Assembly: GCA_023231475.1 (NCBI GenBank)
Contig: JALJEE010002436.1
Span: forward strand, 1 to 64,000
Source: Seison nebaliae
Taxonomy: Eukaryota; Rotifera; Pararotatoria; Seisonacea; Seisonidae
DNA length: 64,000 nt
Reading direction: 5' to 3'
Under the pieces are notes generated by a model. That model was not told the origin of the DNA. It was given only the letters and a program-made list of their open reading frames with translations, and searched no databases. Below are positions 1 to 64,000 of the stretch, piece after piece. Position 1 is the stretch's first letter. Every line of letters starts with the position of its first letter. The position numbers and the translations under genes were made by a program.

Positions 1-1337
1 GTAGATAGAATGTACGTACAAATTCAGACGACCAATGTATAGGAATTTCGCGAAACACTTGTTTTTCAAATTCCAGACTTCAAAATTTTTGTACGTAAAA
101 AATACATTTTGTTCGTGTTCGTTTCCCCAGCACTAATTAAAAAAACATATACATTAAAAATTGATTATATTGATAACGAGAGATTAAATGAAATAAATAA
201 AAAATTAAAAAATTCCCCTTCCTTAATTATTTATAAATTTGATTATCTGATTAATTTATTAAGAATGAAGAGATTTTAATTAACCTATACTTCCGATTAT
301 ATATCTAAAACGTTTATTCAAATATTTGAATTTTAACATGAAATAAATAATTTCCTAGAAGTTTAGGTAGTTTAGTGAAAATTTGTCATGACACTTAACG
401 TACATAAACATATTTTCAGAAGAAAATTGAATTAGAAAAAAATTTGTTGATAAGGGAAGGAATTATTTATAAGATGATAAAGAACTAACTATAATATGAT
501 GAGGTGAATGATGAGTTTCCAAATATGTTGCGGTGATTCAATGAGTAAGTTGCAAAGGAATCGAAAAGATGAAGAACAAATAGAATTCTGAGTTCAAACG
601 AAAGGAGTTTGGGGAAAAAATAGAGCTGGACCTAAGGAGGATGAGAAGACTCTCAGAAGTACAATGTACAAATAGAAAATAATCTGCTGATATGTTGATT
701 CAAAGCATCAAAGGGAAAAATGCGAAGATCTTCGAATGATGTCCTCTAACCATGTGAAGGAAATGGTATATAATGTAAATTCATTTTTAACATTAGTGAA
801 TAATATATGAGAGAGTAACTAGAAATAATTTGAGAATAGTAAAACGTTCATGTGAAATGAGATTGGAATATTCTTCGTACAGGGAAACCGAAATTACATC
901 ATTTCTTTATCATTCCAATCTCTGACATTTCACACAACCGATACGTCATTCTTAATATCATGTATATTAATTGATTTGTGATTATTAATTATTAATAATG
1001 TTCATTTTAAAGGCGAAGCTAAATATTTTCATAAAATATTTATTTTTTTCTCAACAATTTCAATTTACTTCCCATCTTTTTCACCATCGCCATTTCTTAC
1101 TATTGACTGTCCACGATTATTTAAAATATATTGATATTTTCTTTCATTCTGCTTACATCTCTTTTAATGAATTTTGTTCGTCGATTATGAAGAATTTAAA
1201 GAAAATTTTTATTAGAATGTCCAACAGTTCTACGAATCAATCGTAGTGAAATTATTCAAGAAACAATTATTTCGAGTATTTGAAATCCAAGAGAAGGAAT
1301 TAGAAGAAAATTTTAATCTCATATTAAAGATAAGCGA
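1..1337. other. non-coding upstream region
   Basis: AT-rich DNA with no convincing coding sequence on either strand. An 82-codon open frame at 998-1246 is Phe/His-rich, starts at no recognisable context and resembles no family, so I treat it as chance. The 3' part probably holds the promoter and 5' UTR of the acyltransferase gene that starts at 1338, but I see no defined motif. Confidence 0.5.
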
Positions 1338-3278
1338 ATGTCGAAAAACACAATGATTGAAGCGGATATGTTTGGTTTTGCTTTGATTGGATTAATCACC
1401 ACACCAATTATGAGTTTTTTTGCGTTAATTGTTTTATTGTCATGGTTCGGCATCTCTTTTGGCATTCGGAAGAAGTACGTGAAAATTCTATTGAGTATAT
1501 TCGAAGGCGCATCTGGTGTGAGTACGATAGGAAAGAATAATAGAAATTTGATGTCAAATCTGGTGAGAGAAAGCGAATCTCAATACGATTTGGAATATAC
1601 GAAACCAAAATCGTCAAAACTCGCCGATTCGACTGATAGTGGTCGATATTCGATGGGAGAGAAGACGAACAAACGTCATTCCACCAAGTCACCCAATGAG
1701 GGAGATGATAAACGGAAAGAAATTGTAAATGGAGAATCCGGTTCGAAATTTGAGAAATCTTCAAAAATTACACCCGTTTCTCTTTCAGGTTCCACTGATA
1801 ATTTGTGTCATGAAATTCAATTAACTCGTTTAGATGAGGGCAGTGATGGTAGTGAAAATGAAGAATTAGTTAAAAAGATCGATTTAGCTCATGCCATCGA
1901 TTTCTGTTGTGATGGAATTCAATCGATTGTTGACGATAATGTAACGAAACGATTTAATGCAGCAGGTCTCATTTTATTTTTCAAATATATTTTTTAAAAT
2001 TTTTTTTTAAAATTTTTCTTCATAGAATTGAGAACGTGGAATCTATTAACGAGAACGAACCATCAATACGAATATATTGGAATGGGAGTCAGTTTTCTTT
2101 GGTTCGTTGGATTCATTTTCAGATATTTAATTTTGTTACCATTCCGGTTCGTATTTTTTTTATTGTTACTTTTAATTTTCCAATTAAATTCCATAGAATG
2201 GTCATGTTTATCATCAGCGTTTCTTGGTTGATCATTACCACCACATTGATCGGTTATATTCCACACGGAAGGTTCACATTTTTAATTGAATGGAAATCGA
2301 TCGATGAATTTCTTCTTTGTTCAGATTAAAACAAAATTTCTTTTGGATCGTTAGTTTAACCATTCATCGATTGTTAGCTCGAGTCTTCACCGCTATCATC
2401 ACTCATCATAACAAGTTGGAATTGATGGATATTATTATTTAAATAGATCAATGAAATTATCATTCGTAGAGAGAATCGGGCAAAATCTGATGGAATTTGT
2501 GTGGCTAATCACACGTCACCAATCGATGTCATTATTTTGTCAACTGAAAATTGTTACGCTCTTGTCGGACAAGTTATTTGAATTATAAATTGGATATAAA
2601 TAAATGAAATTCTCATAGAAACATGGTGGTAGTTTAGGCATGTTACAACGAGCCATGTCTCGAGCGACGAATAATATTTGGTTCGAGAGATTGGAAGCAG
2701 CTGATCGACAAGCTGTAGCCAACAAATTGAGAGAACATGTGACGGGAGAGAATAATTTACCAATTCTAATCTTTCCTGAAGGAACATGTATCAATAATAC
2801 GACAGTGATGATGTTTAAGAAAGGTAGTTTCGAAATCGGTTGTACCATCTATCCCGCCACTATTAAATACGATCCGAGATTCGGTGATCCATTTTGGAAT
2901 AGTTCGAAACAATCTATGTTACAACATATTTTCGCCATGATGACCAGTTGGGCGATCGTTGTTGATGTTTATTATTTACCGCCAATGCAACGATTGTCTA
3001 CCGAGTCAGCAATCACATTTGCTAATCGAGTGAAAGAAGCGATAGCTAAAGAAGGTGGTTTCTGTTCGATTCCATGGTTTGTTTTTTTCTTTCATTCTAA
3101 TGATGATGATGATGATGATAGGGACGGAATGGTGAAACGTGTTCGTCCGAAAGAAACGTTAAAGAAAAAGATCCAAGACGATTTTTATGCTTCGTTACGT
3201 CGTCGATTAATTCCAAATGGAATTGATGATGATGATGAGGATGATGAATGTGAAAAGAGGAAAGGATCATCCATCTAA
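1338..3278 (+). CDS. glycerol-3-phosphate acyltransferase 3/4-like (ER membrane)
   Basis: Seven exons: 1338-1965, 2026-2146, 2197-2271, 2325-2414, 2470-2572, 2619-3076, 3122-3278; about 543 residues (human GPAT4 is 456). Acyltransferases of this family transfer an acyl-CoA chain to sn-glycerol-3-phosphate, the first step of glycerolipid synthesis at the ER. The two PlsC-type motifs are present: NHTSPID (HX4D catalytic motif, exon 5) and FPEGTC (exon 6), plus family-typical ATWNLLTRTN-like, KKGSFEIG and MMTSWAIV blocks. A hydrophobic segment lies near residues 10-35 and two more around the exon 2/3 region. All splice phases agree. The extra length is a Ser/Lys-rich low-complexity insertion at about residues 65-165. 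The last intron (3077-3121, 45 bp) is a multiple of three with no stop; splicing restores a conserved P-W-D-G junction. GPAT3 versus GPAT4 cannot be decided. Confidence 0.93.
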
Positions 3279-4065
3279 ACCGTTTTCGCGACAATTCACA
3301 TCTCTCAATATACATCTGGAGGATGATCGGGCTCTCATATCAAATTCCATCTTATCAACGTCTCTAACTTTCACAAATTCAAATTAATTCCAAAATAAAT
3401 GTTAATTCTATCAACTTTACTGTGTCATATTTCCATAAATCAATGGAGCAATCGTTTTCGTCGTCATCATTCTCTAACCATCATATTTTATCTCAACGAA
3501 CTTTATTTGCTAGTTTTCTTTCGTATTTCTCCTCTTGTTCCACGTCGGGGGGATAACTATTCGTTTAACAACACATTTTCTCTTTATTTAAACACACTCT
3601 TCAAAACCAACAACAAAATCTTTTATTTTTCGGTGAAATGATTTTAATTTTGAATAAGTCTTTTAATAATAATTTAATTAATTAATAAACGATCGAATGA
3701 TTATATCAATTTCATAATTCTATTAAATCATTATCTAAACTTGTTTAGGACACCAAACAACAAGATAATATTTATTTGAGAATATTTTTTTTCAAAACTT
3801 TTTTTATTATCGATTTTTGAGTATTATCATAAACAGTTGGATAATTGTCGATATCATACAATTTTTATTATCATAAATGAAATATGTCTCGAAATTGAAT
3901 ATGTTTGTATATAAAGAAAGATAGTTATAATCAAATGTTTATTGTTACAAAATATAAAATATTATACGGAAGTTCAATTGATTTGAACAATGTCGATGAA
4001 TTTATTGAAAATAATTAATAATAGATTACTTCTTCTGTAATTGAATTTGTCAATTAATTGTAAAT
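3279..4065. other. intergenic, includes GPAT-like 3' UTR
   Basis: No coding sequence seen. A perfect AATAAA at 3394-3399 lies about 115 bases after the acyltransferase stop. The rest is A/T-rich spacer before the next start codon at 4066. An 80-codon frame at 3399-3641 has no family resemblance and overlaps the presumed 3' end region. Confidence 0.5.
3394..3399 (+). terminator. candidate polyadenylation signal of GPAT-like gene
   Basis: Canonical AATAAA hexamer about 115 bases downstream of the stop codon. Position fits a short 3' UTR; no transcript evidence is available. Confidence 0.45.
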
Positions 4066-5525
4066 ATGATAAGCGAATTGATATTATTGTGGAGTTTGAC
4101 TCTACTCTCATGTATCCGAATAATACGATGTCGAATAGATTGCTATGATGACGTTAATCTGATTTATGATGGACAATCTTTAGATTTCGCTCGTTCATGC
4201 AAGAACAAACATACCATCAATCTCACATTAAATTCATTACCATCAACAAATATTTTAGATAATAGAAATTTGAAAAAACTCGAAACCTTACAACTGCATT
4301 TGGTTGACAGTATAACGGAAATTCCATTTTTTCTCTTTCGATGTCAACAACAAATTCAATTTATCGTGATAAGATCGAATAAGAAAATTGAACCAGTCGG
4401 TTTCTTCCCGAATGAAATGTACAAAATTTTAATTTTAGATTTGAGTGGAATTTTCGTAGACAATGCCGTTATTCGATATTCGATGTTCAAACGACTCATC
4501 AATTTAGAGCGATTGATTATTAGAGACACGTTTGATAGAAATGTGGTTATGCTCCCACCAAAACCAACATTCTGTTTGGATAAAACAAGAAGTGACCCGT
4601 TTACTTTTCGGCAATACATATTGCATATTTTAGTTGGAAATTATGAAAGTGGAGGTGCTGCACTTGGCAATTTTATTACTTGTATGCACTACCATGGAGT
4701 ATTTGAAGTACTCGATTATCCAATTATAAATAAGTATGATTGGAATTGGTGTAAAGGAGTATTGAGACAAGAATGCTTAGATGAGAAAAATGAAAATTAT
4801 ATCACAATCGTTCCACCACCAGAAAGAATTCGATTTAACACTCAACGTATAAAGACAAGTGTACCTCAACGGAAAACTGAAATCAATCCCGTATTATTAT
4901 CTGCGCTAAACTTTAGAATGATTCAAAATATTCCACATGATCTAGGTAAGAATTATAAATTATTCATTTTTCTTTTTTAAATTCGTTTAGCCATTTGTGA
5001 TGGTTCGGGATATGTACCACCAGATTACCAAGTACAAACCACCACCACTCCTACTTCCACTACTACAACAACCATAACTACAACAACTGTAACAACTACT
5101 ACTACAACAACAACTACTACAACTACGGTCAGTATAACAACCACTTCGGCTACTACGACCACCACTGTTTCAGTTTCAACGTTAGTTATAGTTTTATTAT
5201 ATTAAATCTTTCTACATCAACTTTTAGTACAACTTATACTGGTACTACGACAACTGAAATGACAACATCTACTTCGACCACTATAACGCGCCCTTCTACA
5301 CGTCCACCATTCACTCTACCGTTCAATTTCTTCGATAATATCAAGAAATTTACACCAAAACCATTAATTGTGGATATAAACGAATATACTATCGCCCCGT
5401 CTCCAGAACCGACAGCACATCATTTAACTGCTAAACGTCGACGAAGGTTAAGTTTACTGAAAACTTGGATTATGGATGACGACGATATAGAGAAGACTCT
5501 GAATGATTTTTATACGATAAAGTAA
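4066..5525 (+). CDS. secreted leucine-rich, Thr-rich mucin-like protein
   Basis: Three exons (4066-4945, 4991-5180, 5228-5525) with consistent phases give 455 residues. The N-terminus (about 1-22) is a hydrophobic signal peptide. Residues about 60-165 contain leucine-rich stretches such as LKKLETLQLHL and LINLERLIIRD, compatible with a few degenerate leucine-rich repeats; Cys pairs are scattered (for example CYDD, RSCKN, TFCLD, WCKG, QECLD). Residues about 305-390 are a nearly pure Thr run interrupted by Ser/Val/Ile, as in heavily O-glycosylated mucin or stalk regions. The C-terminus is basic (KRRRRLSL) followed by acidic residues, with no obvious transmembrane helix. I do not recognise an orthologue; a secreted or matrix-associated role is inference from architecture. 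The second intron lies inside the Thr-coding repeat, so its exact ends are less certain. Confidence 0.72.
5034..5180 (+). repeat. ACT/ACA Thr-codon repeat
   Basis: Imperfect ACN trinucleotide repeat encoding the Thr-rich stalk of the preceding gene, continuing across the intron into the exon starting at 5228. Both ACT, ACA and ACC codons are mixed, so selection at the protein level rather than simple slippage alone is plausible. Confidence 0.8.
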
Positions 5526-5718
5526 AGTTTTTAGTTTTAAAATTTGAAATTTGAGATTTGTTTTAGAAATAAATTAAAATTATCGAAATTTCGAATGAGC
5601 TTTAAAGAAACTATAAATTATTAATGAAAAATTGGAAGACTTTCTTTAATTTTCTTTTCAAATTTTTAGTTTTGTATTTATTAAATAAATTTTATATTCA
5701 AATTCGAATTGAAGTGAG

Positions 5719-7089
5719 ATGAACGAACAAACGTTGAGTTTAATCGACGCTCTCCCATATGTGGACAAGAGTTATGAAGATGCAGGTACGAGAGAAACGG
5801 CCGTTCAGATGATAGAAGACGAAATGAAAAGATTCAAAAAATCGAAGCATTATCTCAAAGGATTAATGGAATCGTTTGATATTCATGAATATGAAACGGA
5901 TAATTTACAAGAACAAATTCGACGAATTGAAGAGAATCGACCAAATGAATTGTTAAATATGAAACGATATGAATTACCAACTCCTTCCAAAATGGATGAT
6001 GAGAAACAATGGAAGAAAGTGGTGGACAATTCATATGCTCAATTAGGACATCAATCTAATCGTATTTTCAATTTGGAAATGTTGATGCATTTCGGTCCAT
6101 ATCAATGGCGTGAATATTGTGATTCACTCGATCAATTGCTCAAGAATGAAACGAGAAGAATGAATGATATTAATGAGAATATACAGAAAGTGAATTATCA
6201 ACGGAAGAAAAATCAAGAAGAAGCTCACGAACAATTAGAGAAACATGAGATGGAATGGGTACAGATGATAACAAATAATTTCCGATTAGAGACACATCTC
6301 AATCAATTGAAAATTGAATTGGCAAATGAATTGAGGAGAAAGAATAAATGTGAAGAATTATTGAAAGAACAGGAATTGGCGAAGAAGAAGAAAGAAATGT
6401 TAGAAGAAATTGAGAGAAATGAAGCGATTGAAAAAAGGAAAAAAGAAGCAAAAAAAGTTGAACTGATTCAGGAAGAATTGAAAGAAGGTGAATCATCTTC
6501 AAAACGTAAGAGAGAAAATGACAATAATAATGAGATGAAAAAACAAAAGATGGACACTGCTGAAATAAATGAAAATCAACAAATTAAAATAGATGATGAA
6601 ATTAAAATTATTGAAAAGAAAATCGAAGAAAATGAAGACGTAGAGATTATAGAAGAAAAAAATGAAAAAGTTGAAATTATCGAAAAAAATAAAAACATCG
6701 AAATTATTCAAAAGAAAACGGGAAAAAATGAAGACATTGAAATTATCGAAAAGAAAATTGAAAATGATGATGAAGTTGAAATTATTGAAGAAAAAAATGA
6801 AGAAATTGAAAAAGTTGAAGAGAAAATAGAAAAGGATAAAAATGTTGAATTTATAAAAGAAAAAAATGAAAAAATGGAAAATAGTGAAAAGAAAATTGAA
6901 AAAGATGAAGATGTTTTGGAAAAAGAAGAAACATTGGAGAAAGCCATAGAAATAAGCGAAAATCGAACGGTTCAATTAACTGAATCAGAACATGACACAA
7001 AATTAATCGAATCAAAACAAAACGCAGATTTATCAAAAATTAATGAAACGAATGATGAAATGGAAAAGGAGTGTAATGAAAGAGTCTAA
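5719..7089 (+). CDS. BCAS2: pre-mRNA-splicing factor BCAS2/SPF27 with long charged C-terminal extension
   Basis: Single exon, 456 residues. Residues 1 to about 215 match the BCAS2/SPF27 family: IDALPYVDKSYE at the start, YETDNL, the signature MKRYELPTP, and AQLGHQSNRIFNLE with the following coiled coil. BCAS2 is a core subunit of the Prp19/CDC5L (NineTeen) complex that activates the spliceosome. Family members are about 225 residues, so this protein is roughly twice as long. The extra half (about 225-456) is almost entirely Glu/Lys/Ile/Asn and contains degenerate repeats of the form (V/I)EIIEKK(I)EENED. A basic KRKREN motif near residue 263 could be a nuclear localisation signal. The tail is predicted coiled coil or disordered; its function is unknown. 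Start chosen as the first ATG, directly before the conserved N-terminus. Confidence 0.92.
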   Translation: MNEQTLSLIDALPYVDKSYEDAGTRETAVQMIEDEMKRFKKSKHYLKGLMESFDIHEYETDNLQEQIRRIEENRPNELLNMKRYELPTPSKMDDEKQWKKVVDNSYAQLGHQSNRIFNLEMLMHFGPYQWREYCDSLDQLLKNETRRMNDINENIQKVNYQRKKNQEEAHEQLEKHEMEWVQMITNNFRLETHLNQLKIELANELRRKNKCEELLKEQELAKKKKEMLEEIERNEAIEKRKKEAKKVELIQEELKEGESSSKRKRENDNNNEMKKQKMDTAEINENQQIKIDDEIKIIEKKIEENEDVEIIEEKNEKVEIIEKNKNIEIIQKKTGKNEDIEIIEKKIENDDEVEIIEEKNEEIEKVEEKIEKDKNVEFIKEKNEKMENSEKKIEKDEDVLEKEETLEKAIEISENRTVQLTESEHDTKLIESKQNADLSKINETNDEMEKECNERV

Positions 7090-7198
7090 AGATGAAAGAA
7101 TGGTAGAAACCAATAAGCGAATTGTCGAAGGACTATCAACGGTCGAACAGAAAACTGAAGATGTTATCCCTTTAAATCGTATATCACTGATTAAGTGA
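7076..7198 (+). other. +1-frame open continuation of the BCAS2 tail
   Basis: A 40-codon open frame beginning at an ATG overlapping the end of the BCAS2 frame runs to TGA at 7196-7198. Its composition (Glu/Lys/Val/Thr-rich) resembles the annotated tail. This could be a remnant of a longer tail cut off by a one-base indel, a sequencing error in a low-complexity region, or chance. No splice pair of normal size would join the frames. Confidence 0.3.
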
Positions 7199-7364
7199 AT
7201 TATTAATTAAATGATGTTTTATCAAAACTATAAATTGTTTCTTATTAAATTTGCTGTCAGAGATTTGTTAAGATACGAAAGAATAATATCTTTAAGTTAA
7301 TATTATAAACGATTTAAATGTTGGTTTGAGAAATCAATATATTTTACTGATCCTTGAGAGATCG

Positions 7365-7370
7365 AATAAA
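7365..7370 (+). terminator. candidate polyadenylation signal of BCAS2
   Basis: AATAAA about 275 bases after the BCAS2 stop, the first canonical hexamer downstream. Confidence 0.35.
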
Positions 7371-8020
7371 GTAAACTAACATTCATCTGTCTACTATCTG
7401 TTAGTGATGGTATTTGAAATGGAAAGATGGATTTGATTTTGTGAGATATGTTGACCTTTCTCAAATTCATCCATTTCAACTTAATTTATTAACAATGATA
7501 ACTGTTTTGATTAAAAATGAAATCGAATCAATTTGTTTTTGACGATTAAGAAATTTTTCGTTTTGATAATCATTTGAATAGGATCATTTTCTTTTTTTAA
7601 TGTTAAAATAACAAATTTTTCCCATTATCGACGTATTGGAAATTACAAGATTTTTAACGATCGCTTAATCGGCCAGTGTAGTAGGAAGAATAGAAATCGT
7701 ACGAAACGGTTTAGTCAAATGAAGAAATATAATTCGTTTTTTTTCACCCAAGAAAATTTAATTTAAATTTAAATTATTCGATTAGGGAAGCGGAATTTAT
7801 TCGTTTAATGAAAATTACCAATTAATTCTCATTTCCCGATAAAGTTTTCTTTTTGATGAATTTCGAACAAATCTTTCTTTTCCGTTGTAATTTTTTCCTG
7901 TTTGACAAACAAACATATTCATCAAACTTTTCGTAATGCATCGTACGTTGATGAGAACAGTATATTCGAAAATTGTCATTTCAACATCGACATCGTTCCG
8001 CATTTCAACGAAGAAAGAGA

Positions 8021-8044
8021 GACATAAAGAGAGAGAGAGAGAGA
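8021..8044. repeat. GA dinucleotide microsatellite
   Basis: Short interrupted run of GA in a purine-rich stretch within the gene-poor region. Confidence 0.75.
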
Positions 8045-10412
8045 TAAATAGAAGAGAAAGAGAAGAGAGTTTGTGCGAAGAAGGGCATAGGATTTATGGC
8101 ATAGATTTCGAATGAATGAAGGAAACTATGAATGGGAACAAAAGAAATCTCCCAATAAATAAGCGGACATGGTGTAATGTAAGATAGTCGGGACGATGCG
8201 TTTACAATCCGATCTGTACGATGGTTTTTGGGGTTGGGTGTAAATGGTACGAATGTGTGGGATGAATGGATGGATGGATTGATGTATGGATAATCGTAAT
8301 AAATGGATATTATGTGACAGTTATGTATATGTGGGACTAGATTTGTTGTTTATGTAAAAATTTCAATGAAATGTTGTTGAAGAGAAAAATAAATTGGTAG
8401 AAAATGGTGGGGCGTTAATCGTAAAATATTAGAGGTAATTTGTTAGGAAACAAAACTTTCTTGCCTTACCGTTAGACAATAAACACTTAATGAACAATGA
8501 TGCGTCTGAAATAAATATGAATTTCCTCTGATTTTCGTCCGCGTTAATAGACAATAAAAATATTGTGCAACAAACACAATTTGTTGGTTAATCTTCTTTA
8601 GTTGAACGGTCGTCCCAATTGAAAGTTGGAAAAAAGAATGTTTGAGTGGTGGGCAAATTCAGTTACATAACGTCGAATTTTTTTTGGAATTTAATCATTC
8701 CTTTCTTAAATATTCTGCCAATTACGAATCTATTTTCATTAGTTGGAATTGTTGGATAGAATTCTTCGTCTGTCAAGTCTTCTTGAAATGTTAAGTAGCT
8801 GCCACTAATTTCCATCTCTGTTGCCCCTCACAATTCCACTACTTCTTTCTTTTTATAGTTTCTTCATTCAAATACTTTCCTTACCTGTTATTAAACGTGT
8901 ATTTTCTTTTTTAATTGCTATTCTCATTTCTTTTCTTCATTTCACTTCTTAACTCTACATTCGAATTTCGAAATCCTTTTTTATCATTCCATTCAATTGG
9001 AGATTTCCAATGAGAATTTTAAATTAATCTCGTTACAGGAAACGATAATTACTGGTGTGAGAATAGTTGTCCCCGTAGCAGGATAAAACTCGGCTCATGT
9101 ATTGGTTAGTAGGAAATTGACTTCGACTAATTTTTCTTGCTTTCTCCAACTCTGATACTTCCTCATGCGATCCGTTAGAAGACAAACGAAATAGTTGGCA
9201 GGTAAAGGTAAGTTGGGAAAGAAAGAAGGGATTAATAGTCGTTTCTCCTAATCGAATAGGAAGCAAGTTTCGTGTAAAACTATCGTCGATTGAAATGTCA
9301 TTTGATAATGGAAATAATATGTTGCATATTAACCGAATTGATATTGATATGAGGAGGGAGAAGTATTTTTCGAAATCTTAATTGGTATATCAATCGGATT
9401 AATATGTTTCGTAATGAATTATTCGGTATTTGATGGAGAGCGAGAGATAATAATTCTAAATTGTCACCGACATCACCTTCGTTCATCTGCTCTTCTTTCA
9501 CATTTAATTAGTGGAAGAGAGAGAGTTAGTAGAAATTGTACTGTAGAATGCTTAATTCAAGAATAATATTATTCCCCAAAGATTTATTGAAGAACGATAA
9601 CAATATTCGCATGTCGACGAATGATATGAAGCAGCAGTAATCTCGTTGGAAATGAGCAAACTTTCATTCCGTCACCATTCTTCTAACAATCCACTTTTTC
9701 CCAGTTTTCTTTTTCGTATAATGTCACCATTGTTATGTTGTCACATGATTATTATTCTTTTTGGAATAATGTTCACAGATTAATCTCGTAATCTTCAAAT
9801 TGTTAACAATTGAATGAAGCAACGACATTCGAATCATCCCATCAATTTTCAAATAGTTCATTTTCTGATTTGATGATGTGATAAGAAATTTCAACATTAT
9901 CACCCATATAGTTTTTTTTAATGAAAGAAAAAAGTACAAACGTTCCCTATTAGAAGTGCGAAGTAACTTGGATTAATGAATAATTCGAATGACTAACTGA
10001 TTATTTTAGTGATGATACTTATCGGGGGAGATATTTAATGTTAACTGAGAATTGCATATGTAGTCATTTTGATGATGTAACCTTCACGAATTATTTTATG
10101 ATAATATTCATTTAATGATTCTATAATTGAAGCCAGAAAGTTTTTTTTCGTAAGAATTTCTTCTTTTCTACTATTATTCTCATTCTCTCACTTAACAGGT
10201 AGTCGTGTGTAAATATATTTTCGTTAAACAGTTCATCATAATCATCACCGTTACTTCTCATTCGATGATCATGAACATCATCGTTATATTTATGGGGGGC
10301 GAACACAACAATCGATAATTAAGTGAAAGACAATGAATAGAGAATTTATTGTGAGAATCGTATGAATCATAATGAAATCGATCTTAAATCATTCATTCAT
10401 TCTCGACTGAAT

Positions 10413-10449
10413 CATCCATCCATCCATCCATCCATCCATCCATCCATCT
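10413..10449. repeat. ATCC tetranucleotide microsatellite
   Basis: About nine tandem copies of ATCC in non-coding sequence; likely length-polymorphic. Confidence 0.9.
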
Positions 10450-12537
10450 ATTCTTCGTCTCACCTTTGACATTTCTTCCTACTGTCTTAGGATTCTAACT
10501 GATTTATTATCATTCTCATGAAAGGAAAGCAATCGAACCAATATGACTGTTCGCTAAGCAACAATCGTTGGTGTCTTCTTCATAAATATATCTCCTCGTC
10601 TCTCACTCGAGAGAGGGACCTGTGAATTTACTGGTAGATACGTATAAAGAATCATCTGCGATGATTTCTTATATCACACTCAATTATGTTGATATTCACA
10701 TAATTCTTTTAATTGATATCTTTTCGTTTTTGATGAAATCGTATCTTGACTAAATTCATCAGCTTATTCACCAGTGAAGGTGATCGCTCACGATCACATG
10801 AGATAATAGTTTGAATTGAATATTCAGATTAGAAGATAGTTCGTTTCGATTCTCTCATTTCGAGCAGTCTCAAGCACCATAGACGGAAAAGGAACAAATA
10901 ATAAAGGCAAACATTTGTGGGAATTCTTTTTGTGTTTATTTGACAGGTGTAAATCGGACAAATGTTAAAACGTTTTTAATGCGATTTCCAATTCTCCAGT
11001 CTACTAATTCTCCACGGTTGAAATAGAGAAGAAAAGTCGAATTGACTTCAACAACTTCTGATTATAGAGAGATCAATTTGAGGGAGAATCAATCCCAATT
11101 TAAATTATTGTCAACAGATGAACGAGTGAGGGAATTACTCGTAAATCGTATTAAATGTAGCGCTAGACTCGCGAACGATGTCCTGGAAGGTATAGGAAGT
11201 AAGTATTAGGTGATGTTAGGTGACGATAATAACGGTATCAACCTTTATTGTTGTTCCTTGTGTAATAGGTAGAATTGAAACAATTATTTTGTTTGATGAA
11301 GAATTAGATGGAGAAGTTGCGAGTGAATTGAATGAATTTATTGATATTCCTCTAGACACATATCATTGACTTATTGCATTTTGTGAAAAGTTAATTGGAT
11401 TAATGTTGAACTGAACAGAGGAAATCAATCGAATAAATAGGAAGAATACAACAATTCACATCGAATTCATGCCAATTCGTACTTTTTTCTTATATACAAT
11501 TCAACTAATATTCGGTGTAGTCGATTTCATTATTCGTATATTGAATAATACTTCATTCTCTTGTTGTTATTGTTATTGTTGTTGTTGTTGTCGTCGTAGT
11601 ATTAGGAGAGATGTCGACGGGGTAAGGAAGATTGATTCGAACGAGGACATTGTCGTAAGAAAATTGTTTTATTTACTATTCAATTCATTAAAACGGAAGA
11701 GAATGATGAATATGAAGGAAAAATTGAAATGACAAATTGGAGGCAAATAAAGAATTATCAAACAAATTAATAATGTACAATGCTTCCTTTCTTCTGTCTA
11801 ATCGAATTATATTGATTCAATTGATGGAATAAGAGGTAGTCATTTGGTCAATGTCATTGCCAAAGAAAATTCTCTACAAATTATCTTACGTAACGTTATC
11901 GCTTGATGATATTGTGGATTGGCGGAATGCGTCGGATAATTCCATAACAAATAAATGGCACAATGTTTTCGGCGAAGCTACTCTCCCGCTAATCACATGC
12001 AATTATCTCCTTTATTAAGAGAAGATTTATGAATAGAAGAATAATTATTCCCATCCTTCTCCTCATTTTAACTGTTGGATGTTTCTCCAATTCTTATTTG
12101 TCCTATTTTGTTTACTCAATTTCATTCTCATTATTTTCCAGTTAAAAAAACCTTAAGGTGTATCTAATTTAGTCTTTGGCTATTTTTTTTCCTATCCTTC
12201 TCCATTTACCTTTTTGCCACCCACATTTTTTGTTTCTGTAACAAATACGTAAATAAGTGCGAATACTTTTCTCCGATTCCATTTAATCTAATAGACTAAT
12301 AATAATCTCTTCTTTTCTACTGAAATTCCATTGGAATGAATAAGAAATTCTTTAATTTCTTTATTACTCTTAATCTACCACTAGTTGCATGTATTCGACC
12401 ATTCAATAACATCCGAATTCAATTCAACTAACTCTCCAGCGAATTGAGCTGAATATTGAGAATATTTTCTTTCTTTTCATAAAAATAAACTTCATCATTT
12501 CTCCACCATCACAATAAGGAGAGAAAGAAAAGGTAAT

Positions 12538-12559
12538 GAGGAGGAGGAGGAGGAGGAGA
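12538..12559. repeat. GGA trinucleotide microsatellite
   Basis: About seven copies of GAG/GGA in non-coding sequence. Confidence 0.85.
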
Positions 12560-13130
12560 AGTGATTTCAGACGAAACCTGTCAGTTTAATGTATTAGGAA
12601 GCACTTAAATAGATTAGGAAGAATGCCACCTCATACACTAGTCGATCTTCATTACTTACATGTCTTCCACTCTCAAAGGTTCATCCAGCTCAACTTCTTC
12701 TTTCCAATTTTCCTTCTTACAAAATAATGTTGCGGTGACAGAAGAGTATAGTACGTATAAATGATATCATATGGTGGAAGATCCGATCGTTTTTTCGAAT
12801 TCATTTCCTCTAATTACAATAACAGTTCTACGTCGAATCAATAATTTCTAGTGGAAATTGTATCGTATCAATTCATCATCAGAAAAAGAAAAACAATTTC
12901 CCATATTTCTCTGGAGATGGTGACGATGACGTATTTTTCGTTTATTTAAAAATATCGGTTGAAAGACGATTGAAGATGTGACACAAGGCCAACCAAATTC
13001 TTTTCCACATAATGCCAAATTGGCATTTCCAATCATTCCATTGTCTGATGAGGATATGAGATGAAATAATGAGAATTCAAATTCTTCGATTTCCTATTAA
13101 TTCGAGAGTAATATTGGTAGAATACATATA

Positions 13131-13166
13131 TTCCATAATATGTTCTTTCCATATCATATTATGGAA
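13131..13166. repeat. perfect 12-bp inverted repeat
   Basis: The arm TTCCATAATATG at 13131-13142 is followed, after a 12-base loop, by its exact reverse complement at 13155-13166. It could form a hairpin in DNA or RNA. It lies about 0.8 kb upstream of the long disordered-protein gene and outside any supported exon. Confidence 0.8.
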
Positions 13167-13980
13167 TTGATGAAGACTGATGAATGTCTGAAATTAGCCA
13201 TATGTTACGAGCGCAATATATGGAGGGTGCAAGAGAGAAAGACAAATGATGGAAGAATATTATCAAAATATGAATTACTCACCTCCTTTTCAAAATGTAA
13301 GTTTGCCAAGAACAGTTGGAGGAAGTGAATGAGTACATAATAATATGTTTTACTACCATTCCTTCCGGTAAAATATGAAACACAATATTTATATGATTAT
13401 AATATCTTCTACAATTTCGCTGTATTTATTTAACCTATCTAATTTCTTCTTCGAGCTTGTTCGAGTTCAAATTTTAGTAGATCAGCTCACTTTAGTCGAC
13501 TTATGCATATTATGCAACAATACTACTAATTAATATGTGCAAACGAAGTTTCTCCTATTTCTTTTTCGAGTTGTTTTCTTCACTTCACCAATTGCAACTT
13601 TCATACTCCAACTTTTTACAACTTACGAAACTTTTACAATTATCATAATTAGCGAAATGTTTCCTATTATGTGATTTTTTAGACTGCTGTTTATATTTCA
13701 CTCACCAATGTGAAGTTCAGAAAGTGAAGTACATTCGAATCATTTTCATGGTCTGAATGAACACGGCGGAATTCCATTATTATAATTCATATGTTTTTTT
13801 GGTTGATGATTTAATTTTCAATATTCTTCTATTCCTTCTCCCCCTCAACAAGACAGACAACAAGAATGAGAATTTCTTTATAAATGATTCTTTATTTATT
13901 CACTAGTGGCAAATAACGAATTATTCGAATTCACCCAATTCTTTTCACCATATCCACCAATTAAGGTGGACACATAACTT

Positions 13981-16900
13981 ATGATGTATTCAATCTATGA
14001 ATGTAATCCATTTAACCGTCGAACCATAAATAATGTAAAACAACGATATTCGAAATATAATTATATTCGATCGACAAACCCGATGGATAATCAGAAATCT
14101 CAACATCTTCATCATCATCATCATTGTCCGTCATATGATGCGAATGATGATAAAGAGAAGATGAAATTACCTATACGAACGAGTAATCAATCTCATAACT
14201 CATTATCATCCTCCTCCACATCATCAAATTATCATTCGAATTCCAGTGGGAAACACTATGAAATAGTTCCCGATAACAAATATTATGCAATGATGAATAA
14301 ACAAAAAATGATTAGTGATGGAGATTACAGTAAAATTAAGTATGAAACGAACTCCTCTCCTAATGAAGTGGAGAAGGCACATCATGAACATGGAACAGTC
14401 GGAAGTAATTTCAATTTTCTAGGGAAATTAGTAAATTGCTCTAACCATCAAAGTGATTATGAGAAATTTTCAAGAAAATCACATTATCTCAATTCGTCTA
14501 TTGGTAGGAATGATGCCACTAAAAATAATGATGCTCATCATTACCAGGAGGGAAAGAAACAACAAATGTTTCCACATCATCCCCCGTCTCATATAAACAA
14601 GAGAAATGAAGAGATAAGAAAGAAAAATTCAAATAAGAGAAATGATTATGAATTAGAGAAATCCATAGAGATGAGAAGGAGTTTCGATGAGAAGAATTCC
14701 TCGAACAATTTTACGAACAATCAACTGAAGAAACGTTCCCGATTAATTGGGAGAGAGAAGAGAATCTCTCCGAACGAATATCTGAAAAGCAGTTTGGCAA
14801 TTGCTCATTCCTCAAACATGTTCTCTGATAAGAGAAAACTGAATAATAACGATCAACGGTTTAGTGACGTTAGTTGCCAGGAAATGGTTGTGACAGATGA
14901 CGATCCCACTCACTTGAACATGACGAATGGGCAATATTTGTATAATGAGAATAATGAGCTGAGAACTGGTAAATATAATCAGATGATGATGATGAAGAAG
15001 AAGAAGAAGAAGAAGAAAAAGAATTTAATGTTATTGGAGGAGAGGAAGAAGATTGGGGAGAATGTCGATGACGATTATGACGAAGAAAGGAGAAAGAAAG
15101 ATTTATCGGTTGAATATAAACAATTGAATTTTCATTCAAACAAAACACTTTCGACCTCATTATATGCATCGTTCATGATGAATGATAAACACCAGCAACC
15201 GATTGATAATATTGAGGAAGAAAAGAGGAAGGAGAATCTCAAATTAACAGAGAAGAATGAAGGCAATTCAAAAGAAATGAAACATTCGAAAATAACCGCA
15301 AATCATTCGAATGAAACTACTTCCCATCATCATAACAGTTACACCGATTTCTCCAAAATGAACGGATCATTCTCTACTCATTCAAATGAACTGTTCATGC
15401 CGACTCACTTAAATAAATCGATAAGTGAGAGAAAATTGAAAGAGAGGCAGAAAGAATCGGTGGCATTTCCATCATACAATCAAACAGGAAAAGAAATCGA
15501 ACAAAATCAATTCCGTCACCATTGTAACAACAAGAGTCATGGTAATGCTAAAAAGTATTTGACTGTGCGACACTCAGCACAAAAGACACAAAACGACTTG
15601 TTGCATTCGATGAAGAAACCGTTGAGCGAATATAACATGATGGAATTGAGGAGGAAGAGAACGCCCATTCGAACACTGATGGGAGCACTAGAAGATGATT
15701 ATCAATTGAATAATACGTCGAATTGTTGGGAGAATGTGAACGATCATAATATGAACTACGAACATATGAACGATATTAATAGCGATGATGATGATGATGA
15801 TGTGTCGAATGAGGAGAATGGATCTATTATTAGATCTAATGGGAAATTGATAAAGAAAGCGAAAAGAAAACCGATTGGAAAAAACAAATTATTTGTATCA
15901 ACATATTATCATAATAATAAGAATGAGAAAACGAATTTGAGCAACAACAGTCAACAGTATATTGATAAGAATAAATTTTCAAATGGGATGTCGAGTGACC
16001 TTACACCTGAAGGCTGTTTCTCTCGACGAACGTCTTTAGCTCAAGAGAACTTTTTGATTGATGATATGCAGCAGAAGAGTAGAAGTAGGAATTGTTCAAT
16101 TGCTTCATTATCATCATTATCGTCCGTTAATACAACTTCATTAAATTCCCCATTTATTCATCCCAAGTCAGATGAATCTCACAACAACATCGAACCGATA
16201 ATTGTTCGAAAGAATTTCGACGAGAATCATCCCACTAATTTCAAATGTCAACAACAAATTAATCGATTTTATTGTCCTCCCGCCCACCATCCATCCAATC
16301 CTCCATATCTCCAATATTCCGATCAATCATTCAACAACGACAATAAATATCAATTGTTCGTTAATGATGTTAAGGAGCAATCGTTGAAGATGAGTGATTC
16401 ATATAAATTCAATCATTCATCTCACACAACTCAATTGCCTCAAGCCCAAAATATTTCGTCGTGTTATGAGAAGAAGATGAAGAAGAAGAAGAAGAAGAAT
16501 CCATCGGCATTGAAACAGAAACATTGTAACGATTCAATGAAGAATTCAACAACGAAAGATCAAGAACAAAATGATCAATGGGATCAATATCCGAACGATT
16601 ATCAATTAATTCGTAATAAGAAAAAGGAGAAGTTGAAGGAAAAAACTCAAAATAAAAACTATCAAAATTTGTATAACACTCAATCGATTAAAATGGATCA
16701 TGAAAATATCGATCATAAAGAAACAATTCCTCCGAAAATGAAGAAAGAAAATAATTTGACGGAGAATAAAAAGAAGATTCATAATTTCTTTAATCGAATA
16801 TATTCACATGTTCCTCAACGACCATCCAGATATGGTCGTTCCACATCTAGAAATCATTCGCTCGTTTCCATCAAGAGCATTCTCTACAGGAAAAACAAAT

Positions 16901-18927
16901 CGCGAGATACTATGAATGTTCAGTCGATGACAGATCAGATGAATGAGAATGAACCACTTGGAAGTAAAAGTTCCACTCAAGTCTTCAATTCTATCACCAC
17001 CACCACAACCACAACCTCCACCACCTCTTCATCATCATCGAAAGATTCAGGTTTTGGGAATTTGAACGAAGGAATTTCCAATCCGAACAAATTGACGAAA
17101 TTGTCTCGAAATCGAAAACTAAATCAATATAATAATCCGCCACGATTCATTTCATGTTATAAACGTTATTCTTCCAATAAACAATCGGAGAAGAAATCGG
17201 ATCAAGAACGAATTTATGATGAAGCTTATGCGTATGATTTATCATCACCAAAAACTAATCATCACAATCATTACGCACCACCTCGTCAAGAACGATCCAT
17301 TAAGGAAATTCCATCAACGATGGACGAAATTAATGAGGAGAATCCATCTCACAATACCAAACCGATTTATACGTCATTCAATCAACTTTATGATAATATT
17401 TTTTTCAAAATTGCAAAACTCGCCTCACAATCACCTAGAGGCAATCTAACAAAAGATAAGTCGATGAATTGTCTTCTACATAACAAGTTCAAAAAGAAGT
17501 TGTCAAATCGAGAGAAGAATTCTCGTTATTCATATCATGAAGAATCGGCAACAAAAACCGATTTGAAAATGAAACCGGCGCAATCATTCGAAATTAATTC
17601 GAGAGAAGGACAAGACAATTGTTCAATGAAATTCTACTCGACACAATTATCTACAGTTCCCTTAAGAGATGGTAAGGATTATATAAAAAATAATAATTCG
17701 TCAAAAGACAATTGTCATTTTATACAAACGAATATTAATAAAATGAACGACACTTATATCAATCGGAAGAAAAAGATTTGTCAACAACCATCAGCCGATG
17801 TTGACGAACCATTCACTTCTCACCGTTCGTCGTCGAGTACTGATTCTGGGAAATTTAGTTTAGCTCAATTGGATTCATCTCTCACAATGTCGTCTTCGTT
17901 AGAATTATCATCAAATCCAACCTCTCCACAAAAGAAAGAAATTGCAATTTTGAATAATGACGTACAATATTTGGGCGGTGATGAAATGTCGAACAGTTTC
18001 CAATATATTCCCGCACTCTATTACAGACAGAATGAGAAGAAGATTTCAAATGATTTAAATTCGAAAAAAATTTCAGAAAAAAAACGGGGAAATTATAAAA
18101 TTCCATCGAATTACTTCCAAGCTGCCAGAACATCATCCACTCTCTCTTCAACATATTCTCAACATTCAAACGAATTTCAACAAAATGACGGAAATAATAT
18201 CATAAAATCGTCAGAATCTTTCCTCAATTCCGTCACATCGTCATCATCATTATCATCGCAATTATCGATTGCATCGAGTGAGGAATGTTGTGCGTCAGAT
18301 TCGAGTGAAATGAAAGATGAGAATCAACAACAATTCTTCGAGGAATATCTCGATAATCTTTATGCGTCTTCCGTTGTATTGAAATCGAACGAGAATAAGA
18401 ACAAAAAGACATTTCTTAATAATACACCGAGAATTGGAGAGAATGACAATAATAAATTTTGTTCAGTTTCTTCATTCAACAAATGTGAACAAAAAAATAA
18501 ATTCTTAACAAACCGTTATAATATTCATCCGTCTCCCATTGCACTTTATAAGAATAAGAAAGAGATTGACAATAAGACAACGAAAAAGAATTGTCAACAA
18601 TTATCGGGTGATCTGGTGGAATATGAAGCGATCATTCGAGAAATTCCCAAAATCAAAAATAAATCCTTATCCAGTTCCGTATATGCACAATATGATGGAT
18701 TGAATTCAGTTTCAAAGCCAAATTTCGAGTGCAACAAAAAAGACACTCCATTGAACAATCGGAAAAAGACGAAAGCAAATTCGTCACATATGTTCGATGA
18801 TACGTCTAATTTGTCTAATAGAAAGAATCGACAGAAAATTCGATCATTGTCAACAAATTTAGTTGTTGAGAAAAACCATTCGAGTATTCATCCAACTATT
18901 CTCACCTATTTTCAACCGGTGATTTAA
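13981..18927 (+). CDS. 1648-residue intronless, disordered Asn/Ser/Lys/His-rich protein
   Basis: One uninterrupted frame of 1648 codons in a region where other genes are split every 100-300 bases. An in-frame TAA at 13975-13977 fixes the start at the ATG pair at 13981/13984. I do not recognise the family. Composition is dominated by Asn, Ser, Lys, His and Gln with homopolymer runs: a HHHHH run near residue 46, about ten Lys near residue 338, Asp runs near 602, Lys near 833, Thr/Ser run near 1005. Recurrent short Ser motifs of phosphorylation-site type occur (SSKDSGFG, SSSTDSGKFS). No transmembrane segment, signal peptide or enzymatic motif is visible. An intrinsically disordered scaffold or regulatory protein is possible, but that is inference. 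A canonical AATAAA lies 68 bases after the stop. Confidence 0.8.
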   Translation: MMYSIYECNPFNRRTINNVKQRYSKYNYIRSTNPMDNQKSQHLHHHHHCPSYDANDDKEKMKLPIRTSNQSHNSLSSSSTSSNYHSNSSGKHYEIVPDNKYYAMMNKQKMISDGDYSKIKYETNSSPNEVEKAHHEHGTVGSNFNFLGKLVNCSNHQSDYEKFSRKSHYLNSSIGRNDATKNNDAHHYQEGKKQQMFPHHPPSHINKRNEEIRKKNSNKRNDYELEKSIEMRRSFDEKNSSNNFTNNQLKKRSRLIGREKRISPNEYLKSSLAIAHSSNMFSDKRKLNNNDQRFSDVSCQEMVVTDDDPTHLNMTNGQYLYNENNELRTGKYNQMMMMKKKKKKKKKNLMLLEERKKIGENVDDDYDEERRKKDLSVEYKQLNFHSNKTLSTSLYASFMMNDKHQQPIDNIEEEKRKENLKLTEKNEGNSKEMKHSKITANHSNETTSHHHNSYTDFSKMNGSFSTHSNELFMPTHLNKSISERKLKERQKESVAFPSYNQTGKEIEQNQFRHHCNNKSHGNAKKYLTVRHSAQKTQNDLLHSMKKPLSEYNMMELRRKRTPIRTLMGALEDDYQLNNTSNCWENVNDHNMNYEHMNDINSDDDDDDVSNEENGSIIRSNGKLIKKAKRKPIGKNKLFVSTYYHNNKNEKTNLSNNSQQYIDKNKFSNGMSSDLTPEGCFSRRTSLAQENFLIDDMQQKSRSRNCSIASLSSLSSVNTTSLNSPFIHPKSDESHNNIEPIIVRKNFDENHPTNFKCQQQINRFYCPPAHHPSNPPYLQYSDQSFNNDNKYQLFVNDVKEQSLKMSDSYKFNHSSHTTQLPQAQNISSCYEKKMKKKKKKNPSALKQKHCNDSMKNSTTKDQEQNDQWDQYPNDYQLIRNKKKEKLKEKTQNKNYQNLYNTQSIKMDHENIDHKETIPPKMKKENNLTENKKKIHNFFNRIYSHVPQRPSRYGRSTSRNHSLVSIKSILYRKNKSRDTMNVQSMTDQMNENEPLGSKSSTQVFNSITTTTTTTSTTSSSSSKDSGFGNLNEGISNPNKLTKLSRNRKLNQYNNPPRFISCYKRYSSNKQSEKKSDQERIYDEAYAYDLSSPKTNHHNHYAPPRQERSIKEIPSTMDEINEENPSHNTKPIYTSFNQLYDNIFFKIAKLASQSPRGNLTKDKSMNCLLHNKFKKKLSNREKNSRYSYHEESATKTDLKMKPAQSFEINSREGQDNCSMKFYSTQLSTVPLRDGKDYIKNNNSSKDNCHFIQTNINKMNDTYINRKKKICQQPSADVDEPFTSHRSSSSTDSGKFSLAQLDSSLTMSSSLELSSNPTSPQKKEIAILNNDVQYLGGDEMSNSFQYIPALYYRQNEKKISNDLNSKKISEKKRGNYKIPSNYFQAARTSSTLSSTYSQHSNEFQQNDGNNIIKSSESFLNSVTSSSSLSSQLSIASSEECCASDSSEMKDENQQQFFEEYLDNLYASSVVLKSNENKNKKTFLNNTPRIGENDNNKFCSVSSFNKCEQKNKFLTNRYNIHPSPIALYKNKKEIDNKTTKKNCQQLSGDLVEYEAIIREIPKIKNKSLSSSVYAQYDGLNSVSKPNFECNKKDTPLNNRKKTKANSSHMFDDTSNLSNRKNRQKIRSLSTNLVVEKNHSSIHPTILTYFQPVI

Positions 18928-18994
18928 ACAAATCACTCTCTATTCCATCTTCACCCATATTTTTCATAATCTCATTTTGTAATTTATTCAGTTT

Positions 18995-19000
18995 AATAAA
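18995..19000 (+). terminator. candidate polyadenylation signal
   Basis: AATAAA 68 bases after the stop of the long intronless gene; good spacing for a short 3' UTR. Confidence 0.5.
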
Positions 19001-19204
19001 CACACATCCTCCACAACTTTAAACAGATCATCTTCACCTTTTTTTTTAAATTTTATCTTAGCCTCATATCTTAATCTACAAATATTTATCGTTTTTTTCT
19101 TTTCAATTAAAGAACTATCATCAATTCATTATTTCTTTTCTAAAATCAATTTTAGAAATTTTATTTTTAAACTAAAATTTTTTACATTTCTCAACTTTCC
19201 AATG

Positions 19205-21946
19205 TCAAATAAGAGATTTACGGAATTTCGGATCATTACAAATGAGAATGACAACTAGAACAATTCCTAAATTGAAGACGAACCAAATCGACATCAACTT
19301 ATCAGTATTGATGACATATTTTCTCGATTGACTGATCATAACCGACGAATGTTTATCAATCATTTCTTCTGATTAATGAGAAAGAAAAAAATTAAAAGAA
19401 TATTTAAAAAATTATAAGAATACTTAAAAAATTTAACTTGGAGCATTGTAATGTCGAGCGGTGATAGATTCGAACGATTTGTAATGTTGTTCATTGTCCA
19501 ATTGACGGAACATGGAATTAAAACGGTTACTATTCTCACGAAAATAATCACTGAGTAGATCGTTATTCCCAAACGCTTCTTTCGCCTGTTGATAACTGAG
19601 AATGTAAATTTTAAATGACGACATCAAATGTTCACAATTATCATACTCGCATTTCCTGTAACATTTATACGAACCGCTATGATAAGAGAGAACGGATTTT
19701 ATGTAGAGAAATTCTCCGTTCAATTTCTTTATCCGATTCTTCATTCGTCGTTTAATATGACCCGTCTCATCAGCATTCCATAAATAGATGGGATGATTTG
19801 GTAAAGTATTTTTCACACCATTCGATGTGATGATGAAATCAGATTTCATATAATGAATATTTGAATTATTTGCTATTTGCCAAATGCCGATCGATTGAGC
19901 CGAAGTTCGACTACTCCTACAAGGCAAGAGAATACTATCACCAACCATATAATAATAACTATCACCATCAATCTTTCCTTTCACTTTATGCGTATTGATT
20001 CGAGTGGACAGATCGTGAATTCGAGAGACGTTCGTAAATAATTCTTTCCTTTCACGATCACTACAACAATAAAAATTCGTGTATTCGATACGATCACTCA
20101 CTGCACGAATAGCTGCATATAATACACTTTTCAATCGTTGACTATAATGTGTAAATGGATATTGAGTTTTTAATCGATGAGTATATTCCTTCTTAGCCAT
20201 CAATGATGTCAGAACACTACATGGTACTCCATATAATGAATAAGCGTTAAATAAAACGGAATCATATTGGAAATTTTTCGTTCGATAATTATCACTTGAT
20301 TGAAGGAATTTATTGAGAACTAATGACGATTGAGTCAAATCACGATGTGTTACCGGGAAAACGTAACGCAAATAACAATCACCAAAACGATAGGCACTTA
20401 TTTTATAACAGAGACGAGTGTCACTAGCATGTTCGGAACAATTGTAAGTTGGATCGATATAATTAATTTTCGTCCAATTCGTCCATCGTAAATAAGTATA
20501 AATATGATTCTGTCGATCATAAAACGATTGCCATGCTGAATATGTTGATGCGAGTCGATGCATATTCTCTCGTCTCTTATCTCCGTTATTGTCATTCTTT
20601 TTATTATCGCCACTTTTCAAATAATGTCGCTCAGCTAAATATAAATCATGGGCAGATAACAATCCTTTCGATTGTTGATATTGTAATGACTTACGAGTGA
20701 AAGACGACGATAAACTCGACCACAAATTACTTAGCGTGACTAAATATTTACCATGTTTCTTCTGATGTCTCACCATCGACACATCATTCAATAATTTTGT
20801 TACATTCTCCTCAGGTCCTGCACCATCAACAAACACTTTCGTTCTACCACGACGAGTCTTCCTCACTAGAACTTCATATTTGAATGAAACCATCAACGAA
20901 CTTATTAATTCGATTAACGCCGTTCGATATTGAGGAGAATCGACCTGTGACGGAAATTGACTTCTAACCGTTTCACGACTATGCTCCTGATTCAAGTGTT
21001 GGAAAAATAATTGAAAAAAACTACTTTTATATAATTCTGATTCGACCATATCGTCGACTAATAATCGAGGTAGATCGGTAATTTTCAATCCTTTCAAAAC
21101 CGGTTTTAATGTTCCATTTTTTTGTTTAATTTCATCTTTCGTTACATAACATTTCTGCTGTTTAGCATCTTTAATGAAAGAAGACAATTGGGACATACAA
21201 CTGAAAGTACGCGATTGACCAGTGATAGCGATGGATTGGAGTGTTTCTTTCGACATCCACAATACTCGATGTCTCTGACTATCGAACGGAAGTGAAGTGG
21301 TTCGTCTTCGACGAGCAAATATTCTTTGTTCGTTTGCACATAATTTTTCGAATTGTGGAAAAACTTTTCGTTCAGACACTCGTTTAATATGTAAAGTTCT
21401 TCTCGTTCTCGTATGATAATTATTTTTCGATTTTTTCGGTTCAAATTCTCCATAGGACATTTGTCGATGAAGTTTATCTAATAAAAAATTTGAATATTTC
21501 ATAATTTCCCTATCGAAATTCTCCGTTTCTGTCCAAACATAACTCCCAATTTGATCGGCTGCCCAAGGACAAATTAATCCAACTCGATCATTCTCGTTAA
21601 CAACGATTGGTAGACGGATTTCGATTAATGGTAAATCAGTAGAATATTCATATAATTTCTATTTAAAATATAAATATATAAATATAAATAAATCGTCGAA
21701 AGATTTAACTTTAAGTTCGTACGGTTTTAATGCGAAAATATATTGGAGAATATAATGATGACAAGAAATGGTATCGATACAAACGTTGAAAATTTTATAT
21801 TGTAAATTCAAATAATCTTGAACTTCAGATTTCCTCAAATTCTTCAAATGCTCATTACAAAAATGATCGATATCCGAATCATTATGACATGATGAGAAGA
21901 AGAAATTATTCATAAAAACTGAAATTAATAATAAAGATTTATCCAT
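19205..21946 (-). CDS. type I membrane protein with Ig-like segments (possibly FAM187-like)
   Basis: Three exons on the minus strand: 21946-21710, 21658-19438 and 19368-19205, phases consistent, 873 residues. The N-terminus is a signal peptide (MDKSLLLISVF...). An Ig-like start is seen near residue 100 (VGLICPW...YVW) and a second near the C-terminal third (VGDSILLPC...IGIWQ...SGSYKCY, the last being an Ig F-strand pattern). Between them is a Trp/Cys-containing block (YLRWTNWTK...LCY...GDCYLR) that recalls the middle part of FAM187 proteins. The short last exon supplies a single transmembrane helix (around WFVFNLGIVLVVILI) and a brief cytoplasmic tail ending in SLI. The central 300 residues are Lys/Arg/Ser-rich and unrecognised, so it is much longer than human FAM187A (about 410). 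The FAM187 link is a tentative family impression; the membrane Ig-like topology is better supported. Confidence 0.75.
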
Positions 21947-22244
21947 TTTATTTTAAACGATTCGTAAAATAGAATCTGTTGAACTACTCGTCGTAACGGA
22001 AGAGAATAAACGTATGATGAGAATAAACCGTTATTAGTCAAGTGATGAAACTGATACGTTTTTGAATTTTTATTTAAATTTAAATATAATAAAATATTAA
22101 TGAAATTCTTGCAAAGATGTTTTTTTTTGAGTGATACATATTAAAGGTGAACATCCATAAAATGACATTTGGTATTCTGTAAATTTTTACAATGCATCTC
22201 AATTCCATTGGGGGGAGACTGATGGAATTATCAAATCGTTGTAA

Positions 22245-22983
22245 TTAGTCGAGGAATGCAACGGAAACTGAGAATTGTTCCATATTGTTATTTTTCGATG
22301 TGTTGAATGTTGAAGGAGACAAAGAAGAATAATCGACCGGTTCCGAAATTTGAGACAAACAAGGCGAGATCGGTCTCAATGGAATCGAAACATTTCCCAC
22401 GTCAAAATCTAGATTAGTTTCTTGTGTATCAGTCACCGTCGTAATTTTTTGTGAGATGGTTTCGTTGTCTTCCACTCGTTCGTTGCAGGCGGACGATATG
22501 CCCATCTGATAAATATTTAAAAGTTTTTCTATTTGAGGATTAATTTTGGTATTGAGAGAATTCATTTCTGTATATTCATCGGTCTATTAATTAATGAAAT
22601 AAAATAAAATAATTAAAATAATAAAATTTTAAAAATGGAACTTCAGTATGATGTTTATTATCGGTTGGATTTGTGGTTTTCGGGTCGATTGGTTCGTCTT
22701 CATTTGAACATAACGTTTCTAATGGTCTTCTGAGGAGGAGAGCGATCAAATTATAAAGATTCTCATTTCGATTTCGATTTTCATCATTTTCTGATGATTC
22801 TTCCATATGAATATGATTTCCCGTTGGAAGTTGATGAACTTCTTCTGAATATTTCCTTTTTTTCGTTTTGAGATCTGATGGATCGGCCAGGGAGGAAGAT
22901 AATTGTAATTGTACATTGAATTTATGATAACAATTTGGGCAATTGATATTCATCGAGTTCTCCTCACTAAATCGGTTGGACAT
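22245..22983 (-). CDS. unknown acidic protein with N-terminal CxxC
   Basis: Two exons, 22983-22642 and 22583-22245, joined in phase 0, about 226 residues. The start is the ATG at 22983; the frame is open a little further upstream but without another ATG. A single CPNCYHKF (CxxC) element lies near residue 15, followed by a basic KTKKRKY stretch that could be a nuclear localisation signal. The remainder is Ser/Thr/Asn/Glu-rich and probably disordered, with a proline-containing SIPLRPISPCLSQ motif. One CxxC pair is not enough for a zinc finger by itself. I do not recognise the family. It is same-strand with the Ig-like gene, 298 bases upstream of its start. Confidence 0.6.
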
Positions 22984-25900
22984 TGTGAATTGGTTAATAA
23001 ATGACACGAATCGATACGTATCTGAAACGACGTTATTCTTTGACGAAAAAAAAAACGTATGAGAGTTGTTGAATGAGAGGAACGGATAAAAAGCGCAAAT
23101 TTATTTATAGTACAAAATATGGAGCTCGAGTTGTTGTTGGGAGGAGAATGATCAAATTACATTTTCATTCTCAGAATAAAAGATGAAGAAGAAGAAAAGA
23201 AGAAGAAGGAAAGAATTGTCGTCATAATATTCTGAGAGAATTGAGAAGGTATAGATTTCTTTCTTTTCTTTTAAATCGAACTAAAAAAAATTAGACTATT
23301 AATAAAGTTCTTAACAACATGTCGATGAAGAAGAGAGTGTAACTATGATGTTGTCTTTCCCTTGACTACCATTCAAACGTGAAGGAGATGATTATGTTAG
23401 ATAAGAAGATATTGAAATTCTTTTCAAAAATTTTATTCCATCGAAAAAATGAAAAGGAAATATTCGTTAAAACAACAGTGGACGATTCATTTATCTGATG
23501 ACACGTTCTGAGAAAGAAATCGTCAAGTTCATGGAATGAAAGAAGAAAGGACGAAACAATTTTGGGAGAAGAGAAGTTTCGAGAGATTTGTTAATGGTAT
23601 TGGAAGAACTTCATCTATCTTCTCCCATGTTTTACATATCGAATATGTCGCTATCAATTCTAACTTTTTTTTATGTCACACATAAAATATTCGTCTGTTC
23701 AATTTGAAATCATAAGAATTCTTTTCCTTCCAGTTACCATGACGTCTTCTAATGACATCGATGATGACTAATGTAATACTGTGAATGATCTGCTGACAAT
23801 TGAGGTATGAAATACATATCTTCTCCATTATACCGTTGCTGGCAACAACGTTGAATGATGACATTGCTCCCTGAATAACATCATTGTCTGTGGAATATAT
23901 TTGTGATGACTTAGGACAGATATAGAACAAGAAGAAAACTCAACAATCGTTGACAGATCTCGAATGAGGAATGATGAGTGATGATTAAGGGGAAACATGA
24001 ATAAACAACAATTAGAGGACGTCTACAACTTTGGGAGGAATGAGATGTTTATCTTAAAGAAATAAATGCATGAATTAAAGTCGGTTGTTGGCAACATGAA
24101 ATTATAAAGTTTGAATTCTAAAATATTATTTTAGTTAACTATTGTGCAATTGGGGACGAGAATATTCGTTCTAATACAATCATTTTGCAGTTTGGTGATA
24201 AACAGTTGCTAATGACAATCTGTTAGTAGTTTTCCTCAACAATTCCTTTCGTATTGTGTCTTCATAAAAAATAAGAAGTCAAATGACAATGAAGATACAC
24301 TTAACAACCGTCGTCATGGCAACAGTAGTGAAACGGTTGAATATCAAAGTAAACATAAACCTATCTGCCGGTTACCATAAGCACATATACCCATTACATA
24401 AAGCACTTCAATATTTGCATCTCAATTCCTTTAATTCATCCAGACCGATCAATGAATTAGAAACATGTGAAAAGAAGACAATCCATAATTAGTAACTGTA
24501 GGGAACAATCCAAATTTGAATGTTCTTGCTCATGTTTTTTGAGTGAAGTTTATAAGGAATAAACTCACAACGAAAAACAATCAATTGACTCCCCCTTATT
24601 ACTGTAAGTCTTGTTGTCATCGTTTCAATTTCAGTTGGAGATACTGGGAAAAAGAAATTGTTTATTCATTTAAACATCATACTACTTACACATGTTACTG
24701 TCCATCGCCAGAGTAACAACAATAATATGTAGGGGAGATTGACTCCCAATGGAAGATGAAACATAATTTTCCGATATCTTTTAATTTATTTTCACCTCTT
24801 TTAAGAATGCATTCAATTTCATCTTTCTTAATTATTTTCTCTTGTCACTGTCATGTTTTGTAAGGGTATCCGGTAAAAAAAGTAGATCAACTATTGAATA
24901 TGATAGTAAGGAATTGTTTACTCGTCATTATTCTTTTAAATGATGTTGGAGCATTCTATCAATTTATCTATTTTGTCGTCGATGAATTCTCTATTTTCCT
25001 TCTCATGTCTAATCTCCATCATTGCCTCTAAAGATCCTCTTGCTTTCATCTTATTTGTCATTAGAGGAAATTCATTTGTCTAATCTATTCGAGAATAATC
25101 TAATAAGATCGAGAAAATTTCATTATAAAATTTTCATTTCCGTCCGAAGGAAAAGTGAAGATGTTACTTCATATTAAATTTTTTCATTGTCAATCAAAAC
25201 AGTAATTATACCTTCCCAAATCCTTCATAAATGATCGTTATCGAATTTAGTTGTACTAGCACAAACTACTACCTGATAGTTCGCATTACATGTTTAGTAA
25301 TATTCGACAATTCGACGAAATTGGATGAAGAAGAGTTTCTCGGTTTAGCGCGGATATTATTGGAAACCTCAGCACTAATGCTAAATGAGTCGATCTTATT
25401 ATTTCGGTAGCTGGTAAAGTCAAGATATTCCGCAATCTATTTTCCTTATGAGGAAATCATTCCACAGAAACACTGTGTTACAAAATCCACTGCTCGAATA
25501 AACTATGCAGAAACGATAAAGAGAAACCGTAAGGAGTTAATTAATTGCCGATATTTTATAATAAATAAACATAATAAACTGTTATAAATCGAGAATTGAC
25601 AATTGATTAATAACAGACTTTCTAATAATTGTCTGATAATGTTTAATTCTAAAAATTTCAGGAAAGAATGTCACAAAGTGTTTGACTTTTAATTTCTTCT
25701 AGAACTTATATCTTTAATTTTTTAGAGCTAAATTGTGTTTACTCAAATCATGGACATATTGCTTAATTTGCATATTTTAAATGCTTAATTTGAATGACTG
25801 ATACACTTGTGAGTCAAACTTATAAACTGGTGATGTTTTCAACAATGTAAGTTTAAAATGAGTTTGCTAAAGACTAATAGAATTATAATTTCATTTATTC

Positions 25901-26325
25901 AGTTTAACATCAGATGTTACATCTGTTGTTATATTAACTCACATATAGTTATTCATATATAGTTCTCTACTGATGAATTACAATTATTTTAAGATAAAAA
26001 TTATAAGATTTATAAAAATTAATTGTTAGTTTCATAAGAACATTAATATAATATAATGTTGTCAATAATCAATGAAAATTTAGTGATTAAAAATTTTAAC
26101 TGTTCTAACTTAAAATAAATATAAACATAAATTGGAATAAGGATTAGACTATATTAATCGAACAAAACCGTTCTTTGAAGGTATCTTAAGTTCAGATAAG
26201 GGGTGATAAAAATTTATTTTAATTTTATATTTATATTTTAAATATACCAATTTTCCAAATTCTAAGCTCATTAATTATTACTCATTTATAATAGTTGTTC
26301 TAATTAACAAAAGAGCAATTCCTCC
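22984..26325. other. 3.3-kb gene-poor region between divergent genes
   Basis: No supportable gene on either strand. Short purine-rich runs (AAG/GAA around 23185-23215) and A/T-rich spacer only. It separates the minus-strand CxxC gene from the plus-strand mRpL27 gene, so both promoters should be inside it. Confidence 0.45.
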
Positions 26326-26984
26326 ATGTTGTCGAATGGACTAAATTTCGTGAGAAATTCTTATAAGATTCTTTCTCCTACTTCTCTCTCGTTGAATTTG
26401 ATTCGAGGAAAGAAGAAGAAAGCTGGTGGATCGACGAGGAATCAGAACACGAACAAAACAAGAGGAAAAAATCGAAGACTTTACGTAGAAGACGGAGAAT
26501 GGGTAGAACGAGATTATATGTTGGTGAAACAACTCGGTCTCAATTATTATCCAGGAGAGAATGTTAATTTGAAAGTCATTGCAAGTTCCCAACTCTCTCA
26601 TTTCTCCTTTAGGTGATATATAATCGATGGACACATTCAATTTATGCAGCCATTCCTGGTCATGTTATTATTAGTACGGAAACGTTAGATCCCAATTCCA
26701 CATCACCGGTACGGAATTATGTGGATAATATGAATCGATTATTAAACGAACAGAAAGAAATGGAACGATCGTTAATGTCTGATTTAAATGAAGAAGAAAT
26801 GACAGATAAGAACGAAATGGAAGAAAAGAAAATTAAGAGAAATTTTATCCACGTAATTCCTCCCTCCATCACCACACAACAATTGATTGCGTGGAAGAAT
26901 AGTGAACGTTGTCATGGAGAGAAATTAAAAATTGAATCAGTCAATTCGGATGATCGAAGAACATTCTTTACTTTAATAAATTGA
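26326..26984 (+). CDS. mRpL27: mitochondrial large-subunit ribosomal protein bL27m
   Basis: Two exons, 26326-26574 and 26613-26984, joined in phase 0 by a 38-bp intron, 206 residues. bL27 lines the peptidyl-transferase region of the ribosome; this is the mitochondrial form. After a mitochondrial-type leader (about 28 residues) comes the family hallmark KKKKAGGSTRNQ, then GKNRRLYVEDGEWV, LGLNYYPGENV, and after the splice YAAIPGHVIIS, matching bL27m. The C-terminal FIHVIPPSI corresponds to the FVHVVPAKP segment of human MRPL27. It is longer than human MRPL27 (148) because of a Glu/Met-rich insertion at about residues 123-165. The intron starts GTCATT, an exception to the local GTT preference. 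The stop is only 47 bases from the start of the next gene. Confidence 0.93.
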
Positions 26985-27031
26985 AAATTGATATTTTCAT
27001 AAATTATTTTTTTATCAGATTTCCTTTCGTT

Positions 27032-27536
27032 ATGAGAAATAGAAAGAATAAGAATAATACTCATTATCCATTTAACAATTTGATACCAGGAGCGTCACTA
27101 AATACGACAATGTATAAAATTTATAAAGGACCACGAATCAGAGAAGGTTCGAAAATTTCTCTTCATAAAGTTTCAAATAATAATTTTATTTTTTTTAGAT
27201 TATGAAACAGAAGAAGAAAGGAAGGATGATTGTAATAAATTACCATCGGAAGAGAACGACGTGATAATATTAAAATCAGATAATTCGAAGATGAAAATGG
27301 GATGTGAAGAAGAACCGATCGTATTGTCAAGTGAGGAAGAAATGATAGATGTGGAAGAAGAATGGAGGAAAGAAATGAAGAAGAAACGTCAACGAGAGAA
27401 AAGAGAAATTGAACGGAAGAAATTGGAGAAAATAAAACAAAAACAAGTAAATAAAGAAATAAATAGTGGAATAGATATTGTCGTTCAAACAACATCAAGA
27501 TTATTTAACTCAAAAGTAAAAAGTGGGAAATGTTGA
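27032..27536 (+). CDS. unknown small acidic/coiled-coil protein
   Basis: Two exons, 27032-27146 and 27199-27536, phase 1 junction, 150 residues. The N-terminal 38 residues contain an apparently ordered block (HYPFNNLIPGASLNTTMYK, then IYKGPRIREG). The middle is acidic (EEPIVLSSEEEMIDVEEEW) and merges into a Lys/Arg/Glu-rich helix of coiled-coil type (about 95-130). I do not recognise it; a small nuclear complex subunit would fit the composition, but that is a guess. The ATG lies 16 bases after a strong acceptor-like sequence (T-tract then CAG at 27018) and 47 bases after the mRpL27 stop, so the two may be co-transcribed. Confidence 0.6.
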
Positions 27537-27623
27537 GAATTTTCTAGGGCTTAACTTTCTTGAATTGGAATGACCTTCACGTAATTTTATTCGTCAATCA
27601 ATTTGGAATGAAAGAGAAATATG

Positions 27624-28592
27624 TTATTCGTTTAATGATTTCGCCACACCGCAACCCATTGCAATTCCCGATATCTATGAAACAAATATGAAAATTTTAA
27701 GGAATTTTAAAAATTTAAAACTTCTATTACCACCGCGATCGCACATATAACAATTAAACCGACGAATGTCTTATAATAGGTAAAGAAACCGACATAACAA
27801 TTTTTCACACAAAGTTTTTTCTACAAAAATTTCCATAAAGTTTCAACCAATCATTCGCTACTAACACTACAAGAACGACAGGAATCTGGTATGGCTTCTC
27901 CATTTTTCGTATAATCTTCTTTACCTCGAACGCCGCAACATTTCTAGAAAAGAAATTAATTTTTAAGAAAAAAATTCAAATAACAAATTTGATTTGCATT
28001 TGATCAATATCATTCCGTTTCTCCGCTTTCAACTTACTGTATCGTTTCATATTATCGCGCCATTCAGTCAAGAATTTTCCTTTCTGAAATATTGAAAATA
28101 ATAATTGATAATTAATTGTTAATAATAATGGGAACTTTCGACAGATAATATCCACAAACGCCAATAACGCCGATTGTTGCGAGAAGGAAAATGATACATA
28201 AAGCGACATACTATATGAATAAAAGAGATGAATAAAATGAAGGGATAAAATCGTTAACGGTATACATTAGACATGGTGATTTTAATGCTGTGGCACATAG
28301 AACTAATATGGCTGGTATGATCAATCCGATACCTATAGCGATGCAGAAACTGCCGAGAACAGCAAGTGCACCTTCCTCACTCTTCACTGTATCAGCGAGA
28401 GTTAAAGAGAAGTTACCAATTTTAATATCTTCCAATTCTGATTTGTGATGGACAACAATATATATACCATATCCCAGAACAACACAACCAGTAATCTGAA
28501 AAGAGAAATATTTCTAATTTTAAATGAGAACTAACGAGAAATATGGAATTAAAAATAATCATGCAAGCCTTCGAACATGTTCCTCCGCACAT
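27624..28592 (-). CDS. tetraspanin (paralogue A)
   Basis: Seven exons on the minus strand: 28592-28536, 28495-28259, 28210-28136, 28083-27985, 27943-27866, 27820-27722, 27674-27624, all joined in phase 0, giving 231 residues. Tetraspanins are four-helix plasma-membrane organisers. Helix 1 follows a Cys-rich N-terminus (MCGGTCSKAC), helix 2 is the segment around LGSFCIAIGIGLIIPAIL, helix 3 is ALCIIFLLATIGVIGV, helix 4 is FVGLIVICAIAVVIE. The large extracellular loop carries the family signature KCCGVRG, then PDSC and two further Cys (SKKLCVKNC), four or more disulfide cysteines in total. The short intracellular tail ends KSLNE. The orthologue within the family cannot be assigned. A related gene with matching exon lengths lies at 31085-32109. 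Confidence 0.93.
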
Positions 28593-28716
28593 TTTTTCCT
28601 ATTATTTAAAAAAGATTTTTATTGAACCCAATTTTTATTTTGGATGGATATTATTCAATTTTATTATCTACATTTAGATGTCTTTCTTTTAAGCGTGACG
28701 GTGAAGCAAATAGAAT
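28593..28716. promoter_or_regulatory. candidate bidirectional promoter, tetraspanin A / mRpS21
   Basis: Only 124 bases separate the two divergent start codons (minus-strand ATG at 28592, plus-strand ATG at 28717), so both 5' UTRs and core promoters must share this interval unless one gene starts inside the other. No TATA box is obvious. Confidence 0.5.
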
Positions 28717-29079
28717 ATGGCGCATAATTTGAAATTTCTTTCGCGCACACTTCTCACTAAGAACAATGACGTCGAAATAACAATGCGCGTTCTAAATAAG
28801 TTTTCCTCTAATTTCTCTTTATTCAAATTTGAAAATATTTTGACGAAGAACTTTGAATAAAGAGAAAGTATTGGAAAATTATCGTCGATGGCAATATTAT
28901 GAGAAGCCGTGTAGACGTCGAATTAGATTGAATTTCGAAAAGTTAATTTCTCTCTTTATTTTATCTTAAGAATTATGTGGTATAGATGTAAGAAAATTTA
29001 TGATAGTGATATGCAAAAGAAGATTAAATTCGTCATGAAGAAACATCGACCATCACCATGGCCATGGAATGAATTCTGA
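28717..29079 (+). CDS. mRpS21: mitochondrial small-subunit ribosomal protein bS21m
   Basis: Three short exons, 28717-28799, 28849-28941 and 28986-29079, phases 2 and 2, encode 89 residues (human MRPS21 has 87). The exons are too short to stand out as long open frames. Conserved landmarks: MAHNLKFLSRT at the start, RVLN, then the diagnostic YYEKPCRRR, the junction FEKCKKIYDSDM, and KKIKFVMKKHRPSPWP at the end. bS21m is an rRNA-binding subunit of the mitochondrial small ribosomal subunit. The spacing between landmarks equals that of the human protein, which fixes both splice sites (49- and 44-bp introns). It lies between two tetraspanin genes, head-to-head with one of them, and its stop is 182 bases from the convergent PDHX stop. 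Confidence 0.93.
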
Positions 29080-29174
29080 AAGGAATTTTATTTAGACTCT
29101 CAAAATGTTTCTATTTCATAAAATGTTCTTGTCATTTGAACGTTAAATTAATTATTTCCTTAAAAGAATTTCGT

Positions 29175-29180
29175 AATAAA
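29175..29180 (+). terminator. candidate polyadenylation signal of mRpS21
   Basis: AATAAA about 95 bases after the mRpS21 stop, inside the 182-base gap to the convergent PDHX gene. Confidence 0.4.
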
Positions 29181-29261
29181 TTAGATAAGACAAAGAAATT
29201 TCGGGATGATTTTCAAAAGTAATTGAAAAGTAAATGAGAAAATAATTAAAGTGAGAAACGA

Positions 29262-30732
29262 TTATAATCGATCAACTAATAATTCTTTATTATTAATCGA
29301 TTCACTATTTAATATCGATTCGTCATTAACGACCATTTGTAATGTTGATAAGAATGTTGATGCTTCCACTTCATTCACGATATTTCTGTTATATGATAAA
29401 GTTATTCGTAGACGAGGGAAAAATTTTAATTGTTCTGTTGATTGATCAATGTCGACGTCTTGACGAATTCCTCCTAGAGCGAGAATTGCACGTTGTGGTG
29501 GATTGATGACTGCTGTAAAATGAGATATACCAAACATTCCCAAATTTGAAATGGAGAATGTTCCACCTTGGAACTCATCTAATTTCAAATTATTCGATCT
29601 AGCTCGATAAGCTAAATCTTTTAAAGTTGATGAGATTGTTGAAACAGAAGAACAAAATTTATCTTTGACAATTGGAGTGATCAATCCGTTATCAGTAGCA
29701 ACTGCAATTGATATATCGGTGGAGTGGGAAATCTGATCTGAATTACCATTAAGTTGTGGAACTCTCTTTAATGATTCTGATACACATCGAATAATATAAT
29801 CGTTAATTGAAATTCTCTCACTTTTGGATTGAAGTGATGAATTATAAATTTTACGACATTTCATTATAGTCGTCATTGGTAGATCGATTGTCTGATATTC
29901 GTGAGGAATCGTTTCTTTTGATAAGGTGAGACGTTGTGCTATTACTTTTCTCATCGAACTTAAAGAAATTTCTTCAATTGATCGGTTATCTAATGATTTC
30001 GTTTCCATCGAACTTATTTTTTGTTGTGATTTTTCTATTTTAATTTGTTTCGTTTCTTTCGTCAAATAATTAACAACATCATTTTTCGTCAATGTTTTGA
30101 AGGGACCAGATGCTTGTAAATGTTCTATATTCAATTCATTTTCTTCTATCAATCTTCTGGCGGCTGGTGAAATTAAATGAATTTCTTTTGAATTTGTTTC
30201 TTTTATTTTTTCTGTCATTGTCGCTGAAGTAGAAACATGTGAAGATTTTTCTGAAGAAGAAGTTGATATTTCAATATCATCAATTTTGACTGATTCCCAA
30301 TCGTCACCACTCTCTACCATCACACCAATTAATTCACCAACTTTTATTTCACCTGAATCTTCATTTTTCTTCAAAAATCATCAATAGAATTTACTTAATG
30401 AAATTTTGAGTTATAACCAGAATTTTCGCTAATATTCCATCTTCTTCAATTTCCATTCCGACGATAGTTTTATCCGTTTGAATTTCACATAATATATCAC
30501 CGGCAAATACTTCGTCACCCTCTTTCTTCTCCCATTTGGTGATGGAGCCGATCTCCATCGTGGGAGATAATGATGGCATTTTCAGCGGAATCTGATCTAT
30601 AATTAAAATTGTTGGGAGCATCTTCAATGAAAAAAATTAACCATACATGATCCATGATGTTGAAAAAGGACTCGAAAGAGTTTTATGCAAATTAGACCAT
30701 TGTTTGTATTTGATATTCTTCAAATAATTCAT
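29262..30732 (-). CDS. PDHX: pyruvate dehydrogenase complex component X (E3-binding protein)
   Basis: Three exons on the minus strand, 30732-30642, 30596-30418 and 30368-29262, phases consistent, 458 residues. PDHX tethers dihydrolipoamide dehydrogenase (E3) to the pyruvate dehydrogenase core in the mitochondrial matrix. Order: leader of about 30 residues rich in Lys/Ser; lipoyl domain ([11 protein letters not shown], lipoyl-lysine motif TDKT, then GDDWESVKI); E3-binding domain ([11 protein letters not shown]); acyltransferase-like domain ([39 protein letters not shown]). In catalytic E2 subunits the end of this domain reads DHRVVDG with the active-site His; here it is YNRNIVNE, so His and Asp-Gly are lost. 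That, and the GDDW motif, point to PDHX rather than DLAT. Length is close to human PDHX (501 with leader). Confidence 0.92.
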
Positions 30733-31084
30733 TTTCGTCGAAGAATTTTTTCACGGGAGAAAGCTTCCAATTTAAAATATCTAATATCAAATGAAAACAA
30801 TTCTAATTCATATTAAGCCACTAGGTCTAAGAAAACTACATTTATTTCGATATTTCTTATAATAATTTAACATATCATCAATCGATTATTTGATGATTTA
30901 TTTCCTAATAATTAGGAAAAATTATGAAACTTTATTGATGGAAATTGAAGAAATGTTAAGTTTATTTCTATAAAGAATTTCTACATTTCTATCTGTTTTT
31001 GAATCATTTTAATGTTTTCCCATTATTTTTTTTCATGGAAAATTTAGAGAAGCAAGTAACTGTTTCCCGAAAAATGGTAATCTA
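30733..31084. other. intergenic spacer, PDHX to tetraspanin B
   Basis: A/T-rich, 352 bases, no coding sequence seen. Both neighbours are on the minus strand, so it should contain the PDHX promoter and the tetraspanin B 3' UTR. Confidence 0.5.
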
Positions 31085-32109
31085 TTATTTTGGCACAAGT
31101 AGATTAGGATTCATTGAAGCAACTTCAGTTTTACTGAACTTCTTTATACAATAAATACCCAAACCGACTCCAATTATCTATAAATAAATATAATTAATAT
31201 GCAGAAAAAATAATTTAAAATGAACTTCCACAACAACAGCTAAGACGATGATCGCAATGGATATGACGAACAATTTTTGATTTTCGTAAAAAGCACCATA
31301 ACATGTCTTCTTACAGATTTTCCCCTACAAACAATTTTTAAATTTGAAATGAACGAATTTGAGAGATAACATCACAAGTTTTACAACTTTCTGGTATATC
31401 CTGTGAATAATCAGTATAATCTTGGGGACCACTAGCACCACAACATTTCTTCATATATTTATTAATAAGATAAATTCGAGAAATTGTCTAACGAATTTTT
31501 CCTGCAATACATCGATATCCTGTCTGATAGTTTCATTCAAACTATTATATTGATGCATATGGTCGGTGGCCGATCGTAAATAAGACGCTTTCTTTTTTTA
31601 AATTTATTTTCTCAATTTAAAAAAAAATATTAACTCGATGTAATTTATGTGACAAGACACCTATCATTACCACCGATCCGATAAGATAAACGAGACAAAG
31701 CGTTACATACTAAATTTTCAAATGCCATTAATATTTATGTTTGAGAGATTGAAAAAGGAAACTAGAATCATAAGAGTTTTCGATTCGTTCGATGCTGCAC
31801 ATATGACCAAGAGTGCGGGAATGCACATTCCAAGTCCGAAAATCGCCATAAATATTCCTACAACTGCCATAGCCATCTTTTCATTTTGAGCAGCATTCTC
31901 AACTATTTTCGTAAAATCGCCGTCTGTAAAGTCGGTGAGAGCTTTCCGATTTTTTATGACGACATAAATTCCCACAACGAGACATGTTAGACCGATTATC
32001 TAAAAAATTAATTTAATTTGAATGTCTCCCTCGGAAAGTTTTAAAAGGTAACGAGAAAGATTGAATTAAACACTATCAAGCAAGTTCTAGTAATTTTTGC
32101 TCTCGCCAT
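31085..32109 (-). CDS. tetraspanin (paralogue B)
   Basis: Seven exons on the minus strand: 32109-32053, 31999-31763, 31709-31635, 31591-31493, 31448-31371, 31324-31226, 31177-31085, all phase 0, 245 residues. The first six exons have exactly the lengths of paralogue A (57, 237, 75, 99, 78, 99 bases). Helix 1 (TRTCLIVFNSIFLIIGL) resembles paralogue A closely; helix 2 (VVGIFMAIFGLGMCIPALL), helix 3 (VTLCLVYLIGSVVMIG) and helix 4 (FVISIAIIVLAVVVE) are clear. The large loop has KCCGASG, PESC and KICKKTC. The tail is longer than in A and ends NLLVPK. The pair is an old tandem duplication by structure; sequence identity outside helices and Cys motifs is modest. Confidence 0.92.
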
Positions 32110-32543
32110 ATTCTTCACTTAAACAATCTGTTCTTTCGATTCTAACTTATACAACATCTTTTATATCATTGCGCGTATTATATAACAAATGCGCTCTCAA
32201 TATTCTATTGTTCTTTTTTGATTGTTCAAAAAAAAATGATTAAATAATTAGAAAATTAAAAAGAAGAAATTGAAAAAAGTTTTAAGACGTTCACCTAAAA
32301 ACAAATATTATTCATAATTTATGATTTTTTCCTTTAAATTTAATTTTGTTAAAAGAAATGATTATCCTAAAAATTTGATTAACATATGAACGATTAATAT
32401 TCGATTATAAAAATATATTTTTAAATAATTAAATTTCTGAAATGAAACAACTGAAAAGAAAAGAATTAAAATAACAAAATTTTGATTAAAACTATAATTG
32501 TAACAATTGTTTGGTTGCTATGTTAACATTATAATGTAATATT
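32110..32543. other. intergenic spacer
   Basis: 434 bases, very A/T-rich, no coding sequence. It should include the promoter of tetraspanin B (starting at 32109, minus) and the 3' end of the following minus-strand gene. Confidence 0.5.
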
Positions 32544-33237
32544 TCATAAGAAACTTTTTTGTAAATTTTCGATAGATTTCCCAATTCGTAGTTTTCTTCT
32601 TCGGTTGCTAATCCGTCTAATCGTTGCATCATCAATATATTGAGAACTTTCGCTTTCTGATGGGTCGATGAGATATTTTGGAGGTGGATGATGAACACTT
32701 CGTTCTCCACACAATGTTTTGGTTGATGAGGATAAAAGTGAATATTCGTCATTACTTCTTTGCAATTCTCCACAAATCGACTACCGGAAATTTATAATTA
32801 AATAATTAAATATAAAATATTGCAAGAACTTGAAGATTAGACATATAATTCAGATCTTCTTTTAACAAATATGAATCGACAGATCCACGACGACCTAAAT
32901 GGAAATTTACGACTAAACTATGAGAGAAATGAATAACATTCACTTAAATTCTCAAATGATTTGTGTAAGAAATTGTTGGAATCGATGGAGGTGACCGTCT
33001 CGAAACTGCCCGTGTTAATCTCAGAACTTTCTTCATAAACATCCTTCGGATAATTGTTGGAAGATATTTCGAAATCGATTTCAGATAAAGATCCTTCCGT
33101 CATCGTCTAATAGAAAGTGAATGGAATTGTGTTTGAAAAAGAGAAATTCCGGTAAATGATTTAAGAGAAATTTCGAATAACATTCGTACTTGAAAGTTCT
33201 TCGATTTTTCCTTTCGTCGATGTTTCCTGATAGTCAT
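32544..33237 (-). CDS. unknown small Ser/Arg-containing protein
   Basis: Reconstructed from four exons on the minus strand: 33237-33190, 33106-32944, 32894-32830, 32780-32544; phases agree and give 170 residues. The N-terminus is basic (MTIRKHRRKEKSKNF), then acidic and Ser-rich (SLSEIDFEISSNN), then NLSRRGSVDSYLL, HHPPPKYLIDPSESESS and a basic C-terminus (RRISNRRRKLRIGKSIENL). RRGSVDS and RRISNRRR look like basophilic-kinase sites. No family recognised. Two of the three donors are GTA/GTG rather than GTT, so the model is less secure than its neighbours; a longer 5' part is possible. A competing frame at 32492-32773 was rejected because only the frame used here joins to the upstream exons. 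Confidence 0.5.
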
Positions 33238-34076
33238 AAATGTCGATCTAACGAATGTTTTTATTGTTTCCCAAATGAATTTTAAGATGAGAGGAGATTA
33301 GAGATATTTGTTGTTTTTATTGTAAACAGAAGTTCGTAAGTTAACATGAATGAGAAAAGCTACAGGAAATGTTATAAAATGATATGATGGAAGTGCAAAG
33401 AAATAATCTAATGGCAATGAAATTATTTGGAAATTCAACCGGATATATAATTTTATTGAAATATCGATAAATAATTTAGAGTTCGTTCTAGCGGGAGAAA
33501 TGTTGTTCGAACGACTGAAATGAAGAATTAAAAGAAATGATTCATTTAAATTATTGAGGGCGAAGGATGAAAAAAAAAAGAATAATCGATCCGATTCTTT
33601 TTATTTTCGAGTGAAGAAATGGATTGCTATTGTTACGGGTGCTACCTCTCAGTGCCAATGAATTGCGTATCTAATTCTTCTAATAAATGTAGAAGAATCG
33701 TATTATCAATCGTCAAATGACACGTAAGTGAATTGGTGTTTATGTTTGCGGTACATGTCCAGATGTTTATTTACAGTGATTCGCATGAAATAGAAGGAAG
33801 AGAATTGAGAGAAATTATTCAGTTAAAGTAAATTTAGATTATTGGCAGAATGCTGTCGATTGATTGGAATTGTCTAATAATGTGTCGTTGAAATGGGTAC
33901 GAGGCAATGATGGCACACAGATGGAACAAAGAAGAAATGATATTTTTCGAGTAGTAGTCAATGGAGATCCATGGAAATAAAACAGCCAAGAAAGTTAATT
34001 TTTTGTCATTGATGGAAATGATAATTGGAAAGTCGAACAAAAGTAGGATTGAAATTAACAAACAGAAGAAACAAAA
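33238..34076. other. intergenic spacer
   Basis: About 840 bases with no coding sequence I can support. A 75-codon Ile/Phe-rich frame at 33834-34061 (minus) has no start context or family resemblance and lies in the likely 3' UTR of the following minus-strand gene. Confidence 0.45.
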
Positions 34077-35500
34077 TTAGTCAAAAAAGTTGAAGGGAAA
34101 TCTCTTCCAAATAAATCGGTTAACCTTATCCTTCATCAAGTCCTTTCCACACGAACGAGTTCGGATCAGATGCTTCTTATCCAACAACGAATGAACAGTT
34201 GAATTTCTTTTAAATCGTTGAACAGAATTATTAGCGGAAGCTCCTGGGCCGGCAGATGTACTATCGATGGAAGACAATTCCCAATCGAATTCATCGCCAA
34301 CATTTATCATACTCTCCTCTTCGTCGTCGATGGAATTATTCCTGAATTTCTTCTCATTATGATTAATGATTGCTGAGAATTCACTTCCATATTTATCTTC
34401 GTATGTCTGTCGAACTGCACTGTCGATCGCTTTATCTAGTTCAGTCCGATCGAGATTGAGTTCGTCGACGATATTTTTCATATTATTTTTCAAACGTAAC
34501 TTTTCTAATGCCAATTTATTGGGATTTGTTTTATTTAAATTTGTCGATTTGTTCGGAGAATTGGGAGATATTTTCTTTCGATTTAGATCAGTTTTCAGTT
34601 GATCTGATTCGGAGAGAGGCATCGAAGGAGACGAACTGAGATGTTGAATATCTTGACATAAATTATCCATATCTGTCTTTAATCGACCGATTTGCTCCAG
34701 TGCTTGATCGACAACTTGACCATCCTCTAATTGAAGAGTATCCGTCGAATTACTCTTCTTCATACTGTTCTGCATACTCGACGGTTTAGTTTCGATACCG
34801 GAATCCACTTCCGTAAAAATAGCAGATCGATGCCAAATTCCTGATTTTAATTGATCTAAATCATTCTGCAACTGTATCAGACGATCAATATCATTCAAAT
34901 TATGTTGATGAGAGAAGTTAAGATTAATATGTCGTCGATCATGGTTACGTTGAGAGAATCGTTTATATCTTCTTCTCAATTGCTTCTGACGATTTTCGTC
35001 ATTAAAAACATTTCGAATAATTTGTTCGTTGTTGAGGAAAAACGTCTCATCATCATTACTTTGATGATGATGATTATGTTGTTGTTCTTCTTCTTTGAAT
35101 TCTTCATTAACAATTACATCTTTTCGCTGTTGTTGTTGCTGTTGAATTGTGTTGTATTGTTTGAATTGTGGAGTGATGAATTGAGTTCTCGTCTCGTCAT
35201 GTTCTCGAACTTCTTTCAATTCTTCTGTTCTCACTGCAGCAGCGATCGCATCGGTTAGTGGAGTACGTGAGAATAACAATTTCTTGCACAGTTTACACAG
35301 GAGACAGAAACCCACACCAATACCAAAACCAATGAGACAGTAGAGGATTTCTTTGCCGCGAACTATAAAATAAAAATTTGAAATAAGAATTTTTCGTTAT
35401 TTAAATTTGGACAATTGTCGATATTTAATCAGTTACAATTTTATTCTTGTAATTATAAAATTTTAAAAACAAACGACTCTCAACATTGTTCTTGAGGCAT
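34077..35500 (-). CDS. unknown N-terminally anchored membrane protein with coiled coils
   Basis: Two exons on the minus strand, a 16-base first exon (35500-35485) and 35362-34077, phase 1 junction, 433 residues. Residues about 6-30 form one hydrophobic helix (EILYCLIGFGIGVGFCLLC) followed by CKLCKK, consistent with an N-terminal signal anchor. A Gln/His/Glu-rich stretch follows (QQQQQQ, HNHHH), then amphipathic heptad-like segments (IDRLIQLQNDLDQLKSG; QALEQIGRLKTDMDNLCQDI), an acidic DEFDWELSSIDS motif and a basic C-terminus. The plan recalls N-anchored organelle-surface proteins such as RMDN3, but no TPR domain is present, so I do not assign it. The tiny first exon is inferred from an ATG, a GTTGAG donor and frame agreement; without it the protein has no ATG before the helix. 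Confidence 0.62.
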
Positions 35501-38500
35501 TTTCTTTTCATTTTTCCCCTTTTTATTTCGTCCCAAACGAACACATCTTCTCATGTTCCGAGTTTATGTGATAATCATTTCCATAATTAAAGTGAGAAAA
35601 TCGTAAAAGTGAGAAAATATTCATATATATATTTATAAATAATCAAGGAAGTTTTTTCCTTCAGAAAATTTTCCATTTCAATTAAAAATGAATCGAGTCA
35701 ATTCGATTAATATGTTTTGAGAAAGACACAAAACTATCACTACGATTAGTTGAGGCAGTTGTTGGGGGGGAAGAGTTTGGAATGAGAACGAAATAAATCT
35801 CTGAAGTAAATTAATGATTGTATAAAGAAGAAAAGAAGTTTTATTTGGAAAGAATGAAATTATTTATTTTCATATCATCAATAATTCAAACGTTCAAATC
35901 ACATAATTTATTTCTATTCATTCAATCATTTCATTCATTCGTCTACATAACTTAAACGCATCCTCTTTCATCATCACAACATCATCATCATCATATCGTC
36001 TATTAGATTTCGTAAATATATCTATCTATTATCATCATCTATCTGCCATGAGATTATGCTCAATTCAATTTATCATTTATTTATCTAAATATCATCCGAT
36101 TACCAATCGTCTTATTGCTTAAGGATAGTAATCTTGAATCTTGTTCTCTATTATCATCATCATTCCTTCTGATGTGGAGAATGTACTCAAAATAATTCAA
36201 ATTCTGCTGATCAATATCTGATGTTGCTAATACTATTCCGCTATGATGGAACAATTTCCCCATTTTTCATAATTATCTTCCTTCCTTTCGAATCATCATT
36301 GTCAGAATCGTTTCTTCCCCTCATGTTTACCATCTGACAAACAGTACCCGAATGACAATAAACAGAAACTCTAAATGTTCCTCAAAGGATTGTTGACGTT
36401 GGAATTGGTAAATTAAAAGACGAAGAAATTGTAAACAAAACTATTTCTCCTCTTTTCCTCAACATCACTATCCCAATCACATCAACATCACTTACCTGAT
36501 CGACACCTCTAACTTCCCGTGAATTACATAAAAGATATAAATTCTCCCACCATATTAACATCGATAATATTTGACCTGAATCGTTGGAGTCGAATTCACG
36601 TCCTCCTCGAAGTTTGAGGAAGAAAAACCAGAACTATATGGAATTGTTTCGAGAGTAATAAAAAAAATTGTAAAAAACGAAAGTTTTCTTATTGAACAAT
36701 TATAGGTAATGTTCCTTTCAATAAAGTTCATTGCAACAATTTTAACAAGAGTTCCATTCCACAACTTTCAAGAACTGAAATAATTCCTTCTTCAGGTAAC
36801 TCGTTGAACATTAAACGATTATTAGTTCTCATAATAACCAGAGACGTTTTTAACTAATTTGCATAAGGCGACAAAATAGAACTTGAAAAACTAACATTTG
36901 ACGACGAGAACCGGCTCCTTGTCGATCGCGGGTATTGATACGGCAAACGTATAAACTTTCATAATATTATTTCCTTTATTTGTTTGCCCAAAAAATGAGT
37001 AAATCGAATAAATTGAGTGAATTTAATTGAATTGAGTTGAGTAGAAGTTGGTGGGAGAATTTGAAGAAAATATAAGAGAATTCTTTCTTCAATTACGACT
37101 TTATTGTTGACATATGAACGTTGATAGATAAGTATCGGATGTGGATATTCAGGTCATATTTGTATTTACCATTTCACCGCAAAATTTGATCTTTTTTCTT
37201 ATTGAAACATTTCAACAACGTAACAACTTCTTAATCTTTCTATTATCCTCCAAACGATTGAATCGGTCGACTTTCCTTCCGAACACGACTTGTTTACTCT
37301 TACTCAAAAACTTCTAAAACTTAAAATAAGATGAAATTAATGGAAAGTTTGGACAATAAAACTAGAAAGAAGACATTGTCGTTTTTATAAGGAGTCTTGT
37401 TCAAACAACGACTTAAGAAAGAATGTACATCAATCACTATTAGTGAAGAGAATTTTCATATATAGTGTAAGTTTGATATAAAACATTCGACATCAAATTT
37501 GCACAGATATTTTCGATGGTAATATCCATTGGTGTGAAATTTCTTTGATGATGGCAGTAAATGGCATTACGTTCCAAACAAAATAAAACTGACATCAATT
37601 ATTGAACATTTCGGAGAAATTTGAAACGATCAATTAAATTCGCATTTCTGACTAAAACTAACACGATATATCTAAATGGTTTCAACTATTCGATACGCTG
37701 TAAACTTTTTCATATTTACTCCAACATCAACGCTCATTCAATTTACCATCAGTTTATTGGGGCAAATCTCAATTGGTGGAATTTGAGGAAATTTAATGGT
37801 AAAATTAATATTGTGTCGAAATATTCTTCCTGTCTGCAAACGACTGAAAGGAAGAGGACCCCGTTAGAGAAACATGTTTTCCCTCAAGCCACTTGGCCAA
37901 CGTTGTTTAAGGAGTTAATATGAAAATGATTAGGAAATTAGACACTCAGCTGCCACCATCGAAACAACAACAGATGAATATGAAAGTAAACAATTCAACC
38001 GCACACAGCGTTAATTGATTTTCAATACGTTAATGTGAATTGGTGTTTTTTTTTGGAAGAGTTCTTCTTCTTCCATACCATAATATCGATATACCTCTCC
38101 ACTACGAAGTTTTTCGGAAAAATGAATATTTTAATATAATTATTAAAATTTACGTTTTAATAGAGAAATAAAGTCATTTCTCACAATTATATATTTACTT
38201 TCAATTGATGTTCTTACTTGACGATATTTATGTTCTTTCAAAATTAATTGACGGTGATCGAAACGACGGGTCGGATATTGAGGAAAAGTCTCTCGCAGAG
38301 AATTTCGAAAGAGTTTATGAAGAACTCTTCCACTTGACTAGCTCGAGAATGAGGAAATCGAATATGAGAGTAAAAGGACACCATACTTAGGTAAAGTAAA
38401 TAAATTTTAATTCTTTCTTCTAACTCTCGTCTACTTGAAAGTTTGTGAACGGGACATTTGAGGAGACAATAAAATGATAAAGAAAGTTGTCTAGAGAAAA

Positions 38501-38871
38501 ACGTCTTCCCTCCCCATAATTACTTGGTTCATTCAATTTTTTTTGGGAATATGATCAATATTATTCTCCATTCTTTCCCTCGTCATGTTCATGATGACAT
38601 GATCGATAGTGTAATGGACTATGACACAAAGGCATACAGAAAAATTCACTATAAAATTTTCGCATGATGTCAATGGAGGATTATATGGAAATTTCTAGTA
38701 ATATTATTCCCATTCACCCGTATCGTGGTGGAAACCTCAGAATAATTGATCTCCGATATGAACTTAATATATTAAGTCGAATGATAAAAAGAGGTAAAAG
38801 TGAAAATATTCGAATGAAAAATTATTCCGTCAGATCTTGTTTCTGTTTACTTAAACATCTTTACTCTCTCT

Positions 38872-38888
38872 CTCTCTCTCTCTCTCTT
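38872..38888. repeat. CT dinucleotide microsatellite
   Basis: About eight uninterrupted CT copies in the non-coding region. Confidence 0.85.
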
Positions 38889-39302
38889 TTTCCACAACAA
38901 AAGACGGATCTCAAACTAATTATGAAGGAGAGTGGACCGAAGGAGAAAGTACGCTTCTTAAAACGTTTCTTATGGAACTACTTTCGTTTCTCGTTTCTAT
39001 TTGAGGGGGAGAAAAAATTAACAAATTTCTTTATTTTTCCTCGATTGTTGTTCTTTGGAGTTTAGTTATTATGTAAATCGGAAATAGGTAATATTATGCT
39101 AAATAGAATGGTGATGGGAAGAACAAGAAGAAGTGGAATGTCATGGTCAGATGAACGGCTCAATTGACTTGATATTTGGACTGATTATTTTTTTTCTTCC
39201 TCTAAAAAGATAAGAAATGGTCGAAGGACATCAATCATTGATTGTAATAATATCCGATTGCATATTGAATAATAAACATCATCTTTGTTCTTTATTTCCC
39301 TT

Positions 39303-39330
39303 CACATACACACACACATACACACACACA
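39303..39330. repeat. CA dinucleotide microsatellite
   Basis: Interrupted CA repeat followed by TGTG-rich sequence in the non-coding region. Confidence 0.85.
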
Positions 39331-41517
39331 TGTACACAATAATGTGTATTATTGTGTGTATTAATATATAATACATTATATATTGTGTGCACATTAAGTG
39401 CACATATAGAAAATCTTCCTGGAATACAATTCTTTCATTTTTCTACACTTCCAAATTACTTTTTTGTTTTTGTACAATAATTATGCACTTTTTTAAGAAA
39501 GTGAATACTCTCTTATTTGTAACATAAAATCGAATTTCGCTCCTGATTTCATTCCAGCGAATTCGAGCTCAATTCCAACATTTTCTTGTTCTTCTATTTC
39601 TATTATTCTAGGTTTTTAAACAGAATTATCGGATAGACAGAATTAGATCATTCAAAAGAAATAATTATCTCAAGTTTCGACATTGGATTGAAATTCTGAT
39701 CAATTACATTTCTTATCATTCTGACAGAAGCAATTAAGCATAATTATGATTTAAATTAATCTGACAATTTCCATTATGACAATTTCTTTTTTCAATTGTT
39801 TTTTTAATTCTAAAAAAATTTCTTCCTTTAATAACTTTTTTATTCTAGGATAATTTCTTTTTTAATTTAAAAATTATTATTTCCTTTAATATTTTTATCA
39901 GGAAAAGTTTATCAGAAAATTTTTGGAACTCGAAATAGAATAACATGTTAAGTTCGGATTAGAATCCCCTAGTGGACAAGTTAGTCCCAATAGTAGAATC
40001 TGTAGAATAACAAAAGATAAGGAAAACAATTCTTATTCTACCAGTTAATATGGAAAACATTGAATGAAGCGCTCCTGTAGGATATACGTTATAATGAGTA
40101 ATTTTCAGTATTCGATCGAAATGTTACGTGAGCAATCATAAAATATAAACATTGAATCTATGTAACAGTCTTTGAAAGTAGACGATGAATAAATAAGAAT
40201 AAAATATAAATAAGTAAAAGCAACAACGAAAAACAATAACAAACTTCGAAGGTACTTCAACGATTATCTCATAAATTCACTCCAATGAATGAAAGGAGAA
40301 CTAAATAAAACGAATGGATATAATTTGAAAGTTCTTATTATTTTTATTAAGAAAAAAATTATTTTCTATTCCATCATTCGATACTTGAGATTTGAGGAAA
40401 GTAAATGTTTAAATGATTATTGTTTGACATTATCGCATGATGATTGATTGAGTATCAATGATTACATAATATATATTCAACGGATATCTGTCCATCAATT
40501 ACGGCTATTCTTACATGAATTATTCGAACAATTTACTTCAATAATAAATGGAGTTCATTGTATGGCAACCGTCAAAATGATTTCTTCTCAGAGATCATAT
40601 AAATTAACTACTTTAAAGTCCGCCCACATTTAACGTTTCACCTGGATATGAACATTGATAAGGAATTGTTGAGAAAGATAAGGAAAATAAAAATTTCGAC
40701 AAATGATTTTCGGGAGAGAATCATTCGATTTTAAAACGAGATCTTATCATCCATTCGTCGCCTATCTAACATTGCCAGTTATGAATAAACCGTTGTATTC
40801 GATATTCATTTCCATATTTTTCTTCCTTTTTTTACAAGGTAAAAAAGATAATGATAAAATTCTCCCTTCATTCCTCTCAATCCTTGAACGATTAATGATC
40901 ATACAATTTAGAGTTCATACATTTACATTTTTCAATTAAAATTACTTCATCATCCTCTTATTCTTTTTTTTTGACGATGATGATGATGATGGTGGTGGTG
41001 GTGGCGTCGGATAAGTTATTTTGGATCTCACGTCAAATAAACAAAATATATTAATAAATTTTTTTTACATCTCAATCATCGTTCTCGGACTCATAAATAA
41101 TTTGAAGACAATTAAAATTTATTCGTCGAATAATCATATGAACTTCCGCTACCAAATAATATTAGTTGAATTATATTTATTTGGGAATAAAGAAGAGGAA
41201 ATATATTGGAAAATAATTTAACCTGCTCCTAAAGGAGAATGCATCTGTTGTTCTATATCAATAACACATATCCTAATAAGTAGCAGAATATAAATTAAAA
41301 ATTACATAAGAATGTGAATAATGAAAAATAATAAAATATTCTCCTTCACTTTTAGTCGTTTCGATATGTAGCTATGTCATAACTCGACGATGAGAGTCGC
41401 CTAAGCACAGTCGATGGAGAAACATAAAGATGAACACGTTTCCAACATAATATGCTCGAAATGAAATTGAACAATTTCAAATTTCTCATATCAATTCGAA
41501 TAAATAGCTGACGTGAT

Positions 41518-43248
41518 ATGAAAATCATAAAATTATCGAAAATCATCAGTCGTCGTCATTTTTTTTCGATGTCAGTCAACGAATTGAAAAGAAAGTTTAT
41601 TGAAAAGCCAAATGGAAATGATGGGGAAGTTGTTGATGAAATAAAAAAACTGAAAATTCCCAAGAGAAAAATTGCTCTGTTTATGGGATATTGTGGCGAG
41701 AATTATTTCGGATTACAACGGTTTCCTATCAATTCTTTACAAATATTCTAAAATTCCTTATCAGAAATGTGACAGATAAAGAACATCGAACCATAGAAGA
41801 TGAATTAGTTGAAGCGTTAAATGATATTGAAGCGATTACGGAAGACCAGAAAAATAATATGTTCAAAGTTCCATTTGAATTTATTTTAATTCGATAAATT
41901 ATTAATTAAATAATTCCTTCGATTTTAGATGCAATTTCAACGAGCAGCAAGAACAGATAAGAATGTCTCAGCTGGAATAAATGTCTTCTCAATTAAATTG
42001 CATTTGATAGAGAATATTGTTAATAAATTGAATGAAAGATTACCGGATCATTGTCATGTTTATGGTTCCAATTCCATCATCTAAATTATATAAAATGAAA
42101 ATAATTCCTTCTAGATATCATTCGAGCTACGAATAGTTTTGATTCGAAGAATTTTTGTAGTGGAAGAACTTATCATTATCTATTACCCACATTCGCTTTC
42201 TGTCCAATCGAACAACTAACAACCGAGTCATACCGTCTTGATGGTTTTCTAATAATGTCTGATAATAATTTCTAATTATTCAATCTTCTTCTTCTTCTTC
42301 TTCTTCTTCTTCTTCTAGAGAAACAATGGCAAATTGCTCATGATTCTTTTCAGCGATTTTTGGGAACAAATAATTATCATAATTTTACCAGCGGTAAAAA
42401 ATTCACCGATCCCTCAGCGAAGAGATATATGAAAAATTTGACAGTTCACTTCTTCAACTATTCTCTCTGACATTTTTCCATATTTTTCAGATAAGTAAAC
42501 CATTTATTGATGATAATGATTCGCTTGAGTATTGTCTCATTTCCATCACCGGACAATCATTTATGATGCATCAAATTAGAAAAATGATTGGTTTTCTTTT
42601 GAAATATTGTCATTAAATTAGAATTAGAAAATTTTTTTGATTTAGGAACAGTCATTGCCATAGTTCGAGGAATGGCATCTTCGAATTTAATTGATGAATG
42701 TTGGACGGCTGACAAGATCGATATTCCGAAAGCTCCAGGATTAGGATTGATGTTGGACAGTGTTAGATTGAACTCAAAAATTTCCTTCAATTTTATTAGT
42801 TAGATTATCGTCTCTACAATATCCGTTTCGAAAATGATGGAATTCATGAATTGATCGAATTGGAGAAATATCGTGTTAGAAACTCAAATTTCTTTTCCCC
42901 TTTCATATTTCAATTTGATATTGGTAGGAAGAAATTGATAAATTCAAAAAGAAATTCATTTATCCAAAAATTTATGAGAAGGAGAGAACGACGAAATCGT
43001 TAAATTTCTCGATTTTAGAATTAATTTAAATATTTTCAAATTTTTATAGAATGTTCAAATGGCTCCAAATTCTTCCGTGTCATTCATTTGGTACAATGTC
43101 ACCTGGTTATCCGCCTGGTGCATATATCGGTCCTGGGCGAGCACTTTACATGATAGAGAAATATGGAGAGAAAAAAGAAGAAAAAATTGTAAATATAACG
43201 AGAAAAGAGAATGATGATAAAACTGAAATAGAATCGAATAAAAAATAA
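41518..43248 (+). CDS. PUS1: tRNA pseudouridine synthase PUS1 (TruA family)
   Basis: Ten exons: 41518-41720, 41765-41867, 41929-42064, 42115-42243, 42319-42443, 42491-42590, 42646-42761, 42800-42874, 42928-42998, 43050-43248, phases consistent, 418 residues. PUS1 isomerises uridine to pseudouridine in tRNA (and some mRNA) in nucleus and mitochondria. The catalytic block QRAARTDKNVSAG contains the active-site Asp of TruA enzymes. Other landmarks: KIALFMGYCGENYFGLQ, GRTYHYLLPTFAF, YHNFTSG, GQSFMMHQIRKMIG, APGLGLMLD, and the C-terminal MFKWLQILPCHSF. The N-terminus (MKIIKLSKIISRR) may be a mitochondrial leader; a second ATG at 41566 would give the form without it, as in mammals. The tail beyond residue 365 is Gly/Pro then Lys/Glu-rich and lineage-specific. 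The intron ahead of exon 5 has a CTT repeat as its polypyrimidine tract. Confidence 0.94.
42284..42316. repeat. CTT microsatellite abutting a 3' splice site
   Basis: About ten tandem CTT copies running directly into the TAG acceptor of PUS1 exon 5, so the repeat itself serves as polypyrimidine tract. Confidence 0.9.
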
Positions 43249-43332
43249 TTTGTCTCTTCTTTTTTCCTCTCGACAGAGAATTGCTTATTAACAAAAATAT
43301 TATCTCATCGATATTTGAGGAGAAATCGTTCG

Positions 43333-45360
43333 ATGAATGAGGATGTGTTTCGAGAGCAAGCGACTAAATATCTCTCATCCATCTCCACCAACTACCAGGA
43401 ATTAGTGAAAGGGAAATCTGAGAATTCTATTAACGAGAAAGAATCGTCTTTATCGACTACTGATGAGAAGAGATATCACGACGACTTAGAAGAAGAAGAA
43501 GAAGATGACGAAGAGAATTCAACGAGAGAATTTAATCGTCTTTATCCGACAGATTCGTGGAAAATTAATAATTCAAATGAGAAAGAATTGATCACTGGTT
43601 TGCTCATTTCTCTTTTCATTCTCCACTAATTATTTTTAGGAGAGAAGTCGAATATCTGTAACGAATTTAATTTATTGAAAAATGACTTCTCAACAAAATG
43701 GTTTAATTTTCATGTCTTCTCAAAAGTGGATCGAAGAAAATTAATCTAATTTTATAGTCTTCGTTTCGTCCATTCGAAAAATGATTATTTCCCAATTGCC
43801 ACTCTCTCCATCATTCCTTTATTGACGAAACAACATTTCGATTTGAATTCTCGCACAGTATCAGAAGTGAATCGACAAGACGATTGGCTTCTCTCTTATG
43901 ACGATGACCGTTTTGCGATAGTGAAGAAACAACAATGTCAATTATATCAAGACTTACTGTGGAGTGTTATTAGTCATTATGAAGTGTTGGACATTAAAGT
44001 CTCAATCGCTTCATCTGATGACGCTTTCAATGTCCAACATAAATCATCAAAGACTCATACGAAAGTTAAAAATTAAAATTCCTCTAAGAAAACTAATTTT
44101 AAATTTTGAAAATTATTTAAAATTAAAAATTTTAATTAAATTAATTTAGTTTATTGATATGTTGTCGTTCAATTCATTTTTTGATGAAGTTAATTCTATT
44201 CAATTGGCCTTATTAGAGACGAGTATGGAGGAGATTTTAGAGAATTCTCATTTGAAAGAAATTTTAGAACGGAGATATTATAAACGATCGAAATCTTCAC
44301 GATCAACAGGTTCCCTTCATCAGTTCCTATTACATATAAGAAACATTTTCTTTGAGTAGAAAGTCGAACAAAGACTGATGAATTATTTTCAAAAAAACCG
44401 TTATTTCGTGGCGATCGTCAACGAATGATCAGTGTGAATGAAGTGCAAACGGATGAACAAAGAAAGAATTTCATTAGGAAACGAGTTCGGAGTGAACGTC
44501 AAACTAATTTGTCATCTGGTGAGAATAATGTGATTGAGCCATTTTTTAATTCAAATTTCCATCAAAATGATTTTATTCCGTTGAATACGTTGGAGCAAAT
44601 TAATAGCAGTAATGTCTCTAATAAATCAAATGAAAAAGAGGAGAAAGTGGGAGAATATGAGGAGGATGAAGTGGAAGAATATGACGAAGAAGAAGAACGA
44701 TTATTGAACGTGGATGTTGATCGATTGACAAATTTATTCATTAGTCGTCGAATGCAATTGGAGATGAGATATTATGAAACGAGGAAACAATCATTGGAAT
44801 TTTATGATGCCACATTATTGGATAGTAAACAATTTATTAGTGGAAAACATAAGACGAAATTAATTTTCCCATCAACAATTATCAGTCTTATCGATTATGC
44901 CACATTCGCTGAGAGGAAGAATGAAATTAATACAACTTTCAGTGAATTACATCCACAAATACATTTGAGCTTGACTAAATTGCGTTCGATTAAACGACAA
45001 TTATTCTTCATTTCTGATCGTCTATCCATCGATCTGGGAATCGTTGCATTATCATATGTTTATTTTGAACGAGTCGTCTTAAAAGGATTAGTGACGAAAT
45101 CGAATCGAAAAGCTGTCGCTGCCGCATGTCTCTTATTAGCTGGTAAATTGCACGACATTCACAAAGAAATGAAATTGAAGAAATTATTTAATGAATTTGA
45201 AGCGACTTTTCGATTGGAAAAGAAACGAATACTTTCTCTCGAATTTCCTGTTTTAGTTGCACTCGGATTCTCTTTATTTCCCAATTTATATCATCGTGAT
45301 TTCATGATACATTATCAACGATTATTATCGATGTTGCAACCGATAAAACTTTCCGAATAA
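43333..45360 (+). CDS. CABLES: Cables-like protein (CDK5/ABL enzyme substrate), cyclin-box C-terminus
   Basis: Five exons: 43333-43597, 43640-43700, 43758-44064, 44150-44309, 44360-45360, phases consistent, 597 residues. Cables proteins link cyclin-dependent kinases to tyrosine kinases such as Abl. The C-terminal 200 residues match the family cyclin box: TFSELHPQIHLSLTKLRSIKR, YVYFERVVLKG, NRKAVAAACLLLAGKLHD and SLEFPVLVALGFSLF. The N-terminus has FREQATKYLSSIS, similar to the RQAALSFLSNIS block of Cables1/2. The middle is acidic (EEEEEDDEE; VEEYDEEEE) and lineage-specific. The start chosen is the first ATG in frame; the frame is open upstream to an acceptor-like CAG at 43276, so a further 5' exon or trans-spliced leader is possible. 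It begins 84 bases after the PUS1 stop. Confidence 0.88.
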
Positions 45361-45489
45361 TTTTTTTTTTTCAATTTTATAATTTTCATGAAATTTTTTA
45401 TATTAATGAAATTGAAAAAAATTGTACAATCAATATTTTTTATAGATAGATGAGAATTAACATGATAAATAGGAATGATGTAAAAAAAT

Positions 45490-48400
45490 TTAAATATTCT
45501 TCTCGTATTTAGCACCGATGGAATTGAAACATTTAACGATATCAGTCGCAGAAAATTCAAATTGTACTTCAGTCGACGCTTTTTGAATTGGATAAGCCTC
45601 TTTTAAAATTCCGTCGTATCTCTTATATTTATCCAAAACTTCCTTATTTATTTTATACCATAGAACCGTTCGATCGGCTGGTTCTGAGAAATGTTTCCTC
45701 AAAAGATGATACCAATCATCGATCGTTTTCGTCATCTAAAATTTACACATCATACGAATTTTAAAAAAATGATGAAAAAATTAAGTAACATGTTTCATGG
45801 TGAATGATGCGATATTATGTTTGATATTGGTGACACTGTAAGCTGGACGGAAACTGAGATCTGACACTTTCGTCCCACTCGCCAAAACACTTTCAATCGT
45901 CGCAAAATAATCCTAAGAAAATTGAGGTTGGGAAAAATTTGAGAAATTTCAAAAGAAAAAACTAACACTCAATTCATGAAATGGACGTCCATAATGAGCT
46001 TTAATATAAGTTATCTGAGATTTCCCATATTCCATTTTCGCTCTTTGTTTCTCTTCTGCCAACGCTCCAATTTTCGTTTTACTCAAAATATCTACAAATA
46101 GTAAATGATTAAGAAAATGAGAAATACTAATATGGGAAACCGGAAAGAATTCGATAATTTGCTAAAGAAAAAATTTAAATTTAAATTTAAATAATTTTAA
46201 TAAATTAAAAGAAAATAATTAACTGAATCGAACGACATCTGGTGGTGTCTTTATACATTGTTGTGCGATATATTCAATTCGATTCATGACATTCATCACT
46301 AATTCCTTATATAATTTATCGAGATCTGATCGACGTGTATGTTTAATATCTTCGGCTAACAAGAAAAATTGCTGGAAAATTTTTAAAAATAGTTTTTATA
46401 TTTTCATTTTCATATAAGACACTAACGGACAAATCAGTCACCCAAGACAGTGCACCAATCTTCTCATCTTTCTTATATTTCGTGTTCATGATGGTGTTGA
46501 TTCCTTCGTGGAAAATTAGATCCATCTCTCGCTTATTCACAACCATCAAATTGCCTAATGTCTGTGACATGATGGTTTTTGTGATGTGAGCTTCTTCTCT
46601 TTGCACTACTTGATTCAAGACGGCATATATATGGATTGGACCACTAGGTATTGAAATTATGTGAAAATGATAATAAGACGAAATAAATTAACATTCGATC
46701 GATTGATTCGACTTGTGATGGGACGAGATGAAGTCTCGATGGGAAACCTTTGAATATTATTTGAAGATTATTTCTAGAAAGAATTATAATAATTAGAAAT
46801 TAATAAATATAATTAAAAATTCAAATAATTAATAATAACTTCATTAATTTATTTTCGTCGTCATGTAAATAATCGTAATGACATTGTGAGATGTTGTCGA
46901 TATTTCCTGGATTATTAGCAATGGCATCTTTTGCTCGATTCTTCAATGTTTCCGTGGAAACGCCAAAGAAATAATTTAAGAAGAAATTCACTTCAGCTTT
47001 GAACGACAACAAAAGTGCTGACATGATATCAGCAAAAAACTTTAAAAAAAATTATTTTTGAAATTAATTCTAAAATTGAACATCAGTGAAGAGTATACGA
47101 TTCTCTTTCGATATTATTCCCGATTCATATCGACCATTGAACATGTTGAGACGAGTTAAATAAAAATTCAAATCTTTTTGTCTATCGGATGACACACTGG
47201 CACGTGACGGGCCTTTTATGAAAAATAAAAATAAGAAACGAATTGGAATGTGAATTAAACGATTGGAATCGGGACCATCAGATCCCAAATCTTCGAGAAG
47301 AGTCTTGAAAACTTTCATGTATGAACTCAACAAACGATCATAAACATCTTGCATCTTATTCGAATATGCCTAACCATCAATGGAATTTTCTTTGATATAT
47401 ATATGGAAATTTAAAAAAAATTAAAACTTTAATAAATTTTTCAAAAATATTTTTGAAATTCTTCCTCAACCATTTGATTAATATACTGGATAATTTGATA
47501 TCATCATTCTCGTTGAATTGATGGATCCATTCTAATTTCTTCAACGATTGTTTCTCAAATTCCGAATTAGCGAGAACAAGCGAACGACTCTTATCCAATT
47601 GATAGAAAATGGCGTTGGTAGTTGAATTGAGAAAGTTGTTAAGACATTGTTCAATTTTCAACGACAACAATTTTTCAAGTCGAATATAATTCTCATAACC
47701 CTCATTGATCGATCTCATATTTTTCAATTCTGATGGATAAATTCAAAAAAAAAATGGAAAATTTGAAGGAGAATTTACCGGATGAGAAAGAATGATATTG
47801 AATGAATCGTTCGTTGAGAATATTTGAAATATTCACGAGATCTTTCATATTCTTTAATGTCATCTCTTCCGAACTTCCCAAAAGTTGACTCATTTCTTCA
47901 GGAAATGTAAAGAAATTATTCTAAAAAAAAAATTATTTAAATGAAAATTTATAAAAAATTTTCCAAACTGTTATCGTCGTCAATTCGTTATCTAATTTCT
48001 TCCGATTTTCTAACGAAACGAGTTTCGTCGAATTCTTCTCACCAATCATCTTTATCGAATCACTGATCGACTAAAGAAAAATGAAAATTTTCAAAAAAAA
48101 ATTTTTAAAGTTTCAAAAAAAATTTTTAAATTTTCAAATTTTTAACTGATAATTTATCTTCATATAATTCTAATTTATTATCAATTTCATTCGTCTCACC
48201 AATCGCTGCATCGATACTCTTCAATAATCGATTTACCGTTTGTTCACTATTCAAAATATCTTCGATATTCTCCTGTAATGGAAAAGGAATAATGAAGGAA
48301 GATAAAATGAAAATTAACAGTTTCTAATTCGTTCACTTTATTGTTAAGATTGTGAAGGAAAGTTCCCATCTTGCCGGAGAAGATGTTAGCATCGAAAATA

Positions 48401-49144
48401 TATTTCTCTAGATCCATCAAATCCATCTCACTAAATTCCTCCAATTCACTTTTCTTATTCGATTCATAATTGTCATCATTTGTCGTTCCTTTCGACTTAT
48501 CAATCGACAACACTGAAAGAAATTAATAGAAATATAATGAAAATTTTAAATTTCTCAAAATAAATTTTAGAACTTTTCGAATTTTCTTCGACATCCCAAT
48601 TAGAAAATTTGACACTCTCCTTCACATAATTCCTACAAATTACCTATGGAAAAATGTCAAAATTGAATTTGTGAATTATTCGAATAAATAAGAAGCAACT
48701 GTATGTAATCGGTAGACATATTCATTCTTATCAGTTCTCAAACAATAAAATCGATGGTCATTCCTCGTCAATTGTTGTGGTTTCAATTCGATATCAAGAA
48801 AATTCGCATCATTCGAATGCACATCTACTCCAACAACATCTGATACGTTATAAATAGTTTTTATTTCAGCCACTTTATCTTTCTCCTCTCGAAACAAAAT
48901 AATTTTCGCTTTATGTTCATCGACAGTGGAAACTTTTGATGGAAAAAATTAAAAATTTTTAAAAAATAAAATTTAAATAAATAGATGAAATTTATGGAAA
49001 ATAACTGGACAATCCTAGATATCGAGAGACTTTAGTCGCTTTAAAATTATTGTCTTTCCAATAAGGAACTAAACAGATCAATCTGTCCGTCGTTGTACTC
49101 AAGAGAGTTCTGTTAAAGTTATCTCTTCTTTGTTCTTTATTCAT
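45490..49144 (-). CDS. EXOC1: exocyst complex component 1 (Sec3)
   Basis: Multi-exon minus-strand gene, more than ten exons with introns of about 45-60 bases; first exon 49144-49006, second 48932-48700, last 45735-45490. EXOC1/Sec3 is the exocyst subunit that marks plasma-membrane sites for vesicle tethering. The N-terminal part (RLICLVPYW...AKIILFREEKDKVAEIKTIY...HRFYCLRTDKNEYVYRL) fits the Sec3 PH-like phosphoinositide-binding domain. It is followed by the coiled-coil start (NIEDILNSEQTVNRLLKSID, matching NIQSIMASEKQVN in human), helical repeats (IKMIGEKNSTKL; YRLEKLLSLKIEQ-like), and a C-terminus IVKCFNSIGAKY that parallels the human end. Expected length is about 900 residues, like human EXOC1 (894). 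The short third exon near 48575-48643 did not give clean phases by my reading, so its exact borders are uncertain; the others join well. Confidence 0.88.
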
Positions 49145-50929
49145 CACAAATCAATCATATATTGGAGAGAAGCTTTCCTTTCTAAACTGATGGAGAGAAA
49201 TGATAATTTCTCTCAAGTGATCAAATGCAATTGATGTGCACCTTCCCCATTCTTAATATCAATAAGAGGAAACTTGAATGATGGATGAGATTCCTATCAA
49301 GTGTTCGTTGGATTCCTTTCAAATTTCTTCAGAAATTCTAAATGGATTCCGATGAAATTAAAGATCAAATTTCGTTAATAACTCGCCACATCATTTCAGT
49401 GACAACTATTGGAAAATGGACTTTTATTTGAGTCAAGTGTCATTGAAATAAATTCATCATTTTATTTTGTTGAGCGGAGAATTTTATTCATTTAAAAAAA
49501 AAAGGTAGATTTTTAGATAGTTTCTTCGAAGAATGTCAATTATGTTGAATTGAAGGAGGAGGAGGAGGAGAATATAAGAAAGAATCGGTTTATAATTAGG
49601 ACATTAAATTATAATTGAAATGAAAGAATATTTGGGAGAATGTTTCATGGTTAAAATGAATCAGGGAAATTTTTTCTAGTTAATGAATAGTTGTAAAGAT
49701 CCGTTCTGGTTGAATTATGGTTGTTGAGGATATCGTTCGTCTTTCCGTTTCTAACTAATATGTTTATTAACTAATGATGAGACAAGATTTTCAGACGAAC
49801 TAAAGCGACATCGCTCTGGTAATTGAGACAAGAGATGTACATCTTCATCGTTCAAGCAAATTAGAATTCGAATTCCCATATAATGGTTGGTAGTTAAGAG
49901 TTATGAGGAGAGATTGGACAACTGATGAACAAGTAAATATCTTCATGGAAAATGAAGATTTTATTCGTTCCTCTCATCATAGTTTATCTTTAAATTTTCG
50001 AGTAATGTTAATCTAACTCCAATATAAATATTTGTGCTTACACTCCAAAAAGGAAATGATGTCGTCGAATATGTTAAGTATTATTTTTCCCAATAATTAA
50101 TCCATCAATTTTATGAATATCATTCGTTGAGTAATGTCAATCCTAAACTTTTACCACATTTTCCACTTTTATTGATTTTTCATCATAAAATAAATTTCAA
50201 TAATAAATTTAGTTACATAAAAATACATAATATTAGTAGGAGAAAGTTGTCGGAAGGAAATTTTGTGTTTGGCATTTAAAAATTATGTTATTCTAATTGT
50301 TTATTAAATAAACAATTTCGTTTTAAGATAATCGGATAGATAAGATATCGTCATCATCGGATTGAATGAGAAGAAAATGTTTCGTAGCATTTTTTTTTTG
50401 ATATGTCGAATAAGATGAGATGTCCGTCGTCCATCAACAACCTTTTCTAATTTATAAAATTCTTGTGTGTCTCGATATACGTTTGGTGGATAAGTATCTA
50501 TATATATATATATAAATATAAAATATATACATATAATATACGTAGATACATTAGTGTGTGTATTTGTGTATTTGTGTGTTTGTGTGTGTGTATGTGTGTG
50601 TAGATACACAGTGTTGGTATAAATATAATATATGTCAGTGAATTACCATATACACGAATGAGAATAAATTTTCTTTTCAAAAATTTTTATTACACAAATT
50701 GTTTCTCTTTTCTCTCCCCGCGATTTTATTACCTTCGAAATGTCATATTGAGGTGATGATATAAATTGAAGAGGTAATTGAAGGAATTCCGTTTTATTCT
50801 TTTTTCTTTTTTCTTACTTCTCACAAGTCAGAGTACTCGTTTCGACTGGGAATCGAAAGGACGAAAATAACTTCGTGAAGAAGAAAAGAGTTGTTCCATT
50901 CACATTTCTCCCAATCAAAAAAGGTTGTT
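49145..50929. other. 1.8-kb intergenic region between divergent EXOC1 and PARG
   Basis: No coding sequence supported. Contains TA/TG microsatellites at about 50499-50602; open frames there (minus strand) only read Thr/His/Ile repeats from TGTG DNA. Both promoters should be inside. Confidence 0.5.
50499..50602. repeat. TA and TG dinucleotide microsatellites
   Basis: A TA run (about 50499-50514) followed by interrupted TGTG/TATTTGTG repeats to about 50602. Confidence 0.85.
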
Positions 50930-53112
50930 ATGGTCAGCCAAAAAAGACGATTATTGCGCAACAGTTGTTCGAATAATAAAAAAAAAAGTCGAATTGATTT
51001 GGAGTCGATTGCGGAAGTGATTGTGCGGGAGTGTATAAATAAAGCAATTAACTCTTTTATGATTGTCGATTCCGTAGACGATACAGATATGTCCAATTCT
51101 AATCAAACAACAACAACAACTACTACTACTACTACTACGAGTAATAAAATCGATAATATATCAGATAATGATATCATACCAATATCGACAGATGGTTCCC
51201 CAATATTTTTCATTTTCAAATTAAATAATTGTGATAGATAAAATGTTAATCGACAATGATATTAACGATAAAGAATTTAAGGATGATGATAATGATGAAG
51301 TTTTATGTGAGACGACCGACATATTTCGAGATAGATCTGATCACATCTTCCTCAGTCGATATGAGAGAGAAGTATACTTTTTTCAGTCTTCATCCTTCCT
51401 TTCTTTTAAATAGAACAATTCAAGTCGTCTCATCGCTCAACCGATAATCGGTCCGATTGGAGAGGATATTGAATATGTTACTTTACCTCATTACAACGAA
51501 GAGAATTGGAGAGAACTTCTTCAGCTTTTATCTAAACCCATTACATCCACCAAAGATTTCCAAGTTTTACTTTATAAATAAAGATAAATATATTTAATTT
51601 AAAAAAAAATTTTTTTAGCATATCATTTTGAGAGATCGAAAAATTCCACGTCATTTTGATGGGCTTCATTCCGTACTCAACGAAGAGTTTCCCAAACCGT
51701 TGAAGAAGATCTTTTTCAATCAAGTATTTCCAGGAATTGTTAACTTGGTCATTGACACACCGAAATTATTTCCAAAAGTTCCCCTTAATAATTAATCGAT
51801 TCCCATAATAAATTTATTCGTTTCAGCGTATTCCTTGTCTGAATGGCGGAAGAACTATGGCACTCACTCTCAGTCAGCGACAATGTGCTTGTTTATTGGC
51901 GAATGCATTTGTCGGAACTTTCGAAGGTGCAAAACATCGAATGTTGTCATTCAATTTCGTCAAGTTCATTTCTCATCAATTTCCAAATTTTAAAATATTT
52001 CTTCTCAAAGTTTCTTCTCCCGACGTAACGAAGAGAAGTTGAAATGTATTCTCAATTATTTCAAACGAATTATGGACGACATGCCTGAAGGTCTCGTCAC
52101 TTTTCGTCGACGTTCTTTACGTCGTTTCTTACATTGGAATGAATTGAACAATCGTTTGGATTTGAAGAGATGTAAAGTTCAAATATTCGACAAAGGAACA
52201 ATTGAGGATGATGACGATTGTCTACAAGTGGATTTCGCTAACAAATATATCGGAGGTGGCGTTCTAAATCATGGATGTGTCCAAGAAGAAATTAGATTTG
52301 TCTTGTGTCCCGAAATGATCGTTGCCAAATTATTCACACAGAAATTGGAAGACAACGATTGTCTAGTGATGATTGGTTAATTAAATTAAATTAAATTAAT
52401 TTTTAAATAATTTTCATTTAATTTTTTTTTCATTTTATTTTTCATTTTTGAAGGTTGTGAACGATTTTCCAATTATGTGGGATATGCGAGAACTTTCGAA
52501 TTTAGTGGTAATCATGAAGATAAAACTCAACGGTCAGTTTCCTTAAATATCCTCATTAAATTATTTGAAATTAATTGCATTTTCTTTCAGAGATTCATTT
52601 GGAAGAATAAAATGTCGTGTGGTGGCAATTGATGCGACGCGATTCATTCGATCACCAACACAATATTCAGAACGATTCATTTTAAGAGATTTAAATAAAT
52701 GTTTCATCGGTTTTATGAGAGATCGAACTGATGAATTATCTCTACAAAATGTACAAGCAGTTGCAACCGGCAATTGGGGTTGTGGCGCTTTCAATGGAGA
52801 TGTTTATTTAAAAGTTATTTTTTAATTTATTTAAGAAATTTTTTTTTTCAAAAAATTTCCTTTCAGATCTTATTACAATGGCTCGCATTGCTCATGATAC
52901 GACGAGATATGAATTATTACACTTTTGGGCATAAAGATGTCAAGAGGAAATTCGAAGAATTCCTCACACAACTACAAACGTTGACGGAAAAATACACAAT
53001 AAAAATGGGTCAACTATTTCGAATCGTTTGCGATTATCATCAGACGAACAGCAAAGTAGAATTATATGATTTTATTCTCCAATCTCTCGAAGATTTATAC
53101 AAAGAAAAATAA
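50930..53112 (+). CDS. PARG: poly(ADP-ribose) glycohydrolase
   Basis: Nine exons: 50930-51194, 51238-51371, 51414-51563, 51619-51777, 51827-51963, 52011-52375, 52454-52532, 52591-52813, 52867-53112, phases consistent, 585 residues. PARG cleaves ribose-ribose bonds of poly(ADP-ribose). The catalytic macrodomain is complete: signature GGG...QEE (IGGGVLNHGCVQEE, with the catalytic Glu pair), VDFANKYIGGG, TLSQRQCACLLANAF, PEGLVTF, NYVGYA, ATGNWGCGAFNGD and YYTFG. The regulatory N-terminus is short: a basic KKKSRIDLE segment, a pure Thr run of about 11, and an acidic stretch, in total about 130 residues against several hundred in human PARG (976). The ATG at 50930 is the first in frame; upstream sequence is open but lacks ATG. 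The stop lies 38 bases from the convergent KATNIP stop. Confidence 0.95.
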
Positions 53113-53118
53113 TCATTC

Positions 53119-53124
53119 TTTATT
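53119..53124 (-). terminator. candidate polyadenylation signal of KATNIP
   Basis: AATAAA on the minus strand, 26 bases beyond the KATNIP stop codon and only 6 bases from the PARG stop. If used, the KATNIP transcript ends overlapping PARG coding sequence or 3' UTR. Confidence 0.45.
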
Positions 53125-53150
53125 TCCATCAGAATCTTCATATGTCGTCA

Positions 53151-56100
53151 TTATTTCTTCTTTACTAAACCAGTTTTAGGACGATTAGCCTCATCGACAT
53201 ATTTTGTGTTTGTCGGTGTTTTCGATCGAGGAATATTCCTTTTTTTTTTTTCAAATAAAATTTCTATTAAATTTTTTGAGAAACTAAATGAAAACTTTAT
53301 AATCGCCGTTTGTTCATGTCGATCAATTCGAATTTTATTTGAAAATCGAATAATATGGAACGGTGTCATTTGTTCGACACCTTTCAATTTGTCTACGATA
53401 CTCATTTTCTTGTGTTTGATATCTGGTTGCCAAAGTACACCGGTATAAACAACCAAATCATCTACAAATAACTATAATAATTAAAATTGAATAAAATAAA
53501 ATCATCTAAAAAATTAAACTGCAAATTCTTTCACTGATCGTTTCACGTCCTTTGTATAATTCCAAATTTTCATCATTCCTACTCGTATCGGATCATCAAA
53601 TCTAATCTGAACTCGATTAATCAGATCCTCTTTGATCGGTGCCAAGAAAACATTTGAATTTATCTTCTCCTCTTTCATTCCTTGTAATTCATTCAAATCT
53701 TTAAATTCAATTCAATTCAATCAAATTATCAATTGGATAAGAAATTCAAAACTTGAAATCAAATTTTCAGGTTTCCTCATATCAGAAGCTGATACGTCAG
53801 CCATTGTTGGTTGAGCCCAAATATCTTTTATGAGAATAAAATTTCAAAAATAATTAAATAAAAGGGAATTAACTCGATTCTTTTAAATTAAGTTTAAATC
53901 CATTCTCGTCAAAGAATTCAATTCCATTCAATCCAATATAATATGGATCTCCCCATGTGGAATAGAGACGTAATTCATAAATGAATCCATTCGGAATTTT
54001 CAATGGAATACATTCAACCTGAATTTTAGAAGAATTCAAATTAAAAGGATAAATATAAGAAATTTAAAATGAGAACTTCTGATGAATTTCCTTTAATTTT
54101 CTTTGTATATTTTGTATTTTTGGTGGAGAAAAGTTGTTCAGTCAAATTCTTACGATATGCCGAATTGAGATGTAACGTTTGAAAATGATCGACTGAAACT
54201 TCTTCAAGAAAAAATTATTAAAATTTTAATTTTTAAAAGAAAAAACTAACCGACATTCGATGGTGCTCGTCGGACAATGAAACCGTTTGGAGGAGATAAT
54301 TCCTCTTGTTCCATCGTCCAAACATAAAGTGAACGTGCACCAATCCATTTAGCGTCGTCGTTACAACCATCTTCGGAGAATGTTCCGAAATAATTGAGGA
54401 TTTTGATCGCTTTGATATTTTTCATTTCATTAAACTTTATCGTAATTCGTATAGGACATGATGGTGCGACCCATTCCATAATATTATTCGACAATAAACT
54501 AATGGAAATAAAGAAAGGATTTGGAGAAATGGAATTTAAACCTTGAGAAATTTTCGGCGGCTGATATTGGTTCTATAGTAGCAACTGACATATGATTTGT
54601 TTCCGTCTCTCCGGTAATTGGAATGATTTCACCTAATTCATCGATGATTAATAAGGAAGTTAAACCAATATTGGAGATATCGATATTCTCCTTCTCATTC
54701 ACTTCAGTTCGAGTTGATAAACGGTCAGATGTATTCGGCATTTTCCAAGTATCCGTAAAGATGAGAATTAAACCGTCACAAGTGATAATTGTTTCTTTGA
54801 TGGATGATGAGATATTATCTAAATCTTTCGTGGCAACTGATGTATATGGACGAGACTCTTTTTGCTGTTGTTTTGGTATCAAAAGATCATCTTGCATACT
54901 CATCGATTGTTTTAATGATGTCAAAAGATTGATTTGTTGTTCCTCAGATGATGGTTCTTTATACTTGACAAAAATTGAATCATATTTACTCATCAATTCT
55001 AATTTATCTTCATCGATTGTATAAAGAATTGTCTAAAAAAATTTAAGAGAATTTATTTGAATTAAATTGAAACTTCAGCAAAATCATCAATCATTCCTTT
55101 ATTTTTACCTGACGCTCTTAAAATTGTTCCTTTGAAAATGAATTGATCATTCAATTTCATCGTAATGAATTTTGCTCCTCGTTCCGAATGTACTCGAGAT
55201 TTATTGTAATTCTAAAAATTGGAATTTCAAAAAAATATTTAATTGTTTATTCAATTAAATAACGAACCCATATTCGAACCATTGCCAAATGAGTTGGTTG
55301 ATGGAAATTAATTCGAATAAAATGATCGCCGTTTTTCGTGAATGGTGTCAACCACATATGCATATCATCTCTCGTCATATTAATACCATCGAGAAGGTTT
55401 GTTATGATTCGTGGATCTTCTGAATATTCTTCCAAGATGTTGATATCAGCCGGATTGGCGTCAATACTCCGAATTTTCACCGGTTTTCCATCATCAACTG
55501 AAAATATTTCAATTCCATTCAATCCAACATAATATTCGTCTCCCCAAGTTGATTTGATGTTGATTTCCAAAAAATCCCCATATGGTTCATTCGGTAAATC
55601 GAAATCCGTTACTTCTTCATCGTCATTAACTGATGGTGTATCATCGATAATTTTTGTTGATTTTACAGTATCTTCATCTTCTAAAATTCTCGACATTGAT
55701 CTTCGATGATTTCTACATTCTTTCATAATATCTTCTTCTATGGGCACATTTTTTAAACTCTGCCAAAATATAATTTAGATTCATGAAACAAATCAATAAA
55801 GAAATCAATTCGACTAACCATCGATCGACTATTGAGTTGATGTTTCTTGTTGAATGTCTCTAACGATAAGAGTGATCGATTCAACCAATCGACTAATTCT
55901 CCTTTCTTCTTATTATCATTCTTAGTTGATGATTTCATTTCTTTCTCATCTGATTTTCCTGACGAATAATAATTATTGGAATTGATAATGTTATTGGAAG
56001 GAAAGAATTTTAGAAGAGAATTGAAAGAGAATATAATGTGGGAAGAAGAAAAAGAAGAAGAAAACTTTTGTTGTTCATAATCGAATATAAATTTGTTTCT

Positions 56101-56485
56101 GTCTCCTTCAAACTGTCATTAACCGCTGACGATGGTCGATATCGAGAGAATAAATTATCGTTTATCATGTCTTCAATTTCTTTTTGAACTTCCTCCTCTG
56201 CTATTTGAATATGTTCCTCCCTGTTTCGAAGAGTTCAATTGTCGACAATGGAAACTTTAAACGAATAACTTTGGTTCGTCTGACCATGAATCGAATATTA
56301 ATGTATCTGTAACTTGGAACTTCTTTTCCTCATTCGTTTCATCTACAAGAGAAAAAAGGAGATGAATATGAATGAATAAGTAAATATTCGATATCACCAT
56401 AAAAATCGTCATAAAAAAATATTCAAAATATTTAACTGGAAATAGATTTCGTATGATAACGATTATTCCACAAATAAGAACTCAT
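53151..56485 (-). CDS. KATNIP: KATNIP (katanin-interacting protein) core, DUF4457 repeats
   Basis: Minus-strand gene with many exons and introns of about 45-140 bases. KATNIP is a microtubule- and cilium-base protein that binds katanin. At least three family repeats are visible: STWGDEYYVGLNGIEIF with LLDGINMTRDDMHMWL (55247-55747); a middle one with IGLTSLLIIDELGEIIPI and later LSPPNGFIVRRAPSN (54246-54996); and LYSTWGDPYYIGLNGIEFF (about 53870-53960) followed by WNYTKDVKRSVKEFAV and DLVVYTGVL near the end. These correspond in order to the C-terminal two thirds of human KATNIP. The ATG at 56485 begins a short first exon (MSSYLWNNRYHTK) joined in phase 1 to the exon near 56344. The exon upstream could alternatively splice from the gene at 56731-57973 in the same phase, so this start is provisional. 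Confidence 0.85.
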
Positions 56486-56730
56486 TTCGATTTTTTGGGT
56501 GGAGATAAAATTGATGAGAAACTTCACAACAGAACAGAAGTAATTTAGAAATTATTTTTTGGTCAATCAAATACAAATTGGGACTAGAAGAGAAATATAG
56601 AAAATTCGTTGTCATAACAACGGAAAGACATTAAGAGAAAGAAATTTGATAAAATAATAAGAATAAAGTCCAATATCAACAGAATAGAAATTACGACTAA
56701 ATTAAGTTCCCGGAAACAGGTAGGAGGTTG

Positions 56731-57973
56731 TCAATAAAATTGATTAATTGATTGATGAAAATTTACTAAACTTTTAGTGCTTAATTTTCTCACCGGAATA
56801 TTTGAGAGAGTTGGTTGGGATAAATCGACAGTTCGATTAGAAATAAAATCGAACGAATTAAATTCTTTCGACGTTTCCATCGAAGTGTTAGAGGAGGAGA
56901 TTGTCGGATTTTTTCGTGACGGTACAGGACTGATCTCAAGTTTCTTTTTATTCTCCTTTTTATTCCGCTTTCTCTCATGTGGCGAATTTTTCATGTTTCT
57001 CTTCTCGTTCAATTCGACGAATGTAAAATTATCTAAATTTGCATTTTTTTCGATTTTCACTTGACGGATGTGAAAGAAGTGTTTGTCTGATTCTTTGAGA
57101 TGTTGATAAAATTCTATGTGAAACTATAAAAGGAAAAGGTTAGAAGGAGAAACAAATAAAAGAATCAACATCTTCTTGAACAAAATTGGTGGATAGTTTA
57201 ACTGCAGAAATTTGATTCAAAACATTTAATGTTCTCTCACCAACACTGTAAATGAGGAAAAAATGAGAAACGATATTTTCACCGAATTTCAATCGTTCCC
57301 ATTTTTTCTTTCTCTTTTTAATATCTGATGTCGTGTCAGATTGATGAAGCATGAAAGAATGTTGCACAGACTGATGGTCATCATCCATCACCATCGTAGT
57401 TCCATTGAAAATCTCTTCCAAATTCAAATTTAAACTTTTCTCAGGTTCTCCTAATATTGTAGATGTCATATCATTTCCAATGTACATAATGGTTAGACGA
57501 CGTCCTTCAACATCGAACAAATTTATTCCGGAAATTTCAATTTCATTCAAGTTATCCGAATGAAATTGTAAAATTATTCCATTTAAATTCTCCCGAACAT
57601 TCACTCTTAACACAAATTTTTTAATAAAAAAAATTATAAAAGAAAAAAACTTTCCTAATTCCTCAATTTTTTCATGAAGAAGACAACAAGAAACTTGTCG
57701 CCCACTATGGATAGTTATCGTTTTATTCAATAGATCATCTTCCCCAATATCATTATCTTCGTCGCCATTCAAATGTTCGTTGAATGATTGACTGATACTC
57801 AACGAATCGTCTAAAATCCCATCGTTTGTACTTTTCAGATATAATTCATCGAACATTTTCTCCAGTTCCTTTTTATGATTCTGAAATAGGTTTCTGATTT
57901 AGTTGGAGGGGAAAATCGAAAATGAAACTTCATCATTCTCAGGATTACTCCATGTCCGCCGTTCTTTCTTCAT
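56731..57973 (-). CDS. probable 5' part or split-off piece of KATNIP
   Basis: Four exons on the minus strand, 57973-57929, 57880-57651, 57605-57170, 57123-56731, phases consistent, 367 residues ending in a stop at 56731. The N-terminus has a basic start and an EKMFDELY helix. Residues about 95-135 read IILQFHSDNLNEIEISGINL then FDVEGRRL, the pattern of a degenerate KATNIP repeat (human GLTEVQFFDL). The rest is Ser/Lys/Glu-rich with a basic block (RKRNKKENKKKLE). A donor-like GTTTAG at about 56746 has the same phase as the KATNIP core exon at 56344, so the two may be one gene with a 400-base intron, or two genes. Without transcripts I cannot decide. A stand-alone KATNIP-repeat protein remains possible. 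Confidence 0.55.
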
Positions 57974-58192
57974 ATGAGAAGTAGTAAAAAAATTTTATTA
58001 TTATATGAAAATTTGGATGTTGCTATGGCAACTTGAGGTATTTTATTAAATTCAATGAATAAAACTATTCTACATTTCCGTTAAAATGATTCATTATAAA
58101 AATGAAAGTGAAAATTTAATTTTCACCTAAATAAATGAGGAAAATTCAAGTTAGTTTAATTCAAATTTTGAGCTTCGAACACATAAGCTTGT

Positions 58193-59068
58193 CTAGTCGT
58201 GATAGACCAAATAGACGACGATGGATGTTTGTAAACCAATTGACTTGAAATAATGATTCTTACTAACAAATCTATCTGTGTCTCGATCCCATAAACATTT
58301 TGATGCGAAGAGTATTGTCCGTTTCTGTTCTCCACTCGTCGTCGTCACAAGAACGACAATTTTATAGTTTGTTAAATTCAAAAATAATTTCGCATGTTGT
58401 CGAACGATGTTAGTGATGATGGCGGAGAAGGTAGCGGGTGATTTGTATGATGTGGAAATATATTTAGTGAGATGGTGAAGATAGTTGGATTTATGGAGAT
58501 TCTCAGTTGACATTCTCTTATCTGAAATAAATGATTGTTGAACTGAAGTGAGACTGGCGAACGATTTCGATATTTTACTATAGAATTTCACTTTCTCTTC
58601 ATTGTTGTTCTTCGATCCCGAATCTTTCATACGTTCCAAAGTAGTTAACTGAACTAGAACATCATCCAAATTATCCACAACGAACTGAAGGATAATTTCA
58701 AGTAATTTCATTTTCGGTAAATTCTCAGGAGGCAAATGAGTTTGAGGAAATCTTGCTAATTTACCATAATTAAGTTTCCGATTTTCTCGATGGAGAAATT
58801 GTGGATATTTTTCATAAAAATAAGTCGATTGCAATGAAATGTCTAGAAGGAAATTCGGTTTGTAATGGAATGCCATCACACCGAGAGCATAAGGTCGAAA
58901 ATGACGAGGTTGCTGATTCATCAAAGACAAATTCTCACTACTCAATGAACAATTAGATTGATTCATCATCCCTGATGATTTACATGCATTTGGCAATTTT
59001 ATTCTAACGGAAAATGTTTTCTTTTCTTTCTTCTTACGTTGCCGTTGAATGGAATCGTTTGATGCCAT
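58193..59068 (-). CDS. Tctex1-domain dynein light-chain-like protein
   Basis: One exon, minus strand, 291 residues from the ATG at 59068; the frame is open further upstream but without an ATG. The C-terminal 110 residues fit the Tctex1/DYNLT fold: a helix (SPATFSAIITNIVRQHAKL), then NYKIVVLVTTTSGEQ, the diagnostic ASKCLWDRDTDRFVSK and a final strand IGLQTSIVVYLVYHD. The family pattern is KY(K)xxVxxxIGE...SRCLWDxxTDxxA. In place of the usual IGE the strand reads SGEQ. The N-terminal 150 residues (FRPYALGVMAFHYKPNF, PRENLPKMKLLEIIL-like) are unrecognised; longer Tctex1D/DYNLT5-type proteins also carry extra N-termini. Such proteins serve cytoplasmic or axonemal dynein. It sits next to KATNIP on the same strand. 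Confidence 0.78.
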   Translation of the reverse strand: MASNDSIQRQRKKKEKKTFSVRIKLPNACKSSGMMNQSNCSLSSENLSLMNQQPRHFRPYALGVMAFHYKPNFLLDISLQSTYFYEKYPQFLHRENRKLNYGKLARFPQTHLPPENLPKMKLLEIILQFVVDNLDDVLVQLTTLERMKDSGSKNNNEEKVKFYSKISKSFASLTSVQQSFISDKRMSTENLHKSNYLHHLTKYISTSYKSPATFSAIITNIVRQHAKLFLNLTNYKIVVLVTTTSGEQKRTILFASKCLWDRDTDRFVSKNHYFKSIGLQTSIVVYLVYHD

Positions 59069-59396
59069 ATTGAAAAAATAAGAATGATTTAATGTTCTCT
59101 CTAACTTTTCCTGACGAATAAGAATTGAGTTCGGTTGTTTATTCGAATGAAATAAGCATTTAATCGAACATTTCACGTAAATTTATTTTATGAGAAAAAT
59201 TGCAGGAAAATGTTATGAACTTTCTACTTCATCTATAACGACCTGGAAATGATATTTACGTTCTCCCCTGACAACCTAATATTCTACAAGTGATCATCAT
59301 TCCGACTTCTCAGTCTAATTAATGGAAATGATTGAGAAAAAAAAAACTTAAAATTTCTAACTAATGAAATGTTGTCCAATTCACTCAATGATTTCT

Positions 59397-59884
59397 TTAA
59401 AAAAAATAATTAACATCATAAACTTCAAAAATACGGAAGAAAAAATCTTTTCTAACATTTCCAAAAATCTTTTCGTAACTTGACAATTTGTCGCTATCCA
59501 CATTAGTGATGGGACAATTATTATCCATTATCCTATCGAATAAACTGAGAAATCGTTTCACTATTTTCTTGTTCGAATCTTCAGTTTGTTTACCTACCAA
59601 ATAGTTTATAATGTGCCAATAATTAGAAACAATTCATTTGAACAATATTAAATGGAGAGAGACTAACAAATGAACTCGAAGAACGGTCTCATAACAGTAA
59701 TCGAATGAAATAAATCATCTCGTTCGCTTTTCACTTTAATTGTTTCGACATAATTCCAAAACATTTCGTAATCTTCTCCTTTCTCCAATTTTCGCTTACG
59801 AATGCGAGAGCTCTTCGTCCTAAGAATGTTACGTATGGAACTAAATCGATGTAACAAAGGTCGTTTTGGTACTGCCTCACTCAT
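59397..59884 (-). CDS. unknown small basic protein
   Basis: Two exons on the minus strand, 59884-59668 and 59593-59397, phase 1 junction, about 137 residues. The start is the ATG at 59884, just 3 bases after an acceptor-like TTAAG. Content: MSEAVPKRPLLHRFSSIRN, a basic RTKSSRIRKRKLEKGE segment, then helix-forming sequence (MFWNYVETIKVKSERDDLF; KKIVKRFLSLFDRIMDN) and an aromatic end (DFFFRIFEVYDVNYFF). No family recognised. The end is uncertain: GTTAAT at about 59410 could be another donor. Confidence 0.5.
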
Positions 59885-61305
59885 TTTCTTAACGAGACGA
59901 TAAGAGAACAAACAAAAATGAAATTGAAGAAAATGATTGAAAAAAAGTCTTCTTGAATTGGATTCAATTTAATACAACTGGTTTTTCCTCACCATAACAT
60001 GAAAATTAAAAGAAAATCGATTTTATTTAATAAAATAAGAAAAAATTTAATGTTTATTCCAAATTCAAATTTTTTCAACAATATTTCCCAAACACAATTA
60101 ATGTTGGTTTCGTATCCAAACATTCAGATTCAAATTCAGTGTATTTCTCTCCAGTCGATTTGAGAATTTAATGTATTTCAACTGCTTAATCTCCAAATTT
60201 ATCATAATAAATCGTCTCTCAATTTAATTGTCATTATTTTTTAGTCTTCTAATTTCAAATACTCTTCACCTTCCAAATTTAATCAGAGGAGAGATATCGG
60301 GAAAAACTTATTCCTCCATTTAATATTACTTCATAATGAAAGAAAAAAGAATGTGAAAAACACATCACATCTCGTCTCAGTATTCTCTACTATTTTTATA
60401 AGAATGAATTAATTAAATTATTGTGCCGACTAACACTCGACGAGTGGCATATATAATGGATAAGGAATAATGTTCAGTAAACACAAAACGTTAAAGATCA
60501 TTGTGGAAAGATCTGGATGTACAAGAAAATGTCAGAGAAAAGACTAATAAATGTGAAAATCGTATAAAAAGAAAGGAAGCGTCATCAAAATGAAATGAAA
60601 TTAAAAAAAAAACGATTCCTGAAAATGAGAAATCTCAAATGTGATTTAAATATAAAATGTCTGGAAATTAATGGTATAAAAGGAATAGTGGTGGTAGACA
60701 GCTACAAATGATTCAACTGATAAGTTTCGCTTCTCAAACTGAAAGAAAATTAATTAAAATTTAACTAAAATATTCTCGATCTCCTCTCTTTGACACATAC
60801 ATGACTGTAGATTGGTGTTGAATCATATATACACCTGACGCTGATTTATAGGAACTGAATGATATGAAGATGTCTTGCCTTTACTCGTCTGTCTTGCCTT
60901 GGTCACATCTTTATAAGATCTTGATGAGAACATAATCGACTGGTAAGTCAATCAGAACTTTACTGCTAATTGGGAGTTGATGACATACTTAGTCTTGGAA
61001 TACATGGATGAGAAAGAATGACATTATATTCTCTTATCGGGATTTTGTATCTTTACAAACAATAGATCCTTCTCATATCAATCTCCTCCATATCATCATC
61101 ATCATCATCAAGAAATTATTGAGATTCACTTTCCATTCGATCATTCAGTCATTCATTCATTATCAGAGAGATCAATCTTCTTTCTTAATATTCCTGACGT
61201 TCTTTTTCTTTCTCGACTTTACAACAAACTTGCTCAACTGCTGCTGCTGCTACAAAGTACACTTTTCCATTTATACTTAGCTTCCTTCACAAACTGACAG
61301 ACCTG
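59885..61305. other. intergenic region including hnRNP 3' UTR
   Basis: About 1.4 kb with no supported gene. The part near 61305 should be the long 3' UTR of the minus-strand hnRNP gene; a 90-codon plus-strand frame at 61008-61280 has no family resemblance and includes an ATC repeat (61093-61109). Confidence 0.45.
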
Positions 61306-62993
61306 TTATTGTCTGATCGGGTAATTGGTGGAGCTCATATTACTACTTCCTCCATTTTCACCACCTCCGTATTGACTATCTGTAAAATGGAATAAAAATA
61401 AAATTAATAAATTTTCTTATTAAATTTCATGATCAATCAATTAATCGTTGTTATCAGGGTTAAAAAGCTCTATAATTCTAAATTCATCATTATTTCTTTC
61501 TGTGATTTGAATTATTTCTCATCATAATCAAAATTTTCAATTTCATTAATAAATCAAATTAAATCTACTAACTATATGGTGTCATTCTGCTTGTGTATGA
61601 ATTGTTTCGGAAAGCGCCACCTCCACCACTTCCACCAGTTGATGCTCCTGAAGCCCCGTTACTTCCATTTCCACTTCCACCTGAATATGTGTAATCATAA
61701 GCATTATTATAACTATCATCTAAAATGAGGAGAAATGATAAAAGAAATCAAATGGAAAATATTACAAACATCGATAATTATTTCTGTGATAACCCGAATA
61801 ATTTGAATTGCGTCCTCCACCGACACCACCTGATCCACTTCCACCACCACCGCCTCCCATCGCGTTATTATTATTCTGATAATCACAATGGAAATTACCA
61901 CCACGATAACCGCCAGTACTTTCATTGAATGAATTAGCACTTCGTGCTTGTCCTTGATTGTAACTGTCGTAACCATAAGGTGGTGGTCCGCCACTTGGCA
62001 TTTGATTGTCGTATGATGCATAATGTCCTTCATTCATCGGATAATTCCTTCCCATATTATTATTACGTCCTTGCATTCCCCCTCCATATGGTGGCATATT
62101 TCCACCAAAACTTCTTTCATTATGTCGACCATTCTGACCGGGAGCGGCCATTTTACGGAAACGATTATATGGCATATCTTTCGGAATGGCTTTCTTCACA
62201 TCCAAATCGATACTTTTAATTCGATGATGTTTTTCTAAAATAATCTTATCTACTGGATCATAATCGCTATATGTGACAAATCCAAATCCTCGAGGTTTTC
62301 TCGTCTCTTTATCCGTCATCAAAACACAATCCAAAATTTCTCCATATTGATTGAAATATTGTCGAAGATCCTCCTCACTGATACCTTCCTTTATTCCTCC
62401 AATGAACAATTTCTTCACTGTCATTTGTACTTCAGGTCGACCACTCTCTTCACGTGGCATAGCTCGTTTCGGTTCCACTTCTCTCCCATCGATGATATGT
62501 GGACGACTCTTCATCAAAGCATCAACCATCGTTGATCGAGAATATGTGACAAATCCGAATCCTCTAGATCGTTTCGTATGACTATCCTTCATTACAACAC
62601 AATCTACCAAACTTCCATATTTCTCGAAATGACTTCTCAATGTATTGTCGTCAGTGCGGAAGTTCAATCCTCCAATGAACACTTTACGAAATTGTTCTGG
62701 TTCATCCTGAGAAGAAATCGATTAAAATTAATTTTAAATTTAATACAAACCATCTCTTCCGATTTCCTCAAATCATTACTATTATTATTGTTGTGGTTGG
62801 GATTGGCAACGACGACTGGATGGACAACGGGATTGTCGTTCGGCATATTGCTGCCGGAAACATCTAACGAGTTGTTCATATTCGCTTCGTTCTTAACTTC
62901 CATATTCGACATATTATTTCGTTCTACTGTTGGTAAGTTTGAATATTCTCCCTCGCCCTGAATATTATTATTAATATTATCTCCTGAAATCAT
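61306..62993 (-). CDS. hnRNP A/B-family RNA-binding protein
   Basis: Four exons on the minus strand, 62993-62751, 62706-61770, 61719-61573, 61379-61306, phases consistent, 466 residues. hnRNP A/B proteins bind pre-mRNA and regulate splicing and mRNA transport. After an Asn-rich N-terminus (about 85 residues) come two RRMs: RRM1 with RNP2 VFIGGL and RNP1 RGFGFVTY, RRM2 with LFIGGI and RGFGFVTY, linked by the family-typical VEPKRAMPREE and ending DPVDK...VKKAIPKDM. The C-terminal half is low-complexity Gly/Asn/Tyr/Ser (NMPPYGGGM; MGGGGGGSGSGGVGGG; SGYHRNNY), including a prion-like Y/N/G pattern and a PY-type end (MTPYNSQYGG). Insect Hrb87F/Hrb98DE and vertebrate A1/A2B1 are the nearest relatives. 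The last two introns lie in the Gly-rich tail and could support tail isoforms. Confidence 0.94.
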
Positions 62994-63848
62994 CTCTTTT
63001 CAACTTATTTGCTGCGTATCTATAAATTCTTCTCCTTCTACGATCTATATATAATATATCTAATATACGATTACTCGATCTCTTCATTATTCAGAAAATA
63101 CACCTATCATCTCTCTCCCCTCTCCCACAATGTATTATTTATGTGCATTCTTCATTACATGTAGGTACACGATGATGCACCCTTCACCAAACAAACATAT
63201 CAACTTCGGTACAGTTGTACGTGGACAAAAAAAAACATTCCATCAATCCAACTTGTACATGCGAAATTTGATTGGGACAGCGGGAAAAAAGAGAAAGAAA
63301 CAATATATTTCATATGTACCTTCAATACTAATGTATGTACATTCACTTTCTACAACGAGATATTCATGCGAGATATTCAAACAAGCCCTCTCATATCTTA
63401 TCTTATTCGACGTACATGTGTTCTACATTCGCTAATTCGATCACATCGACATCTCTCTCAAACACAAATGAAAATAGGCAGACACAATCAGAAATGAGTA
63501 CAAGATATAACTAAAGTAATAGAGGACAAGAAAATGTTATTTAATGTATCGTGATGGATCGTCCAATAAACAACACGAGTATTCATGGATGAATTTCCAT
63601 TTAAAAATATTTGCAGAATGAGAAAATATAATTTTTGCTAAATAATCAAATTCAAATGTCAAGCTTCACATTGTAATTTGCATGTTATTCGAATCAATTC
63701 ATTTTATTCTCTAATAAACGTTTTTTACCTTTCTTTAAGTATAAAAAATAAAAATGAACATTTAAATTTTTGGCTTTTAATCGAAAATTCAAAAATTTTA
63801 AATTTCTCCATACACAACTTTACATAATATTCTAAAATTTTTTACGGT
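62994..63848. other. intergenic region between divergent genes
   Basis: 855 bases, with no supported coding sequence. A pyrimidine-rich stretch just 5' of the hnRNP start (63000-63120) and A/T-rich spacer. A 101-codon frame at 63130-63435 has no family resemblance. Confidence 0.45.
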
Positions 63849-64000
63849 ATGGCATCGAAGAAGATTCGCAGTGAATATAATTTGAATGAATTGAATAAAA
63901 TGGCGAATGAAGTTTGAATTGATCGGATCCGTTCTCCTATAGTGGAATTTGCAGGAAGTTCAATGTTCATTTGAAGGATATGATATTACAGCTGACGATC
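63849..64000 (+). CDS. 5' end of an unknown gene, possibly UBC/E2-like (cut by window edge)
   Basis: An ATG at 63849 opens a 21-codon exon (63849-63911, MASKKIRSEYNLNELNKMANE) followed by a 43-base GTT...CAG intron and a second exon from 63955 (EVQCSFEGYDITADD) running off the window. The arrangement of a short KKIxxEYxxL helix followed by QCS...DD resembles the N-terminus of ubiquitin-conjugating enzymes (helix 1, then QCSAGPVGDD). With only 36 residues this is a weak suggestion. Confidence 0.35.

Follow-up and report, generated by a model that had tools for sequence, protein, structure and literature searches.

Few sequences in eukaryotes are as strongly conserved as the 5' end of U1 snRNA. 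In animals this end, AUACUUACCUG, pairs canonically with the donor CAG/GURAGU; the standard register places C8 opposite G at intron position +1, A7 opposite U at +2, and U6 opposite A at +3. Changed 5' bases in engineered suppressor U1 snRNAs and in human variant U1 genes can redirect the choice of donor. Earlier studies are reported to have found no clear link between donor variation and the complementary U1 sequence (PMC10599564). Two reports on Entamoeba histolytica give GUUUGUU as the donor sequence of this organism, in which no U1 snRNA was found (PMC6085484, PMC13292270).

The present analysis started from a window of 64,000 nucleotides of Seison nebaliae, which is part of contig C695 in a genome of 36.0 Mb and 846 contigs. 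Seison is a small epizoic marine animal, kin of the rotifers and acanthocephalans (Syndermata). The GC content of the examined DNA was approximately 30-33%. The Seison genome paper (PMC8351084) describes compact genes and an assembly, GA2, with 31.9% GC and 36.5% of the metazoan BUSCO genes missing; in its main text, the word "intron" occurs twice, "splice" once, and "snRNA" not at all. Our literature search, which judged most papers from their titles and the openings of their abstracts and took in few subscription journals, found no report on Seison donors and none of U1 position 6 shifting together with +3.

GTT at Seison donor sites

Our intron survey covered approximately 0.3 Mb of the 36 Mb genome, and GT and AG ends were imposed in all intron searches. 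The first-pass gene finder, which used coding statistics, GT and AG only, and flat donor sites, was run over the window, the U1 and U6 loci, and a further 20 stretches of this genome. Among the 75 introns for which the exons on both sides had support, 52 were GTT, 8 GTC, 8 GTG, and 7 GTA, whereas T followed 9559 of the 23535 GTs (41%) in this DNA overall. Word over-representation gave no useful donor signal. With re-estimated site models, the second pass yielded 148 introns, or 139 unique introns after removal of duplicates from overlapping loci, and these consisted of 126 GTT, 9 GTA, 3 GTC, and 1 GTG; at the other GTs of the same genes T followed in 2547 of 6903 cases (37%). For the window alone, the count was 46 GTT, 4 GTA, and 1 GTC among 51 well-supported introns, and 80 GTT, 4 GTA, and 2 GTC among all 86 predicted introns.

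Since the re-estimation of site models reinforces itself, the GTT excess was checked in other ways. Splice-aware alignment to the solved homologues PUS1, PARG, IFT70, ZnT8, IFT172, and PMCA2, with any GT..AG allowed, placed 36 donors, a count that retains the doubtful junctions of the ZnT8, IFT172, and PMCA2 alignments. There were 35 GTT, one GTC, and no GTA or GTG (binomial p ~2e-14); four genes contributed 22 introns (21 GTT and the GTC), and two further genes 14, all GTT. Thirty-two of these donors coincide with those of the ab initio models, and the other four, possibly misplaced, are all GTT. When GTT was the only donor allowed, the alignment score equalled that obtained with every GT in five of the six genes, the exception being PARG with its GTC intron, while restriction to GTA and GTG cost 87 to 444 score points across the six genes. 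Furthermore, our own spliced products are the same as the deposited proteins SNEBB_002363 (hnRNP), SNEBB_002359 (PARG), and SNEBB_004344 (LUC7L3-type), whose models imply 16 introns (14 GTT, 1 GTA, and 1 GTC). A purine at +3, the norm of canonical metazoan U2-type introns, was found in 10 of the 139 ab initio introns and in none of the 36 placed by homology. Thus the original prediction, in which 52 of 59 introns began with GTT, was upheld by homology, by the ab initio set, and by the deposited models.

The possibility that base composition or the gene finder created the GTT junctions appears negligible. T is already the commonest base after GT (41%), and the re-estimation step is self-reinforcing; however, with flat sites the real GT..AG combination gave 127 GTT of 159 (80%), against 29-51% T when that program was given TG, CA, GA, TC, or AG as pseudo-donors, and both the homology-only placement (35 of 36) and the three deposited proteins speak against an artefact. 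Pairing GT with GA, a wrong acceptor, left 93 GTT of 147 (63%), which is what would be seen if true donors were still being chosen. With flat sites, 14 of 20 donors in 45 kb outside the training DNA were GTT, and with the learned acceptor 12 of 14; a stricter threshold left 7 of 11 and 6 of 8, respectively.

Table 1. Positions of introns in the window and of the canonical U1 gene in its locus
Feature	Donor	Position	Strand	Placement
PUS1 intron 1	GTTTCC	41721..41764	+	homology-only and ab initio concur
PUS1 intron 2	GTTCCA	41868..41928	+	homology alignment
PUS1 intron 3	GTTCCA	42065..42114	+	homology alignment
PUS1 intron 4	GTTTTC	42244..42318	+	homology alignment
PUS1 intron 5	GTTCAC	42444..42490	+	homology alignment
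PUS1 intron 6	GTTTTC	42591..42645	+	homology alignment
PUS1 intron 7	GTTAGA	42762..42799	+	homology alignment
PUS1 intron 8	GTTAGA	42875..42927	+	homology alignment
PUS1 intron 9	GTTAAA	42999..43049	+	homology alignment
PARG intron 1	GTTCCC	51195..51237	+	deposited SNEBB_002359 identical
PARG intron 2	GTATAC (exception)	51372..51413	+	deposited SNEBB_002359
PARG intron 3	GTTTTA	51564..51618	+	deposited SNEBB_002359
PARG intron 4	GTTCCC	51778..51826	+	homology and deposited SNEBB_002359
PARG intron 5	GTTCAT	51964..52010	+	homology and deposited SNEBB_002359
PARG intron 6	GTTAAT	52376..52453	+	homology and deposited SNEBB_002359
PARG intron 7	GTCAGT (exception)	52533..52590	+	homology and deposited SNEBB_002359
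PARG intron 8	GTTATT	52814..52866	+	homology and deposited SNEBB_002359
hnRNP intron 1	GTTTGT	62707..62750	-	deposited SNEBB_002363 identical
hnRNP intron 2	GTTTGT	61720..61769	-	deposited SNEBB_002363
hnRNP intron 3	GTTAGT	61380..61572	-	deposited SNEBB_002363
Canonical U1 gene		L002 1501-1664

Within the window (Table 1), all nine PUS1 introns and six of the eight PARG introns begin with GTT, as had been predicted; the other two PARG introns are GTATAC and GTCAGT. For the two tetraspanins, also predicted to use GTT throughout, a merged ab initio model (27851-35511) that should hold both genes has GTT at all 14 of its predicted introns. The list of exceptions fared less uniformly: GTCTCA (with low support), GTAAGA, GTATAC, and GTCAGT were recovered, but GTCATT, GTACGA, and GTGAAT are absent from the final window junctions. 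At 61762-62721 (-) the window encodes an RNA-binding protein (hnRNP) with 100% identity to SNEBB_002363 of Seison nebaliae; its full spliced model is the deposited protein of 466 residues. A SNORD36-like C/D snoRNA (35.1 bits, cut-off 30) lies at 61447-61531 (-), inside hnRNP intron 3 and on the same strand.

The introns are short, with a median length of 53, and 108 of the 139 measure 38-70. Beyond GU, the strongest donor base is U at +3. The donor can be written as (A/G)/GUU, with A, C, or U as the usual next base; in the 148 introns before duplicate removal, G was rare at +4 (3%) and present at +5 in 26%. The base at -1 was A in 65, G in 41, U in 23, and C in 10 of the 139 introns, so that A and G are both enriched in comparison with exonic GTs (A 28%, G 17%). 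In canonical U2-type introns of metazoans, the main conserved bases are G at -1 and G at +5, both of which are in the minority here. The U12-type donor is RTATCCTT, and none of the 13 listed non-GTT donors has the U12-type start GTATCCTT; GTT donors cannot match GTATCCTT. Among the GTT donors, G at +5 accompanies A at -1 in 9 of 62 cases and other -1 bases in 25 of 64 (p 0.0025), a pattern resembling the coupling of -1 and +5 that PMC10599564 describes for other donors.

U1 snRNA genes and other splicing components

A covariance search for U1 (RF00003, cut-off 69.5 bits) detected four genes with 97.4-112.9 bits, all above the cut-off; as 41 of 293 candidates were scored, further U1 genes may exist. 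The gene at L002 is the sole one of the four with the canonical 5' end AUACUUACCUG. Those at L001 and L003 have AUACUAACCUG, and that at L004 has AUACUAACUUG, in which A at position 6 (A6) is joined by U at position 9. A6 was thus found in three of the four detected genes, at three separate places, and with 97-113 bits against the cut-off of 69.5 these A6 genes are not chance matches. In the standard register, which we assume here, U1 position 6 faces intron position +3, and so the change from U to A would restore pairing with U at +3; in the same register, the U1 base opposite the shifted donor position is its complement in three of four genes. The number of pairs with the donor separated true donors from other GTs with an AUC of 0.81 for A6 U1 and 0.69 for canonical U1, a comparison that is partly circular because the gain of A6 is the +3 excess itself.

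The four genes are 62-67% identical to each other. Of the 46 consensus pairs they form 43, 42, 40, and 37, and 23 of the 46 show compensatory double changes; this retention of the U1 fold speaks against their being pseudogenes. In the three A6 genes the loop AUUGCAC, the U1A site in stem-loop II, is intact, while the canonical gene has AGAGCAC in stem-loop II, and its particle may lack U1A. A 3' element, AATTAAACT, is common to the A6 genes, U5, and one U2 gene, and the other U2 has a near match to it; it is missing from the canonical U1 gene. An upstream word containing CACTTT is common to canonical U1, U1d, U2a, U5, and U6, with no exact form at L001 and L003; since the canonical gene shares this word, it may well be transcribed. 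On contig C208 (G000), a canonical and an A6 U1 gene, at 6576-6739 (+) and 8280-8439 (-), face each other 1.5 kb apart. A genome scan for ATACTNACNTGGC gave six matches, namely the four U1 genes and two other sites (C629:103997-104009 and C448:6506-6518); the latter are U1-5'-like words without a U1 match and were rejected as U1 genes.

The original prediction had also suggested compensating changes in U1 or U6. Its U1 part agrees with A6 in three of the four genes found, but a compensating U6 change finds no support, as the single U6 gene found has a canonical ACAGAGA box. The recognition sequence is intact in the single U5 gene found and in both U2 genes read, out of three found. The three U2 matches lie at L029, L030, and C796:78598-78799, the third with 78.7 bits and the other two with 139 and 135. 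In its sequence the U1C zinc finger is close to that of human, and a METTL16-family match is present. A genome search for U11 snRNA gave no match, as did its positive control. One LUC7 gene was found (L026-L028, C540), which is LUC7L3-type by the names of many matches, and none of the LUC7L/L2 type was found in the incomplete assembly; that the LUC7 complement is linked to the weak G at +5 is only an idea. The rotifer spliced-leader exon had no match genome-wide at up to three mismatches; the spliced leader may have been lost or changed in Seison.

Recognition of U at +3

Judging from the sequences, Seison very probably uses a changed code at +3 to read its 5' splice sites, with A6 U1 as the working form, and we interpret this as U1 and its splice sites having co-evolved naturally. 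A6 would pair with U at +3, and the working U1 snRNP would then recognise (A/G)/GUU instead of AG/GURAGU. U9 of the L004 gene would pair with A, the commonest base at -1, and the genes with C9 would pair with G; the enrichment of both bases at -1 fits the presence of U9 and C9 genes. The canonical U1, with U at position 6 and C at position 9, may serve the few GTA and GTG donors and might be a remnant of the transition, in which duplicated U1 genes would have let both codes work together and allowed the donors to change gradually. After the hand-over to U6 snRNA, U at +3 would be tolerated with ACAGAGA unchanged. As to the altered or relaxed recognition proposed originally, alteration fits +3, and relaxation fits the frequencies of G at -1 (41 of 139) and +5 (26%).

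Possible, although we lean against it, is a split code in which the U1 types U6/C9, A6/C9, and A6/U9 would serve G/GURA, G/GUU, and A/GUU donors, respectively. The weak association of G at -1 with GTA donors (6 of 9, against 34 of 126 GTT donors; p 0.02), which over all non-GTT donors is 7 of 13 (p 0.057 against GTT), points in this direction, as it does towards the canonical U1 serving the residual GTR donors.

The canonical U1 could be the abundant form, which would run counter to A6 U1 as the working form. An unlikely explanation of this kind is that U at +3 is selected mainly after U1, by U6 and Prp8 or by U1 proteins, and that A6 U1 is secondary or minor. Entamoeba lives with GUUUGUU donors and no known U1 (PMC6085484, PMC13292270), so that a U1 change is not strictly required; furthermore, a structured canonical U1 gene persists in Seison, and a G-U wobble between U6 snRNA and U at +3 is conceivable in the assumed register. 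However, U6 is unchanged, G at +5, a main U6-contact base, is weak (26%), and exactly the fitting base occurs in three structured U1 genes, the existence of which makes an Entamoeba-like route less likely in Seison. It is far less probable still that selection was relaxed in a small AT-rich genome, that donors drifted to T, and that spare U1 copies changed by drift. The GC content of about 30-33% and the minority of G at -1 (41 of 139) and +5 (26%) would agree with such drift, but T is found at +3 in 91-97% of introns against 37% at other GTs, and drift would neither maintain the U1 fold with compensatory changes nor give the identical A6 in three genes.

If the changed code with A6 U1 is true, part of a near-universal code of intron recognition has apparently been rewritten in Seison. 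A change in U1 at a single pairing position, matched by donors in unrelated genes, would serve as a natural experiment on how a code shifts when U1 is duplicated and its old and new forms coexist, and the step that selects +3 (U1, U6, LUC7, or U5) becomes testable. If the split code is also true, the recognition of 5' splice sites in an animal would have been naturally rewritten and divided up by a multi-gene U1 family. Predictors that expect GTR donors may annotate Seison genes wrongly, and such errors would bear on claims of gene loss in Seisonidea, for which the genome paper gives 36.5% missing metazoan BUSCO genes in GA2 (PMC8351084).

Comparison with known systems

Seison resembles the canonical animal system in that its four genes are U1 by covariance model and fold and that one of them has the canonical 5' end; its introns were taken to be GT..AG. 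It differs in A6 in three of the four genes, once with U9, in the GUU donors, and in the weak G at -1 and +5. Entamoeba histolytica resembles Seison in U at +3 throughout the consensus and in short introns; no U1 was found there, whereas Seison has four U1 genes, the fitting base, and weak G at +5. The diplonemid S. specki, as described in PMC12621601, also has a canonical U1 accompanied by a second U1 gene whose 5' end is changed, but the altered stretch there is a run of C and matches the donor logo no better, whereas the single base in Seison fits most donors. Fritillaria borealis is likewise an animal lineage with a shifted donor sequence; however, according to PMC13326754, its U1 5' ends are unchanged and the shift is ascribed to U2AF paralogues and m6A. 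Finally, the engineered suppressor and human variant U1 genes are artificial or minor, whereas in Seison three of the four detected U1 genes are changed and match most of the introns examined.
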